Source: Polynucleobacter necessarius (GTDB taxonomy: Bacteria; Pseudomonadota; Gammaproteobacteria; Burkholderiales; Burkholderiaceae). Taken from it: a stretch of 64,000 nucleotides of DNA. Shown piece by piece: positions 1 through 64,000 of the stretch (position 1 is its first letter; each line of letters begins with the position of its first letter). The position numbers were made by a program, and so were the translations under genes. The notes under the pieces were generated by a model that was not told the origin of the DNA, did not search any database, and worked only from the letters and a program-made list of their open reading frames with translations. The DNA lies in NCBI RefSeq assembly GCF_900096755.1, contig NZ_LT615227.1, forward strand, positions 361,019 to 425,018, in the 5' to 3' direction.

Positions 1-797
1 GTTGGTGCCGTATACGGCTTTAACCATTCAGCCTTACCAAAGCGTGATTGGAAAGTCACAATGTATTGGCCTGGCTCCAAACCTAAGGATTCACCAAGTA
101 AGCGACCTGTTTTTAAACACTCACAATGGTAGGGGTCACCCTTCATCAAATTACGCTTTGGTAATCCGTGAAACGACATGACTAAGCGGTCACCCCTGGA
201 AAAATCAGGGCGTCCATCTTTATCCCAACTACTTAAAACTTGATCACGCAATGCGGAAATATAAGCTGGGTTGTCGTGATAGTGCTTCACAAGACGCAAC
301 TCAGGCTGATCGCGCCAAGTACTCAAGACACGAAAGACTTCATCAAAGCTAGATGCCGTAGTGGTGGCCGAGTATTGTGGATACAAAGGCAATAGCAATA
401 AACGCTCCATGCCCTGCGCCTTCAGCCCCTCTAAGACAGATTGCGTTGATGGCTCACCATAACGCATCGCCAAATCTACCAAAACAATATGGCCTTCATT
501 AGCAAATTTTTCACCAAGCTCTTTTGCTTGTAAACGTGAGTAATGCATCAAAGGTGAGCCCAACTTAGGCAACCAAATTGACGCATATTTCTTTGCAGAG
601 GCACCGCTACGAATTGGCAAAATAATGCCATTCAAAATGCACCACCAAATAATGCGCGGAATCTCTACGACACGAGGATCAGAAAGAAATTCTTTTAGAT
701 AGGCACGCACCGCTTTTGCTGTAGGCGCAGATGGCGTGCCTAGGTTCAATAACAAAACCGCAGTTCTAGATGCGCGTAGATGCGGATTCTGTTTCAA
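1..797 (-). CDS. hemH: Ferrochelatase, C-terminal end outside the window
   Basis: Inserts ferrous iron into protoporphyrin IX, the last step of haem synthesis. About 265 codons are visible on the minus strand and the gene runs off the window at base 1. The translation begins [20 protein letters not shown], followed by [15 protein letters not shown], the typical ferrochelatase N-terminus. SFHGLP, the motif with the catalytic histidine, lies near base 170 (about residue 210). There is no ATG in frame after the preceding stop; the TTG at 795-797 is the best start, with GAG at a suitable distance upstream. It follows hrcA with a 23-base gap and is probably cotranscribed. Family assignment is firm, the start less so. 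Confidence 0.93.
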
Positions 798-820
798 AGT
801 GTTTATCTCGGTTGAATGGG

Positions 821-1846
821 TTATTTAAGTTTTGAGTAGGAACCCAGCGCTCCGGACAATAGTTTAGAGGTGATATCCACAGTAGGGATCACCCTGTCGT
901 AAGCCATGCGGGTTGGCCCAATAACGCCGAGCGTTCCCACTATCTGCCCATCAACGCTATATGGGGCGCTGATCACAGCCAGATCTTCATAGGGCAGCAG
1001 ATCGCTTTCGCCGCCAATAAATATTTGAATGCCGTCAGCATGGCTAGATACATCAAGTAGCTGCATGAGTACTGATTTTTGCTCCAACATATCAAACATC
1101 TTGCGCAACTTGTCTAGGTTAGAGCTTAAATCGCCAACATTCAGTAAGCGACGTTCGCCAGAGAGAACCATATCGCCGCCGCTCATGTCGTAGTCAGCAA
1201 CACCGCTTTGTAAAGCCAAAGCCATCAACCCAGAAATATCAGCGCGCAAATTATCTAAATCGGATTTCAAATGCAAGCGGACCTGATCAAAACTTTTTCC
1301 AGCAAATTGGGTATTAATAAAGTTACCAGCCTCAATGAGTTGACTCGGCGTGTAATCTTGGGTCGTAGGCAAAATGCGGTTCTGCACGTCGCCCTCTGGG
1401 GTGACCATAATCAATAGGATCTTGCCTTCACCTAAGCGTAAGAACTCAATATGTTTAAACACTTGAGCACGCTTGGGCGTCATCACTACCCCTGCAAAAT
1501 GCGTCAAATTCGACAAAATCTGAGCGGCCGATGTAAGCACCCGCTGCGGGGAGTCCGGCAAAAGCCCCCTTTCAACCTCTCTAGCAGCGATTTCTTCTAG
1601 GGGGCGCACCGTCACCATCGTATCCACAAATAAACGATAGCCTCGAGGCGTTGGAATGCGGCCGGCGGAGGTATGGGGGCTGGTCACTAAGCCCATCTCC
1701 TCTAAATCGGCCATGACATTGCGGATAGTGGCCGCAGAGAGGTCTAATCCCGAGAATCTCGAGAGCGTACGGGAGCCAATAGGTTGACCCTCCTCGATAT
1801 AGCGCTCGATGAGGGTTTTTAGTAAGGCGCGGGAACGTTTATCCAT
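821..1846 (-). CDS. hrcA: Heat-inducible transcription repressor HrcA
   Basis: Repressor that binds CIRCE operators in front of chaperone genes and is released on heat shock, when GroEL is titrated by unfolded proteins. The 341-residue length is normal. The N-terminal winged helix (about residues 1-75) contains [17 protein letters not shown] at 37-53 as recognition helix and [17 protein letters not shown] at 59-75. Its presumed target, a CIRCE element, lies in this window in front of groES at 41242-41268. The gene is divergent from nadK with 37 bases between the starts. TAAAAT (reverse complement of 1857-1862) ends ten bases before the ATG, so any leader would be only a few bases long. Confidence 0.96.
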
Positions 1847-1871
1847 GGTGGAAGGGATTTTATGCCTATGG

Positions 1872-1877
1872 TCTAAT
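1872..1877 (+). promoter_or_regulatory. -10-like hexamer of nadK (possible leaderless start)
   Basis: TCTAAT matches the sigma-70 -10 consensus in five of six bases and ends six bases before the ATG at 1884. Transcription would then begin at or next to the start codon. No Shine-Dalgarno sequence is visible, and no good -35 box is seen. Confidence 0.35.
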
Positions 1878-1883
1878 CGTCAT

Positions 1884-2789
1884 ATGTTAAGCCCATCCCC
1901 AAATTCCTCCAAGAAGGCCTTTAGCCGGGTGGCGCTCGTCGGCAAATTTCAGGCTGACGGCATCGAAGAGCACCTCAAAGACCTGGCTAAATTGCTCTCT
2001 GACTTAGGCTGCGAGGCCTTTATTGAGTTCGATACAGCGACCCACCTCGCTCTTGCTGGTTACCCCACCAAAACTGCGAAAGACTTTGCTGGAGTAATTG
2101 ACCTGGTGGTGGTTCTAGGTGGCGATGGCACCATGCTTGGCATTGCCAGGCAGCTTGCAGGCAGCAATGTCCCGCTAGTAGGAATCAATATGGGGCGCCT
2201 GGGATATATGACGGATATTCCCATTCAATCTGTTCACACCACCTTACCTAAAATCATTGCAGGTGACTACGAAGCCGATACCCGTACCCTGCTAGATGCG
2301 GTGGTTATTCGTAATAGCAAAGAAATTAATCGCGCCCTAGCGCTGAATGATGTAGTTGTAAATCGTTCTGGAATTTCCGGCATGGTTGAGCTGGCAGTGC
2401 ACGTTAATGGTTCCTTTATGTACAACCAACGCTCTGATGGCCTAATCGTATCGACCCCAACTGGCTCGACTGCTTATGCACTCTCTGCTGGTGGCCCCAT
2501 TTTGCATCCTCATGTAGCTGGCATTTTATTGGCGCCGATTGCGCCACACTCACTGTCTAACCGCCCGATTGTTCTGCCGCAAGATAGCGTTACCGTAATT
2601 GAGGTGGTTGATGGACGCGAGGTGATTGTGAATTTTGATATGCAGTCTCAAACGAATTTACAAAGCGGTGACAAGATTGAAGTGCGTCAATCTAATAAAA
2701 CGATTGCCCTGCTCCATCCTAGCAACCACAGCGACTACAAAACCTTGCGCGAAAAGCTGCATTGGAATGAATATCCATCGACATTCTGA
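1884..2789 (+). CDS. nadK: NAD kinase
   Basis: Phosphorylates NAD to NADP in the cytoplasm. The hallmark GGDGTM is at residues 79-84 and the second substrate-binding motif TPTGSTAYALSAGG at 191-204; LNDVVVNR near 154 supplies the conserved N/D pair. I chose the ATG at 1884, giving 301 residues. The frame stays open back to 1809, but that extension would run through the hrcA start and its residues do not look like NAD kinase. The gene is followed after 26 bases by recN in the same direction, a common arrangement in proteobacteria. Confidence 0.95.
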   Translation: MLSPSPNSSKKAFSRVALVGKFQADGIEEHLKDLAKLLSDLGCEAFIEFDTATHLALAGYPTKTAKDFAGVIDLVVVLGGDGTMLGIARQLAGSNVPLVGINMGRLGYMTDIPIQSVHTTLPKIIAGDYEADTRTLLDAVVIRNSKEINRALALNDVVVNRSGISGMVELAVHVNGSFMYNQRSDGLIVSTPTGSTAYALSAGGPILHPHVAGILLAPIAPHSLSNRPIVLPQDSVTVIEVVDGREVIVNFDMQSQTNLQSGDKIEVRQSNKTIALLHPSNHSDYKTLREKLHWNEYPSTF

Positions 2790-2815
2790 TGTCGAGCTTC
2801 TTGCTACGCTAATAC

Positions 2816-4486
2816 ATGCTTCAAACTATCTCACTTCGTGACTTTGTCATTGTTGATCAGCTTGAATTAGATTTTTCTTCAGGCTTTACAGTGCTGACTG
2901 GTGAAACCGGTGCCGGTAAATCTATTTTGCTAGATGCACTTGGTTTGGTGCTTGGCGAGCGCGCTGATAGCAGCCAAATTCGTGAGGGCAGTAACCGCGC
3001 AGAAATCTCCGCCCTTTTTCGCATTGATACCGAACAAGTTAAAGCATTTAGCCAATGGCTTGATGAGCAGGGATTTCCGCTAGAGGATGATGGTCAGAGC
3101 TTATTACTCAAAAGAACTGTAGAGGGCAATGGCCGCAGCCGTGCTTTTATTAATGGCAGTGTCGCAACGCTAGTCCAGCTCAGAGAGGCTGGCGACCAAT
3201 TGGTCGATATTCACGGACAACACGCACACCAGCTTCTATTAAAAGGTGGCGCCCAACGTGAACTACTGGATCGACATGCTGGATTGTTGCCACTAGGCTT
3301 GGAAGTGACGCAGGCATTTAAAACGGTTGCCGATTCTCGCCGTCGCTTAGAGCAAGCAGAAAATGCAGGTCAAGACATTGAGCGTGAACGTGAGCGTCTA
3401 GAGTGGCAGCTTGAAGAGCTTAATGAGCTCTCACCACAAGAAGGTGAATGGGCAAGCATTCAAAGTGAACATGCAAGGCTAGCAAACGGCGCCAAACTTA
3501 TTGGTGACTGCCAAGAAGCAATCGAGATTTTGAGTGATGCAGATAACTCCCTCAAATCCAACCTAACCAAAGTATCGGGCAATGTCAGCGCATTGGCTGA
3601 GCATGATCCAGCACTTGCTGATATCAGCCAAGCCTTGGAGTCAGCCAGCATACAGTTAGATGAAGCCATTCACGGCCTTAATCGCTACCTACAAAAACTA
3701 GATCTAGATCCTGCCAGACTGGCAGAAGTTGAAGAGCGTATGCAAGCACTTCATGGCGCCGCCAGAAAATATCGCACCGAAGTTGACGAGTTGCCAAAAC
3801 TTCTCACAGAAACAACAGAGCGATTGGAAGCATTAACAGCCTCTCAAAATATTGATGCCCTGCGCGAAAAGGTCAAGCTAGAAGAGGCTGCTTATCTCAA
3901 GCTAGCCAAACAACTTTCGCAAAAGCGTGGCAAGGCTGCATCCGAGCTGGGCAAACTTGTAACGGATGCGATGCAGGACTTATCAATGGCTGATGGTCGC
4001 CTAGAAATTGCGCTTACTCCATTGAATGAAGGTGGCTCTCATGGTCTCGAACAAATTGAATTCTTAGTTGCTGGTCACGCTGGCAGCACACCGCGCCCAC
4101 TTGCCAAAGTGGCATCTGGCGGTGAACTAGCCAGGATTAGCTTGGCGATTAGCGTCATCACCAGCAAAGCCTCATTCACGCCAACCCTGATATTTGATGA
4201 GGTAGATGCAGGCATTGGTGGTGCAGTTGCTGAAACTGTTGGCAAGCTCTTGCACCAGTTGGGCCAATCTCATCAAATCTTATGCGTTACCCATTTGCCA
4301 CAGGTAGCCGCCCAAGGCAATCATCACCTCAAGGTGAGTAAGTCACAAAATGCTGAAAAGACTGTTTCACAAGTACAAATTCTTAGCAGAGCTGAACGAG
4401 TGGAGGAAGTGGCGCGCATGCTTGGTGGCGCCACTATTACCGACACAACGCGTCGCCATGCTCGTGAACTACTTGAGCAGAACTAA
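2816..4486 (+). CDS. recN: DNA repair protein RecN
   Basis: SMC-like ATPase that gathers broken DNA ends in recombinational double-strand break repair. The Walker A motif GETGAGKS is at residues 29-36. A long helical, coiled-coil-rich middle follows (about 150-380). The ABC signature SGGELARIS lies near residue 433 and Walker B LIFDEVDAGIGG near 460. The 556-residue length is usual. It lies directly downstream of nadK and converges on glnE with an 18-base gap. Intact recN here, with recG at 22-24 kb, shows that recombinational repair genes are kept while other genes decay. Confidence 0.96.
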   Translation: MLQTISLRDFVIVDQLELDFSSGFTVLTGETGAGKSILLDALGLVLGERADSSQIREGSNRAEISALFRIDTEQVKAFSQWLDEQGFPLEDDGQSLLLKRTVEGNGRSRAFINGSVATLVQLREAGDQLVDIHGQHAHQLLLKGGAQRELLDRHAGLLPLGLEVTQAFKTVADSRRRLEQAENAGQDIERERERLEWQLEELNELSPQEGEWASIQSEHARLANGAKLIGDCQEAIEILSDADNSLKSNLTKVSGNVSALAEHDPALADISQALESASIQLDEAIHGLNRYLQKLDLDPARLAEVEERMQALHGAARKYRTEVDELPKLLTETTERLEALTASQNIDALREKVKLEEAAYLKLAKQLSQKRGKAASELGKLVTDAMQDLSMADGRLEIALTPLNEGGSHGLEQIEFLVAGHAGSTPRPLAKVASGGELARISLAISVITSKASFTPTLIFDEVDAGIGGAVAETVGKLLHQLGQSHQILCVTHLPQVAAQGNHHLKVSKSQNAEKTVSQVQILSRAERVEEVARMLGGATITDTTRRHARELLEQN

Positions 4487-4504
4487 CTAGAACTCCACGC
4501 AATA

Positions 4505-7321
4505 TCAAATCGTAACGTCTGAAGGTGCTTTAAATATCTCTAACCGGAGTGCTTGAACTGCATCTCTTGCCTGAATGAGCTCAGGCTCATCATCCAGACT
4601 CACCCGAGTCTTATCAGCCCCATCCAATCGCAAGCGATGCTGACGAGATCTCAATAAGCGATAGGCGTCACCAACGACTTTGGCCGCTTGCCCAGAAACT
4701 AATCCAACCTCACTGGCAATCTGCAGCAAGGCAATATTTCCCAAGTTCCCAATCAGACGAGGGTGTTGATGCGCGAAGGCCAACACTAAAAATTGCACAA
4801 TGAATTCAATATCCACCATGCCACCGGCATCATGCTTCAAATCAAACTCACCGCCCCCGTTAGGATGGCCTGCATGTACCTTACGACGCATCTCTAAAAT
4901 CTCTTCGCGAAGATGGTCAACATCTCGCTTTTGACTTAACACCCCTGAGCGCACGGCGTCAAAGAACACGCCCACCTCGGGATCACCTGCAGAAAAACGG
5001 GCACGCGTTAATGCCTGGTGCTCCCATACCCAAGCAGCATTGTCGCCTTCACGCATTTGGTACTTCTTAAAAGCCTCTGCGTTGGTTACTAAAAATCCAG
5101 CAGATCCATTGGGACGTAAACGGGTATCAATCTCAAACAAACTACCGGTAGAAGTAAACGCTGTCAGCCAATTAATCATCCGCTTCGCAAGCAAGGCATA
5201 AATTTCTTGGGCAGCATAATCAGCCTCATCCGCTTGATATAAAAATACCAAGTCCAAATCAGAGGCATAACCCAACTCTTTGCCACCCAACTTTCCATAA
5301 GAAATAATCGCAAATGGAGGGCGCACATCTTGCGCAAGTCCAAACTTTTGGGCTACTCCAGGCCAAACACGTTCGTAAGTTGTCTGCAAAATCAGATCTG
5401 CCAACGTAGATAGATGATCACTCACTCTTTCCACTGGAAGTGGTTTTGTCACGCCAATACCCAAGTCCGTTAACAAAGTAATAAACGTCTCGTTATGGTG
5501 TGTAACACGCAATATATCCATTGCCTGCTCAGATCCATCACCCTCAGCCATGACATCATCTAGGCGCAGATTTAAATGGGCTCTCACCTCAGACCAATAC
5601 CTCTCGGGCTCCTCGATCAGAGCCCTCTCTGTTTGTGCATTGAGCAGGTAGTCTAATAAATGGGGGTGGCGAGTTAAATACTGAGCGCCCCATTGCGAAG
5701 CCCTGAGTAAGTCCAAAATATTAGAAAGCGCTTTGGGGTATTCCACCAAGATCGAAAGATAGGCGCTTCGTCTTGCAATCGCCTCAAGGAGATCAAAAAA
5801 GCGTAATAGCGCCTGATCTGCATACGCCCCAGTAGCGCCATCAGACTGCAAGACTTCAGCAGCCTTGCGCATCAAATTATCAAAAATCAGGCGACTCATT
5901 TCAGGCAACAACTTTTGCTTAGGACTCTCCGCCCATGCCAACCAACGAGATGAGGGCTCAGGGAAAAGATGTTGATCAGGAACCCAATCTAGCGCCAAAG
6001 GCCCTAACTCAAGACGCGCACTATCGCCCAATAAAAATGCTTTTTCAAAAAGAGTGGCGACATTATTTTGATGTCGATCCAAATTAGCCATAAATATGGC
6101 TGAATCTTCATTCGAATCTTGCATGGCATCTGCCAGACGAGAACGCGTCACCTCATCATCGGGAAGATAGTGAGTCTGCTGGTCATCCCATACCTGAATA
6201 CGATGTTCTAAGCGCCTCAGAAAAATATAAGCAGCTTGCAATGCCTCTACATCATTAGCAGGCAATATGCCGCATTGGCGCACAAGATTTAAAACCTCTA
6301 GAGTGGGTCGAATTCTAAAGCGAGGGTCTGTTCCGCCGCGCATCAACTGAAACATCTGCGCTAAAAACTCTATCTCCCGAATGCCGCCACGCCCCAATTT
6401 GATATCTCTTGAGCGGCCTTGGTGACCCGACGACCTCTTCTCCGCCTCACTCTGAATCTGTGCATGCAAATCTCTGATGGAGGCAATCACGCCATAGTCC
6501 AAATGTCTACGATAAACAAAGGGGCGAATGAGTTGATCTAACTCTTTTTGGCAATGCGCAAAATCTAGCGTACCCGGTAAAGGCGCTATTAACCGCCCCT
6601 TGATCCAAGCATAGCGCTCCCATTCCCTACCCTGAACCAGTAGGTACTCCTCCAACATATCCAAACTGCAAACGAGTAAGCCCGAATCTCCGTTAGGTCG
6701 CAGACGCATATCCACTCGAAATACAAATCCATTAGTATCATGTTCGGCAAGCAACTTAATTAAGCGCTTGCCCATACGAGCAAACCACTCATGATTCGAT
6801 AAGCTCTTCGGACCCCCAGTAGTCTCACCCTCATGCTCGTATAAAAAAATTAAATCAATGTCAGAGGAGAGGTTTAGCTCTAACCCCCCTAACTTGCCCA
6901 TGCCAACCACCATCAAAGGCATTTCTGATTGAGTTGAATTGCTCCAGGGCACCCCAAAACGCCCTTTTAAATCCTGGCGAATATAAGCAATTGAGGCGGA
7001 AATTGCGAGCTCGGCAAAGTGACTTAAGGCATGAGTCACTTCTTGCAAATCAGCCATACCATTGAGATCTCGAAATGCCACCCAAAGCATCAAACGCTGT
7101 CTTGCCAGACGCAAGTTAGACATCCACAAGGCTTCGTCCTGCGCGGAGCCATTGAAGCCGATATCGCATTCCTGAAGCAATTGCTCTATACCAAGAAATT
7201 CGACCTTCTTTTGGCCCTGGATTCGCAACCACCCTAACCACTCGGGCTTGGCATTTAACCAGCGGCGCGCATAGGTGGAGTTCTGCTCTAAAAATGCAAT
7301 TTGTCGGGAAAATTCATCCAT
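4505..7321 (-). CDS. glnE: Bifunctional glutamine synthetase adenylyltransferase/adenylyl-removing enzyme
   Basis: Adenylylates and deadenylylates glutamine synthetase in response to PII signals, setting nitrogen assimilation. It has two nucleotidyltransferase halves, each with the G-G/S...DxD motif: GMGKLGGLELNLSSDIDLIF at residues 140-159 (adenylyl-removing half) and GKLGGKELGYASDLDLVFLY near 672-691 (adenylylating half). Both catalytic Asp pairs are present. The 938-residue length matches the family. The ATG at 7321 is preceded closely by GGAGGA. It is divergent from the yhdP-like gene with 78 bases between the starts. Confidence 0.96.
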   Translation of the reverse strand: MDEFSRQIAFLEQNSTYARRWLNAKPEWLGWLRIQGQKKVEFLGIEQLLQECDIGFNGSAQDEALWMSNLRLARQRLMLWVAFRDLNGMADLQEVTHALSHFAELAISASIAYIRQDLKGRFGVPWSNSTQSEMPLMVVGMGKLGGLELNLSSDIDLIFLYEHEGETTGGPKSLSNHEWFARMGKRLIKLLAEHDTNGFVFRVDMRLRPNGDSGLLVCSLDMLEEYLLVQGREWERYAWIKGRLIAPLPGTLDFAHCQKELDQLIRPFVYRRHLDYGVIASIRDLHAQIQSEAEKRSSGHQGRSRDIKLGRGGIREIEFLAQMFQLMRGGTDPRFRIRPTLEVLNLVRQCGILPANDVEALQAAYIFLRRLEHRIQVWDDQQTHYLPDDEVTRSRLADAMQDSNEDSAIFMANLDRHQNNVATLFEKAFLLGDSARLELGPLALDWVPDQHLFPEPSSRWLAWAESPKQKLLPEMSRLIFDNLMRKAAEVLQSDGATGAYADQALLRFFDLLEAIARRSAYLSILVEYPKALSNILDLLRASQWGAQYLTRHPHLLDYLLNAQTERALIEEPERYWSEVRAHLNLRLDDVMAEGDGSEQAMDILRVTHHNETFITLLTDLGIGVTKPLPVERVSDHLSTLADLILQTTYERVWPGVAQKFGLAQDVRPPFAIISYGKLGGKELGYASDLDLVFLYQADEADYAAQEIYALLAKRMINWLTAFTSTGSLFEIDTRLRPNGSAGFLVTNAEAFKKYQMREGDNAAWVWEHQALTRARFSAGDPEVGVFFDAVRSGVLSQKRDVDHLREEILEMRRKVHAGHPNGGGEFDLKHDAGGMVDIEFIVQFLVLAFAHQHPRLIGNLGNIALLQIASEVGLVSGQAAKVVGDAYRLLRSRQHRLRLDGADKTRVSLDDEPELIQARDAVQALRLEIFKAPSDVTI

Positions 7322-7362
7322 TCCTCCATCTTAATCCGACCCAGAAAACCCCTTAGAGAAGA

Positions 7363-7392
7363 TTGGCGATCGGACATGGGCTGACGGATAAT
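7363..7392 (+). promoter_or_regulatory. Probable promoter of the yhdP-like gene
   Basis: TTGGCG at 7363-7368 and GATAAT at 7387-7392 are separated by 18 bases. The -10 box ends seven bases before the ATG at 7400, and no Shine-Dalgarno sequence is visible. This would give a leaderless or nearly leaderless mRNA. Confidence 0.45.
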
Positions 7393-7399
7393 AGAGCCC

Positions 7400-10300
7400 A
7401 TGCTGCAAAAGATCATTCCGCCCCGCCTCAAGAGCGTATTTGCTAAGCGTCCTCAAGGCTCCGGTGGGCCTTGGCGTAAACGCGCTCTCGTATTGGCTGT
7501 TTTTACGGCAGCTCTTCTTGTGCTGGGCCACCTCACTGTGCGCTTTGTTATATGGCCACAAGTTGAAAAATCAAAAGCGTCAATTGAAAAACTCACTGGC
7601 GCTCGCATTGGTGTCAACGTATCAATAGATAATTTGCGAGTATCTTGGACGGGCATCAGACCAGATTTTGAAATCGAGGGCTTACGCTTTAATGGCAAGG
7701 GAAAAGCAGATCCGACCCTTCAAGTGCAAAAAATTAGCGGGGAACTGAGCTGGAACTCTTTCTATCATTTGGCTCCTCACTTTCATGAGCTCTACCTCGA
7801 AGGGGCTCAAATTTATGCACAGAGAAATCAAAAAGGAATTATCAGCATTGCTGGGATTACTACCGATAGCAACTCAAATAATTACAGTTTTGAAAATTGG
7901 CTTTTTTCTCAAAACAATATTGACATTAAAAACGTCAAAATAATTTGGGATGATCAGCTGAATAAAAAATCGATTTCCGATATCAATATTCAAACACTAT
8001 CCTTAAGCAATGGCATTCGTAGGCACATTGGAAAACTCCAAACAACAACACCATGGACTAGCGGTCCACTAAATCTTGAGGTGAACTTTATCCCGTATCT
8101 TGGCGGCCAAGCGGGCGATTGGCATGATTGGATTGGCACAGTCTCTTGGAATTTGACAGACCTTAATTTAGATCGGCTTGCCAAGGAATTTGCATTACCC
8201 CTTAATGCTCTTGAGGGAAAACTCAGTACAAATGGAAAAATAAAAATTGATAATGGCAAGCCCGATGGTGGCGAGGCCTTCATTGCCGCTGACAACCTCA
8301 TTATTCAACTCTCCAAAGGTGAAGATGCTATCGCCTTAGGAAGACTAGAAACAAGCCTCAGCCAAGAAGCTGATGGCGGTCTTATCTCTGTCACCACCAA
8401 AAATTTTGCTTGGCGTGATATTGATAGCCCTAAAACTGCTCCACTAGAAAGTCTAAGTCCCATGACTTTCCGTTGGCGCCCTCCTGCTGCCGATGGAGAA
8501 ATTAAAGAATTTGGTTTTTCATCTCCAAAAATTTCTGTGGATGACATAGCGCTATTTGCACTAAATTTACCTCTATCTAAAAAAGTGCATGGGTGGATTA
8601 AGGCTTCAAAAGCAGAGGGTGAGTTACAGAATTTAGATATCAGCTGGTCAGAGAGTAAATCCCCTTTATCAGCCCTCAACATTCCCGGTGGCTGGTTCAA
8701 ATCAAACAAGATTGACTTTTCAATTAGCGCAAAGCTGATTGATCTCAGCTTTGTTGGCATTAATAAATCAATGCCAACCGTATCCAATCTATCTGGCTTT
8801 CTAACAGCAAACCAGAATCAAGGCAGCTTTTCAGTCAACTCCAACAACCTTGACTTAGAAGTCAACGGACTGTTAGCAGACCCCAAAATTCAACTGGATC
8901 AGGCCAATGGTCAAATCAACTGGTCAAAAAGCAAGGGTAATTGGGTCATCAGCACTAAGAAGCTTTCTCTAAGCAATCCTGAGATCACTACGAACCTGAG
9001 CATTAACTACATTATTGGCGGACCTAAAGATCCTGACTCGATGAATCTGGATATGGATTTTTCTAACGCGAAACTTGTTAGTGCATATCGCTACCTACCG
9101 GTTAGCATGGATAAGGATACTCAAACCTATTTAAGCAAAGCATTTGCTGGCGGAGTTATTCAAAATGGCAGCCTGCACATAAAAGGAGATCCAAATGCGA
9201 TCCCGTTTCCAAAAGGGGTTGATGGCGAGTTTTCTCTAAAGCTTCCAATTGTTGGGGCAACCTTTAGCCCCGCCCCTAGCTCACCTGGCAGCCAAGTTGC
9301 CTGGCCTGCATTCACCAATGTGAATGGTGTCATTGCGATGCAGAACTCAAACTTTACCGTTGATATTTCCAAGGCCAACTACAAGCAAGTTGCACTCAAT
9401 CAATTCCACGCAGAAATTCCAAACGTAAGCGCAAAGCAATTAGTTCTCTCTGTTAATGGCAACGCACAAGGTGAGGCTCCACAGATGCTGGACTACTTGC
9501 TCTCCTCCCCGGTAGGTAAAAAACAAGTCAAGTTAGAAAAAAACTTGCAAATTTCAGGTCCGGCCAATCTTGTTCTTGGTCTAAAGGTTCCGCTCTCAGG
9601 CAGCGGCAATACCAATACCGACATCCAACTAGACTTCCCAGGCAATAAGGTGCAGCGGTCAGATCTACCTCCGTTTGAGAATCTCAAAGGGAAAATTCGC
9701 ATTACTGAAGTCAATCCAGAGTTTGAAGATGTCACAGCCAATTTCCTTGGCGGCTCAATCAAGATCACAAGCAACCCAACATCCCAGGGTAACCAAAGCT
9801 TCAGCATTTCAGGCGATATTGCCGCAAACTTCATTAGGAATTATTTTTCTAATAACGCCAGCCAGCAATCAATCGCCCTATTGCAAGCAATGAATGGCTC
9901 CTCAAAATACGAAGGCACTATTTACTTCAACAAAGGTGGCAGTGAAACACTGCTTAAAATAGATCTTCGCGACTGGGCCAGCAGCGCGCCCGCCCCGCTC
10001 AAAAAAGCCGCTGGCTCGCCAATGCTCGGCCAAATCACGGTTCGAACAAGTACTAGCTCAGACTTAAGCACTGGTGCTGGCCGAATTTCTTGGAATGGGA
10101 AGATTGGCGATCAATACTTTGTGCAAGGCGAATTGGGTAAAGATGATGAAATTCGTCAGGCAATTGGTATTGGAGCGCCAGCAAACCTACCGCAGCAAGG
10201 CATTCAATTGTACATAGCGAGTAGCGAGCTAAATTTAGATGCCTGGCAAGATTTTTTAGGAAATCAGAATAAAAATATCGCCGCACCAAAGAGCGGCAAA

Positions 10301-11545
10301 TTAAATTCAGGCAACATTCAGATCTCAGGGCAAGTCAAAAAGCTTGGGTTATTTGACCGCACTTGGCCAGACTTCACTTTAAGTGCAAGTAATAAAAACA
10401 ATGCCTGGCAGATCAAAATGAGCTCCCCAGCAATCGCTGGAAATCTTCAGTACCAAGAACCCAGCAACGCGGATTCAAGCGGCTTAATCAGCGGCCGCCT
10501 TGCACACTTAAAGATTCCCGATGCGATCGCAAGCCCCATTAATACAAAAAAACCAAGCCCCAAAAAAACTTCGGGAAGCGGCAAGGTAGAGCCAGGCAGC
10601 ATCCCAAGTTTAGATATCAGCATTGATGATTTTTTATGGGGCAAAGCACAACTTGGTCAAATTAAGCTGAAATCCAAAACCAGCGGCAATTTACTCAAGA
10701 TTGAGTCGTTGCAAATTAGTAACCCGCAGGGTAGCTCAGTTTTTTCAGGGCAATGGCGAGGCGCCACCCAAACTGACGCTGAGCAAACCGAACTGAACGC
10801 CAATTTAGATGTGAAAGATGCGGGGCAAATCATTGCGCACTGGAGCAGCCAAAAATCAGTAGAGGGCGGCCAAGGTCAGGTAGGTGTCAATGCACAGTGG
10901 GAAGGATCACCTTTTGCACCTAAGTATGAAACACTTTCAGGTAAGGCGAATTTAAACCTGACAAAGGGACGTCTATTAGAAGTTAATTCAAGTGGCGCAA
11001 AACTGTTAGATGTTCTTAGTCTACAAAGTTTATTTCGATTTGCCACCCTTGATCTCAAAGGAAGCCTTGGAAATATTGTTACCAAAGGAACTCCTTTTAA
11101 TTCCATTGATGCCAACTTTGACATTAGCGCTGGTCTAGCGCAAACAAAACAATTCAACGTGGTTCTAGATCAGGCGCGCGTTGCCATGACTGGGCAGATC
11201 AATATTCCCAAGCAAACACAGGACTTACGTGTCACTATTTTCCCTACGATTGATGCTACCGCAGGATCATTGGCTGCATTTGCAATTAATCCAATCGTCG
11301 GTCTTGGGGCTTTGGTAGGCCAGTACCTCATCACCAACCAAATTAACCGCAACTTACAATCAGATTATTTAGTGCAGGGCTCATGGGAAAATCCAGAGGT
11401 CATTCCTTTAGATCAAAAGGGACAGCCAATTGACTCCAAAACATTAGAGAATATTCGCAGCAAAGATTTACTGAAAGAGCAGGTCAAGCCCGGCTCGAAC
11501 CCTCCGCCCACCCCCGCGCAAAACCGCCCAGCCAATCCAGGTTAA
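7400..11545 (+). CDS. yhdP: YhdP-type AsmA-like protein
   Basis: Very large (1381 residues) envelope protein of the YhdP/AsmA-like family, whose E. coli members form bridges carrying phospholipid between inner and outer membrane. One membrane anchor lies near residues 27-51, after a basic N-terminus. The remainder is a long periplasmic region of alternating short beta-strand segments, as expected for a beta-taco groove. The AsmA-like C-terminal portion lies around residues 1200-1340, followed by a Pro-rich tail. The family is known to sit near glnE, nitrilase and tldD genes in betaproteobacteria, as here. The nitrilase follows after nine bases, so cotranscription is likely. Function is by family, not shown here. 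Confidence 0.88.
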   Translation: MLQKIIPPRLKSVFAKRPQGSGGPWRKRALVLAVFTAALLVLGHLTVRFVIWPQVEKSKASIEKLTGARIGVNVSIDNLRVSWTGIRPDFEIEGLRFNGKGKADPTLQVQKISGELSWNSFYHLAPHFHELYLEGAQIYAQRNQKGIISIAGITTDSNSNNYSFENWLFSQNNIDIKNVKIIWDDQLNKKSISDINIQTLSLSNGIRRHIGKLQTTTPWTSGPLNLEVNFIPYLGGQAGDWHDWIGTVSWNLTDLNLDRLAKEFALPLNALEGKLSTNGKIKIDNGKPDGGEAFIAADNLIIQLSKGEDAIALGRLETSLSQEADGGLISVTTKNFAWRDIDSPKTAPLESLSPMTFRWRPPAADGEIKEFGFSSPKISVDDIALFALNLPLSKKVHGWIKASKAEGELQNLDISWSESKSPLSALNIPGGWFKSNKIDFSISAKLIDLSFVGINKSMPTVSNLSGFLTANQNQGSFSVNSNNLDLEVNGLLADPKIQLDQANGQINWSKSKGNWVISTKKLSLSNPEITTNLSINYIIGGPKDPDSMNLDMDFSNAKLVSAYRYLPVSMDKDTQTYLSKAFAGGVIQNGSLHIKGDPNAIPFPKGVDGEFSLKLPIVGATFSPAPSSPGSQVAWPAFTNVNGVIAMQNSNFTVDISKANYKQVALNQFHAEIPNVSAKQLVLSVNGNAQGEAPQMLDYLLSSPVGKKQVKLEKNLQISGPANLVLGLKVPLSGSGNTNTDIQLDFPGNKVQRSDLPPFENLKGKIRITEVNPEFEDVTANFLGGSIKITSNPTSQGNQSFSISGDIAANFIRNYFSNNASQQSIALLQAMNGSSKYEGTIYFNKGGSETLLKIDLRDWASSAPAPLKKAAGSPMLGQITVRTSTSSDLSTGAGRISWNGKIGDQYFVQGELGKDDEIRQAIGIGAPANLPQQGIQLYIASSELNLDAWQDFLGNQNKNIAAPKSGKLNSGNIQISGQVKKLGLFDRTWPDFTLSASNKNNAWQIKMSSPAIAGNLQYQEPSNADSSGLISGRLAHLKIPDAIASPINTKKPSPKKTSGSGKVEPGSIPSLDISIDDFLWGKAQLGQIKLKSKTSGNLLKIESLQISNPQGSSVFSGQWRGATQTDAEQTELNANLDVKDAGQIIAHWSSQKSVEGGQGQVGVNAQWEGSPFAPKYETLSGKANLNLTKGRLLEVNSSGAKLLDVLSLQSLFRFATLDLKGSLGNIVTKGTPFNSIDANFDISAGLAQTKQFNVVLDQARVAMTGQINIPKQTQDLRVTIFPTIDATAGSLAAFAINPIVGLGALVGQYLITNQINRNLQSDYLVQGSWENPEVIPLDQKGQPIDSKTLENIRSKDLLKEQVKPGSNPPPTPAQNRPANPG

Positions 11546-11554
11546 TAGATCGCC

Positions 11555-12388
11555 ATGAGTACACCAGAACACTGCACAGAACTCAAAGTCGCCTCTATTC
11601 AGATGGTATCGACTCCTGATTTGAAAGAAAATTTATCGGCAGCCAGTCGACTCATTAAAGCTGCTGCCAACGATGGCGCGCAAGTCATTGCACTTCCAGA
11701 ATATTTCTGTCTCATGGGCCTTAAAGATACGGACAAAGTTCAAGCACGCGAAAATTTTGGGAGCGGGCCCATTCAAGAGCAACTTGCCGCTTCTGCCAAA
11801 GAAAATGGCATTCATCTCATTGCTGGCACCATTCCCCTTAAAGCTAAAGATGAGAACAAGGTCTTAAATACCACTCTCGCATTTGATCCCCAGGGCAAGA
11901 CTATTGGCCGGTACGACAAAATTCATTTGTTTGGCTTTCAAACTCAAACTGAGCGCTACCAAGAATCTGAAACCATTGAGCCCGGAGAAATTCCTAGCCT
12001 CTTGAGAATTTCAGTTAATCAAGAGGTATGGTCCTTTGGTCTTAGTATTTGCTACGACCTGCGTTTTCCAGAGCTTTATCGCTCTTTAGGCCAAGTTGAC
12101 TGTCACGTTATTCCTGCTGCCTTTACTTATACAACCGGCAAAGATCATTGGGAAATTCTCTTGCGCGCAAGAGCGATTGAAAATCAATGCTACGTCTTGG
12201 CTTCAGCTCAGGGTGGCACACATCAAAACCAACGTCGCACTTGGGGTCAAAGTATGTTGATAGACCCCTGGGGCACAATATTGGCTCAACTTGCAGAAGG
12301 CGAAGGCTTTATTTCTGGGGTTTTGTGCAAAGAAAAATTAAACGAGGTACGCTCTAAGTTACCCGCTCTTGCACACCGCAAGCTTTAA
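11555..12388 (+). CDS. Carbon-nitrogen hydrolase (Nit/omega-amidase-like)
   Basis: Nitrilase-superfamily amidase of 277 residues. The catalytic triad is visible: Glu49 in [10 protein letters not shown], Lys122 in GRYDKIHLF and Cys166 in [14 protein letters not shown]. The closest well-known relatives are Nit1/NitB-type enzymes that hydrolyse deaminated glutathione (metabolite repair) and omega-amidases; the sequence alone does not decide between them. It lies between yhdP and tldD in a tight same-strand run (gaps 9 and 20 bases). No Shine-Dalgarno sequence is evident; translation may depend on the upstream gene. Confidence 0.88.
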
Positions 12389-12408
12389 CGAAAGATCACC
12401 TGAATCAG

Positions 12409-13899
12409 ATGAATGCACCAGAAGCACTATTTCCAGCTAGCTGGACTAAAGCTAAAAATCAAGCAGACCTCATCAAACTAGCGAAGTCAATCTTGCTTGA
12501 GCCAACAGGGCTATCAGAGCAAGATCTACACCATACATTTGGCAATATGTTTACCCATCGCCTCGATGATGCGGACCTCTATTTCCAACACACCCGCAGC
12601 GAAAGCTGGAGTCTTGAAGAAGGCATTGTGAAATCCGGTAGCTTTAATATCGATCGAGGTGTTGGTGTCAGGGCAATTTATGGCGACAAAACTGCTTTTG
12701 CCTATTCAGATGAAATTAATTTAGAAACCTTAAATAAAGCAGCAAAAGCTACCCGAGTGATTGGGCCTGAAGGCGGTAAACAAGCTGTTGCAAGCAAACT
12801 CTTTAACCCAGTATCCAATAAGCTTTACTCTGATCTCAACCCCTTGGATTCCTTGCAGCCTAAGGAAAAAATTGCTTTACTAGAAAGTATTGAGCGCCGT
12901 GCAAAAGCGCGTGATCCGCGCATCATTCAAGTGATGACCAGTCTAGCTGGTGAGTTTGATGTTGTCCTTGTAGTAAGGGCAGATGGCCTCCTAGCGGCCG
13001 ACGTGCGTCCACTGGTGCGGGTTTCTGTTCATGTGATTGCGGAACAAAATGGTCGTCGCGAATCTGGCTCATCTGGTGGGGGCGCGCGTCACGACTATCT
13101 CTACTTTGATGCCGATCTCATCAATCGTTATGTTGATGAGGCAGTAGATGGCGCTCTAGTAAATCTAGAATCACGCCCCGCCCCTGCTGGACCAATGACT
13201 GTAGTCATGGGTCCAGGTTGGCCCGGTGTTCTTTTACATGAAGCAGTTGGCCACGGTTTAGAAGGCGATTTTAATCGCAAAGGTTCTTCGGCTTTTGCTG
13301 GTCGCATTGGTCAACGCGTTGCCGCCAAAGATGTAACCGTTGTCGATGATGGAACACTTTCTGGGCGCAGAGGATCCTTAAACATTGATGACGAAGGTAC
13401 TCCTACTCAGTGCACAACCTTAATTGAAGATGGCATTTTGAAAGGTTATATTCAAGATAGCCTTAACGCTCGCCTGATGAATATGCCCCTTACGGGAAAT
13501 GGACGACGCGAAAGTTTTGCGTCCCTCCCGATGCCACGCATGACCAATACCTACATGCTTGCCGGCAAAGATGATCCCCAAGAAATTGTGACCAGCATTA
13601 AGCGAGGCCTCTATGCAGTGAATTTCGGCGGTGGTCAGGTAGATATCACAAGTGGCAAATTTGTTTTTTCTGCCTCCGAGGCTTATTGGGTTGAAAACGG
13701 CAAAATTCAATACCCCGTTAAAGGCGCCACCATTATCGGTAGCGGTCCTGAGTCCTTAAAGCAGGTCTCCATGATTGGAAACGACCTCAAGCTAGATGGC
13801 GGCGTAGGGGTTTGCGGCAAAGAAGGGCAAAGCGTTCCTGTCGGGGTTGGGCAGCCCACCCTGAGGATTGATAGCCTGACCGTGGGCGGTACTGCCTGA
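12409..13899 (+). CDS. tldD: Metalloprotease TldD
   Basis: Subunit of the TldD/TldE zinc protease, which in E. coli processes microcin B17 and the antitoxin CcdA and degrades unfolded peptides. The HExxxH zinc motif is [11 protein letters not shown] near residue 277, and the conserved C-terminal Cys lies in [15 protein letters not shown]. The 496-residue length is slightly above the usual 480 because of the N-terminus; a later start is possible. The partner gene tldE (pmbA) is not in the window. It is the last gene of the yhdP-nit-tldD run. Confidence 0.94.
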
Positions 13900-13910
13900 G
13901 ATTGCCAAAT

Positions 13911-13930
13911 TACGGCTTAAAATAGCCGTA
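13911..13930 (+). promoter_or_regulatory. Inverted repeat and -10-like hexamer ending on the aroG start codon
   Basis: TACGGCT (13911-13917) and AGCCGTA (13924-13930) form a perfect 7 bp inverted repeat with a 6-base loop, and its last base is the A of the aroG ATG. The loop itself is TAAAAT, a -10-like hexamer ending six bases before the ATG. Either reading, hairpin over the start or leaderless promoter with a dyad around the -10, is possible. No Shine-Dalgarno sequence is seen. Confidence 0.35.
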
Positions 13931-15054
13931 TGAGCCAACAAAATACAAATCCAGCTAATTGGTACTCCGCAGTCGACAAGACTTCGGATACCGACGATCA
14001 ACGCATTCACAACATCTCTGTTCTGCCTCCGCCAGAGCATTTGATTCGTTTCTTTCCAATTTCTGGAACACCAACTGAAGCGTTGATTAGCAAAACTCGT
14101 CAAAAGATTCGCGACATTATTCATGGCAAAGATGATCGTTTACTCGTCATCATCGGACCATGCTCTATTCACGATCCAAAAGCAGCACTTGAATACTGCC
14201 AACGTCTTTTGGCTGAGCGCGAGCGTTTTTCCGGTGAATTAGAAATTGTGATGCGCGTGTATTTTGAAAAACCGCGCACCACTGTTGGCTGGAAAGGGTT
14301 GATTAATGACCCATACCTCGACGAAAGCTATCGCATCGAAGAAGGACTCCGTCTTGCGCGTCAAGTATTGATGGAAATTAATCGCTTAGGCATGCCAGCT
14401 GGTAGCGAATTCTTAGACGTAATTTCTCCACAATATATTGCTGACCTGATTTCATGGGGCGCAATTGGTGCACGCACCACTGAGAGTCAAGTGCATCGCG
14501 AACTGGCTTCTGGATTATCTGCACCAATCGGATTTAAGAATGGCACTGATGGCAACATCAAAATTGCTACTGACGCTATTCAAGCCGCAGGTCATCCGCA
14601 CCACTTCTTATCTGTTCATAAGAACGGTCAAGTATCGGTTGTGGAAACCAAAGGAAATAAAGATTGCCACGTGATTTTACGTGGTGGCAAAGAGCCTAAC
14701 TATGAAGTAAAGTTTGTGCAGGCTGCTTGCGCAGAGCTAGAAGCAGCAAAGCTTCCAGCCAGTTTGATGGTTGATCTGTCACATGCCAATTCAAGCAAAG
14801 AACATGAGCGTCAAATCATTGTTGCTGATGATGTCGCACAACAAATTGAATCTGGATCTCATCAGATTTTTGGCGTAATGGTTGAGAGCCACCTGAATGA
14901 CGGCGCTCAAAAATTCACGCCAGGCAAAGATGATCCAAGCAAACTAGAGTATGGCCGCAGCATTACCGATGCGTGTATTAATTGGGATGACTCAGTACAA
15001 GTTTTAGAACGTCTTGCTAACGCAGTTAAGAATCGTAGAAGCAAGAAAAAATAA
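13930..15054 (+). CDS. aroG: 3-deoxy-7-phosphoheptulonate synthase (class I)
   Basis: Condenses phosphoenolpyruvate with erythrose 4-phosphate, the first step of the shikimate pathway to aromatic amino acids. It is a class I (AroFGH-type) enzyme of 374 residues. Visible motifs are IIGPCSIHDPKAALEY near residues 74-89, the phosphoenolpyruvate-binding YFEKPRTTVGWKGL near 113-126, GARTTESQVHRELASG and MVDLSHANSSK. Enzymes of this type are usually feedback-inhibited by one aromatic amino acid; which one cannot be told here. A strong hairpin terminator follows. Confidence 0.95.
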   Translation: MSQQNTNPANWYSAVDKTSDTDDQRIHNISVLPPPEHLIRFFPISGTPTEALISKTRQKIRDIIHGKDDRLLVIIGPCSIHDPKAALEYCQRLLAERERFSGELEIVMRVYFEKPRTTVGWKGLINDPYLDESYRIEEGLRLARQVLMEINRLGMPAGSEFLDVISPQYIADLISWGAIGARTTESQVHRELASGLSAPIGFKNGTDGNIKIATDAIQAAGHPHHFLSVHKNGQVSVVETKGNKDCHVILRGGKEPNYEVKFVQAACAELEAAKLPASLMVDLSHANSSKEHERQIIVADDVAQQIESGSHQIFGVMVESHLNDGAQKFTPGKDDPSKLEYGRSITDACINWDDSVQVLERLANAVKNRRSKKK

Positions 15055-15083
15055 TCTAGCCGTCCTTGCTAAGTAGTATAGCT

Positions 15084-15114
15084 AAAAGAGACTAATTTAT
15101 TTAGTCTCTTTTTT
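15084..15114. terminator. Bidirectional terminator between aroG and the cobalamin adenosyltransferase gene
   Basis: A perfect 12 bp stem (15084-15095 with 15101-15112) encloses a 5-base loop and is flanked by A-rich and T-rich tracts, so it can act for both converging genes. The right arm overlaps the stop codon of the minus-strand gene. Confidence 0.85.
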
Positions 15115-15664
15115 CGTGCTTCCAAAGCACGTCAGAGCCACCTGCCGCACGATTAAGAATGCGCGCAATAACAAAGAGTAGATCGGATAAGCGATTGACA
15201 TATTGACGGGGAGAATCGTACAAAGGCTCTTCCCACCCCAAACGGACAATTGAACGCTCCGCTCTTCGACAAACGGTGCGACAGACATGCGCTTGTGCAG
15301 CGGCACGAGTACCACCAGGCAAAATGAATTCTGTCAAAGGTGGTAACTGCTGGTTATATTTTTCTAGCCAAACATCGAGCTGGGCAACATGCTCAGGATT
15401 GAGTAGTTTGTAGTTAGGAATACAAAGCTCACCGCCCAAATCAAATAAGTCATGCTGGACCTGCAGGAAAAGCTCACGCATTTCAGTAGAAACACCCTCT
15501 GGGATGTCTTCAGTCATCAAAACGCCGATTTCAGAGTTCAACTCATCGACATCCCCCATGGCGCAGATCCGCAGATGGTCTTTCTCAACGCGACTTCCAT
15601 CGCCCAAGCCGGTCATTCCTGCATCACCTGTTCTGGTGGCGATTTTTGATAGTCGATTTCCCAT
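15101..15664 (-). CDS. pduO: Cob(I)alamin adenosyltransferase, PduO type
   Basis: Transfers the adenosyl group of ATP to cob(I)alamin to form adenosylcobalamin. The 187-residue protein carries the family's N-terminal ATP-binding motif TRTGDAGMTGLGDGSR at residues 10-25 and the C-terminal FILPGG...RTVCRRAERSIVRL region near 125-150. It belongs to the PduO family, not the CobA/BtuR family. The start is divergent from glcD with only 36 bases between the two ATGs, which carry two back-to-back -10-like hexamers. No other cobalamin genes are in the window. Confidence 0.92.
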   Translation of the reverse strand: MGNRLSKIATRTGDAGMTGLGDGSRVEKDHLRICAMGDVDELNSEIGVLMTEDIPEGVSTEMRELFLQVQHDLFDLGGELCIPNYKLLNPEHVAQLDVWLEKYNQQLPPLTEFILPGGTRAAAQAHVCRTVCRRAERSIVRLGWEEPLYDSPRQYVNRLSDLLFVIARILNRAAGGSDVLWKHEKRD

Positions 15665-15671
15665 AAGCTTA

Positions 15672-15677
15672 ATTATA
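15672..15677 (-). promoter_or_regulatory. Consensus -10 hexamer of the cobalamin adenosyltransferase gene
   Basis: Read on the minus strand, a perfect TATAAT ends seven bases before the ATG at 15664. No Shine-Dalgarno sequence lies between, so a leaderless mRNA is expected. No good -35 box is visible. Confidence 0.45.
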
Positions 15678-15687
15678 GGTAAATGGC

Positions 15688-15693
15688 TAAAAT
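15688..15693 (+). promoter_or_regulatory. -10-like hexamer of glcD
   Basis: TAAAAT ends seven bases before the ATG at 15701. The arrangement mirrors that of the divergent gene and argues for 15701 rather than 15683 as the original glcD start. Confidence 0.35.
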
Positions 15694-15700
15694 GATTCTT

Positions 15701-17205
15701 ATGAATATGGTGACCCCACCCCCCGATTTAGCCGCTATTAGCGCCCTTCAGTCCAAACTGGTGAAGGCATTGCGTCCAATCCTTCCGGAACATGCCCTTT
15801 TATGGCAACCGGAAGACACTATTATTCCCTACGAATGCGATGGTTTAGCGGCTTATAGACGTATGCCTCTAGCAGTAGCACTTCCGGAAACAGAAGAGCA
15901 AGTCGCCCAAATTTTGAAGATTTGCTACGCGATGCAAATTCCAGTGGTTCCCCGTGGATCTGGAACTGGCCTGTCCGGCGGCGCAATGCCTCTTTCTCAA
16001 GGCTTGGTGCTTTCATTAGCCAAGCTTAAAAAAATTATCAGTATTGATCCATTTACTCGCACAGCAGTGGTCCAGCCTGGCGTTCGCAATCTTGCGATCT
16101 CAGAAGCGGTGGCACATCTTGGTCTGTACTACGCGCCAGATCCTTCATCACAAATTGCTTGCTCGATAGGCGGTAACGTTAATGAAAACTCTGGCGGCGT
16201 GCATTGCCTTAAGTACGGACTTACTCTCCACAATGTTTTACGCGTCCGCGGAATACTGATGAACGGTGAGATTGTGGAATTTGGTGGTTTAGCACCAGAT
16301 GCCCCCGGTCTTGATTTGCTGGCAATCATGATGGGTAGTGAAGGCATGCTCGCAGTAGTTACTGAAGTCACCGTGAAATTAGTTGCTAAACCAAAATTAG
16401 CGCGCGTGATTATGGCCAGCTTTGATGGCATTGAAAAAGGCGGTAATGCTGTTGCCGCCATCATTGCTGCCGGCATCATCCCTGCTGGTTTGGAGATGAT
16501 GGATAAGGCTACTACCCGCGCCGTAGAAGAGTTTGTACGCGCAGGATATGACCTCGATGCTGTAGCAATTTTACTCTGCGAATCTGATGGCACCCCAGAA
16601 GAAGTTGCTGAAGAAATCGAACGCATGACCAAGGTGCTCGAAGAAGCTGGTGCCAGCGGCATCCAAATCTCTAAAGATGAGAGTGAGCGCCTAAAGTTTT
16701 GGAGTGGCCGCAAGAACGCCTTCCCTGCCGCCGGTCGCTTAGCGCCTGACTACTACTGCATGGACGGCACTATTCCTCGCCGCCATATTGCCACCCTACC
16801 CTACTCAAACGCATTCAGGGCATGGAAGAGAAATATGGCCTTGGTTGTTTGAATGTTTTTCATGCTGGTGATGGCAATATGCATCCGCTCATTCTATTTA
16901 ACGGCGCTGACCAAGAAGAATGGCATCGTGCTGAAGAATTCGGTACAGAAATTTTGGAGGCCTGTGTAGAGCTTGGCGGCACTATCACCGGTGAGCATGG
17001 CGTTGGCATTGAAAAAATTAATTCGATGTGCGCCCAATTTGGCGAAGGTGAGCGTGAATCTTTCTGGGGCGTGAAGAGCGCTTTTGATCCGGAGAAGTTA
17101 CTGAACCCAGATAAAGCCATTCCAACATTGAATCGCTGCGCCGAGTACGGTCGCATGAGAATTAGTGGTGGCCAATTGCCTCACCCAGAATTGGAGCGCT
17201 TCTAA
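15701..17205 (+). pseudogene. glcD: Glycolate oxidase subunit GlcD, frameshifted by a 5 bp tandem duplication
   Basis: FAD-containing catalytic subunit of glycolate oxidase, which oxidises glycolate to glyoxylate. The first frame ends at 16852 and keeps the FAD-binding PVVPRGSGTGLSGG region. The second frame resumes before 16822 with FHAGDGNMHPLILFNG and ITGEHGVG and runs to 17205. ACCCT is repeated in tandem at 16793-16802; removing one copy restores one reading frame of 499 residues from the ATG at 15701, the length of E. coli GlcD, and the joint then reads RRHIATLLKRIQGMEEKYG, which aligns well with the family. The frame is also open back to an ATG at 15683. As it stands the product lacks the C-terminal quarter and should be inactive. 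glcE and glcF are intact. Confidence 0.9.
16793..16802 (+). repeat. 5 bp tandem duplication inside glcD
   Basis: ACCCT occurs twice in direct succession (16793-16797, 16798-16802). One copy is an extra +5 insertion that breaks the glcD frame. Confidence 0.85.
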
Positions 17206-18350
17206 TGACAATCTCCAATCCGCAGATCAATGCATTCCGCGAGCAAATTCTAAATGCAGCCAAGAATAAGGCTTCGCTCTCAATTGAAGGTGGCGGTACA
17301 AAGTCTTGGTATGGGAATGCCAATAGCCATGAGAAGCTCGATACACGCCCTTACTCAGGAATCCTGGAATACCAACCGGAAGAACTGGTGATCACAGCAT
17401 GTGCAGGTACTCCGTTAAAGGAAATTGAAGCGGCACTGAAAGAAAAAAATCAGGTACTCGCTTTTGAGCCGCCTCATTTTGGTGAGAACGCAACATTTGG
17501 TGGCGCCATTGCTGCTGGCTTAGCGGGTCCAGGGCGCATTACGGTTGGCAATTTCCGTGACTTCGTATTGGGCGCTCGCATTCTGGATGGTAAAGGTCAA
17601 GACCTTTCATTTGGCGGCAAGGTCATGAAGAACGTAGCTGGGTATGATGTTTCGCGCCTGATTCCCGGATCCTTGGGAACTCTGGCACTTTTATTGGAAG
17701 CCTCAGTCAAGGTGCTGCCAAAGCCTGCCGCTACAGTTACATTACGTTGCAAGATTTCCCAAGAAAAAGCTCTGCAAGCATTAAATCAGTGGGCTGGCCA
17801 ACCCCTACCTTTATCAGCTAGCTGCTGGATTGGCTCAGGTAAGGACCAAGATGGAGAGCTCACTTTCCGTCTCGCAGGCGCAGCTGCTGCAGTTAAGGCA
17901 GCAATTCCTTTGATGAGTTCTTTGCTAAATGCTACGGAACTCAACGCAGAAGTTGCTGAAAATTTCTGGAATGAATTACGCGAACAAAAAATCGCTGCAT
18001 TTAATAATCTTGGCACCGATCAAACTCTCTACCGCTTGGCATTGCCTGCGGCGTGTGGACCCATTGCGATTGCCGGCGCCGATGATGAAATTGTTTTGGA
18101 GTGGCACGGCCAACAACGCTGGATTAAAGCGCCTGGTGATGAAGCTACCTTTAATACACTCAAAGCATTAGCAAACTCTCATGGTGGACATGCGACTCGC
18201 TTTAGACAGGGCGAAAACGTTGACCCTGCTTATCAGCGTTTTACATTGCTATCAGAACAATCTCATTCCAAAGCCCTCGAGGCAGTACAAGAACGCCTAA
18301 GATCAGCCTTTGATCCTGCTGGTGTATTTGCTACTAAACGTCTTCCATAA
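17205..18350 (+). CDS. glcE: Glycolate oxidase subunit GlcE (FAD-binding)
   Basis: Second FAD-binding subunit of the glycolate oxidase complex GlcDEF, 381 residues. The N-terminal FAD-binding type 4 domain (about 1-170) contains GGGTKSWYG near 25 and GENATFGGAIAAGLAGPGR near 87-105. The C-terminus, FDPAGVFATKRLP, is typical. Its ATG overlaps the glcD stop codon by one base, so translation is normally coupled to GlcD. With glcD frameshifted, ribosomes stop about 350 bases upstream, which may lower GlcE production. The gene itself shows no damage. Confidence 0.93.
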   Translation: MTISNPQINAFREQILNAAKNKASLSIEGGGTKSWYGNANSHEKLDTRPYSGILEYQPEELVITACAGTPLKEIEAALKEKNQVLAFEPPHFGENATFGGAIAAGLAGPGRITVGNFRDFVLGARILDGKGQDLSFGGKVMKNVAGYDVSRLIPGSLGTLALLLEASVKVLPKPAATVTLRCKISQEKALQALNQWAGQPLPLSASCWIGSGKDQDGELTFRLAGAAAAVKAAIPLMSSLLNATELNAEVAENFWNELREQKIAAFNNLGTDQTLYRLALPAACGPIAIAGADDEIVLEWHGQQRWIKAPGDEATFNTLKALANSHGGHATRFRQGENVDPAYQRFTLLSEQSHSKALEAVQERLRSAFDPAGVFATKRLP

Positions 18351-18358
18351 GTATTTCT

Positions 18359-19636
18359 ATGCAAACTCAACTCGCCCCTCAATTTGCCAACACACCGGAA
18401 GGTATCGAGGCAGCCCGCATTCTGGGTAAATGCGTTCACTGCGGTTTCTGTACTGCAACCTGCCCTACCTATCAGCTGCTTGGAGACGAATTAGATGGTC
18501 CACGCGGACGTATCTATCTGATCAAGCAGATTGCGGAAGGTCAGGCGCCTACCGAAAAGACTCGCCTGCATTTAGACCGCTGCTTAACCTGCCGTAATTG
18601 CGAGAGCACTTGCCCTAGCGGCGTGCAATACGGCAATCTAGTGGACATTGGCCGTAAATGGGCGGAAGAAAATACGCCTGCACATCCAATGGCACAACGT
18701 CTAACTCGTTGGGCCTTAAAAGAAGGCTCAACAACACCAGCTTTATTCAATGCAGCCATGACCTTGGGTCGATTGGTGCGCCCGTTAATGCCTAGCGGAA
18801 TCAAACGCAAAATTCCATTGGCGGTAAATAAAGCATTGGCTAGCAGCACTGATGCCTATGCAAGGCCGACTGCAATTCATCAGCGCAAAATGGTTTTGCT
18901 TGAAGGTTGCGTTCAACCTGGAATGCTGCCGAACATCAATTCAGCAACTGCCCGCGTACTGAATGCTTTAAAGATTCAATTAATTAGCGCGCCGAGCGCT
19001 ACTTGTTGTGGAGCACTGCGCTATCACCTCAATGATCAAGCTGGAGGCATAGATAATGCCAAGCAAAATATTGATGCCTGGTGGCCTCTAGTTGAAGGTG
19101 GTATTGAAGCTATTGTGATGACAGCCTCTGGATGCGGCGTCATGGTGAAGGACTATGGCCATTTATTTGCTAATGATCCTGCTTACGCAAATAAGGCCAA
19201 AAAAATCTCTGAGTTAACCAAAGATATTTCTGAAATTCTTCCAGCCCTCGAAAATGAACTCGTACAGTTGATTGGCACAGATCCAAAACCAGGCGTGGTG
19301 TATCACCCACCTTGCACTTTGCAGCATGGGCAACAAATTCGCGGAAAGGTAGAGGGTTTACTTTCTAGCATTGGGGTTGGTGTACGTTTATGCGCAGACA
19401 GTCATCTTTGCTGCGGTTCTGCCGGCATCTATTCAGTTACTCAGTCAGAGCTATCCGAGCAGCTCCGCAGAAATAAACTGACTCACTTAAATGCAGCCTG
19501 CGAGGAATCTGGGGTGGAGGTCATTGTCTCCGGAAACATTGGCTGCATCACCCATCTTCAGCAAGATGACACCCCAGTGGTGCATTGGATCGAAATCGTA
19601 GATCAATTGATCAGAAACTCTTCTAAGGCATTATGA
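18359..19636 (+). CDS. glcF: Glycolate oxidase iron-sulfur subunit GlcF
   Basis: Electron-transfer subunit of GlcDEF, 425 residues. Two 4Fe-4S motifs are complete: C25, C28, C31, C35 (CVHCGFCTATC) and C75, C78, C81, C85 (CLTCRNCESTC). Two CCG domains follow, with CCGAL near residue 220 and CCGSAG near 355. It lies eight bases after glcE and overlaps yggS by four bases, making one operon. Intact although the catalytic subunit gene is broken. Confidence 0.95.
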   Translation: MQTQLAPQFANTPEGIEAARILGKCVHCGFCTATCPTYQLLGDELDGPRGRIYLIKQIAEGQAPTEKTRLHLDRCLTCRNCESTCPSGVQYGNLVDIGRKWAEENTPAHPMAQRLTRWALKEGSTTPALFNAAMTLGRLVRPLMPSGIKRKIPLAVNKALASSTDAYARPTAIHQRKMVLLEGCVQPGMLPNINSATARVLNALKIQLISAPSATCCGALRYHLNDQAGGIDNAKQNIDAWWPLVEGGIEAIVMTASGCGVMVKDYGHLFANDPAYANKAKKISELTKDISEILPALENELVQLIGTDPKPGVVYHPPCTLQHGQQIRGKVEGLLSSIGVGVRLCADSHLCCGSAGIYSVTQSELSEQLRRNKLTHLNAACEESGVEVIVSGNIGCITHLQQDDTPVVHWIEIVDQLIRNSSKAL

Positions 19637-20358
19637 ATTCAATTGTTGTAAACCTAATACAAGTTAGGGAACGCATTGAGCTTGCTGCTTTAACAGCAAA
19701 GCGAGAGCCTAAAGAAATTGAACTCTTGGCTGTTAGCAAAACTTTTCCTGCTTCAGCAGTAGAAGAAGCAATGCATGCAGGTCAATCGGCTTTTGGCGAA
19801 AACTATGTCCAAGAAGCAGGCGAAAAGATTGAAAAGCTTGCCAAATTACGCCCTTGGTTGGTATGGCATTTTATCGGCCCATTACAAAGCAATAAAACGA
19901 GAGAAGTAGCAGAGCACTTCGATTGGGTGCACAGTGTGGATAGACTCAAGATTGCCGAGCGCTTATCTGCCCAGCGCGGTGAATTTCCAGACTTACCCCC
20001 CTTGCAAGTTTGCGTGCAAATGAATGTCAGCGATGAAGATACTAAAAGCGGGGTTTTCCTGTCGGAAGTAGAAGATCTTTGTAATGCCATTACCTCTTTA
20101 CCAAACCTGGTTCTCAGAGGCTTAATGGCTATTCCAGCACCGAACCCAGACCCCATACAGCAACGGCAGACTTTTGCAGTTGTACAAGATTGCTTTAGGA
20201 AAATTCAAAACGCACATGCCACTGAACTGGGATACCAATTCTTTGACACCCTTTCGATGGGTATGTCGGATGATTTAGAGGCTGCCATTGCCGAAGGAAG
20301 CACCATGGTTCGCATTGGTACAGCCATTTTTGGGAAGCGCGATAAGATTAGCAAATGA
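19633..20358 (+). CDS. yggS: Pyridoxal phosphate homeostasis protein YggS
   Basis: PLP-binding protein with an alanine-racemase-like TIM barrel that controls free pyridoxal phosphate and indirectly amino-acid pools. PLP would sit on Lys36 in LLAVSKTFPA; FGENYVQEA and HFIGPLQSNK are family signatures. It has 241 residues. The start overlaps the glcF stop (ATGA-type) and its end overlaps proC in the same way. The yggS-proC pair is widely conserved. Confidence 0.94.
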   Translation: MNSIVVNLIQVRERIELAALTAKREPKEIELLAVSKTFPASAVEEAMHAGQSAFGENYVQEAGEKIEKLAKLRPWLVWHFIGPLQSNKTREVAEHFDWVHSVDRLKIAERLSAQRGEFPDLPPLQVCVQMNVSDEDTKSGVFLSEVEDLCNAITSLPNLVLRGLMAIPAPNPDPIQQRQTFAVVQDCFRKIQNAHATELGYQFFDTLSMGMSDDLEAAIAEGSTMVRIGTAIFGKRDKISK

Positions 20359-21224
20359 GCACAAATAAATCTGCACAAAATAATAGCAACGCCCACATTA
20401 CCTTTATTGGTGGCGGCAATATGGGACGCGCCCTCATTAGCGGTTTGCTTGCAAATGGGTTTGAGTCTAACCAAATTTCTGTTGTAGAAGCCAACGCCCC
20501 TACAGCCCTAAAACTTTACGAAGATTTTGGAGTGCAAGGCATTGGCGCTTTAGAGCAAATCGCTTTTGACTTCTCTAAAAATGATGTTGTTGTGATGGCA
20601 ATAAAACCACAAGACTTCAATGTCGTTGCCAAAGGATTAGCCTCAAAACTAAAACATGCCAGCGCGCCCGGCCCACTAATTCTGAGTATCGCCGCTGGTA
20701 TTCGTCTCAAAGATATGAGTCGTTGGTTAGACCATACACGTTGTGTTCGCGCCATGCCAAATACCCCCGCTTTAATTGGCAAAGGAATTACAGGTTTATT
20801 TGCAGACGCTGCCGTTGATGAATCTGACCGCGCCTTGGCTGAAACTATTTGCGATGCAGTGGGACAAGCAATATGGGTTTCAGAAGAAAAACTAATGGAT
20901 GCTGTGACCGCTGTTTCTGGTAGCGGCCCCGCTTATGTCTTTGCCTTCTTGGAAGCCATGCAATCTGCCGGAGAGAAGCTTGGACTTGATGCCCAGACTG
21001 CACGCAAACTAGCGTATGCAACCCTAGAAGGCGCCACACAGCTAGCCCATAACTCTGATGAGCATGCAGGCGTTCTACGAGAAAGAGTGACCTCTAAGGG
21101 TGGCACAGCAGCAGCAGCTTTGGATGTGATGAAGCAGCAAGGTTGGCATGAGATTTTGGAGAAAGCGATTGATGCGGCTAATCAACACGGTAAAGCCATG
21201 GGTGACGAGCTCGGAAAGAGCTAA
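20355..21224 (+). CDS. proC: Pyrroline-5-carboxylate reductase
   Basis: Last step of proline synthesis: reduces pyrroline-5-carboxylate with NAD(P)H. The Rossmann motif FIGGGNMG is at residues 17-24, and the family signature around [17 protein letters not shown] and [14 protein letters not shown] is in the C-terminal half. It has 289 residues. Translation is coupled to yggS by a 4-base overlap. It converges on ubiA, sharing four bases at the stops. Confidence 0.95.
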
Positions 21225-22084
21225 TTCAGACTTAAACCCAAAACAATTCCAAGAAACAAAAAACCGCCTAACCAGTTATTGTGGCGAAAAGCCTTGAAGC
21301 AATCTTCTCTATTGCGAGTAGATACCAGTTTTAAGTGATAGATTGCGCAAGCCAATGCCGCAAACCAGCCGACTAGAAAATAATTACTGAGATTAGCTAA
21401 TTGCGCCACCCATAGCTGGCTCAGAAAATGCATCCCGTAGCTGATTGCGATTGCAATTACATCAAACTCACCAAAAGTGATAGCAGAGGTTCTGAGCCCC
21501 AAACGCAAGTCATCATCTCGATCGACCATTGCGTAAGCAGTGTCGTAGGCGATCGCCCAAAATATATTGCCAATAAATAAGAACCAAGCCTCTAAGGGAA
21601 TGAAATCCAGAATTGCCGCATAGGCCATAGGAATACCAAAGCCGAAGGCAATTCCTAAAATGGCTTGAGGCATTGCAAAGAAACGTTTGGTAAAGGGGTA
21701 AACAAAAGCAACCAATAGAGCAAGTACTGACAATTGCTTTGTAAATGGATTTAGGGGTTGAATCAAGAGAAAGGCAATCAATGCTAATGCGCTAGCTACT
21801 GCAACAGCTTCTTTGCCAGAGATTTTCCCGCTAGTAACTGGGCGGCCTTGCGTTCTCTTTACATGACGATCAAAGTCGCGGTCCGCATAGTCGTTCATCG
21901 CACAACCAGCGCTACGCATAAGGAACGTGCCCGCCACAAAGATAGCCAAGATGGATAAGTCAGGTACACCGCTGCTTGCCAACCAAAGAGCCCAGAGAGT
22001 GGGCCACAACAGCAATAAGGTCCCAATAGGCTTATCCAGCCTGATTAAATATTCATAGGAAATTAAACGCTCTTGTAAATTCAT
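21221..22084 (-). CDS. ubiA: 4-hydroxybenzoate octaprenyltransferase
   Basis: Integral membrane prenyltransferase that attaches the polyprenyl tail to 4-hydroxybenzoate in ubiquinone synthesis. Both Asp-rich motifs are visible: NDYADRDFD at residues 64-72 and [12 protein letters not shown] near 180-191. Several hydrophobic helices fill the 287 residues. It lies ten bases downstream of recG. No Shine-Dalgarno sequence precedes the ATG, but GATAAT ends six bases before it. Confidence 0.95.
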
Positions 22085-22090
22085 ATAGAA

Positions 22091-22096
22091 ATTATC
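22091..22096 (-). promoter_or_regulatory. -10-like hexamer of ubiA inside the end of recG
   Basis: On the minus strand GATAAT (five of six to consensus) ends six bases before the ubiA ATG at 22084 and overlaps the recG stop codon. It could be a coincidence of the stop codon context. Confidence 0.25.
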
Positions 22097-24167
22097 AAGC
22101 CTTTAGAAATTCTGCGCGAGATCCAAGCCAATGCTCTAAATGGCGCTCAACCAAATCGCCATGATCTAGGAGTAAACGATCCGCCGCCTGCTGAGCCAAC
22201 TCAATTAACCAGGCATCCCGCTGCAAATCCACAAAGCGCAACATGGCATCACCGGACTGCTTTGCACCCAAAAGCTCTCCTGAACCACGAAGCGAGAGAT
22301 CACGCTCAGCAATCACAAACCCATCCGATGTCTCGCGCAATGTTTGTAAGCGCTCCTTAGCCGCCATAGAAAGTGGCTCGGCGTACATCAAAATACAAAC
22401 AGAATCCGCAGAGCCCCTGCCCACGCGCCCACGCAATTGATGAATCTGAGCGTAACCAAAACGCTCAGCATGCTCAATAACCATCAGCGCGGCATTAGGG
22501 ACATCAACACCAACCTCAATAACCGTAGTGGCAACTAAGAGTTGAATCTCATTCGCTTTGAAAGCAGCCATTACCGCCGCCTTTTCATCAGCCTTTAATC
22601 TACCGTGCACTAAACCCACTGTAAAACCAGGTAGGGCTTGTGTAAGCTGCTCAAAACTTTCTTCTGCCGTTTGAAGTTGCAGCACTTCAGACTCTTCAAT
22701 TAAGGGGCAAACCCAATATGCCTGCAATCCCTTAGATAGCCAGCTTTGTAAACCCCCAATGACTTCATCGCGGCGACTCGCTTTCACTACTTTAGTTGCA
22801 ATTGGCTTGCGGCCAGGAGGCAATTCATCGATTACTGAAACATCCAAGTCGGCGTAATAAGTCATCGCCAAGGTACGTGGAATAGGCGTAGCTGACATCA
22901 TCAACTGGTGACAATAAAATAATTCAGATCCAACACGTTGCTGAATTTCCAAACGCTGCCTCACCCCAAAGCGATGCTGCTCATCAATAACCGCTAGACC
23001 CAATTTTGCAAACCTGACGTTCTCCTGAATTAAGGCATGCGTACCAACAATTAATTGCGCCTGCCCATTCTCAATCATCTCTTGTGCAAGTCTTTTTTCT
23101 TTAGCCTTCAAACTTCCTGATAACCAGGCAATTTGAACTCCTAGAGGCTCGAACCATTCCTTCATTTTGAGGTAATGCTGTTCTGCCAAGATTTCAGTAG
23201 GGGCCATGATGGCAGCTTGATAGCCTTGGTCCATCACCCTGGCGGCAGCCAAGGCGGCCACCACTGTCTTACCACTACCGACATCGCCCTGAAGCAGGCG
23301 ATTCATGGGAAAAGACTTGGAAAGATCATTGCTAATTTCCGACCAAACACGCTCTTGTACGTTTGTTAATTTAAACGGCAAAACTTTTAGCAGCCCCTCT
23401 TCAAAACTTTGCTTCTTTTCTTTTTCTTCTTTTGTAAAACTTGGAGCATGTCGCTCACGACGAATCGCATGCGCGCGTTTCAAAGAAATTTGTTGGGCCA
23501 ACAGTTCTTCAAATTGCACTCGACGCCATGCCAGGTGAGTACGTTCTAGTAATGATTGAGTATTTACGTCTGCTGGCGGTTGATGCAAATAAGTAATTGC
23601 TGCCTGTAAATTTGGCCAATCATTGCTAGGCAACAACTCTGCCATCAGTTTTTTAGGCAAAAATTCCGCCAAGCTATCTTGCAGACTTGGGTCTCGCAAG
23701 GCTTGCGTAACCGCTTTACGAATAATGGTTTGCGAGACTCCGACACTCGCTGGATAGACTGGAGTCAAACTAGCGGGTAATGGAGCATCTGGCGCTACCG
23801 CTCGAACCGTAGGATGAACCATTTCTGGACCCTGAAAACCCTCTCGCACATCTCCGCGTACCCGCACATGGACGCCGACCGCCATTTGCTTTTGTTGGCT
23901 CGGATAAAAATTCAGAAAGCGTAGATTTAAGGTTTCTGTCTCATCTTCGATAGTGACGACCATTTGTCGCCTGGGCCGAAATAAGACCTGATTACGGATA
24001 ACCACACCTTGAGTCTGCGCTGAGGCAAACCTACCCCGGGCAATAGCCTCCTCGATGGTAAGAAGCTCAGTCTCATCCTCATAGCGAGAAGGTAAATGCA
24101 AAGCAAGGGCCATTGGGCTGTCTAAACCCATCTTTTGGAGTGTGCCTGGCGCTTGTTTAGTAGTCAT
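22095..24167 (-). CDS. recG: ATP-dependent DNA helicase RecG
   Basis: Branch-migrating helicase that remodels stalled replication forks and Holliday junctions. The 690-residue protein has an OB-fold wedge domain in the N-terminal third, Walker A GDVGSGKT near residue 293, the DEQH box VIDEQHRFG near 390, and helicase C-terminal motifs such as [14 protein letters not shown] and QLRGRVGRG near 550-590. It is divergent from queA with 33 bases between the starts. No damage seen. Confidence 0.96.
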
Positions 24168-24200
24168 CGTTAAAATCTAATACCTGATGATGGTAATGCT

Positions 24201-26401
<2,201 letters not shown>

Positions 26402-26535
26402 TAGCCCTAAAGGGGGCAAAGCCCTCTGCAAATCACCCTCAAAGCCCCACACAGTTTAGAATTGCGGGTTACGGCCTCTGATTTATAGGTCGAAAAACAA
26501 AGCAGTTTCTAATTAGTGATTAACGGAGGTTTTGT

Positions 26536-26862
26536 ATGTGGATTAGTAACGCTTTTGCCCAAGCTCCAGCAGCGGGCGCAGATTCTGGTGGCTTGATGAG
26601 CTTCCTCCCATTGATCTTGATGTTTGCTGTCTTGTACTTCATCATGATTCGCCCACAAATGAAGCGTCAAAAAGAAACTAAGGCAATGCTCGAATCATTG
26701 GGCGTTGGCGATGAAATCGTTACAGTTGGCGGCATCATGGGCAAAGTAACAGCACTAAAAGACCAGGTAGTTACGGTTGAAATTTCTGCTGGCACTGAAG
26801 TGCAATTGCAAAAAGGCGCCATCACTACAGTATTGCCAAAAGGCACTCTGAAGTCTGCTTAA
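26536..26862 (+). CDS. yajC: Preprotein translocase subunit YajC
   Basis: Small membrane protein that associates with SecDF and YidC in protein translocation. It has 108 residues, with one transmembrane segment at about 22-42 (SFLPLILMFAVLYFIMI) followed by the conserved RPQMKRQKE basic turn and a cytoplasmic domain. A strong GGAGG lies at the usual distance before the ATG. The 134-base gap after tgt leaves room for a separate promoter. secD follows. Confidence 0.95.
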   Translation: MWISNAFAQAPAAGADSGGLMSFLPLILMFAVLYFIMIRPQMKRQKETKAMLESLGVGDEIVTVGGIMGKVTALKDQVVTVEISAGTEVQLQKGAITTVLPKGTLKSA

Positions 26863-26900
26863 TGCATTTGCTTAATACGTCTTACTAAAAGTATCTCAAT

Positions 26901-28760
26901 ATGAATCGCTACCCTCTCTGGAAATATCTAGTCATCGCCGTTGCCTTGCTGATCGGCGGACTGTATTCATTACCCAATTTCTATGGTGAGGCCCCAGCGG
27001 TTCAAGTCTCGTCTGCCAAACCAACCGTTAAGGTTGATTTGGCAACACAGGCTCGTGTCGAAAAAATTCTTACTGAAGCCAATATCAACAACACTGGCGT
27101 CTTCTTTGAAGTCGCTGGCAATGTTGGCTCTATCAAAGTTCGTTTTAATAACACTGATATTCAATTGCGTGCGCGCGATCTCTTGCAGCAAAAATTGAAC
27201 ATCGATCAAAATGATTCTGATTACACCGTTGCGTTAAATCTCCTATCCAATACGCCTGGATGGCTCAATGCAATGAATGCACTACCCATGCCCTTAGGTC
27301 TTGACTTGCGTGGTGGCGTTTACTTCCTCTTGCAAGTAGATATGAAAGGTGCCGTTCAAAAGAAGGTAACTTCGCTTGCAACTGATATCCGCGGTCAACT
27401 ACGAGACAAGAGTATTCGCCATCAAGGCATTGAGCGTGGCGCTGATTTCATCTCCATTAACTTTGGTAGCACTGATGATGCCAATGCTGCTCGCACCCTA
27501 TTAATGACAGCTCAGCCAGATCTCGTATGGCAAGTAAAGCCTACCGGTCTGTCTCCAAAGTTGGTAGGCGAATTTAAGCCAGCTGCACTAAAAGAAATTC
27601 AAGATAACGCCGTTAAGCAAAACATCATTACCCTCAATAAACGAGTGAATGAATTAGCGGTTAAAGAACCTGCAATCCAACAACAAGGTGCAGAGCGCAT
27701 TGTGGTGCAGTTGCCTGGCGTTCAAGATACGGCTCGGGCCAAAGACATTATTGGCCGTACAGCAACACTCGAATCACGCTTGGCTGATCCATTGGTTTCT
27801 ACCATCGGCATTGGCGAAACTCCACCTCCAGGCATGGATACCTTCCGCTTTGGTGCAAACCGTTTAGGCGTATTTAAAAAATCCGTCATCTTCAGCGGTG
27901 ACCGTATCACCGATGCAAGCGCAGGATTTGATCAAAACCAACGCCCTGCTGTCAACATCTCCTTAGATGCTGCTGGCGGCCGCGTAATGCAAGAAGTGAC
28001 TCGTGAAAATATCGGTAAACCGATGGGTATGATCCTGTTTGAAAAGGGCAAAGGCGAAGTTCTCACGATTGCAACCATTCAAAGCGAATTCGGCTCCAAG
28101 TTTCAAATTACTGGTCAACCAACTACTGAGAGCGCAAACGACTTAGCGCTCCTATTGCGCGCCGGATCTTTAGCTGCGCCAATGGAAATTATTGAAGAGC
28201 GCACTATTGGACCAAGTTTGGGTGCTGAAAATATTGAAAAAGGCTTTAAGTCGCTATTGATTGGTTTTACCGCTATCGCAATTTTTATGATGGCCTATTA
28301 CCTTTTGTTTGGCACCTTCTCAGTTGTCGCTTTAGCAGTGAACTTACTCTTGCTCATCTCCGTACTGTCGATGCTGCAAGCCACCCTCACCTTGCCAGGT
28401 ATCGCCGCGATGGCACTTGCTCTAGGTATGGCGATTGACTCGAACGTGTTGATCAATGAACGTATTCGTGAAGAGTTGCGTAATGGCGCCTCGCCACAAA
28501 CTGCGATAGCCGTAGGCTTCGATAAAGCATGGGCAACCATTTTGGATTCCAACGTCACTGCCTTAATTGCGGGTCTGGCTTTGTTGGCATTTGGTTCGGG
28601 ACCTATCAAAGGCTTCGCAGTGGTTCACTGCTTAGGCATTCTGACTTCAATGTTCTCGGCTGTCTTCTTCTCGCGTGGCCTTGTTAACCTCTGGTACGGC
28701 AGACATAAGAAGATTCAAAAACTCGCTATCGGCCAAGTTTGGCGCCCACAGGAGAAATAA
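26901..28760 (+). CDS. secD: Protein translocase subunit SecD
   Basis: With SecF, an RND-type proton-driven subunit that pulls exported proteins through the membrane from the periplasmic side. The 619 residues comprise an N-terminal membrane anchor (about 8-25), a large periplasmic domain with LGLDLRGGVYFLLQVD near 133-148, and five transmembrane segments in the C-terminal third containing the conserved ALGMAIDSNVLINERIREE. It sits three bases before secF. Confidence 0.96.
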   Translation: MNRYPLWKYLVIAVALLIGGLYSLPNFYGEAPAVQVSSAKPTVKVDLATQARVEKILTEANINNTGVFFEVAGNVGSIKVRFNNTDIQLRARDLLQQKLNIDQNDSDYTVALNLLSNTPGWLNAMNALPMPLGLDLRGGVYFLLQVDMKGAVQKKVTSLATDIRGQLRDKSIRHQGIERGADFISINFGSTDDANAARTLLMTAQPDLVWQVKPTGLSPKLVGEFKPAALKEIQDNAVKQNIITLNKRVNELAVKEPAIQQQGAERIVVQLPGVQDTARAKDIIGRTATLESRLADPLVSTIGIGETPPPGMDTFRFGANRLGVFKKSVIFSGDRITDASAGFDQNQRPAVNISLDAAGGRVMQEVTRENIGKPMGMILFEKGKGEVLTIATIQSEFGSKFQITGQPTTESANDLALLLRAGSLAAPMEIIEERTIGPSLGAENIEKGFKSLLIGFTAIAIFMMAYYLLFGTFSVVALAVNLLLLISVLSMLQATLTLPGIAAMALALGMAIDSNVLINERIREELRNGASPQTAIAVGFDKAWATILDSNVTALIAGLALLAFGSGPIKGFAVVHCLGILTSMFSAVFFSRGLVNLWYGRHKKIQKLAIGQVWRPQEK

Positions 28761-28763
28761 GCC

Positions 28764-29738
28764 ATGGAATTTTTCCGAATCAAAAAAGATATTCCCTTTA
28801 TGCGCCATGCATTGGCGCTCAATGCAATTTCTTTAATTACTTTTTTAGCGGCAGTCTTTTTCCTCTGGCATAACGGCCTGCATCTTTCCATCGAATTTAC
28901 TGGTGGTACGGTAATGGAGGCCAGCTACCCACAAACTGCACCGCTGGACTCTATTCGCTCGAAAGTTGAGAAACTCGGCTATGCGGATACCCAGATTCAG
29001 AACTTTGGTAGCTCACGTGATGTAATGATTCGCCTGCCCTTGCAAAAAGATGCTGAAGGTAAATTGATTTCATCTGCCGATCAGAGCACCGCAGTAATGC
29101 AAGCACTCGATCCTGCGACTACCGGCGTAAAACTGCAGCGCGTAGAATTTGTTGGCCCACAAGTTGGTCAAGAGCTAGCAATTGATGGATTAAAAGCGCT
29201 GATCTTTGTGATCATTGGCATTGTGGTGTATCTGTCATTCCGATTTGAATGGAAGTTTGCGGTCGCCGGCATTATTGCGAACTTGCATGACGTGGTCATC
29301 ATTCTAGGATTCTTTGCATTTTTCCAATGGGAGTTCTCTCTGTCAGTATTGGCTGCAGTACTCGCAGTGCTAGGCTACTCAGTAAATGAGTCCGTGGTAA
29401 TCTTTGACCGTATTCGCGAGAACTTCCGCAAGTACCGCAAGATGAATACGCGTGAAATCATTGATAACGCGATTACCAGCACAATTAGCCGTACCGTCAT
29501 CACTCACGGAAGCACTGAAATGATGGTTTTGGCTATGCTGATCTTCGGCGGCCCGACACTCTTTTATTTCGCCCTAGCTCTCACGATCGGTATTTTGTTT
29601 GGTATCTACTCTTCAGTTTTCGTTGCTGCAGCACTGGCCATGTGGCTCGGTGTAACACGCGAAGATTTAGTGAAGGGTGATAAAAAGCCTGATGACAATG
29701 CCCGGAACGATGACCCTAACTTTGGGGCGCGGGTTTAA
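28764..29738 (+). CDS. secF: Protein translocase subunit SecF
   Basis: Partner of SecD, 324 residues. It shows an N-terminal membrane segment (about 16-36), the periplasmic P1-like head with SIEFTGGTVMEASYP near 42-56, and a C-terminal membrane bundle with VLGYSVNESVVIFDRIRENFRK. The Asp and Arg of the proton relay in that segment are present. Same operon as yajC and secD. It converges on waaA. Confidence 0.96.
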   Translation: MEFFRIKKDIPFMRHALALNAISLITFLAAVFFLWHNGLHLSIEFTGGTVMEASYPQTAPLDSIRSKVEKLGYADTQIQNFGSSRDVMIRLPLQKDAEGKLISSADQSTAVMQALDPATTGVKLQRVEFVGPQVGQELAIDGLKALIFVIIGIVVYLSFRFEWKFAVAGIIANLHDVVIILGFFAFFQWEFSLSVLAAVLAVLGYSVNESVVIFDRIRENFRKYRKMNTREIIDNAITSTISRTVITHGSTEMMVLAMLIFGGPTLFYFALALTIGILFGIYSSVFVAAALAMWLGVTREDLVKGDKKPDDNARNDDPNFGARV

Positions 29739-29749
29739 CTAAAGAATTT

Positions 29750-29757
<8 letters not shown>
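29735..29757. terminator. Hairpin at the converging ends of secF and waaA
   Basis: A 9 bp perfect stem (29735-29743 with 29749-29757) with a 5-base loop covers both stop codons. It has no clear T-tract on either side, so intrinsic termination is uncertain. Confidence 0.4.
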
Positions 29758-32576
<2,819 letters not shown>

Positions 32577-32582
32577 AGGCCC

Positions 32583-33201
32583 ATGAAACTCATCGGATCC
32601 CTCACTAGCCCCTACCTACGTACGCAAGGTACGCATTGTTTTTAACGAGAAAAAGGTCGATGTAGACCTCGAATTAGAGAATGTTTGGGCCGCAGACACC
32701 AAAATTGGGGTCAACAACCCCCTTGGAAAGGTCCCCTGCCTGATTTCTGACGATGGAGAGGCCATTTATGACTCTCGGGTAATCGCCGAATATGCTGATG
32801 GCCTAAGCCCTGTAAGCAAGCTCATTCCAGCCGATAACCGTGAAAGAGCTTCGGTTAAAACCTGGGAAGCCCTGGCTGACGGCGTTATGGATGCGGGCAT
32901 CCTGGCCCGTTTGGAGCGCACCCTACGTCCGGTAGAGCAGCAAAGCCAAACTTGGTATGACCGCCAAATGGGCAAGATTGATGCCGCCCTTCGCCAAATG
33001 TCTGAACAACTTGGTGAAAACGCATGGTGTCATGGCAATCAAATTACTTTGGCGGACATTGCTGTCGGCTGTGCAATTGGATATCTATTGTTTCGCTTTC
33101 CAGAAGTGAAATGGCAAACACAATATCCAAACTTAGATCGCCTGCATAAAAAGTTATTGCAACGACCCTCTTTCATTGAGGCTGAACCACCTGCTGCTTA
33201 A
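32583..33201 (+). pseudogene. Glutathione S-transferase, frameshifted by a 4 bp tandem duplication
   Basis: The first frame reads MKLIGSLTSPYL and stops at codon 21. CTAC is present twice in tandem at 32612-32619. Without one copy the frame reads MKLIGSLTSPYVRKVRIVFN and continues to 33201 as a 204-residue glutathione S-transferase, with a thioredoxin-like N-domain including GKVPCLISDDGEAIYDSRVI and a helical C-domain with ITLADIAVGCAIGYL. The part from 32887 is open but lacks the glutathione-binding domain. Substrate unknown. A strong terminator follows. Confidence 0.88.
32612..32619 (+). repeat. 4 bp tandem duplication in the GST gene
   Basis: CTAC at 32612-32615 is repeated at 32616-32619. 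The extra four bases shift the frame after codon 11. Confidence 0.85.
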
Positions 33202-33204
33202 TTA

Positions 33205-33240
33205 AAAAATGCCAATCAAAACTGATTGGCATTTTTCTTT
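33205..33240. terminator. Bidirectional terminator between GST pseudogene and mnmA
   Basis: A perfect 14 bp stem (33205-33218 with 33223-33236) with an AAAC loop, A-rich on the left and T-rich on the right. It serves the two converging genes. Confidence 0.88.
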
Positions 33241-33260
33241 CCAGCGCAAGGCGATGAGAC

Positions 33261-34373
33261 TTATGCGGAAATAATTCCGCCGCCCAAACAAATATCTCCG
33301 TCGTAAAGGACGGCAGATTGTCCGGGGGTAACTGCCCACTGCGCATCAGGAAAACTTAATTCAAAACTGAGTGCTTCACTTGTAGTACTCAATACACAAG
33401 CAGAGTCTGCTTGACGATAACGGGTCTTCGCTGAATAGCTTCCGGGCACTGGCATCTCACCGGAAACCCAGCTTGCATCCATCGCAGATAGCTTGTTAGC
33501 CAATAGCCACGGGTGTTCGTGGCCCTGAGCTACATACAGCGTGTTGTTCGCGATATCTTTACGAGCAACATACCAAGCGTCACCATTACCATCCTGACTA
33601 CCCCCCAAACCAATACCTTTGCGTTGCCCTAGGGTAAAGAAAGCCAGGCCCATATGCTCACCAACGGTCTTACCTTCTGGCGTTTTAATGGGGCCTGGTA
33701 CACGCGGTAAATAACGATTTAAGAATTCTCTAAAGGGACGCTCCCCAATAAAACAAATTCCAGTGGAGTCTTTCTTTTTTGCATTGTGCAAACCAATCTG
33801 CTCAGCAATTTTTCTGACTTCAGTCTTTGGAATCTCCCCAAGCGGGAACATGACATTCGCTAATTGTTGTTGCGTTAAGCGATGCAAGAAATAACTTTGA
33901 TCTTTGCTGGCATCAACCGCTTTTAATAGTTGAACTTTGCCGCCCTCATGGCGAACACGTGCATAGTGGCCGGTAGCAATTGCATCAGCCCCCAAACTCA
34001 TGGAGTGATCCAAAAAGGCTTTGAACTTGATTTCAGCGTTGCACAAGACATCAGGATTTGGTGTTCGCCCTGCGGCGTATTCACACAAAAACTCAGCAAA
34101 TACGCGCTCGCGGTATTCGGCAGCGAAATTGACTGCCTCTACATCGATTCCGATCATATCGGCTACTGAAACAACATCCAGCCAATCCTGACGAGCCGAA
34201 CAGTACTCGTCGTTATCGTCATCTTCCCAATTCTTCATAAAAAGGCCAATAACTTCAAAGCCCTGCTCCTTGAGCATCCAAGCTGCCACTGACGAATCTA
34301 CCCCTCCAGACATGCCAATAACGACTTTCTTGGGCCTAGAAGATGGGATTGCGGAAGAATTGAGCGGGATCAT
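33261..34373 (-). CDS. mnmA: tRNA-specific 2-thiouridylase
   Basis: Adds sulfur to the wobble uridine of Lys, Glu and Gln tRNAs. I chose the ATG at 34373 (370 residues), which places the PP-loop GMSGGVDSS near residue 20 as usual; the frame remains open to 34463 with unrelated sequence. The catalytic cysteines are visible in [13 protein letters not shown] and [16 protein letters not shown]. It converges on the GST pseudogene and is divergent from pntAA. Confidence 0.94.
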
Positions 34374-34549
34374 CAAAAAATGCGAGAATTCAATATAAGC
34401 TGACAGACCATATTGTAGAAGTCTTAGCCCAATTTCACAGAAATTTAGGCAAAAACCAAGCAAGCGGACTTAGGGATAAGTAAATAGGCGCAATGAGCCC
34501 TATTTAACTAAAATAGATTTTTTATAAATTTTGCTTTTGGAGACATGCC

Positions 34550-35680
34550 ATGCGCATAGGAGTGCCACTGGAAACAAGGCCTGGGGAAGCTCGAGTAGCC
34601 GCCACACCAGAAACCGTTAAAAAATTCATCGGTCAAGGTCATACCGTCGTTATCCAAAAAGACGCCGGATTAAAAGCAAGTCAACCTGACTCCGCATATG
34701 AAGCTGTAGGCGCAACTATTGGTAGCGCTGCAGATGCATTTGGCGCTGAGATTGTTCTTAAGGTGCGCGCTCCTGAACCAGCAGAACTCAAGCAGATTAA
34801 ATCTGGTGCAGTTCTCTTGGGAATGTTGGATCCATTCGATAACGACATGATTGCAGCAATGGCTGCCCAAGGCGTTACTGCATTCTCTTTAGAAGCTGCG
34901 CCACGCACAACGCGTGCGCAAAGCATGGACGTTTTGTCATCCCAAGCAAACATCGCTGGATACAAAGCAGTCATGGTTGCTGCAAATGAATATCAACGCT
35001 TCATGCCAATGCTGATGACTGCTGCTGGCACTGTTAAAGCAGCGCGTGTATTAATCTTGGGTGCTGGCGTTGCAGGCCTGCAAGCAATTGCTACTGCAAA
35101 GCGCCTTGGCGCTGTGATTGAAGCTTCTGATGTTCGCCCTGCCGCTAAAGAGCAAATTGAATCTTTGGGTGCTAAGTTTGTTGACGTTCCTTATGAGACT
35201 GATGAAGAGCGCGAAATTGCACAAGGCGTCGGCGGTTATGCCCGTCCAATGCCAGAAGCCTGGATGAAGCGTCAAGCCGCCTTAGTTGCTGAACGCGCAC
35301 AACAAGCTGACGTCGTCATTACCACTGCATTGATTCCCGGACGCAAACCACCAGTTCTGTTGCATAGCGACACTGTTGCCAATATGAAACCAGGCTCAAT
35401 CGTGATCGACTTAGCTGCCGGTAAAGGTGATAACGGTTCAGGCAACTGTCCTTTGACACAGGCTGACAAAGTGGTTGATGTGAATGGCGTGAAGATTGTT
35501 GGCTACACCAATTTAGCTAGCATGGTTGGTGCTGATGCTTCTGCACTCTACTCACGTAACTTGCTCGACTTTATGAAACTCATTATCGATAAAGATGCGA
35601 AGTTAGTTATCCCAAGTGATGATGACATCGTTACCGCTTGCTTAATGTGTCGTGATGGCCAAGCCATCCGCAAAAACTAA
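34550..35680 (+). CDS. pntAA: NAD(P) transhydrogenase subunit alpha, part 1
   Basis: NAD(H)-binding domain I of the proton-translocating transhydrogenase, which makes NADPH from NADH using the proton gradient. The 376 residues start MRIGVPLETRPGEARVAATP; the dinucleotide-binding motif VLILGAGVAGLQAIATAKRLGA lies near residues 167-188 (AGVAG core), and QADVVITTALIPGR is present. GGAG lies eight bases before the ATG. The alpha subunit is split into pntAA and pntAB, which is normal in many bacteria and not a lesion. Confidence 0.95.
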   Translation: MRIGVPLETRPGEARVAATPETVKKFIGQGHTVVIQKDAGLKASQPDSAYEAVGATIGSAADAFGAEIVLKVRAPEPAELKQIKSGAVLLGMLDPFDNDMIAAMAAQGVTAFSLEAAPRTTRAQSMDVLSSQANIAGYKAVMVAANEYQRFMPMLMTAAGTVKAARVLILGAGVAGLQAIATAKRLGAVIEASDVRPAAKEQIESLGAKFVDVPYETDEEREIAQGVGGYARPMPEAWMKRQAALVAERAQQADVVITTALIPGRKPPVLLHSDTVANMKPGSIVIDLAAGKGDNGSGNCPLTQADKVVDVNGVKIVGYTNLASMVGADASALYSRNLLDFMKLIIDKDAKLVIPSDDDIVTACLMCRDGQAIRKN

Positions 35681-35704
35681 TAGTAAAAATACTAAGGAAA
35701 CACT

Positions 35705-36043
35705 ATGGATCTCGCTGCCTTTCAAAGCATCCTCACCGTTCAAAACATTACCGTGTTTGTATTAGCCATTTTTGTTGGCTACCACGTTGTTTGGAACGTA
35801 ACACCAGCATTGCATACGCCTTTGATGGCCGTTACTAATGCGATCTCCGGAATCATCATTGTTGGCGCCTTACTGCAAACCGAGGTGATCGGCGGTGATG
35901 AAATCACACTCACTAGCATTATTGGTGCAGTTGCTGTTTTCCTTGCCTCTATCAATATTTTTGGTGGCTTTATGGCCACCCGTCGCATGCTTGAAATGTT
36001 CAAGAAAAAAGCCCCAAAAGCTGATGCGGCTGGAACTAAATAA
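35705..36043 (+). CDS. pntAB: NAD(P) transhydrogenase subunit alpha, part 2 (membrane)
   Basis: Small membrane part of the split alpha subunit, 112 residues with about three hydrophobic helices (near 14-32, 44-60, 70-92). [20 protein letters not shown] is the characteristic motif. It lies 24 bases after pntAA and 33 bases before pntB in one operon. Confidence 0.94.
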
Positions 36044-36076
36044 ACCCAGAATAAGACCTATATAGAGACCAAAACT

Positions 36077-37444
36077 ATGTCAAACATAACCGCTATTTCC
36101 TATCTCATCTCATCGGTGTTGTTCATCCTCGCTTTGCGCGGCCTATCTTCACCAACTACATCACGCCAAGGCAATACCTTTGGCATGATTGGTATGTTGC
36201 TGGCAGTCATCACCACTTTCTTTATTCCTGACTTCAAACCAGTTATCTCTTTAATTGGCGTTGCGATTGTTGGTGGCGCCATCATTGGAACGATTGCCGC
36301 TAAGCGCGTGCAAATGACCAAGATGCCGGAGTTGGTTGCTTTAATGCACTCTTTTGTTGGTTTGTCAGCTGTATTGATTGCGGTTGCCGCCGTGTTTAAT
36401 CCAGCGCACGACCATACTGGCGCTCAGAAGATCGAGCTCTTTATTGGCGCGTTTATTGGCGCAATTACCTTTACCGCATCTGTTATTGCTTTCGGCAAGT
36501 TATCAGGCAAGGTCAGCGGCAAACCCGTCAGCTTCGCTGGTCAGCATTTACTCAATTTAATCTTGGCCGTTTCCATGGTGGGCGCAGGTATTGCTTACTA
36601 CATGGGCGACAGCCACGCAGCCTTCTTGGCAATGTGTGCGATTGCATTGGTATTGGGTGTGACCTTAATCATTCCTATTGGCGGCGCTGATATGCCAGTG
36701 GTTGTATCTATGCTGAACAGCTACTCCGGTTGGGCGGCTGCGGGCATTGGTTTTACTTTGAATAACCCAGTATTGATCATCGCTGGTGCTTTCGTTGGAT
36801 CCTCAGGCGCAATTCTGTCTTACATCATGTGTAAGGCAATGAACCGCTCCATTCTGGCTGTATTGCTTGGTGGCTTCGGTGCCGAAGCTGCTGCAGGCGG
36901 TGGCGATGATGGCGGCCCTAAGAATTACAAAACAGGTTCACCTGAAGATGCAGCTTTCCTTATGGAAAATGCTGACACCGTCATCATCGTTCCAGGTTAT
37001 GGCTTGGCAGTGGCTCGCGCGCAACATGCATTGAAAGAACTGACTGAAAAGTTAACTCATCATGGCGTGACTGTGAAATACGCGATTCACCCAGTAGCAG
37101 GTCGTATGCCTGGTCATATGAATGTACTGTTGGCTGAAGCTGAAGTACCATACGATCAAGTATTTGAGATGGAAGACATCAACAGCGATTTTGGTCAGGC
37201 TGACGTAGTTCTGGTGCTTGGTGCAAACGACGTAGTTAACCCAGCAGCGCGCACTCCGGGCAGCCCAATCTTTGGTATGCCAATCTTGGAAGCATTTAAA
37301 GCTAAAACCATTATTGTGAACAAACGTTCAATGGCAGCGGGTTATGCAGGCCTTGATAACGAACTCTTCTACATGGATAAAACCATGATGGTCTTCGGTG
37401 ATGCGAAGAAAGTGGTTGAGGAGATGGTTAAGGCCGTTGAATAA
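36077..37444 (+). CDS. pntB: NAD(P) transhydrogenase subunit beta
   Basis: Membrane domain plus NADP(H)-binding domain III, 455 residues. The first two thirds hold about eight transmembrane helices; the C-terminal domain III begins near residue 285 and shows VIIVPGYGLAVARAQH, YAIHPVAGRMPGHMNVLLAE and GANDVVNPAAR. Completes a functional PntAA-PntAB-PntB enzyme. A hairpin terminator follows at 37474. Confidence 0.96.
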   Translation: MSNITAISYLISSVLFILALRGLSSPTTSRQGNTFGMIGMLLAVITTFFIPDFKPVISLIGVAIVGGAIIGTIAAKRVQMTKMPELVALMHSFVGLSAVLIAVAAVFNPAHDHTGAQKIELFIGAFIGAITFTASVIAFGKLSGKVSGKPVSFAGQHLLNLILAVSMVGAGIAYYMGDSHAAFLAMCAIALVLGVTLIIPIGGADMPVVVSMLNSYSGWAAAGIGFTLNNPVLIIAGAFVGSSGAILSYIMCKAMNRSILAVLLGGFGAEAAAGGGDDGGPKNYKTGSPEDAAFLMENADTVIIVPGYGLAVARAQHALKELTEKLTHHGVTVKYAIHPVAGRMPGHMNVLLAEAEVPYDQVFEMEDINSDFGQADVVLVLGANDVVNPAARTPGSPIFGMPILEAFKAKTIIVNKRSMAAGYAGLDNELFYMDKTMMVFGDAKKVVEEMVKAVE

Positions 37445-37473
37445 GATTATTTATCAAAACCATTAAATAAATG

Positions 37474-37494
37474 ACCACCTTCGGGCGGTTTTTT
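37474..37494 (+). terminator. Terminator of the pnt operon
   Basis: ACCACC, a TTCG loop and GGCGGT form a short stem with one mismatch, followed directly by a T-tract. Confidence 0.75.
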
Positions 37495-37547
37495 ATTACA
37501 CTAATTACACCTATCAACCAAGTCATACCACCGTCCAAAGGTTAGTC

Positions 37548-38339
37548 ATGCATTACCTTATTGAAGGCCACCTTAATGTAGTGAAGTTTGCACCCTACAT
37601 ATTCCTTATCTCAATTGTGATTTTTTTGGGTATTGGCTGGTTCTTTGGAAAATACCGGCTTCGTACCTCACAAAAAGTCGTGGTGCGAGACTCTTTGGCT
37701 GCCGCCATCTTTGGCCTATCCGCACTTGTTCTGGGCTTTACATTTTCGAGTGCTAATGACCATTTTGATGTTCGTATTGCCCTCAATCGCGCCCAAGCAG
37801 ATGCCATTGGTCAAGTTTATGAATCAAGCAAGTATCTCAATCCAGCAGATCAAGTCGCAGTGCGAAATACCCTCAAGGAGATTCTTTCAGCCCGTATTTC
37901 CGTTTACCAAAACGTCAAATCATTCGACTCTCTAAATGAAAATCTAGGCCGAGTAAAAGGGAAAATAAACAACCTTAATGAGTTAATAGTGACAAGCATT
38001 GCTCGCGCATCAGGAGTCAATAAAGACTTGGCCGACAAGATCTTAGGGCCTCAAACAGAACATCTATTCGAAGTATTTAAATCTGGAATTCTCAACGCCA
38101 GACATCATCCCCCGGTAATTATTGAGCGCTTTTTATTTGCACTTCTCACAATTGGCGCACTATTAAGCGGTTATGCCATGGCAGTTCAAAAAGAAGAAGA
38201 TTGGTTCTTAACCATTATTTGCCTTGGAATAATGGGGCTTGCACTCTATGTGATCTTTTCCTTGGAGTTTCCGAATGAACTTTTCCCATACGAATCAATG
38301 AATGCCGATTTTTTACGCGTTCAAAAGTTATTGCAATAA
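37548..38339 (+). CDS. DUF4239-like membrane protein
   Basis: Membrane protein of 263 residues. It has two N-terminal hydrophobic segments (about 14-33 and 50-68), a polar helical middle (about 75-185) and two C-terminal segments (about 195-215 and 220-240). The stretch FGLSALVLGFTFSSANDHFD followed by a series of conserved A/R residues and AIGQVY resembles the bestrophin-like DUF4239 family; function unknown. AAAGG lies before the ATG. It follows the pnt terminator, so it probably has its own promoter. Its end overlaps the converging neighbour by 12 bases because that neighbour's tail has been lengthened by a duplication. Confidence 0.7.
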   Translation: MHYLIEGHLNVVKFAPYIFLISIVIFLGIGWFFGKYRLRTSQKVVVRDSLAAAIFGLSALVLGFTFSSANDHFDVRIALNRAQADAIGQVYESSKYLNPADQVAVRNTLKEILSARISVYQNVKSFDSLNENLGRVKGKINNLNELIVTSIARASGVNKDLADKILGPQTEHLFEVFKSGILNARHHPPVIIERFLFALLTIGALLSGYAMAVQKEEDWFLTIICLGIMGLALYVIFSLEFPNELFPYESMNADFLRVQKLLQ

Positions 38340-39077
38340 ATTAAGATGGCATCTATCGCCTCTGATAGGCCTCTGATAGCTGTTGGATAAATTGTCCTGT
38401 AATACATAGGCGATACCATTTGCAATTAAAGACAAATCCTTCTCCAACAGTCTGCTGCTATAAACCCAGCCAGCCGGAAGCTTGAGTTGCTTATCAAGCA
38501 GAGAAAGATCTTGCATGCTTAGTGATGATTCAACAATCTGAGAATAAGACTGCATCACATAAACATCTCCAGCAGGTGAAGTGAGCTCATAAATAGGGCT
38601 TCCTGCTTTATAGATAAAATTGGTCGTCCTGGTTATTTGATTGGGGGTGTAATGCTTGCTCCCTATTAGTTGTTTAAATAAGCTCAGATCAATAGTGGCA
38701 CGTAAATTCATCTCAATACCACCAAAAGACTCTTTAACGCCATTGATGGTTGCGCCTGCAGCCTGAATCTCATCCATCATCCAGTAGCGAGGGCCATTCA
38801 ATAAAACAAATGAAGCATCATGAGTTTTGGCAATCGATTCTTTGCTTAAAGATTTCCACTGGGCCTCAGGGCAAAGGTTAAGTCCTTGCGTATTAAATAC
38901 CCCCACTTCCAGCTGAAGCCAATTACGCTTCCCCACCAAAACCTCGCAATATCGCTGATTGCGCAAGTTCGTTATGCTTTTCTCAAATACTGGGATTGCT
39001 TGTGGGGAAGTCTGGGCGTATGCCGCACCAAAAGACAGGATAAGAAAGGCAGCTATCAACTTGAGGTATTTATTCAT
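38328..39077 (-). CDS. Conserved hypothetical secreted protein with a rewritten C-terminus
   Basis: The 249-residue protein has a clear signal peptide (cleavage likely after AAYA, about residue 21) and no domain I recognise. It carries two Cys residues in the N-terminal half, suited to a periplasmic disulfide. An 11 bp tandem duplication at 38358-38379 lies in its last codons. Without it the protein would end ...NSYQRR at a TAG; with it the frame shifts and adds PIRGDRCHLNLLQ before the next stop, making the gene overlap its convergent neighbour. The body is intact, so it may still work. It lies downstream of groEL but behind a terminator. Confidence 0.6.
   Translation of the reverse strand: MNKYLKLIAAFLILSFGAAYAQTSPQAIPVFEKSITNLRNQRYCEVLVGKRNWLQLEVGVFNTQGLNLCPEAQWKSLSKESIAKTHDASFVLLNGPRYWMMDEIQAAGATINGVKESFGGIEMNLRATIDLSLFKQLIGSKHYTPNQITRTTNFIYKAGSPIYELTSPAGDVYVMQSYSQIVESSLSMQDLSLLDKQLKLPAGWVYSSRLLEKDLSLIANGIAYVLQDNLSNSYQRPIRGDRCHLNLLQ
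38358..38379. repeat. 11 bp perfect tandem duplication
   Basis: GCCTCTGATAG occurs at 38358-38368 and again at 38369-38379. It falls at the 3' end of the minus-strand gene and changes its last residues. Confidence 0.85.
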
Positions 39078-39091
39078 GGGTTCACTGTAAC

Positions 39092-39128
39092 AAATAAAAA
39101 ACGCCTAGTCCTTTGAACTAGGCGTTTT
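39092..39128 (-). terminator. Terminator of groESL
   Basis: A perfect 12 bp stem (39098-39109 with 39117-39128) has a 7-base loop. On the minus strand it is followed by a T-rich run, 38 bases after the groEL stop. Confidence 0.88.
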
Positions 39129-39166
39129 AGTTTCTACAGCCAGAGGGCTGAGGAAATTGACGGCTA

Positions 39167-40825
<1,659 letters not shown>

Positions 40826-40838
40826 TTAAATACCGAAA

Positions 40839-41129
40839 TTACTTCTGTACAACAGCCATGATGTCGTCTTCACGCATCACGATGAGTTCTTCGCTGTCAA
40901 CTTTTACTGTTTGACCTGCATATTTACCAAACAACACGCGATCGCCTACTTTGACGTCAGGTGCGTTTAATTTGCCGCTGTCATCGCGCTTACCTGGGCC
41001 TACTGCCAAAACTTCACCTTGATCAGGTTTCTCTGCAGCAGCATCAGGAATGATGATTCCGGAAGCAGTTTTTGATTCTTGATCTAAACGCTTGATGATT
41101 ACGCGATCATGTAAGGGACGCAAATTCAT
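40839..41129 (-). CDS. groS: Co-chaperonin GroES (10 kDa)
   Basis: Lid of the GroEL chamber, 96 residues, starting [19 protein letters not shown]. The mobile loop lies around residues 17-34 ([20 protein letters not shown]). AGGAGA precedes the ATG. The untranslated leader from the predicted promoter is about 130 bases and carries the CIRCE element at its start. Confidence 0.98.
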
Positions 41130-41241
41130 CTCTTCTCCTATGTTAGTAAGTGTTAACTATTTAAATAAACTATATAAATCAATGATTTACAATCTCATTA
41201 CACGCAAATTAGGGTGAATTTACAAATAAACTGCCTATATT

Positions 41242-41268
41242 GTAGCACTCGCATGTAGGGAGTGCTGA
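41242..41268. promoter_or_regulatory. CIRCE operator (HrcA binding site) of groESL
   Basis: GTAGCACTC, nine bases, GAGTGCTGA: each arm matches the CIRCE consensus TTAGCACTC-N9-GAGTGCTAA in eight of nine positions with the exact 9-base spacing. It abuts the -10 box and covers the expected transcription start, so HrcA bound here would block initiation. Confidence 0.95.
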
Positions 41269-41298
41269 TTATATAGGTCTGATTCAGCGGATTTCAAG
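41268..41298 (-). promoter_or_regulatory. groESL promoter, overlapping sigma-70-like and sigma-32-like
   Basis: On the minus strand TTGAAA (41292-41297), 18 bases and a perfect TATAAT (41268-41273) make a good sigma-70 promoter. The same bases read CTTGAAA, 14 bases and CCTATATA, which resembles the sigma-32 heat-shock pattern. The second reading is inference. Confidence 0.75.
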
Positions 41299-41442
41299 GG
41301 CGGATCACCTTAAATTCTTTATGGATTTAAGCCCTATCTATACTGGGGACAGGTAAGTAGGCCTTTTCCTACAGATAAATCAGCCTTAAGCCCTTACCCC
41401 TCCAATCCGTCCTGCCTAGACTGGACAGTCACCGATTGGAAA
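41299..41442. other. Gene-free stretch upstream of groES and the EAL-like pseudogene
   Basis: Together with the groES leader and promoter this makes 313 bases without a gene. It holds an inverted repeat CTTAAAT-N9-ATTTAAG (41309-41331), eleven bases upstream of the groES -35, and a dyad GACTGGACAGTC (41419-41430) thirteen bases before the EAL-like start. Either could be an operator or chance. I see no RNA gene here. Confidence 0.4.
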
Positions 41443-42287
41443 ATGCTGATGAGCCCGAAATCCCGGCTGTACACGCTTGTAAAGGCATGGAAGAACAAAC
41501 CCTTCCAAGAAGTACGAGACGCCTGTGGCGCACCTTGGCATTAGCAGCCAAGCCCTTGAAGAACATCAATCCTGGTCCAAGCGACAAGCGATTAGCCATG
41601 AACCCATATTTAATTGCAAGGGGACAAAACTGATCGGATCTTTATTTAGACCATTAATCACCGCAACTGATATGCAGTTTCTACGCCTTTTTTTATGGAA
41701 GGCCTAGATGCTTCTCTTACTGGCATCGTAGCGGAAGATTTATTCCTGGAATCTTGCCCGTTCCAACAAATGTCATGGCATCGAGCGAGTATGTAGACGC
41801 CATGAGTGATCTGATTTTGAATTCACGCCTACCAGTCGGATTGGTAGCTATCGGACTTCAGTCTATTCCCGAGTACAGCATGTCATCCACATATAAAGAT
41901 GGCTTACTGCGAATGCGCCGTCTAGGAGCGTTGCTGCACTTTCTCAATTTTTCAGGCAGCGTTGAGCAATTGCAGTGGGTGGAAGAGATGCAAATGGATG
42001 GCGTTCATATTGATATGACTCAACTCCGAAACGAGATGCTGCCGTTTGATGCGCTCTCACAAATAAGACGGCCTGCGTACTCATCAACACAAATTTACGC
42101 TAGCAATATTGCGCTTGTAAAAGATATTGAAAATGCCGCTGAGTGGCAGATAGACTATTGCTATGGCGGTTTGATGATGCCCCCATTAAGTAGGCACCAA
42201 ACCTTACAAATTAATGATAGCAGAATTGCTAAAGCCATTTTTTCGCTGCACCCTCATCAACACCCAAACCAAAACGGAGATAAGTAA
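41443..42287 (+). pseudogene. Degenerate EAL-like (BvgR-like) protein, two frameshifts
   Basis: Three frames in succession carry plausible protein: MLMSPKSRLYTLVKAWKNKP from 41443; KKYETPVAHLGISSQALEEH through SLFRPLITATDMQFLRL; then YWHRSGRFIPGILPVPTNVM to the stop at 42287. Removing one C at about 41505 and one T of the seven-T run 41688-41694 joins them into 280 residues. The last part resembles a degenerate EAL domain without the EAL catalytic residues, the kind of protein BvgR is in Bordetella. It directly precedes a BvgA-like regulator and a BvgS-like kinase and overlaps the former by one base. The EAL link is tentative; the gene's broken state is well supported. Confidence 0.6.
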
Positions 42288-42910
42288 TGAGAAAACGCGT
42301 GATGTTGGTAGACGACCATCCAGCTATGCTGATGGCTCTTAAAAGTATGTTGCAAGATCAGTTGTTGTTTGAAATTGTCGGACAAGCCCAAAATGGCGAG
42401 GAATGTCTGAGATCCATGAAAGAAGTAAATCCAAACATGGTGATTCTAGATTTGGATATGCCAAAGACAGATGGCTTCGACGTTATCCGACGCATTGGCT
42501 TAATGCATCCCGAAGTTCGCATGCTGGTGCTATCTAGTATGGATGAGGCGGTTTATGGAGGTAGGGTGCGATCTTTAGGCGGACATGGATTTGTCAATAA
42601 AACTGCTGGGGCCGATGTCATTCTTGCAGCTTGCGTTGCTATCTCACAGGGATACAACTTTTTTACTCACGGAAAAAATGGCAATAGCCCTCTGAGTGAC
42701 AACGATAAGCTAGCCTTAATCTCTGATCGTGAATTGCAAGTCATGAAATACCTCGGAAAAGGCAATACCAACCAACAAATTTCAGACATGCTTCACATCA
42801 GCAATAAAACGGTCGCCACATACAAGACACGAGTATTCGATAAATTAGGCATAAACAATATTGCAGACTTAATTTTGTTCTGCCGCATGAATAAGATTAT
42901 CGAAAGCTAA
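42287..42910 (+). CDS. LuxR/NarL-family response regulator (BvgA-like)
   Basis: Transcription factor of 207 residues with an N-terminal receiver domain (about 1-120; acidic pair Asp9/Asp10, phosphoacceptor Asp55 in VILDLDMPKTD, Lys near 105 in VNKTAG) and a C-terminal LuxR-type helix-turn-helix (about 140-200; SDRELQVMKYLGKG...NKTVATYKTRVFDKLG). All key receiver residues are present. It is the only intact member of a three-gene signalling locus: the EAL-like gene before it and the kinase after it are broken. It may now be unphosphorylated, phosphorylated by another kinase or acetyl phosphate, or simply not yet hit. Confidence 0.9.
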   Translation: MRKRVMLVDDHPAMLMALKSMLQDQLLFEIVGQAQNGEECLRSMKEVNPNMVILDLDMPKTDGFDVIRRIGLMHPEVRMLVLSSMDEAVYGGRVRSLGGHGFVNKTAGADVILAACVAISQGYNFFTHGKNGNSPLSDNDKLALISDRELQVMKYLGKGNTNQQISDMLHISNKTVATYKTRVFDKLGINNIADLILFCRMNKIIES

Positions 42911-42917
42911 AGTAAGC

Positions 42918-45347
42918 ATGCATCGGTTCATTATCTTTTTAGCCCTTGTTGCCTCCATACTGGCAAATGGAACTATCCATGCGCACACTCTAGGCCATGA
43001 AGAGCGGCAATGGATCGATGCTCACCCAATTGTTCGATTTAGCATTCATGAAAAGTATGCGCCATACTTGCAAAGCAAACAGGGCAGCGCAGATGCTGGT
43101 GTATTTCACATGCTTCTTGAAAAGCTAGGGAACTACACTCAACAGCAATTTCTACCGACATGGAGAAAAACAGATAAGGAAGGCTTACGTCAGCTAGCTA
43201 ATGGCGAAGTAGGCTTCATCATTGATCCACCTGCGCTCGATGAGGAGTATCTTCGATTCGGCGCATTATCGGAAGCCATTTTTTGGGGTCATGATGCCAT
43301 CCTTACCAACACCGCTAAGGGGATAAATTGACCCCAATAATGTTGCGTATTTTGATCGCGGCTTTGAGGGCCAGCTTTTTATCACAGAGCCCAATGCAAA
43401 TATATCTAGCCAAATCGACAAGCTAACCTTTGACTTGCTCAAAAATGATATTGACGCCCTGATTCTCCCGATACGCCTGGCTCAGCAATGGATAAAAAAG
43501 TTGGATAAGGTAGAACTGCGTATAGATGGCCTCTACACCAGGGAGCCTTTTGCATATCGCTGGCTCATCTCACATCAGGATGCCCCGCTCAATCAAATTC
43601 TTGATGACTTCCTCGAAAACCTTGATCCAATTGAATCGCGCCATTTATTTGCTATTCACCCCCTAGAGTTGCAGTCTAGTAATAGCCCTCACTGGAACAA
43701 GCTAGCTTGGATTTCAACTCTCTTACTACTAATGGTCGGGACATTGATGATGTGGCGCTGGCAAAGAACGAAAGCGCTTCAAGAGCAAATCACGACAAAC
43801 TTGATTTTTTCTAAGGAGATTGCAGAAAAAGCAAATGCGGCTAAATCTGCCTTCCTAGCAACTATGAGCCATGAGATTCGCACGCCGATGAATGCCATTC
43901 TGGGAGTACAGGAGCTATTACTCACGAGCCAGAAATTTCCAGCGAACGATAAATTACTCTTAAAGAGCGCTTATGCTTCCGCAGAATCACTCTTGGGCAT
44001 TTTGAATCAGGTTTTAGATCTCTCCAAAATAGAGGCAGGAAAATTAACGCTCAATTTAGAGCCTTACTGCCTCAATTCTCTGATTGATGACATTGACTCA
44101 ACCTTCGCAACGGTAGCCAATAAACATAAGCTCGCGCTGTATACCATTAAAGACCCGCGTATTGCCCCCGTCCTCATGATGGACGCCTTACGACTTCGTC
44201 AAATCCTGCAAAACTTACTAAGCAATGCAATTAAATTTACCGATCAAGGTGAAATTTACTTCTCCATTGGCGTATTGGCCGATGACCATGCTGGACAACT
44301 GATTGAGTTTCGCGTTATTGATACTGGTATTGGCATGGGCAAAGAAGAAATCAAGCTAGTACTTCAAGCCTTTGAACAAGTACCAGGAAAAACAGATCAA
44401 ACCAATGGAACCGGGCTCGGCCTTACCATCACCAATCATCTAGTGACATCAATGAACAGCCAACTGTACTTTGAGAGCGATCCTGGATTTGGAAGCAACA
44501 TCCATTTCAGCATTGCATTTCCTCGTACAGGTATGGCAGCGTCGAAGACCGGCGCTGATAGCAGCCAAATACTGCTCTCTAGGAAAATTGTCTCTAATAG
44601 CTCTGTGGCCGAGAAACGAACGCTCCACGCATTGGTAGTTGAGAACCATCCCGCTAGCCGCCACAAATCATATCCTTACAGCTGGAGGCATTCGGCATTG
44701 AAGTGAAAGTCTGTGAAAGTGCATTCATAGCAATAGAGCTGCTTTCAAAACAGCATTTTGATTTACTCATTACCGATCAATCCATCCCAGGAATGCAGGG
44801 GTCTGATTTGGCTAAGAAGATTCGTTCGCTGGGATTTACGGATCTCATCATCATCGGAGTAACGGCAGATATCTATGCTCTAGATTCTCGCCATCGGTTT
44901 TTGGCGGCCGGAATGAACGGGGTATTAATTAAACCGCTTAGCCTAATGAGCCTTAAAAATGAACTTGCCCGCTATTTCAAGATTATTGAAGTTGACGCCT
45001 TAGAAGGCTTACAAAATACTTCGGATGAATATACCTTTGACGCCTTCGCGAATCTCTTAAGAGAAAAGCCAAATCAAGTCGTAGTGATACTCGATGAGAT
45101 TAAAAAAGTGCACGACGAAGTCTTGGAGATGTTACAGAACAAGCCAGTCAATGAGGTCTTATTAAAAAGCCTAATTCATAAAGTAAAAGGGGGTGCTCAG
45201 TTACTCAGCGCTCAAGAATTCATTCAATCTTGTGAACGCCTGGAGAATGAAGCCTCCCTCCCCACAACAATAGAGTCATTTCAACTAGTCCTACAGGATC
45301 AAAACCAGAATATTCTTCGTCACATGAAGAAGTTTTCAGATTCTTAA
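42918..45347 (+). pseudogene. BvgS-like hybrid histidine kinase, two frameshifts
   Basis: Sensor kinase in three pieces. Piece 1 (42918-43331) has a signal peptide and the first half of a Venus-flytrap solute-binding sensor domain. Piece 2 (about 43330-44706) completes that domain, has a membrane helix (about 43705-43750), the HisKA H-box [14 protein letters not shown] and the HATPase motifs [15 protein letters not shown] and GTGLGLTI. Piece 3 (about 44665-45347) has a receiver (phosphoacceptor in LLITDQSIPGM) and an HPt-like end. The joins need removal of one T at 43328-43329 and of one CA of the CACA at 44662-44665; the result is 808 residues. The receiver's acidic pair reads E-N in VVENHPASR, another possible loss. 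Partner of the preceding regulator. Confidence 0.88.
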
Positions 45348-45388
45348 GTAATTTTGATATCTGATAGCGGGGGTTTATTCTATGGGGG

Positions 45389-46909
45389 ATGCGACACTTT
45401 TTTAAATGCCTTCGTAAACCCACTTTAGCCGCCCTAACGGTCTGTGCTGGCTTACTCACCCCTTCAGTTCATGCGGATGATGTCAATGGATCCATTCCCA
45501 AGGCAGTAAGCAATAGCCTAGAGCGCAATCAAATCCCAAAAGACTCCATCAGCATTTCGGTCATTGAAATCGAACCCAGCAACCCAGGGAAATATGTTGG
45601 CAAGAGCGTTTTAGATTGGCGTGCAGCAGAGGCCATGAAGCTAGTAACAACGCTTACGGGCCTAGACATTCTGGGATCTAAATATCGCTGGCACACCAAT
45701 ATATATACCGATGGACTGATTCGACAAGGAACACTGAAGGGCAACTTGTATTTACAAGGCACAGGTGATCCAAAGCTTATTCTAGAGGAGCTGGCTAAGC
45801 TCATGAAAGAATTGCAGAATCTGGGAATACAAAAAATTGATGGCAATTTATTCTTTGATCGTAGTGCCTATGCGCCAAGCGTCATGGAACACAATACGAT
45901 CGACGGTGAGTCGCTGCGCGCGTACAACGTTCCGCCGGATCCTTTGCTTTATGCATTTAGAACGCTCTCCTTTCAGCTAGGTAAATCGCGTACTGCCGAC
46001 TTCATAGATGTCAACTACACACCCACTCTATCGGGGCTAAAAATTGATAACCAAATGCAATTGGTTGATCGGTCATGTGACAGCTGGAAAAGTAATATCC
46101 AATTTAATCTTGACCCAGAGGGTGGAAGTGGCACTAGCCAACTATTGACTGCACAATTCTCTGGCGCATTTCCAAGCGGTTGTAAAGGCGTTAATTACAA
46201 CGTAGTTGCTCTGGATGCCGATACATTTTTGACCCAAGGATTTACTGCTGCCTGGGAATTAGCTGGTGGAAGCTGGGTGCAGCCACCAATTGGTAAAAAT
46301 GCTACGGCACCACTTGCGGCCCGCTTACTACTGTAATATGAAGGCATCACCCTGGGTGAGGATGTGCAGGATATTAACAAGTACTCCAATAATGTCATGG
46401 CTCGTCAGGTCCTCTTAACGCTGGCATTGGAAAAAATGGGTAAGCCTGCCACTACCGCCAACGGAGAATTGGTTATTCAAAGTTGGCTCAAGCAGAATGG
46501 CCTTGGTTTCTCTGGCCTGGTAATTGAAAATGGCTCTGGACTCTCTCGCAATGAAGCGATTACTGCAGGGAATATGAACCAACTACTATTAACCGCGCGT
46601 AATCTGCCAGTGGGAGATATCTTCTACAACAGCCTGCCAATTGCCGGAACTGATGGCACGATGCGCAATCGCTTAATGACACAACTCAGAAAATTTTTAC
46701 ATCTTAAGAAAAAACCTGAGGCCAGAATTAAAACCGGATCACTAGCAGATGTGCGCGCTATCTCAGGCTATGTATTGAGCAAATCCGGAAAGATGTATGC
46801 GGTAACTTCTTTTATTAACCGCCCCAATGCATGGAGAGGTCTTGAGGCACATGATCAGTTATTGACGTGGCTGCTTGAGGATGGTCCAGAACCAAAACAC
46901 GCGCGCTGA
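45389..46909 (+). pseudogene. dacB: D-alanyl-D-alanine carboxypeptidase/endopeptidase (PBP4), dead
   Basis: Peptidase family S13 enzyme that trims peptidoglycan cross-links in the periplasm. A signal peptide (cleavage near HADD, about residue 30), the SxN motif in KYSNNVMARQ and the KTG motif in ARIKTGSLAD are present. Two lesions are seen. An in-frame TAA at 46334-46336 interrupts the gene at codon 316, after which the same frame continues YEGITLGED to the end. Also, where the family has a PASTMK-like SxxK site, this protein has WRAAEAMKLVTT, so the nucleophilic Ser is missing, which fits an in-frame deletion of about six codons between short repeats around 45633-45640. The product is inactive even with readthrough. 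Its end overlaps sua5 by 55 bases. Confidence 0.85.
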
Positions 46910-47958
46910 AGTCGATCTCTAACGCCATCCCATTCCTCGCCTGCAGGCAGCTCAGGAAACAAAATTAAATCCCAGTCCTGCTGATCCAAATCACGTAATG
47001 AACGATAAAGCCGGCTAGCAAAAGCTGCGCTATCGCTAGGCACTTCCACTTCCTTAAAGCACACCGATGGATGTCCGTCATCGCCAAGCGATGACTCTGA
47101 GTCCCAAACACCAACAGCTACGCGAGACTTGGTATCCGGGAATTCGCTTAAGGCATCCAATACACGGCCAGGCGCATATAAACGTAATGGCGTCGTAGGA
47201 GCGTAATGCGCTCGTAAACCTCCAGAAACCCTTGGCAGACTCTCTCCCTCGCCGGTTTCTTGATTTTCTCCACGCTGAAATACCTTGATTCCAGTCTTAG
47301 CCAGAATCTCACCAGGCGTAATGACACCGGGCCTGAGAAGGATTGCTTTGTCACCCGAAGATAAATCGATGATGGTGGACTCAATGCCGACCTCACAGTC
47401 ACCGCCATCCAAAATCATGAGATCTAAAACACCCTCAAATTCATGACGAACGTCTGCAGCGCTAGTGGGAGATACCTTACCGAAACGATTGGCCGATGGT
47501 GCGACTACACCACCCTTAAATTTTCGCAATAACTCTTGTGCTACCGGGTGTGCTGGTGCGCGTATGGCAACAGTATCCTGACCACCCGTTAATTCATTCA
47601 GAACACTTTTATCTTTTATAAAGACTAGCGTTAATGGCCCCGGCCAAAAAGCATTCATCAGACGTAAAGCATCCTCAGATATATCCCTTACCCATGGAGC
47701 CAAGATAGGGACCCAATCTACCTGCGTCTGATCAAATTTATCTGGCGCTGCCAAATGCACAATCAATGGATGATTGGAAGGTCGCCCTTTGGTGGCAAAG
47801 ATTTTTTTGATGGCCTCAGGATTTTTAGCGTCTGCGCCCAATCCATAGACAGTCTCGGTTGGGAACGCAACTAAACCACCGTCACGCAAGGTTTGCACTG
47901 CCTCATTCATCACTACGGAAGATTGTGGTGACTGACTATCAGCTGTGTCCGTAGACAT
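46855..47958 (-). CDS. sua5: L-threonylcarbamoyladenylate synthase (Sua5 type)
   Basis: Makes threonylcarbamoyl-AMP for the t6A modification of ANN-decoding tRNAs. The 367-residue protein is the long form: a YrdC domain (about 15-215) with KGRPSNHPLIVHL near 58-70 and APSANRFGKVSPTSA near 152-166, then a linker with the conserved SGGLRAHYAPTTPLRL near 247-262 and a Sua5 C-terminal domain. It is the last gene of the pgk...purK run, two bases after purK. Its last 18 codons are antisense to the end of the dead dacB, which constrains mutation there. Confidence 0.93.
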   Translation of the reverse strand: MSTDTADSQSPQSSVVMNEAVQTLRDGGLVAFPTETVYGLGADAKNPEAIKKIFATKGRPSNHPLIVHLAAPDKFDQTQVDWVPILAPWVRDISEDALRLMNAFWPGPLTLVFIKDKSVLNELTGGQDTVAIRAPAHPVAQELLRKFKGGVVAPSANRFGKVSPTSAADVRHEFEGVLDLMILDGGDCEVGIESTIIDLSSGDKAILLRPGVITPGEILAKTGIKVFQRGENQETGEGESLPRVSGGLRAHYAPTTPLRLYAPGRVLDALSEFPDTKSRVAVGVWDSESSLGDDGHPSVCFKEVEVPSDSAAFASRLYRSLRDLDQQDWDLILFPELPAGEEWDGVRDRLQRACFGSGPSSSSHVNN

Positions 47959-47960
47959 TT

Positions 47961-49133
47961 CTAGGGCTCGATCCCTAATTCAGAAGCAACGGCTGCGCAA
48001 TTTTGACGAGCCTCACCTAAACAGTTGATGTGACCCATTTTTCTTCCGATACGCGGATCTGATTTACCGTAAAGATGAAGTTTTGCATCTGGATGTGCAA
48101 GCACCTTATTCCAGGCGGGTTCTTTTGCGCGATCCTCACTACCTTCAAACCAAAGGTCGCCCAATAGATTAAGCATTGATACTGGCGCCAACTGACGTGT
48201 GTCGCCGAGAGGTAGACGTGCCATTGCTCTCACCTGCTGCTCAAACTGACTGCTGACGCAAGCATCCATCGTGTAGTGGCCAGAGTTATGCGGACGAGGA
48301 GCGATTTCATTGGCAACAATATCGCCGTTTTTCAATATAAAGAATTCGATGCAAAGTACGCCAACGTAATCAATCTTTCGAATCAGCGCTTTAGCAGCTT
48401 CGATAATTTTCTTTTCTTGCGCCGGCTTGAGGGATGGAGCTGGCACAGTCGAGGTATGCAAAATACCATCACGGTGAATATTTTGAGATACAGGATAAGC
48501 AACTACAGCATCGTCATAACCACGCACGACCAATGCCGAAACTTCAAAATCTAAATCCATGCGCTTTTCTAATACGCAAGGAACGCGACCAAAATTATTC
48601 CAAACCGTTTTCAAACCTTCTGAGTCATAGACAGTGGCCTGACCTTTTCCGTCATAGCCCATGCGCGCGGTCTTCAAAATTCCGGGAAAAAGGTCTGCGG
48701 GAACATGATCGATATCGGCATCATACTCAATCACAAAGTTGGGTGCGGGACCAATATTCGTTTCGGATTTCCAGGTGGCTAAAAATTTCTTCTCGGCTAC
48801 CCGATTTTGCGCTAAAGATACGCAGCTACTGCGTGGGGCGACAAAGACACCCAATGACTCGAGCTCATCCAACGCCTGTGCTGGCACATTCTCAAACTCC
48901 GTACTAACTGATGCACAAAGTGAGGCCATCTCTTTTAGAGCAGCAGAATCCGTGTAATCCGCTTGGATAAATTTTTCTGCAATTGAGCCAGCAGGGCTAT
49001 TGGATCCAGGATCCAAAACGCAAACTTTGTAACCCATTGACTGGGCGGCTTGAGTAAACATCCGACCCAATTGACCGCCACCTAATATTCCTAAATATGA
49101 ACCCGGCAAAATGGGCTCCATACGATCTGCCAT
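47961..49133 (-). CDS. purK: N5-carboxyaminoimidazole ribonucleotide synthase
   Basis: ATP-grasp enzyme that carboxylates aminoimidazole ribonucleotide with ATP and bicarbonate, in purine synthesis. The 390 residues show LGILGGGQLGRMFTQAAQ near 14-31, KTARMGYDGKGQ near 154-165 and the C-terminal EIAPRPHNSGHYT near 266-278. It lies three bases after purE, the usual partner that moves the carboxyl group. Confidence 0.96.
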   Translation of the reverse strand: MADRMEPILPGSYLGILGGGQLGRMFTQAAQSMGYKVCVLDPGSNSPAGSIAEKFIQADYTDSAALKEMASLCASVSTEFENVPAQALDELESLGVFVAPRSSCVSLAQNRVAEKKFLATWKSETNIGPAPNFVIEYDADIDHVPADLFPGILKTARMGYDGKGQATVYDSEGLKTVWNNFGRVPCVLEKRMDLDFEVSALVVRGYDDAVVAYPVSQNIHRDGILHTSTVPAPSLKPAQEKKIIEAAKALIRKIDYVGVLCIEFFILKNGDIVANEIAPRPHNSGHYTMDACVSSQFEQQVRAMARLPLGDTRQLAPVSMLNLLGDLWFEGSEDRAKEPAWNKVLAHPDAKLHLYGKSDPRIGRKMGHINCLGEARQNCAAVASELGIEP

Positions 49134-49136
49134 TGC

Positions 49137-49631
49137 TTAATATCCCGGCAAATTCATAGAGCGCGCAGTATCAGACTGCTTAACGCGAAACTCTTCTAAC
49201 CGCTTTGCTAAATCTGCATCATGCAAAGCTAAGCCTGCAATCACATGCAAGGCTGCATTAGCAGCACCCGCTTCACCGATAGCAAAGGTTGCAACAGGAA
49301 TGCCTTTGGGCATCTGCACAATTGAATACAAGGAATCTTCGCCGCGCAAATATTTACTTGCCACAGGTACACCATAAACAGGAACGATTGTCTTGGAAGC
49401 GAGCATTCCCGGTAAATGGGCCGCACCACCAGCGCCTGCAATGATTGCCTGCAAGCCATTGGCCTGTGCTTTTTCTGCGTACCGAAACATGTCATCGGGC
49501 ATACGGTGTGCCGATAGAACTTTAGCCTCATGGGCGATTCCAAACTGCTCAAGCATTTGGGCGGCATGTTGCATGGTTTCCCAATCCGAATTGGAACCCA
49601 TCACTATCCCGACTATTGGCTTTTTACTCAT
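49137..49631 (-). CDS. purE: N5-carboxyaminoimidazole ribonucleotide mutase
   Basis: Moves the carboxyl group made by PurK onto carbon 4 of the imidazole ring. The 164-residue class I PurE starts [20 protein letters not shown] and contains the active-site [14 protein letters not shown] and [16 protein letters not shown]. Stands between purC (50-base gap) and purK (3-base gap). Confidence 0.96.
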
Positions 49632-49681
49632 TTACCTCTCCAAATGCCTTCAATATCAACTCAATACTTTCTAAGACTCTA

Positions 49682-50578
49682 TTATCCCTGAGTTAGGCGG
49701 GTCAGAGCTTCACGATACTTTTGGGCAGTCTTTTCAATGACGTCAGCAGGCAATTGCGGTGCTGGAGCGGTCTTGGGCCATAACTTACCATTCACTTCGG
49801 CTGTTTCAAGCCAATCACGCACAAATTGCTTGTCATATGACGGAGGATTTGAGCCAACATAATAGGTTTCAGCAGGCCAAAAACGAGAAGAGTCTGCAGT
49901 GAGAATTTCGTCCATCAAAACCGGTTGACCAGCATCATCTAAACCAAACTCAAACTTTGTGTCGGCAATGATGATTCCGCGAGTAGCCGCATATTCTGAT
50001 GCTTCCTTGTACAAGCGAATACTAACTTCACGAATTTGATTGGCTAACTTCTCGCCAATTAATTCGATGACTTTTTCAAAAGAAATATTTTCATCGTGCT
50101 CGCCTACTTCAGCTTTAGCGGCTGGAGTAAAAATTGGCTCAGGCAGTTTTTGCGCATTCTCTAAGCCTGCTGGCAAAGCAATGCCGCAAACCTTGCCGGT
50201 TTCTTTGTAATCTTTCCAACCGCTACCTGCTAAGTAACCACGAACCACCGCCTCGACCAAAATAGGCTTTAAGCGCTTAGCTACCACTGCGCGGCCCTTT
50301 ACCTGACTAACCTCATCCGCACTGACGACAGTTGCAGGATCAATGCCTGTTAAATGATTGGGGATGACTGATGCCAATTTCTCAAACCAAAAATTAGCCA
50401 TCTGATTCAGTACAACACCCTTTTCAGGAATCGGCTCGCCCATTACGACATCGAATGCAGACAAACGATCAGTAGTGATCATCAATAACTTGTCATCACC
50501 CAAGGCGTATACATCGCGCACCTTGCCTTTGGATAGCAAAGGTAATGACTTAATAGAAGTTGCGTATAAACCAGCCAT
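49682..50578 (-). CDS. purC: Phosphoribosylaminoimidazole-succinocarboxamide (SAICAR) synthase
   Basis: Joins CAIR and aspartate with ATP in purine synthesis. The 298 residues show the start [34 protein letters not shown] near 112-125, [11 protein letters not shown] near 199-209 and [14 protein letters not shown] near 217-230. With purE and purK it covers successive steps, and PurB at 31 kb acts on its product. Seven bases after fba. Confidence 0.96.
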
Positions 50579-50585
50579 ATTTAAA

Positions 50586-51650
50586 TCACTTCACGATCTG
50601 AGTTAGTTTGCCGCTCTTATAAAGTTCAGCCATTTTTTCTAGGGAGATAGGTTTAATCTTGGAAGCCTGTCCAGCAGAACCAAAAGCTTGAAAGCGTGCA
50701 ACACAGACTTTTTTGGCTGCTTCACGCGCCGGTTTCAAGTAATCACGTGGATCAAACTTGCTTGGATTCTCAATGAAGTAACGACGAATAGCGCCAGTCA
50801 TTGCCAAACGAATATCGGTATCAATATTAATTTTGCGAACACCGTTCTTGATGCCCTCTTGGATCTCTTCAACCGGTACGCCGTAGGTTTCCTTCATATC
50901 ACCACCAAACTCACGGATCTCAGCAAGCAGCTCTTGCGGAACGCTGGATGAGCCGTGCATTACTAAGTGGGTATTTGGGATGCGTGCGTGGATTTCTTTA
51001 ATGCGATCAATCGCCAAGATATCGCCAGTTGGTTTTTTGCTGAACTTATATGCGCCATGACTAGTGCCAATCGCAATTGCCAAAGCATCACATTGAGTTG
51101 CCTTCACAAAATCTGCTGCCTGCTCAACATCTGTCAATAACTGCTCACGCGTCATCTTGCCGTCAGCACCATGACCATCTTCTTTATCGCCCTGCATAGT
51201 TTCAAGCGAACCCAACACTCCAAGCTCAGCCTCTACAGTGACTCCGATGGAGTGAGAAAACTTCACCACTTCCTTAGAAACATCTACGTTGTATTCGTAA
51301 CTTGCAACCGTCTTTCCATCAGCCTCGAGAGAGCCATCCATCATGACACTAGTAAAACCACTTTTAATTGCAGCCATACAAACCGCTGGGCTTTGGCCAT
51401 GGTCTTGATGCATGACGACTGGGATATGTGGGTAAGCCTCTACTGCCGCGGAAATGAGGTGGCGCAAGAATGCTTCACCAGCATATTTGCGCGCCCCAGC
51501 AGATGCCTGCATGATGACCGGAGAATCCGCTTCATTGGCTGCCTCCATAATCGCAGTAACTTGCTCTAAGTTATTTACGTTGAATGCTGGCAAGCCATAA
51601 CCATTCTCTGCAGCATGATCCAAGAGTTGTCGTAAAGATACTAAAGCCAT
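50586..51650 (-). CDS. fba: Fructose-bisphosphate aldolase, class II
   Basis: Zinc-dependent aldolase of glycolysis and gluconeogenesis, 354 residues. Zinc ligands lie in [11 protein letters not shown] near 77-87 and in [10 protein letters not shown] near 230. The FBP-binding NINTDI-type motif appears as [17 protein letters not shown] near 281-297. It lies 47 bases after pyk in the same direction. Confidence 0.96.
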
Positions 51651-51697
51651 GATGTTCTCTTAATTAGTGTTGTTTAAAGTAGTGAATAGACTGTGAA

Positions 51698-53134
51698 TTA
51701 CTTCACGTGAATGATTTTGAGGTTATTGGTGCCACCAGGCTCACCCATTGGCTCACCCGAAGTTAATACCACCGTATCACCCTTGTTGACTGCGCCAGCC
51801 TTTTTCAAGCAAGCTTCCACTTCTTGCAAAGCGGTGTCGCGATCCTTGGTGTAATCAAGGCCAATTGGCGTCACGTTGCGATAAGTGCTTAATGCACGCT
51901 GAGTTGCAATCTTAGAGGTTAGAGCAAAAATCGGCACATGAATGTTATGACGGCTCATCCAAATAGCCGTTGACCCAGAATCAGTCAGGGCTGCAATCGC
52001 ATTAGCATGCAAGTGGTGGGCGGTGAACAAGGCGCCTAATGCAATCGTTTGATCAATACGTGTAAAGGTTTGATCCAGAAAATCCGTATCCAACTTCACG
52101 GGGTCTGACTTTTCTGCTTCGATACAAATTTCTGCCATCGCTTTAATTGTTTGGACAGGATATGAACCTGCAGCAGATTCAGCAGAAAGCATCACTGCAT
52201 CAGTGCCATCCAAAACCGCGTTAGCAACGTCGCTGACTTCTGCACGCGTAGGCACGGGAGCATTAATCATAGACTCCATCATTTGCGTAGCAGTAATCGT
52301 AAATTTATCCGCCTCACGCGCCCACTTAATCATGCGCTTTTGTAATGCAGGCACTGCCGCATTGCCAACTTCAATCGCTAAGTCACCACGTGCAACCATA
52401 ATGCCGTCACTCTCAGCAATAATGCTTTTCAGGGCTTCGGGCTCAATAGCTTCTGCGCGCTCAACCTTGGCAATAGTGCGCACCTTACCAACACCATACT
52501 TTGCACTAGCTGCATCTGCCAGCTTACGAGCGTAAGCTATGTCAGCACCATCCTTTGGAAAGCTAATCGCCAAGAAGTCAACGCCCATAGCAATAGCGGC
52601 ATCTAAGTCAGCAATATCTTTTTCAGTCAGAGCGGGCGCAGTTAAGCCGCCGCCGGCACGGTTAATACCTTTGTTATTTGAGAGTGGGCCGCCTTGCTCA
52701 ACAAGGGTAAAAATCTCCCCGCCCTTGACGCTTTCGACACGCAAAACCACCAAGCCGTCATTTAATAAGAGTCGATCTCCAGGCTTAACATCATTTGGTA
52801 GCTCTTTGTAATCAAGACCAACACGGCCTTGATCGCCTACTTCACACGCGATATCCAAAATAAACTTCTCGCCTTCTTTTAGAAGAATTTTGGTGTCGGC
52901 AAATTTGCCCACACGAATTTTTGGACCCTGCAAATCGGCCATGATGCCAACTTCTTTACCCACCTCAGCAGAAATACTTCTCACCAAATCATGACGCGCT
53001 TTATGGTCAGCAACTGTGCCATGGGAAAAGTTCATACGTACTACATCTACACCTGCACGAATCATGTCACGCAATACTTCTGGTTTTTCTGATGCAGGAC
53101 CAAGTGTTGCAATGATTTTTGTTGCTCGAAGCAT
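51698..53134 (-). CDS. pyk: Pyruvate kinase
   Basis: Transfers phosphate from phosphoenolpyruvate to ADP. The 478 residues open with RATKIIATLGPASEKPEVL; the active site includes MNFSHGT near 34-40, IAKVERAEAI near 219-228 and the MVARGDLAIEVG and ITATQMMESM motifs near 245-290. Allosteric C-terminal domain complete. It starts two bases after the pgk stop. Confidence 0.97.
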   Translation of the reverse strand: MLRATKIIATLGPASEKPEVLRDMIRAGVDVVRMNFSHGTVADHKARHDLVRSISAEVGKEVGIMADLQGPKIRVGKFADTKILLKEGEKFILDIACEVGDQGRVGLDYKELPNDVKPGDRLLLNDGLVVLRVESVKGGEIFTLVEQGGPLSNNKGINRAGGGLTAPALTEKDIADLDAAIAMGVDFLAISFPKDGADIAYARKLADAASAKYGVGKVRTIAKVERAEAIEPEALKSIIAESDGIMVARGDLAIEVGNAAVPALQKRMIKWAREADKFTITATQMMESMINAPVPTRAEVSDVANAVLDGTDAVMLSAESAAGSYPVQTIKAMAEICIEAEKSDPVKLDTDFLDQTFTRIDQTIALGALFTAHHLHANAIAALTDSGSTAIWMSRHNIHVPIFALTSKIATQRALSTYRNVTPIGLDYTKDRDTALQEVEACLKKAGAVNKGDTVVLTSGEPMGEPGGTNNLKIIHVK

Positions 53135-53136
53135 AT

Positions 53137-54348
53137 TTAGTCTTTCGCCCGTTCGGCCAATACTGCAAAGGCTGGCAATGTTTTACCTTCGAGGAACTCC
53201 AAGAAGGCGCCACCGCCAGTTGAGATGTAATCCACTTGATTTTCAATACCGTATTTCGCAATTGCTGCCAAGGTATCCCCACCACCAGCAATAGAGAAAG
53301 CTGGTGAATGCGCAATGGCTGCAGCAAGCATCTTTGTGCCGCCACCAAACTGATCAATTTCAAATACGCCCAACGGGCCATTCCAAACAATCGTGCCAGC
53401 GTGTGCAAGCATGATGGAAAGTCTTGCAGCTGTCTTAGGGCCAATATCCAAAATCATGTCATCTTCAGCAACTTGATCTGCAGGGACGCGGTTTGCACGT
53501 GCGAGTGGCGACAATTCATTTGCAACAACCACATCCTCAGGAATAGGCACATGCGCGCCACGCTTTTCCATGAGCGCCATAATTTCTCTAGCTTCATCAA
53601 CCAAGTCTGGCTCAGCAAGTGATTTACCGATTGGTAAACCTTTGGCCAACATGAAAGTGTTTGCAATGCCGCCGCCAACAATAAGTTCATCTACCTTCTC
53701 TGATAACGCTTTCAGAATAGTGAGCTTAGAAGACACCTTAGAGCCAGCAACAATTGCTACGAGAGGGCGCTTAGGGCTTGCCAGTGCACGGCTCAAAGCA
53801 TCTAATTCGGCAGCCATCAATGGACCAGCACAAGCAACTGGAGCAAACTTCGCCACACCATTAGTTGTTGCCTCTGCACGATGCGCAGTACCAAAAGCAT
53901 CATTTACATAAACATCGCACAAGCCAGCAATCTTTTTTGATAGCTCGTCATTATTTTTTTTCTCACCAACATTCAAGCGGCAGTTTTCTAGCAAGACCAC
54001 TTCGCCAGGATTGACTTCAAAGCCACCATTTATCCAGTCGCTAATTAAGGGGACTTTACGGTTGAGCAAAGTAGCAATGCGATCTGCCACTGGAGCAAGG
54101 CTATCTTCAGGCTTAAATTCACCCTCGGTTGGACGCCCTAAATGTGAAGTCACCATTACAGCAGCGCCAGCATCGAGACACATTTGTACGGCAGGCATAG
54201 AAGCCCGAATTCGAGTGTCTTCGGTAATATTTCCAGCCTCATCTTGGGGCACATTCAGGTCGGCGCGGATAAATACTCGCTTTCCCTTGAGTTGGCCTGA
54301 CTGGGCTAAATCGCTTAAACGCTTAACTTTGAATAATGATTCCGGCAT
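53137..54348 (-). CDS. pgk: Phosphoglycerate kinase
   Basis: Makes ATP and 3-phosphoglycerate from 1,3-bisphosphoglycerate. The 403 residues include [13 protein letters not shown] near 25-37, [11 protein letters not shown] near 65-75 and the ATP-binding GGGDTLAA near 361-368. It is the first gene of the minus-strand run pgk-pyk-fba-purC-purE-purK-sua5, so the promoter of that run should be in the 207 bases before ilvE, where I could not fix clear boxes. Confidence 0.97.
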
Positions 54349-54555
54349 GAGATTGGGGCAAATATGATGGTTTATGGGGAATGCTCCATTCTAAATGCTC
54401 TGGGCCACCAAAACCAATGGAATGGGCCGATCTGACTGCGCTGCCTGCTCTACAATAGAGATAGAGACTTGGACGCAATTTGGCCCCAGAATGAATAAAC
54501 CCCTAGCCTAGCGCCCCGATTAACCCGGTTTAATAGATATAAAAAGGTAGAGAAA

Positions 54556-55479
54556 ATGTCGATGTCCGACCACGATGGCTTTATTTGGTCCGATGGGAAG
54601 CTGATTCCCTGGCGTGAGGCCAATGTTCACGTCCTAACCCATAGTCTCCACTACGGAATGGGCGTTTTTGAGGGTATTCGAGCCTACAAAACCCCCCAGG
54701 GCACAGCCATTTTCCGCCTCCAGGAGCACGTAAAGCGCCTTTTCAATGGAACCAAGATATTCCAAATGAATATGCCTTACAGCCAGGAAGAGATCACCAA
54801 AGGCATTATTGAGGTGGTTAACAGCAATAAGCTGGAATCTTGCTACATTCGCCCCATCATTTTTATTGGCTCCCAAAAGCTTGGGATTTCCCCAAAAGGT
54901 AACAGCATTCATACGGCTATTGCGGCCTGGGAATGGGGTGCTTATCTGGGTGAAGACGGCCTAAATAAGGGCATCCGCGTAAAAACCTCCTCTTTTACAC
55001 GCCATTTTGTAAATTCCTCACTCGTTCGCGCAAAAGCATCTGGCTATTACATTAATTCGATTTTGGCCAATCAAGAAGTAACTGCAAACGGATATGACGA
55101 AGCTTTATCGCTCGATACAGAAGGCTATGTTTCTGAAGGCTCTGGTGAAAACCTTTTCATGGTTCGTAATGGCATCGTTTACACACCTGATCTTGCCTCT
55201 TGTCTTGATGGCATCACGCGTGACTCAGTCATGCAGATTGCAAAAGATCTTGGCTACGAAGTTCGTGAGAAGCGCATTACTCGCGATGAAGTGTATTCCG
55301 CTGATGAAGCCTTCTTCACTGGTACCGCTGCTGAAGTAACGCCAATTCGCGAACTCGACGATCGCACAATTGGCGATGGCAAGCGTGGCCCTATTACTGA
55401 AAAAATTCAGAAGACTTATTTTGATGCCGTCTACGGCAGAGATAGCAAATACAAAGCGTGGCTTACTTACGTTAAGTAA
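54556..55479 (+). CDS. ilvE: Branched-chain amino acid aminotransferase
   Basis: Class IV PLP aminotransferase for the last step of valine, leucine and isoleucine synthesis. The 307 residues contain HSLHYGMGVFEGIRAY near 29-44, the PLP lysine Lys160 in VRAKASGYYINS, and the class IV signature EGSGENLFMVRNG followed by CLDGITRDSV. AAGGTAGAG lies before the ATG. Divergent from pgk. Confidence 0.96.
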   Translation: MSMSDHDGFIWSDGKLIPWREANVHVLTHSLHYGMGVFEGIRAYKTPQGTAIFRLQEHVKRLFNGTKIFQMNMPYSQEEITKGIIEVVNSNKLESCYIRPIIFIGSQKLGISPKGNSIHTAIAAWEWGAYLGEDGLNKGIRVKTSSFTRHFVNSSLVRAKASGYYINSILANQEVTANGYDEALSLDTEGYVSEGSGENLFMVRNGIVYTPDLASCLDGITRDSVMQIAKDLGYEVREKRITRDEVYSADEAFFTGTAAEVTPIRELDDRTIGDGKRGPITEKIQKTYFDAVYGRDSKYKAWLTYVK

Positions 55480-55493
55480 TTAGGAAAAGAGAT

Positions 55494-55682
55494 ATGACTC
55501 AAGCTCAAGTAACAATGGTGGATGGTAAAGATTTGCCGCTGCATTGCCCCACCAATAAAACTCCAGCCTGGAATTCGCATCCACGCGTCTTTCTAGATAT
55601 CACTAAAACCGGGGAAGCGAAGTGTCCATATTGCGGCACTGAATATAAGCTGATTCCGGGTACCGAACCACACGGTCACTAA
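55494..55682 (+). CDS. Small CHCC zinc-finger protein
   Basis: A 62-residue protein with one zinc-finger of the C-H-C-C kind: Cys18, His29, Cys44 and Cys47 (KCPYCGTEYKL). This resembles the zinc-finger domain of the NDUFS6 subunit of mitochondrial complex I and a group of small proteobacterial proteins often found next to ilvE, as here (14-base gap). Role unknown; likely cotranscribed with ilvE and waaF. Confidence 0.88.
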   Translation: MTQAQVTMVDGKDLPLHCPTNKTPAWNSHPRVFLDITKTGEAKCPYCGTEYKLIPGTEPHGH

Positions 55683-55688
55683 GCCTTA

Positions 55689-55710
55689 TCAGCGCCCTCA
55701 GGGGCGCTGA
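55689..55710 (+). other. GC-rich hairpin between zinc-finger gene and waaF
   Basis: A perfect 9 bp stem (55689-55697 with 55702-55710) with a 4-base loop. It has no T-tract, so it may stabilise or attenuate the message and not terminate it fully; waaF follows 15 bases later. Confidence 0.5.
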
Positions 55711-55725
55711 GTCGGGATACATCTC

Positions 55726-56760
55726 ATGCGCAGTATTCTGATCATTGCCCCAAACTGGATTGGGGATGCGGTAATGACGCAGCCTTTACTGGCAAGCCTC
55801 AAAGCACTTTATCCAGAATCAAAAATTGATGTTCTAGCTAGCAGTTGGGTTGCGCCGATTTATCGCGCCTGCTCAGAAGTTCATGAAGTTATTGAAGTCA
55901 AATTTGAGCACAAGAAATTGCAATGGGGTATGCGCAAACAACTCGCGCAAGAATTGGCGGCGAAAAACTATCAAGCTTGTTTTGTCTTGCCCAATAGCTT
56001 TAAGTCCGCACTCATTCCATGGTTAGCAAATATTCCATTTCGCATTGGTTACCGCGGTGAACTGCGTTATGGACTAATCAATCTTTCGCTAGACAACCCA
56101 AGCAAAGTAAACCGACCACCAATGGTTGATCACTACCTTGCACTAAACCAACTACTCAGCGATCATTCTGAAAAAATGCCAGCTGACAAGCCGGTGCCAA
56201 CATTAAATGTTTCCGCTCTCGCAAAGAGAGTTGTAGAAAAAAATTTAGCGGCAGCGAATATCACTGGTTCAGTTTACGTAATGTGTCCAGGTGCTGAATA
56301 TGGACCTACAAAGCGCTGGCCTACAGAGCACTTTGCAAAGCTTGCTCAATCCCTAATCGCCAACAATTCAGATAATCACGTCATCTTGCTTGGCAGCAAA
56401 AGTGACTTCGCGCTAGCTCAAGAGATCCTCTCCCAGGCTCCCAACTCAAGCAAGCTTCATAACTGGTGCGGCAATACTTCGCTTGATGAAGCCATCGCCT
56501 TGATTGGTCTAAGCAAGGCAGTGATCAGCAATGACTCTGGATTAATGCACATTGCCGCAGCCCTTAAAACACCACAAGTGGCCATCTTTGGATCCAGCGA
56601 TCCGTCACACACCCCGCCTCTATCGGAAGAGGCCAAGATCATTTGGCTAAATTTTCCGTGCAGTCCATGCCATAAGAGAGAGTGCCCACTAGGTCACTTG
56701 AAGTGCCTAAAAGATATCCTCCCAGAGCAAGTTTTAGCTACACTCAATAGCTTGCAATAG
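55726..56760 (+). CDS. waaF: ADP-heptose:LPS heptosyltransferase II
   Basis: Adds the second heptose to the LPS inner core. The 344-residue GT9 enzyme has IIAPNWIGDAVMTQPLLASL near 5-24, CPGAEYGPTKRWP near 187-199 and ISNDSGLMHIAAALKTPQVA near 267-286. The conserved Asp of the N-domain (GDAVMTQ) is present. It implies a heptose-containing LPS core is still made. Confidence 0.95.
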   Translation: MRSILIIAPNWIGDAVMTQPLLASLKALYPESKIDVLASSWVAPIYRACSEVHEVIEVKFEHKKLQWGMRKQLAQELAAKNYQACFVLPNSFKSALIPWLANIPFRIGYRGELRYGLINLSLDNPSKVNRPPMVDHYLALNQLLSDHSEKMPADKPVPTLNVSALAKRVVEKNLAAANITGSVYVMCPGAEYGPTKRWPTEHFAKLAQSLIANNSDNHVILLGSKSDFALAQEILSQAPNSSKLHNWCGNTSLDEAIALIGLSKAVISNDSGLMHIAAALKTPQVAIFGSSDPSHTPPLSEEAKIIWLNFPCSPCHKRECPLGHLKCLKDILPEQVLATLNSLQ

Positions 56761-56780
56761 TCATTCAAGGAATGTAAGCC

Positions 56781-57215
56781 ATGCCAAAACTTGTCAGACT
56801 TTTTCACAATGCTGATGATGTTGTAGAGGCCTGGCGCGATGCCTTACGTCATCGCGATGTTAAGAGCGCCTTAGATATTTGGCTTGATGATGATTCGATT
56901 ACTTGCGTTCTTCCAGAAGGGCATCGCTTAAGTGGTCACGCTGAAATTCGTGATGGTCTGGAGAGACTGTTAGCCAAACAACCTTTATTCCTAGAACCCA
57001 TTGCCTGTATCAGCCACTCCGTTTTAGGCGCTGCGGTATACGACACCACTGAGGCAGTGCACCTCAGAGCAGATCAAATTGAGGCTGAGTTTTTTCTCAG
57101 CATCACACTCGTTCTTCTACAAGACAGTCAAGGGTGGAGAATTGCCCATCTTCATGCCAGTCGCTCAACTGAAGATACATTTGACGCCCCCTCTACGCCA
57201 CACGGCCTGCATTAA
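56781..57215 (+). CDS. NTF2-like (SnoaL-type) small protein
   Basis: A 144-residue protein with the NTF2-like layout: an N-terminal helix (DVVEAWRDALRHRDVKSALD), VLPEGHRLSGHAEIRDGLER and a C-terminal strand GWRIAHLHASRS typical of SnoaL or DUF4440 families. Such proteins can be enzymes or ligand-binding; nothing decides here. It lies 20 bases after waaF and 11 before the next gene, probably one operon. Confidence 0.75.
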   Translation: MPKLVRLFHNADDVVEAWRDALRHRDVKSALDIWLDDDSITCVLPEGHRLSGHAEIRDGLERLLAKQPLFLEPIACISHSVLGAAVYDTTEAVHLRADQIEAEFFLSITLVLLQDSQGWRIAHLHASRSTEDTFDAPSTPHGLH

Positions 57216-57226
57216 CTACAACAGAT

Positions 57227-57853
57227 ATGGATGAACAAGTACTGCGGTCACTAGCAAAGTGGCCAAATGTGCCTGATTGTTTTGGTTGGCTTGCTTTAGA
57301 TCGTCGCGGCCAATGGCGGATGCGTGATGAGTTCACACAAGCAAATAAATTGCCAGGCCAAGTCATAGAGCATCTGGCTTTTAAGGAATATATCTCCAGA
57401 AATTATTCCTGCGACTCCCTGGGAAGATATTTTTTTCAAAATGGTCCGCAAAGGGTTTTTGTCACTTTAGATGCCACGCCTTGGATTGCCCGAATTACCC
57501 CCTCCGACGAGGGTCTGAAACTGATGACACAATGTCGCAGCCGCATTGAACCAAGCGGCGCATTAAGCGATGAGAACGGTAACATTTATATTGTTGGGCA
57601 AGTTGATCAAACAACTTATCAAGACCGCGTAAGTCATTCATTTACCCAGCACAAAAATCTCACCGTCGCCCTGCTGCATGATCACGATTTAGATCACTTT
57701 TCTGAGTTGGCGACTTTACGTGAGGAGGCTTGTAGTTTTGGTGGCTCCTGGAATTGGCATGACAGGCAATTACCCCTAGACCCGATTCACTCGGATGAAC
57801 TTGCCGCGCAATTTCATTTTATAGCTACACCAAATCCAAGCGGCCAGACTTAG
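57227..57853 (+). CDS. Conserved hypothetical protein (DUF2946-unrelated, unrecognised)
   Basis: A soluble 208-residue protein without signal peptide or membrane segment. I do not recognise a domain. It begins with PDCFGWLALDRRGQWRMRDE and has several conserved-looking Trp residues and a C-terminal HDRQLPLDPIHSDEL. Its place after waaF and the NTF2-like gene suggests an operon, but no function follows. It overlaps the converging M48 protease gene by four bases. Codon use is like that of its neighbours and the frame is uninterrupted. Confidence 0.7.
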   Translation: MDEQVLRSLAKWPNVPDCFGWLALDRRGQWRMRDEFTQANKLPGQVIEHLAFKEYISRNYSCDSLGRYFFQNGPQRVFVTLDATPWIARITPSDEGLKLMTQCRSRIEPSGALSDENGNIYIVGQVDQTTYQDRVSHSFTQHKNLTVALLHDHDLDHFSELATLREEACSFGGSWNWHDRQLPLDPIHSDELAAQFHFIATPNPSGQT

Positions 57854-59556
57854 CCAGGCATTTGCTTGCCCTGCTCCCTGAGCTCATCTTGATACTGTCT
57901 TTGCATTTCACGAAGACGAGCATCAATACTAGATCCTTGATAGTAATCTGCACCGCCCGCTGAGCGCGCGATCTTGAGTTGCTCAATCGCTGAAGGCCAA
58001 GCACCCTCAAGAGCATACTTTTCTCCAAGGGCGTAATGTCGCATCGGAATATTTTTGGCTTGATCATAAGATTTAGAAAGCAATTCCCACCAAACAATTT
58101 CATTCGGCTGCGATCTGGTGCGTGCCTTAAGCCATGTAATCGCATCATTGGTTCGACCTAGCCTAAGATCAGCATTGATCATTGCAGCACCAGCAGCATA
58201 GGACTGCGGGAAGGCCCGTAAGGTTGCCTGAGCAATCTGTAAGGCTTCCTCACCTTTGCCTTTAGCCAAAGCTAATTCGGAAGCGGTGATATCAAGTGAG
58301 AGACTTTGTCTTTGAATCAGAGAACCGGGCGCACTAGCGGTCTGAGCCAAATTGCGAGCTTGCTGCAGGTAAGTTTCGGCTTGGTCTATTTTCCCTTGGC
58401 GCTGAGCAACGAGAGCAAGGCCATAAAAACCTTCCATTTGTTTACCAATAGGCGCTTGCTTACTGAGACTCTCAAAGGTATTTTTTAAATCGTACATGCC
58501 ACTAGATGTGCCAGATTGCTCCATTCGCGCTCTAGCCTTAATAAAATAAAACTCAATAGCAGTAGATACATTACGCGAGGGAATAATCGTGCGCACTCTA
58601 TCTTGCATGTCTGCAATACGATCGGTCGTTAATGGGTGAGTTCGGACATAAGCTGGTACGCCCTTATCCATAACGCCTGTGATTTTTTGAAGGCGCTGAA
58701 AAAATCCTGGGGCACCATTTACATCATATCCACTGGCATCCAAAATCTGGAATCCAATGCGATCCGCTTCTCGCTCCGCATCCCTTGAATAAGAAAGTTG
58801 ATTATTTACTGCTGCTGCCTGACCGCCCTGTATGAGGCCCGCGCCCGCAGATGGATTGCGTGACATCGCTAAGGCACCAAGCACCATGCCCGCAAGTGCA
58901 ATCATGGTGTTGGTAGCCTGTTTATCCATTTGGCGCGCTAAATGTCTTTGCAGGACGTGACCAGTTTCATGCCCCATGACTGAAGCCACCTCAGAGTCTG
59001 ACTCAGCACTAACAATCAATCCAGTATTAAAGCCAATGAAACCACCAGGCAATGCAAACGCATTGATGCCGCTGTCTTTAACTGCAAACACTTCAAAGTT
59101 ATAAGCCCCGCTACCCTGCTCATTCGCACCCCCAAGCTGTAATTTTTTAGCAGCTTGTAATAAACGGCGCTCCATTTGATTGAGATAGTCATATAACGGC
59201 AAGTCGTTGGAATATTCTGGATCAGGCCGTATCTGACGCATGATCATCTCGCCATACTTGCGCTCATCCACCCTACTTAGAGTATCCCCGCCTGGGTCAC
59301 CCATATCGGGCAAGACAATATTTGGCTGGACTTGGAGAGTATTACGTGTTGGCAGCTTTGACGAGCGAGCATCAGGCGATTGCATTGCTCTGCCAATATT
59401 TTGAATTGCAGCAGAGTTACCATCAACCGTAACATCGCCAGCAGCTGAGGCTGCAAAGGCAGGCGTAATACCCGCACAACTTAAGGCAAACATCAGCTGC
59501 ACAGCCAATAGGCGCTGTAAAAAAGAGGGTTTTTTAACTGACTTTATGTCTTGCAT
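57850..59556 (-). CDS. M48 family metalloprotease with TPR repeats (BepA-like)
   Basis: Periplasmic zinc protease of 568 residues. A signal peptide is present (cleavage near AFAAS, about residue 36). The HExxH motif is HETGH near residue 196, with the third ligand in READRIG near 260; TPR-like repeats fill the C-terminal half. BepA in E. coli assembles or degrades the LPS transporter LptD and other outer-membrane proteins. Divergent from moaC with 23 bases between starts. Confidence 0.9.
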   Translation of the reverse strand: MQDIKSVKKPSFLQRLLAVQLMFALSCAGITPAFAASAAGDVTVDGNSAAIQNIGRAMQSPDARSSKLPTRNTLQVQPNIVLPDMGDPGGDTLSRVDERKYGEMIMRQIRPDPEYSNDLPLYDYLNQMERRLLQAAKKLQLGGANEQGSGAYNFEVFAVKDSGINAFALPGGFIGFNTGLIVSAESDSEVASVMGHETGHVLQRHLARQMDKQATNTMIALAGMVLGALAMSRNPSAGAGLIQGGQAAAVNNQLSYSRDAEREADRIGFQILDASGYDVNGAPGFFQRLQKITGVMDKGVPAYVRTHPLTTDRIADMQDRVRTIIPSRNVSTAIEFYFIKARARMEQSGTSSGMYDLKNTFESLSKQAPIGKQMEGFYGLALVAQRQGKIDQAETYLQQARNLAQTASAPGSLIQRQSLSLDITASELALAKGKGEEALQIAQATLRAFPQSYAAGAAMINADLRLGRTNDAITWLKARTRSQPNEIVWWELLSKSYDQAKNIPMRHYALGEKYALEGAWPSAIEQLKIARSAGGADYYQGSSIDARLREMQRQYQDELREQGKQMPG

Positions 59557-59566
59557 GCCTATATGG

Positions 59567-59572
59567 TAAAAC
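59567..59572 (+). promoter_or_regulatory. -10-like hexamer of moaC
   Basis: TAAAAC ends seven bases before the ATG at 59580, in an intergenic space of only 23 bases; no Shine-Dalgarno sequence is seen. Confidence 0.3.
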
Positions 59573-59579
59573 TAATCCT

Positions 59580-60085
59580 ATGAACAAACTAACCCATTTT
59601 GATGCCAGCGGCCAAGCCCACATGGTAAATGTTGGCGATAAGCCCACATGGTAAATGTTGGCGATAAGCCCAATACTCATAGAGTTGCAGTTGCTACAGG
59701 TACGATTTCGATGTTACCCGAAACCTTCAAAATGGTTGAAGCCGGGACCCACAAAAAAGGTGATGTCTTAGGTATTGCCCGAATTGCAGGGATTCAAGCG
59801 TCCAAGAAAACATCAGACCTCATTCCGCTTTGTCACCCGCTGGCCCTGACTCATGTCGGCCTAGAATTTAGGCTCAACCCTAAAGAAAGTAGTGTCACCT
59901 GCCAAGTTAAAGCAGAAACTACCGGGCCTACTGGCGTTGAAATGGAAGCCCTCACTGCAGTCCAAGTTGCCCTACTCACAATCTACGATATGTGCAAAGC
60001 AGTAGATCGAGGGATGGTGATGGGTGATGTGAAACTCTTAGAGAAGAGTGGCGGCAAGAGTGGTGAGTGGAAGGCGGGGAAGTAA
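59580..60085 (+). pseudogene. moaC: Cyclic pyranopterin monophosphate synthase MoaC, disrupted by a 26 bp duplication
   Basis: Makes cyclic pyranopterin monophosphate in molybdenum cofactor synthesis. From the ATG at 59580 the frame reads [20 protein letters not shown] and then hits TAA at 59652-59654, because 26 bases are duplicated at 59615-59666. The second copy's ATG at 59648 restarts the correct frame as [15 protein letters not shown] and continues to the end with [25 protein letters not shown] and [11 protein letters not shown]. Without the duplication MoaC has 159 residues, a normal length. The restart codon overlaps the new stop, so a 145-residue protein lacking the first 14 residues might still be made by reinitiation. 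Confidence 0.88.
59615..59672 (+). repeat. 26 bp tandem duplication at the start of moaC
   Basis: Positions 59615-59640 are repeated exactly at 59641-59666, and six bases of a third copy follow. AAGCCCA occurs at the edges 26 bases apart, which suggests slippage between 7 bp direct repeats. Confidence 0.95.
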
Positions 60086-60127
60086 ACCTCAATAACGGCC
60101 GCTATACTGAAAAATAAATTAATCGTA

Positions 60128-60821
60128 TCAGCGGAGGTTGTATTTCAAAATGCAATAAATCGCACGAAATCCGTCTCTCCAACCTATCTTCTTATCTTCG
60201 TCATAGGTACGGCCATAGTACGAAATGCCCACTTCATATAATGTGGCAGTTTAATTTAGATACTTTGGCAGTAATTTCAGGCTCAAAACCAAAGCGATTT
60301 TCTTCGCTTGGAATACTTTGAATAATCTCTCTGCGAAATACTTTGTAGCAAGTTTCCATATCGGATAGGTTGAGATTGGTGAACATATTGGACATTAAAG
60401 TAAGCATGCCGTTGCCAACTCGATGCCAAAAATAAAGTACACGATGTGCGTCGCCACCTAGAAATCGAGACCCAAAAACCACATCAGCCCGATTCTTTAA
60501 AATAGGTTCCACCAGACGAGGATACTCATTTGGATCATATTCCATACCTGCGTCTTGAATAATGACCAAATCTCCAGTGGCAGCAGCTATCCCAGTTCTT
60601 AATGCGGCACCTTTGCCTTGATTGATGTCATGGTAGAGGACTTGGTGAACTTTGCCAGAATGCTCAATAGTGGATTTTAATTTTTCGCGCGTCCCATCGG
60701 TAGAATAATCGTCTACGATAATAATTTCCTTATCAGGATAGGGGGCAGCATTTACAGCTTCGATAATTGCATCAATAGTAGTTAATTCATTGAAACAGGG
60801 GATGATGATAGATAAGCGCAT
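60128..60821 (-). pseudogene. GT2 glycosyltransferase (dolichyl-phosphate-mannose synthase-like), frameshifted near the end
   Basis: Family 2 glycosyltransferase, GtrB/DPM1-like, that would charge a polyprenyl-phosphate carrier with a sugar. The start [33 protein letters not shown] and the metal site [13 protein letters not shown] are intact. After ...[10 protein letters not shown] one extra base at 60240-60241 creates a stop at 60234-60236. In the shifted frame the protein continues [20 protein letters not shown] and ends at 60128, giving 230 residues in all. The lost tail is conserved in the family (YGRTYDEGKKI). The 195-residue truncated form might retain some activity, but the lesion matches its neighbours. 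Confidence 0.87.
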
Positions 60822-60859
60822 TTTTAACTTTCTAATTAATCAAGAGAATTATGTATGAA

Positions 60860-62537
60860 TTATTTTTTGTGACTAAACCCATCATCTATATTTTTACTCC
60901 CAACCCCTTGACCCCCAAGCCTAAGCTCTTGATTAAAGTAAGGGGTGCATGGGAGAGGTGAATCCCAACACTGGTTTCCCAATTTAGGCACAAAAACTCT
61001 CAATCCAGACGAGGTTACCTCCTCCTTAGTTTCGACCGCTGGAATGGCAAATTTTTCAAATCCGCCTTTTGAATCATCAGCAACAGAACTATTGCGCCAA
61101 AAAAAAGAGGGATCAAATAGACAGGCAACCTCTCAATATAGCGAGCAACTCCAGTGGGGGTGAAATATCTAACCAATATGAATCCAGATAAGGCTACATA
61201 TAGCTGAGGGATGGCGCCGAAGAAGCGCCAATTAGACGCGGTAATGAACCAAAACAGCATGCCAGCCAAGAGGGGAACATATAGGACATATAAATCTTTT
61301 TCTACTCGTTGTTTTTTAAATAGTAAGGCCATTAAATTCAATGCCGTCAGTATTAAACAGCCATATACGTATCGCCAATGCTCCTTGAGTAGACGCACCC
61401 CCCAATCCGGAAACCAGGCCCATGAATCCAACACTTCACTAGGAATTTTATTTGGCGTCCTTGCCCAGCTATATATCCAATCCGCCTCGTTCTTTACTTG
61501 CTCATAAGATACAGCCCAGTCAAGATCCCACATTGCTCCAAGGGTACTTGGATAGATCGCAAGCCCAGAATTCAAAAATCCTCTAAGGAGATGCACCCCA
61601 ACGAGGGAACCTCCCAGCAGAAATGAATTGAGATATATTTTTTTATTCTGATGAAAATCTTTAACAAGCGCTGGCAAAACAATTATTATCGACATTAAGG
61701 CAAAAACCGCAGCACTAACTTTTACGGGGTTACCACTAAACAAGATAACAAAAGCACCATTGCCACATTGGAGGCAACATCATCAACAGTCTGGAATTTT
61801 CTAGAATATATTTGCAATAGAAATATAAAAATGCAAGACTCAACGAGAGTTACCGCGATATCCGGACTTGGTGAGGCCGTATTAGACACCCCAATAAATG
61901 CTACAAAAATCCAAATATTTAACCACCAGCCGCCCCTAATATCTTTTAGGCGAGCCTCCATAAGAGTGGCAGCAGAAATTACTAGCATCAATAGGCCGCC
62001 CAATGCATAACCCCTGTTGAAAAATGGAAAGAAATTTAATAGCCCTACAAAACTAAAATAGGCCTGATTAAATCCTAATCGCCCATGTACATTTCCCAGT
62101 CCTAGCACTACAGGAAATTCATTAAGCCACCTAATGCTTTGAAAATGATAAAGGCCTGAATCATAGTTCGCAGGAGCAGTCAAAGCCAAAGAGCCCACCA
62201 CCAAAAGTATTACAAATCCGATTAAAGATGGAATTGGGTTTACGCCAAGAAACGACTTCAACTTTAGAACTTGATGGCTAGGATTACTCTTAATAAAACT
62301 CAATAGCCCTATCATCAAAAATAGAACGGAAACCTTTCAATCTATTGGGACCCAAATATTGCAAGCCTCAACCAGCAAAATCGCAGTAACAAGCCCCAGC
62401 CAAGCATCTGAGAATTTGAGCCTATGGTTAAGCCCAATAATATTTTTTGTAAGAATCCCCCATCCAATAAAGCTCAAGAGCCAAATAGATAAACCAAAAA
62501 ATAAGCCGCCTAAGTCAAGAAGATGAGAATTCATCAC
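60860..62537 (-). pseudogene. Large membrane protein of the glycan cluster, three lesions
   Basis: Polytopic membrane protein of about 557 residues, in pieces. Piece 1 (62337-62537) ends at an in-frame TGA at 62337-62339, probably from a Trp codon (PID-W-KVSVLF). Piece 2 runs to 61722, where GGGG at 61726-61729 carries two extra bases. Piece 3 (61743-61015) is followed by an indel in the T5 run 61052-61056; beyond it the other frame reads FAIPAVETKEEVTSSGLRVF and VPKLGNQCWDSPLPCTPYFN to a TAA at 60860. About ten hydrophobic segments are visible. I do not know the family; membrane glycosyltransferase-like or LIC_10190-like proteins are candidates. Confidence 0.75.
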
Positions 62538-62588
62538 ATTTATTGAAATTTAATTAACACATTAGGAACTCGCACCATGATCGAGACA

Positions 62589-63454
62589 TCAAACATAAAG
62601 CAAACGTTTTTCTTGGGGCTTAAATCTTATTGAGTGCTCAGTAAAATCAGTGTTAATAAGCTTTGGATTGATGAATATTTTGTATCCATTCTGAACAATC
62701 CCCAAATGCAAAGAGGCATGGTCAACAATTTCTACCCCTTCACTATTTAAGCCTACATACTTAGAATTACTATCAAGGAGTGTCTCGCGCTTGTAGATTG
62801 CCAAGCCACCAAATGCAGACGAAACCTCAATCCACTCCGCATCCATAGGAATGACAATCATTTTTGAATATACGGCTGCATAAAGTAGATTGGCGCTATC
62901 TTCCGGATTTTTTGCAAACCGGTTCAAATACCTAAACTGCTCCCAGCAGTCTCCCGGACGCCAGATAGGGTGACGAAGTGCCCAAATATCATAGTAATTT
63001 CCACGCTGATTTGCCGTGCATACATCCCAGATATCTCTCTCAAAACAAGAGTAGATACCTTCTTTCGTCAGAAGGTTATTTACCCCATCTAAGTCAGCCA
63101 CAGCAACATAGTCAAAATCACTGTAAGTTGAATTATTTCTTATTTCATCGAGATAAATGTTTCGGCAAAATGCAAGGCGCTGGGTACGCAAAGGCATCTT
63201 CTCGGACAATGCGCCAGCAGACTTATAGTGGAAATTTTTAACATCTTGACTTAACTCAGACAATTTTTTAATTGTATTGTCGCTGCTGTCAGATTCAATA
63301 ATTAGCCAATGTATTTCTGAAAAATCACTAAATGCATTTTGAAGACTATAAATCTCAGGCGCAATAGTGTTTTCACCATTTCTAATAACACCAACAATAA
63401 GTATTTTTTATCAGCCCATTTATTGGCTTCGGAATATTTTCTAGTACTATACAT
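62589..63454 (-). pseudogene. Putative glycosyltransferase, N-terminal frameshift
   Basis: The long open part (62589-63263) continues upstream in frame as ILIVGVIRNGENTIAPEIYS and LQNAFSDFSEIHWLIIESDS, but no start codon exists in that frame. An ATG at 63454 reads MYSTRKYSEANKWADKK in another frame. The T6 run 63404-63409 (A6 on the coding strand) must have gained two or lost one base; correction gives about 287 residues. The N-terminal part looks like a nucleotide-sugar-binding fold, and YVAVADLDGVNNLL is a DxD-like motif, as in GT2 or fungal CAP59-like mannosyltransferases. Family uncertain. Confidence 0.7.
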
Positions 63455-63488
63455 TTTATATTCCGTCCCTTAAGACAAATTCATTCAG

Positions 63489-64000
63489 ATGAAAAAAACA
63501 TTGATGTTTCAGTGGTTTGATTGCAAAGATATAGCTCGAAAGCAAGAGCTAACTGACTGCATTAACCATAATTTAGCCATTGGATTTGATGAGGTAATTA
63601 TTTACAACGATTCTGTCGATCCTATTTTTCACGGTCAAAATATAAAAAACGTATCAACCCATAGCCGAATTACTTACAGCGACTATATTAACGTAGTAAA
63701 GGATCCCAGTAACTATGGTTCTCTCGTTGTGCTTACGAATACCGATATCAAGCTAGATAAAGATATTCTGTCTCTTGATAGCCTTATCAAAGAAAAAACT
63801 TTGATTGCTCTAAGTAGATACGAAAAAAAACGGAATACTTGCAGACTTCCCATGGTGCACGCAGGATGTATGGGCAATGCTTTCGCAACCAATTCACAAA
63901 AGCGTGATTCATCAATGCGATATTCCATTGGGGCTGCCGGGCTGTGAAGTCAGATTCTCAGAAATCCTTTTCAGTACGGGTTTTGCTGTCTTCAACCCCC
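63489..64000 (+). pseudogene. Putative glycan-biosynthesis protein, frameshifted and cut by the window edge
   Basis: The frame from 63489 starts MKKTLMFQWFDCKDIARKQE and contains VVLTNTDIKLDKDILSL (a DxD-like motif) and LIALSRYEKK. At the A8 run 63823-63830 the sense changes: the continuing protein, GILADFPWCTQDVWAML and IPLGLPGCEVRFSEIL, lies in another frame and is open to the window's end. One A too many explains it. Without the extra base the segment is one continuous open frame of about 170 residues here. The family is unnamed to me; SRYE...QDVW and a late GC-R pattern occur in proteins of polysaccharide clusters. Confidence 0.65.

Follow-up and report, generated by a model that had tools for sequence, protein, structure and literature searches.

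Gene decay by short tandem duplication, predicted from a 64,000-nucleotide stretch of the 1.71 Mb genome of a PnecC Polynucleobacter, a freshwater bacterium (the stretch is the window; the genome is G000), is confirmed and extends past the window. Across the 366 kb compared, the G000 branch carries 157 insertions and 72 deletions, and 132 of these insertions are exact tandem duplications. The inserted and deleted bases of these small indels are nonetheless about equal (585 versus 665). Indels were polarised against the colinear sister genome G048 and outgroups by two routes, either by eye, using G048 and up to four outgroups, or automatically, by a three-way rule applied to G000, G048 and G086; the calls rest on assembled sequence. 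The compared total consists of two blocks, A and D (about 21% of G000), whose centres lie about 0.8 Mb apart and which both show the bias. Rows left out comprised 104 raw indels without an outgroup and 35 ambiguous ones in block A, 18 and 18 in block D, and 27 and 17 in PPGSP2, the second decaying genome described below. An earlier run on block A gave 117:49 insertions to deletions with duplicate rows and 106:44 once these were removed. Because the three-way rule overlooked an in-frame gyrA deletion of 60 bp, its count of larger deletions is too low. G000 is smaller than its sister (1.92 Mb), a difference that may reflect loss in G000 or gain in the sister.

Within the window, the automatic rule placed 11 insertions and 6 deletions on the G000 branch, two of these insertions, both +1 and intergenic (4488 and 32540), being uncertain by eye. 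Table 1 collects the loci.

Table 1. Indel-bearing genes and intergenic duplications in the window
Position	Strand	Feature	Polarised on or compared with
15101..15664	-	Gene with -2 (15105) in a T run close to its 3' end	G000 branch
15683..17205	+	glcD-like (FAD-linked subunit of glycolate oxidase), disrupted by a tandem duplication of +5 at 16793	
24185..24187	.	+3 TGA tandem duplication, intergenic	
32590..33201	+	Glutathione S-transferase-like (GST-like), disrupted by a +4 tandem duplication (32611)	
39167..40810	-	Gene with in-frame -9 (39180) in repeated C-terminal tail	
41230..42287	+	Broken gene, -5 (41534), +2 (41688), -1 (41712)	
42918..45347	+	Broken gene for a hybrid histidine kinase with HisKA, HATPase_c and response regulator; CA duplicated (+2) at 44662, one-base shift near 43319	
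45389..46909	+	dacB-like (Peptidase_S13), in-frame -18 at about 45625, in-frame nonsense codon 46334	
48013..48014	ORF on -	In-frame -12 inside ORF 47961-49133	
54455..54460	.	+6 ATAGAG tandem duplication, intergenic	
59580..60085	+	moaC, broken by 26-bp tandem duplication (59614-59672)	
60131..60821	-	Glycosyltransferase family 2 (GT2) gene, net +1 at about 60240	Protein homologues
63489..64000	+	Uncharacterised gene, net +1 within a run of A (about 63825); extends past window end	

Polarisation bore out the predicted insertions in moaC, the glcD-like gene, the GST-like gene and the histidine kinase (+2 CA), and comparison with protein homologues gave a net +1 in both the GT2 gene and the gene at 63.8 kb, full-length homologues of which have about 232 aa. 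The original prediction fared less well with an "EAL-like" gene said to carry +1 C and +1 T; its presumed match, at 41.2-42.3 kb, has the three other changes listed, and no Pfam families were found in its G048 copy. A single probable deletion had been proposed, in dacB. The internal deletion is there but is in-frame, the frame ends at the nonsense codon instead of a frameshift, and five other deletions had been overlooked (-5 and -1 in the 41.2-42.3 kb gene, and those at 15105, 39180 and 48013). Also absent from the earlier list were insertions of +3 at 15820 (a second one in the glcD-like gene), +3 at 24185, +3 at 58580 and +6 at 54455. Near 43319 the kinase has one extra base relative to G048, though within diverged sequence. 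As to names, glcD models are the best matches of the glcD-like gene, with scores under their cut-offs; the top glutathione S-transferase model scores 180.6 bits against a cut-off of 181; and the gene at 39167..40810 we take to be groEL. A predicted "+2 membrane protein" (about 61.73 kb) and an 11-bp duplication (38358) were left out for want of a suitable outgroup alignment.

The indels listed by size and sign over the 366 kb contain the expected excess of duplications. Of 48 insertions of at least 4 bp in the two blocks together, 36 copy the adjacent sequence exactly in tandem, against a null of 0.6%. There are 96 duplications of at least 2 bp, 72 of them sized 2-4 bp with no peak at 4 bp, and most G000 duplications involve fewer than three copies of the unit. 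Over the same blocks the ratio of insertions to deletions is 11:9 on the sister G048 branch (3:7 in block A), where a single insertion is an exact duplication. We note, as a caution on this contrast, that the G048 branch is itself 8:2 in block D, with none of those events tandem. Substitutions are equal on the G000 and G048 branches (7849 versus 7986 in block A, 3953 versus 4008 in block D), and few indels accompany them in the sister; gene decay in G000 is recent. About one in five of the genes compared is broken (72/348), and the nonsynonymous/synonymous count ratio of the broken genes compares with that on the sister branch as 0.187 versus 0.139 in block A and 0.266 versus 0.170 in block D, which supports recent inactivation, as originally proposed.

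The cause first suggested was loss of mismatch repair, such that replication slippage goes uncorrected; on that view the spectrum would simply be that of relaxed selection in a mismatch-repair-free genome. Neither mutS nor mutL was matched in G000, most insertions copy adjacent bases directly, and 26 of the 229 events are one-base changes in runs of at least 4 (15 insertions, 11 deletions). Missing mismatch repair, however, usually shows itself in just such one-base changes in homopolymer runs, which are few here, and many units, at 4-26 bp, are larger than MutS recognises well. Moreover, the loss is clade-wide: mutS gave no match in 13 of 18 same-genus relatives, mutL scored above its cut-off in just 24 of 151 genus genomes (incomplete genomes counted), and PMC5644125 gives both as missing in all 20 PnecC genomes examined there. 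PPGSP2 (G129, titled P. necessarius), which has no mutL match and is also decaying (17/148 genes broken), shows 21 insertions and 32 deletions on its branch. For indels of at most 6 bp, block A of G000 gives 97:25 against 16:28 in PPGSP2 (p=4e-7); duplications of at least 2 bp number 4 in 172 kb of PPGSP2 against the 96 of G000 (p=7e-12); and in unconstrained DNA the contrast is weaker (123:49 versus 19:21, p=0.005). With distant references PPGSP2 becomes 73:55, so insertion counts are reference-dependent, and the raw ratios of 20-kb samples at that range (4:2 in G118, 3:5 in G017 and 7:7 in G035) are untrustworthy. The bias is not seen on the sister branch or in a second decaying genome, and the clade-wide absence together with the PPGSP2 control leads us to set mismatch repair aside as a sufficient cause: an old loss of MutS and MutL alone does not explain the insertion bias, and we regard uncorrected slippage as an improbable full account.

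The reading we prefer, at roughly even confidence, is that a PnecC lineage recently in gene decay carries a mutational process by which short tandem duplications arise de novo more often than deletions, with later DNA-processing losses as a probable extra cause. Those losses would have occurred on the G000 branch, and UvrD (helicase II) and XseA (the ExoVII large subunit), both broken in G000 and intact in PPGSP2, are the strongest candidates. The uvrD gene has 7 disabling hits, the highest count among 228 genes, although some shorter genes equal or exceed its rate per kb, and 10 of 11 further genomes inspected keep it intact. Its name follows from best hits, TIGR01075 at 931 bits (cut-off 1144) and Pfam UvrD domains well over their cut-offs. 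In xseA we find a +5 duplication and a nonsense codon, and G000 alone lacks an unbroken match among the single-contig genomes of the 151. Since xseA itself carries a tandem duplication, the duplication process may predate its loss. Besides mutS and mutL, 3 of 11 repair and replication genes are broken, the third being a Y-family translesion polymerase that is also split or partial in G129, G017 and G115, while polA, recJ, rnhA, dnaQ, xseB, ligA, uvrB and uvrC keep intact frames. This proportion is close to the background of broken genes, so a causal role for uvrD and xseA is inferred only and their losses may be coincidental. In G115, which lost uvrD independently and kept xseA, duplications reach an intermediate density along a long branch (11 in 104 kb). 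The sisters found for G115 are at about 82%. Exact tandem events were used for its comparison with PPGSP2, and their insertion:deletion ratios, 27:8 against 13:11, do not differ significantly (p=0.09).

The 3-4 bp duplications have a footprint of their own, a 5'-C...G-3' flank. C/G occurs at 41 of 76 ends (18.7 expected) and at both ends in 13 of 38 (2.3 expected), in both blocks, with no such excess for duplications of 2 bp or of at least 5 bp (88 of the 96 were usable); the motif was found post hoc, on pooled data. The six 3-4 bp events of G115 show no C...G excess. These flanks hint at staggered, topoisomerase-like breaks, and the 3-4 bp class may have arisen by fill-in and rejoining of double-strand breaks cut 3' of C on each strand; other sizes could be ordinary slippage, possibly uncorrected for lack of mismatch repair. 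A more specific proposal is that gyrase or topoisomerase IV becomes trapped in cleavage complexes which, for want of ExoVII, go unrepaired and are filled in and rejoined as 3-4 bp duplications. The restriction of the footprint to this size class, the xseA lesion and the loss of 20 residues from the acidic tail of GyrA (the gyrA deletion above) are consistent with it, as are reports that E. coli ExoVII excises trapped gyrase complexes (PMC12004951) and that trapped Top2 in yeast yields de novo duplications of 2-4 nt (PMC11477040). The yeast process, however, needs NHEJ, whereas Ku (PF02735) was found in none of 8 genomes, G000 among them; NHEJ was set aside on this ground, and the rejoining step of the eukaryotic model has no obvious enzyme here. 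The missing 4-bp peak also counts against the proposal, which covers part of the spectrum only. Overall, we judge it unlikely.

Failed 5' flap processing (polA/FEN1-type) is very unlikely. In other organisms it produces duplications flanked by short repeats, and the duplication type and size range in G000 resemble such reports. However, 25 of the 36 duplications of at least 4 bp had a pre-existing repeat of 0 or 1 bp, rnhA is intact, and polA is intact; of the positions on which 12 other sequences agree, G000 differs at one (S641G), outside the N-terminal 5' nuclease.

The indels have also been filtered by selection. Frameshift-size events fall about 12-fold, from 2.07/kb outside genes to 0.17/kb in the quartile of genes with the highest conservation; none was called in valS, alaS, ileS, rpoD, dnaG, gyrA, ligA or polA; and conservation between G048 and G086 is lower for broken than for unbroken genes (p=0.0009). 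Spurious small insertions from assembly or sequencing error, for which one could cite numerous indels on a branch whose substitutions are not raised to match, are hardly credible given this sparing of conserved and essential genes, the 23 in-register nonsense codons across block A's 228 genes, and the fact that exact duplications of 2-26 bp are not usual read errors.

The usual explanation of genome reduction is a general bias towards deletions. Our results indicate, with an equal-substitution sister and a second decaying genome as controls, that the small-indel spectrum can become insertion-biased inside a single lineage; how a genome decays may therefore vary with the order in which its repair genes are lost. 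Breakage mainly by duplication, which the old mismatch-repair loss alone does not explain, suggests that a DNA maintenance fault of an unusual kind arose recently; it yields a few causes open to testing (uvrD, xseA, gyrase) and a footprint searchable elsewhere. Among the papers listed by searches aimed at this spectrum, no title or abstract opening describes it, which is not proof of absence.

Among known systems, the topoisomerase II signature (yeast; human ID17; PMC11477040) is shared by G000 in its short exact duplications, mostly without a prior repeat, in the predominance of 2-4 bp units and in a two-fold symmetric flank at 3-4 bp. That signature is eukaryotic and NHEJ-dependent, whereas G000 is bacterial, has no Ku and a longer size tail, and its topoisomerase lesion is only putative. 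It is conceivable, though we think it rather doubtful, that G000 presents a bacterial counterpart, in which loss of ExoVII (with UvrD) and of part of the GyrA tail would leave stuck gyrase or topoisomerase IV breaks to be filled in and rejoined Ku-independently, the resulting C/G-flanked duplications of 3-4 bp helping to drive decay by duplication over deletion. Mismatch-repair-deficient mutators likewise lack MutS and MutL, but homopolymer events predominate in them, and the bias would be expected in relatives with the same loss and relaxed selection; it is absent in PPGSP2 (no mutL match), the sole relative compared. As a PnecC genome with many broken genes, G000 resembles P. necessarius and other recent symbionts in gene decay, and differs from P. 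necessarius PPGSP2 in that its small indels are insertion-biased tandem duplications. Life inside a ciliate is suggested for G000 by its gene decay only. Literature cited in PMC10292909 describes a deletion bias of small indels in bacteria, which G000 may share by bases, small deletions slightly exceeding small insertions, and from which it differs by number, insertions outnumbering deletions more than two to one.

The window spans G000:C1:361019-425018, and the genome holding it (G000) is a single contig of 1,705,691 bases that colinear relatives place in PnecC Polynucleobacter. According to PMC5018217, P. necessarius was put forward as a species of obligate ciliate endosymbionts; the lifestyle of G000 is one that we infer. 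Across the window, the colinear sister (G048, 1.92 Mb) shows ∼90% identity to G000, and the outgroups G047, G086, G146, and G108 show ∼78–81% with most of the window covered. We listed every indel between sister and window in aligned stretches, aligned these with the outgroups, and polarized them automatically where sister and outgroup were equal in length between anchors, which assigns 11 insertions and 6 deletions to the G000 branch. The original prediction was of decay by short duplications. Alignment with the sister and the outgroups bears out its +26, +5, +4, and +2 CA events, and protein homologues agree with its +1 in the GT2 gene and +1 at 63.8 kb. The gene at 41.2–42.3 kb had been misread (the indels are −5, +2, and −1), a nonsense codon cuts the dacB frame short, and the gene also has an in-frame −18, and deletions of 2, 9, and 12 bases had been overlooked. 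The same pipeline finds 6 of 48 compared genes in the window broken. No counterpart of the 60–64 kb island was found in the fetched sister stretch, and the island was judged via protein homologues only. This stretch (window 60100–64000) has a lower GC content (40%) and holds the GT2 gene and uncharacterized genes that are absent from the sister's colinear stretch and likewise decaying.

The duplication pattern is genuine in all the sequence compared (366 kb, some 21% of G000), and is unusual by number of events, not by bases (585 inserted vs 665 deleted). Insertions to deletions on the G000 branch are 107:44 in block A (G000 121019–425018, including the window) and 50:28 in block D (1000001–1140000). 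Exact tandem duplications make up 132 of the 157 insertions: 36/42 at 1 bp, 29/33 at 2 bp, 31/34 at 3 bp, and 36/48 at ≥4 bp, against null rates of 44%, 17%, 5%, and 0.6% for random insertions judged in a similar way. The sister branch carries as many substitutions (7849 vs 7986 for G000 in block A, 3953 vs 4008 in block D), with insertions to deletions of 3:7 and 8:2 and a single exact duplication. As a control we polarized a second decaying genome, PPGSP2 (G129), over 172 kb with its sister G008 and outgroup G077. Its branch, with slightly more substitutions than its sister's (9677 vs 7847), gives 21:32 (Fisher p = 0.00013 against G000, all sizes; p = 4e-7 against block A for indels ≤6 bp). 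In unconstrained DNA (non-gene and broken genes) the counts are 123:49 in G000 vs 19:21 (p = 0.005), and duplications of ≥2 bp number 96 per 366 kb vs 4 per 172 kb.

The G000 indels are real mutations, and recent. Frameshift-size events occur at 2.07/kb outside genes and at 0.17, 0.34, 0.35, and 0.38/kb in gene quartiles from most to least conserved; none was called in valS, alaS, ileS, rpoD, dnaG, gyrA, ligA, polA, lepA, uvrB, or uvrC. Broken genes include uvrD, comEC, moaC, ahpF, an acyl-CoA synthetase, and a TRAP permease, and of 348 genes compared 72 are broken. Their nonsynonymous/synonymous count ratios on the G000 and sister branches (0.187 vs 0.139, block A; 0.266 vs 0.170, block D) lie far under the neutral ∼2.5–3, so selection acted during most of the G000 branch. 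By hand-worked estimates, the broken genes of G000 hold 112 indels next to an excess of ∼104 nonsynonymous changes, and those of PPGSP2 hold 20 next to ∼114; by this rough reckoning, indels per neutral change are about six times higher in G000.

The bias is most likely due to a loss that came on top of an older loss of mismatch repair, with UvrD and ExoVII as leading candidates. Among 228 genes, uvrD carries the most disabling changes; it is intact in G048, G086, G047, PPGSP2 and its two references, and four other genus genomes (G017, G035, G117, G118). It is independently wrecked in G115 (L255), which keeps xseA and shows 27 exact tandem insertions (11 of them ≥2 bp) and 8 deletions in 104 kb, a density between those of G000 and PPGSP2, though the G115 branch is long and its references are distant. 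For xseA (ExoVII large subunit), 137 of 151 genus genomes have a match; the 14 lacking one, as well as G152 (split and carrying a stop), G001, G067, and G104 (the last three with pieces across two contigs), are all assemblies of at least 40 contigs, and no other single-contig genome shows a disruption. These losses, with that of a Y-family polymerase, may be coincidental, because 3 of 11 repair and replication genes are broken, near the one in five of all compared genes; polA (one unique change), recJ, rnhA, dnaQ, xseB, ligA, uvrB, and uvrC are intact, and Ku was looked for and not found. Relative to G048, G086, and G077, the acidic C-terminal tail of GyrA has an in-frame 60-bp deletion. Mismatch-repair loss by itself, the cause originally suggested, holds insofar as mutS has no match in G000 and mutL none in G000, G048, G086, PPGSP2, G008, or G077, but is incomplete as an explanation. 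Since mutS also lacks a match in 13 of 18 same-genus relatives and mutL exceeds the cut-off in only 24 of 151 genus genomes (40 with any match), the loss is old and common to the clade; PMC5644125 reports both genes missing in 20 of the 20 PnecC genomes it examined. Such loss is perhaps needed and does not look sufficient. The Y-family polymerase, split or partial in G017, G115, and PPGSP2, does not track the insertion bias because PPGSP2 shares its loss.

Features of G000 outside the window
Feature	Location	Observation
xseA	G000:C1:921921-923086, in L251 (G000:C1:916001-930000)	disrupted: +5 duplication and nonsense codon
uvrD pseudogene	G000:C1:305147-307488; sister copy L137:5852-8215	+2, −29, +2, 4 nonsense codons
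Y-family translesion polymerase	L250 (G000:C1:1250001-1254000)	in-frame stop
gyrA tail deletion	G000:C1 near 205242-205420 (minus strand)	between short direct repeats
Directly upstream of gyrA	207908	11-bp duplication
comEC (DNA uptake)	G000:C1:1105435-1107896	broken by −21, +3, +4, +2, −1
RNase E/G-like gene	G000:C1:1019574-1022711	18-bp tandem insertion in repeat array (about 1019928), +24; <60% in single frame
recJ (retained)	G000:C1:1099838-1101660	in-frame +18, three more Ala-Lys pairs
dnaG (retained)	G000:C1:288244-290220	in-frame +6, one more Ala-Lys

Duplications of ≥2 bp tend to have C immediately 5′ and G immediately 3′ of the repeated run, a motif first seen in pooled data and afterwards in both halves. 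Against a local null split by unit size, 3–4 bp units carry C/G at 26/46 ends in block A (11.4 expected) and 15/30 in block D (7.3 expected), and at both ends in 8/23 (1.3 expected) and 5/15 (1.0 expected); the effect is not significant for 2-bp or ≥5-bp units in these blocks, and the six 3–4 bp units of G115 show no C...G excess. The two-fold symmetric C...G context at a ∼4-base stagger could be left when a break made by a type II topoisomerase is filled in. Illegitimate recombination tied to gyrase is discussed in PMC11164529, ExoVII is said to excise trapped gyrase complexes (PMC12004951), and in yeast, as described in PMC11477040, trapped Top2 leads to de novo duplications of 2–4 nt that require NHEJ.
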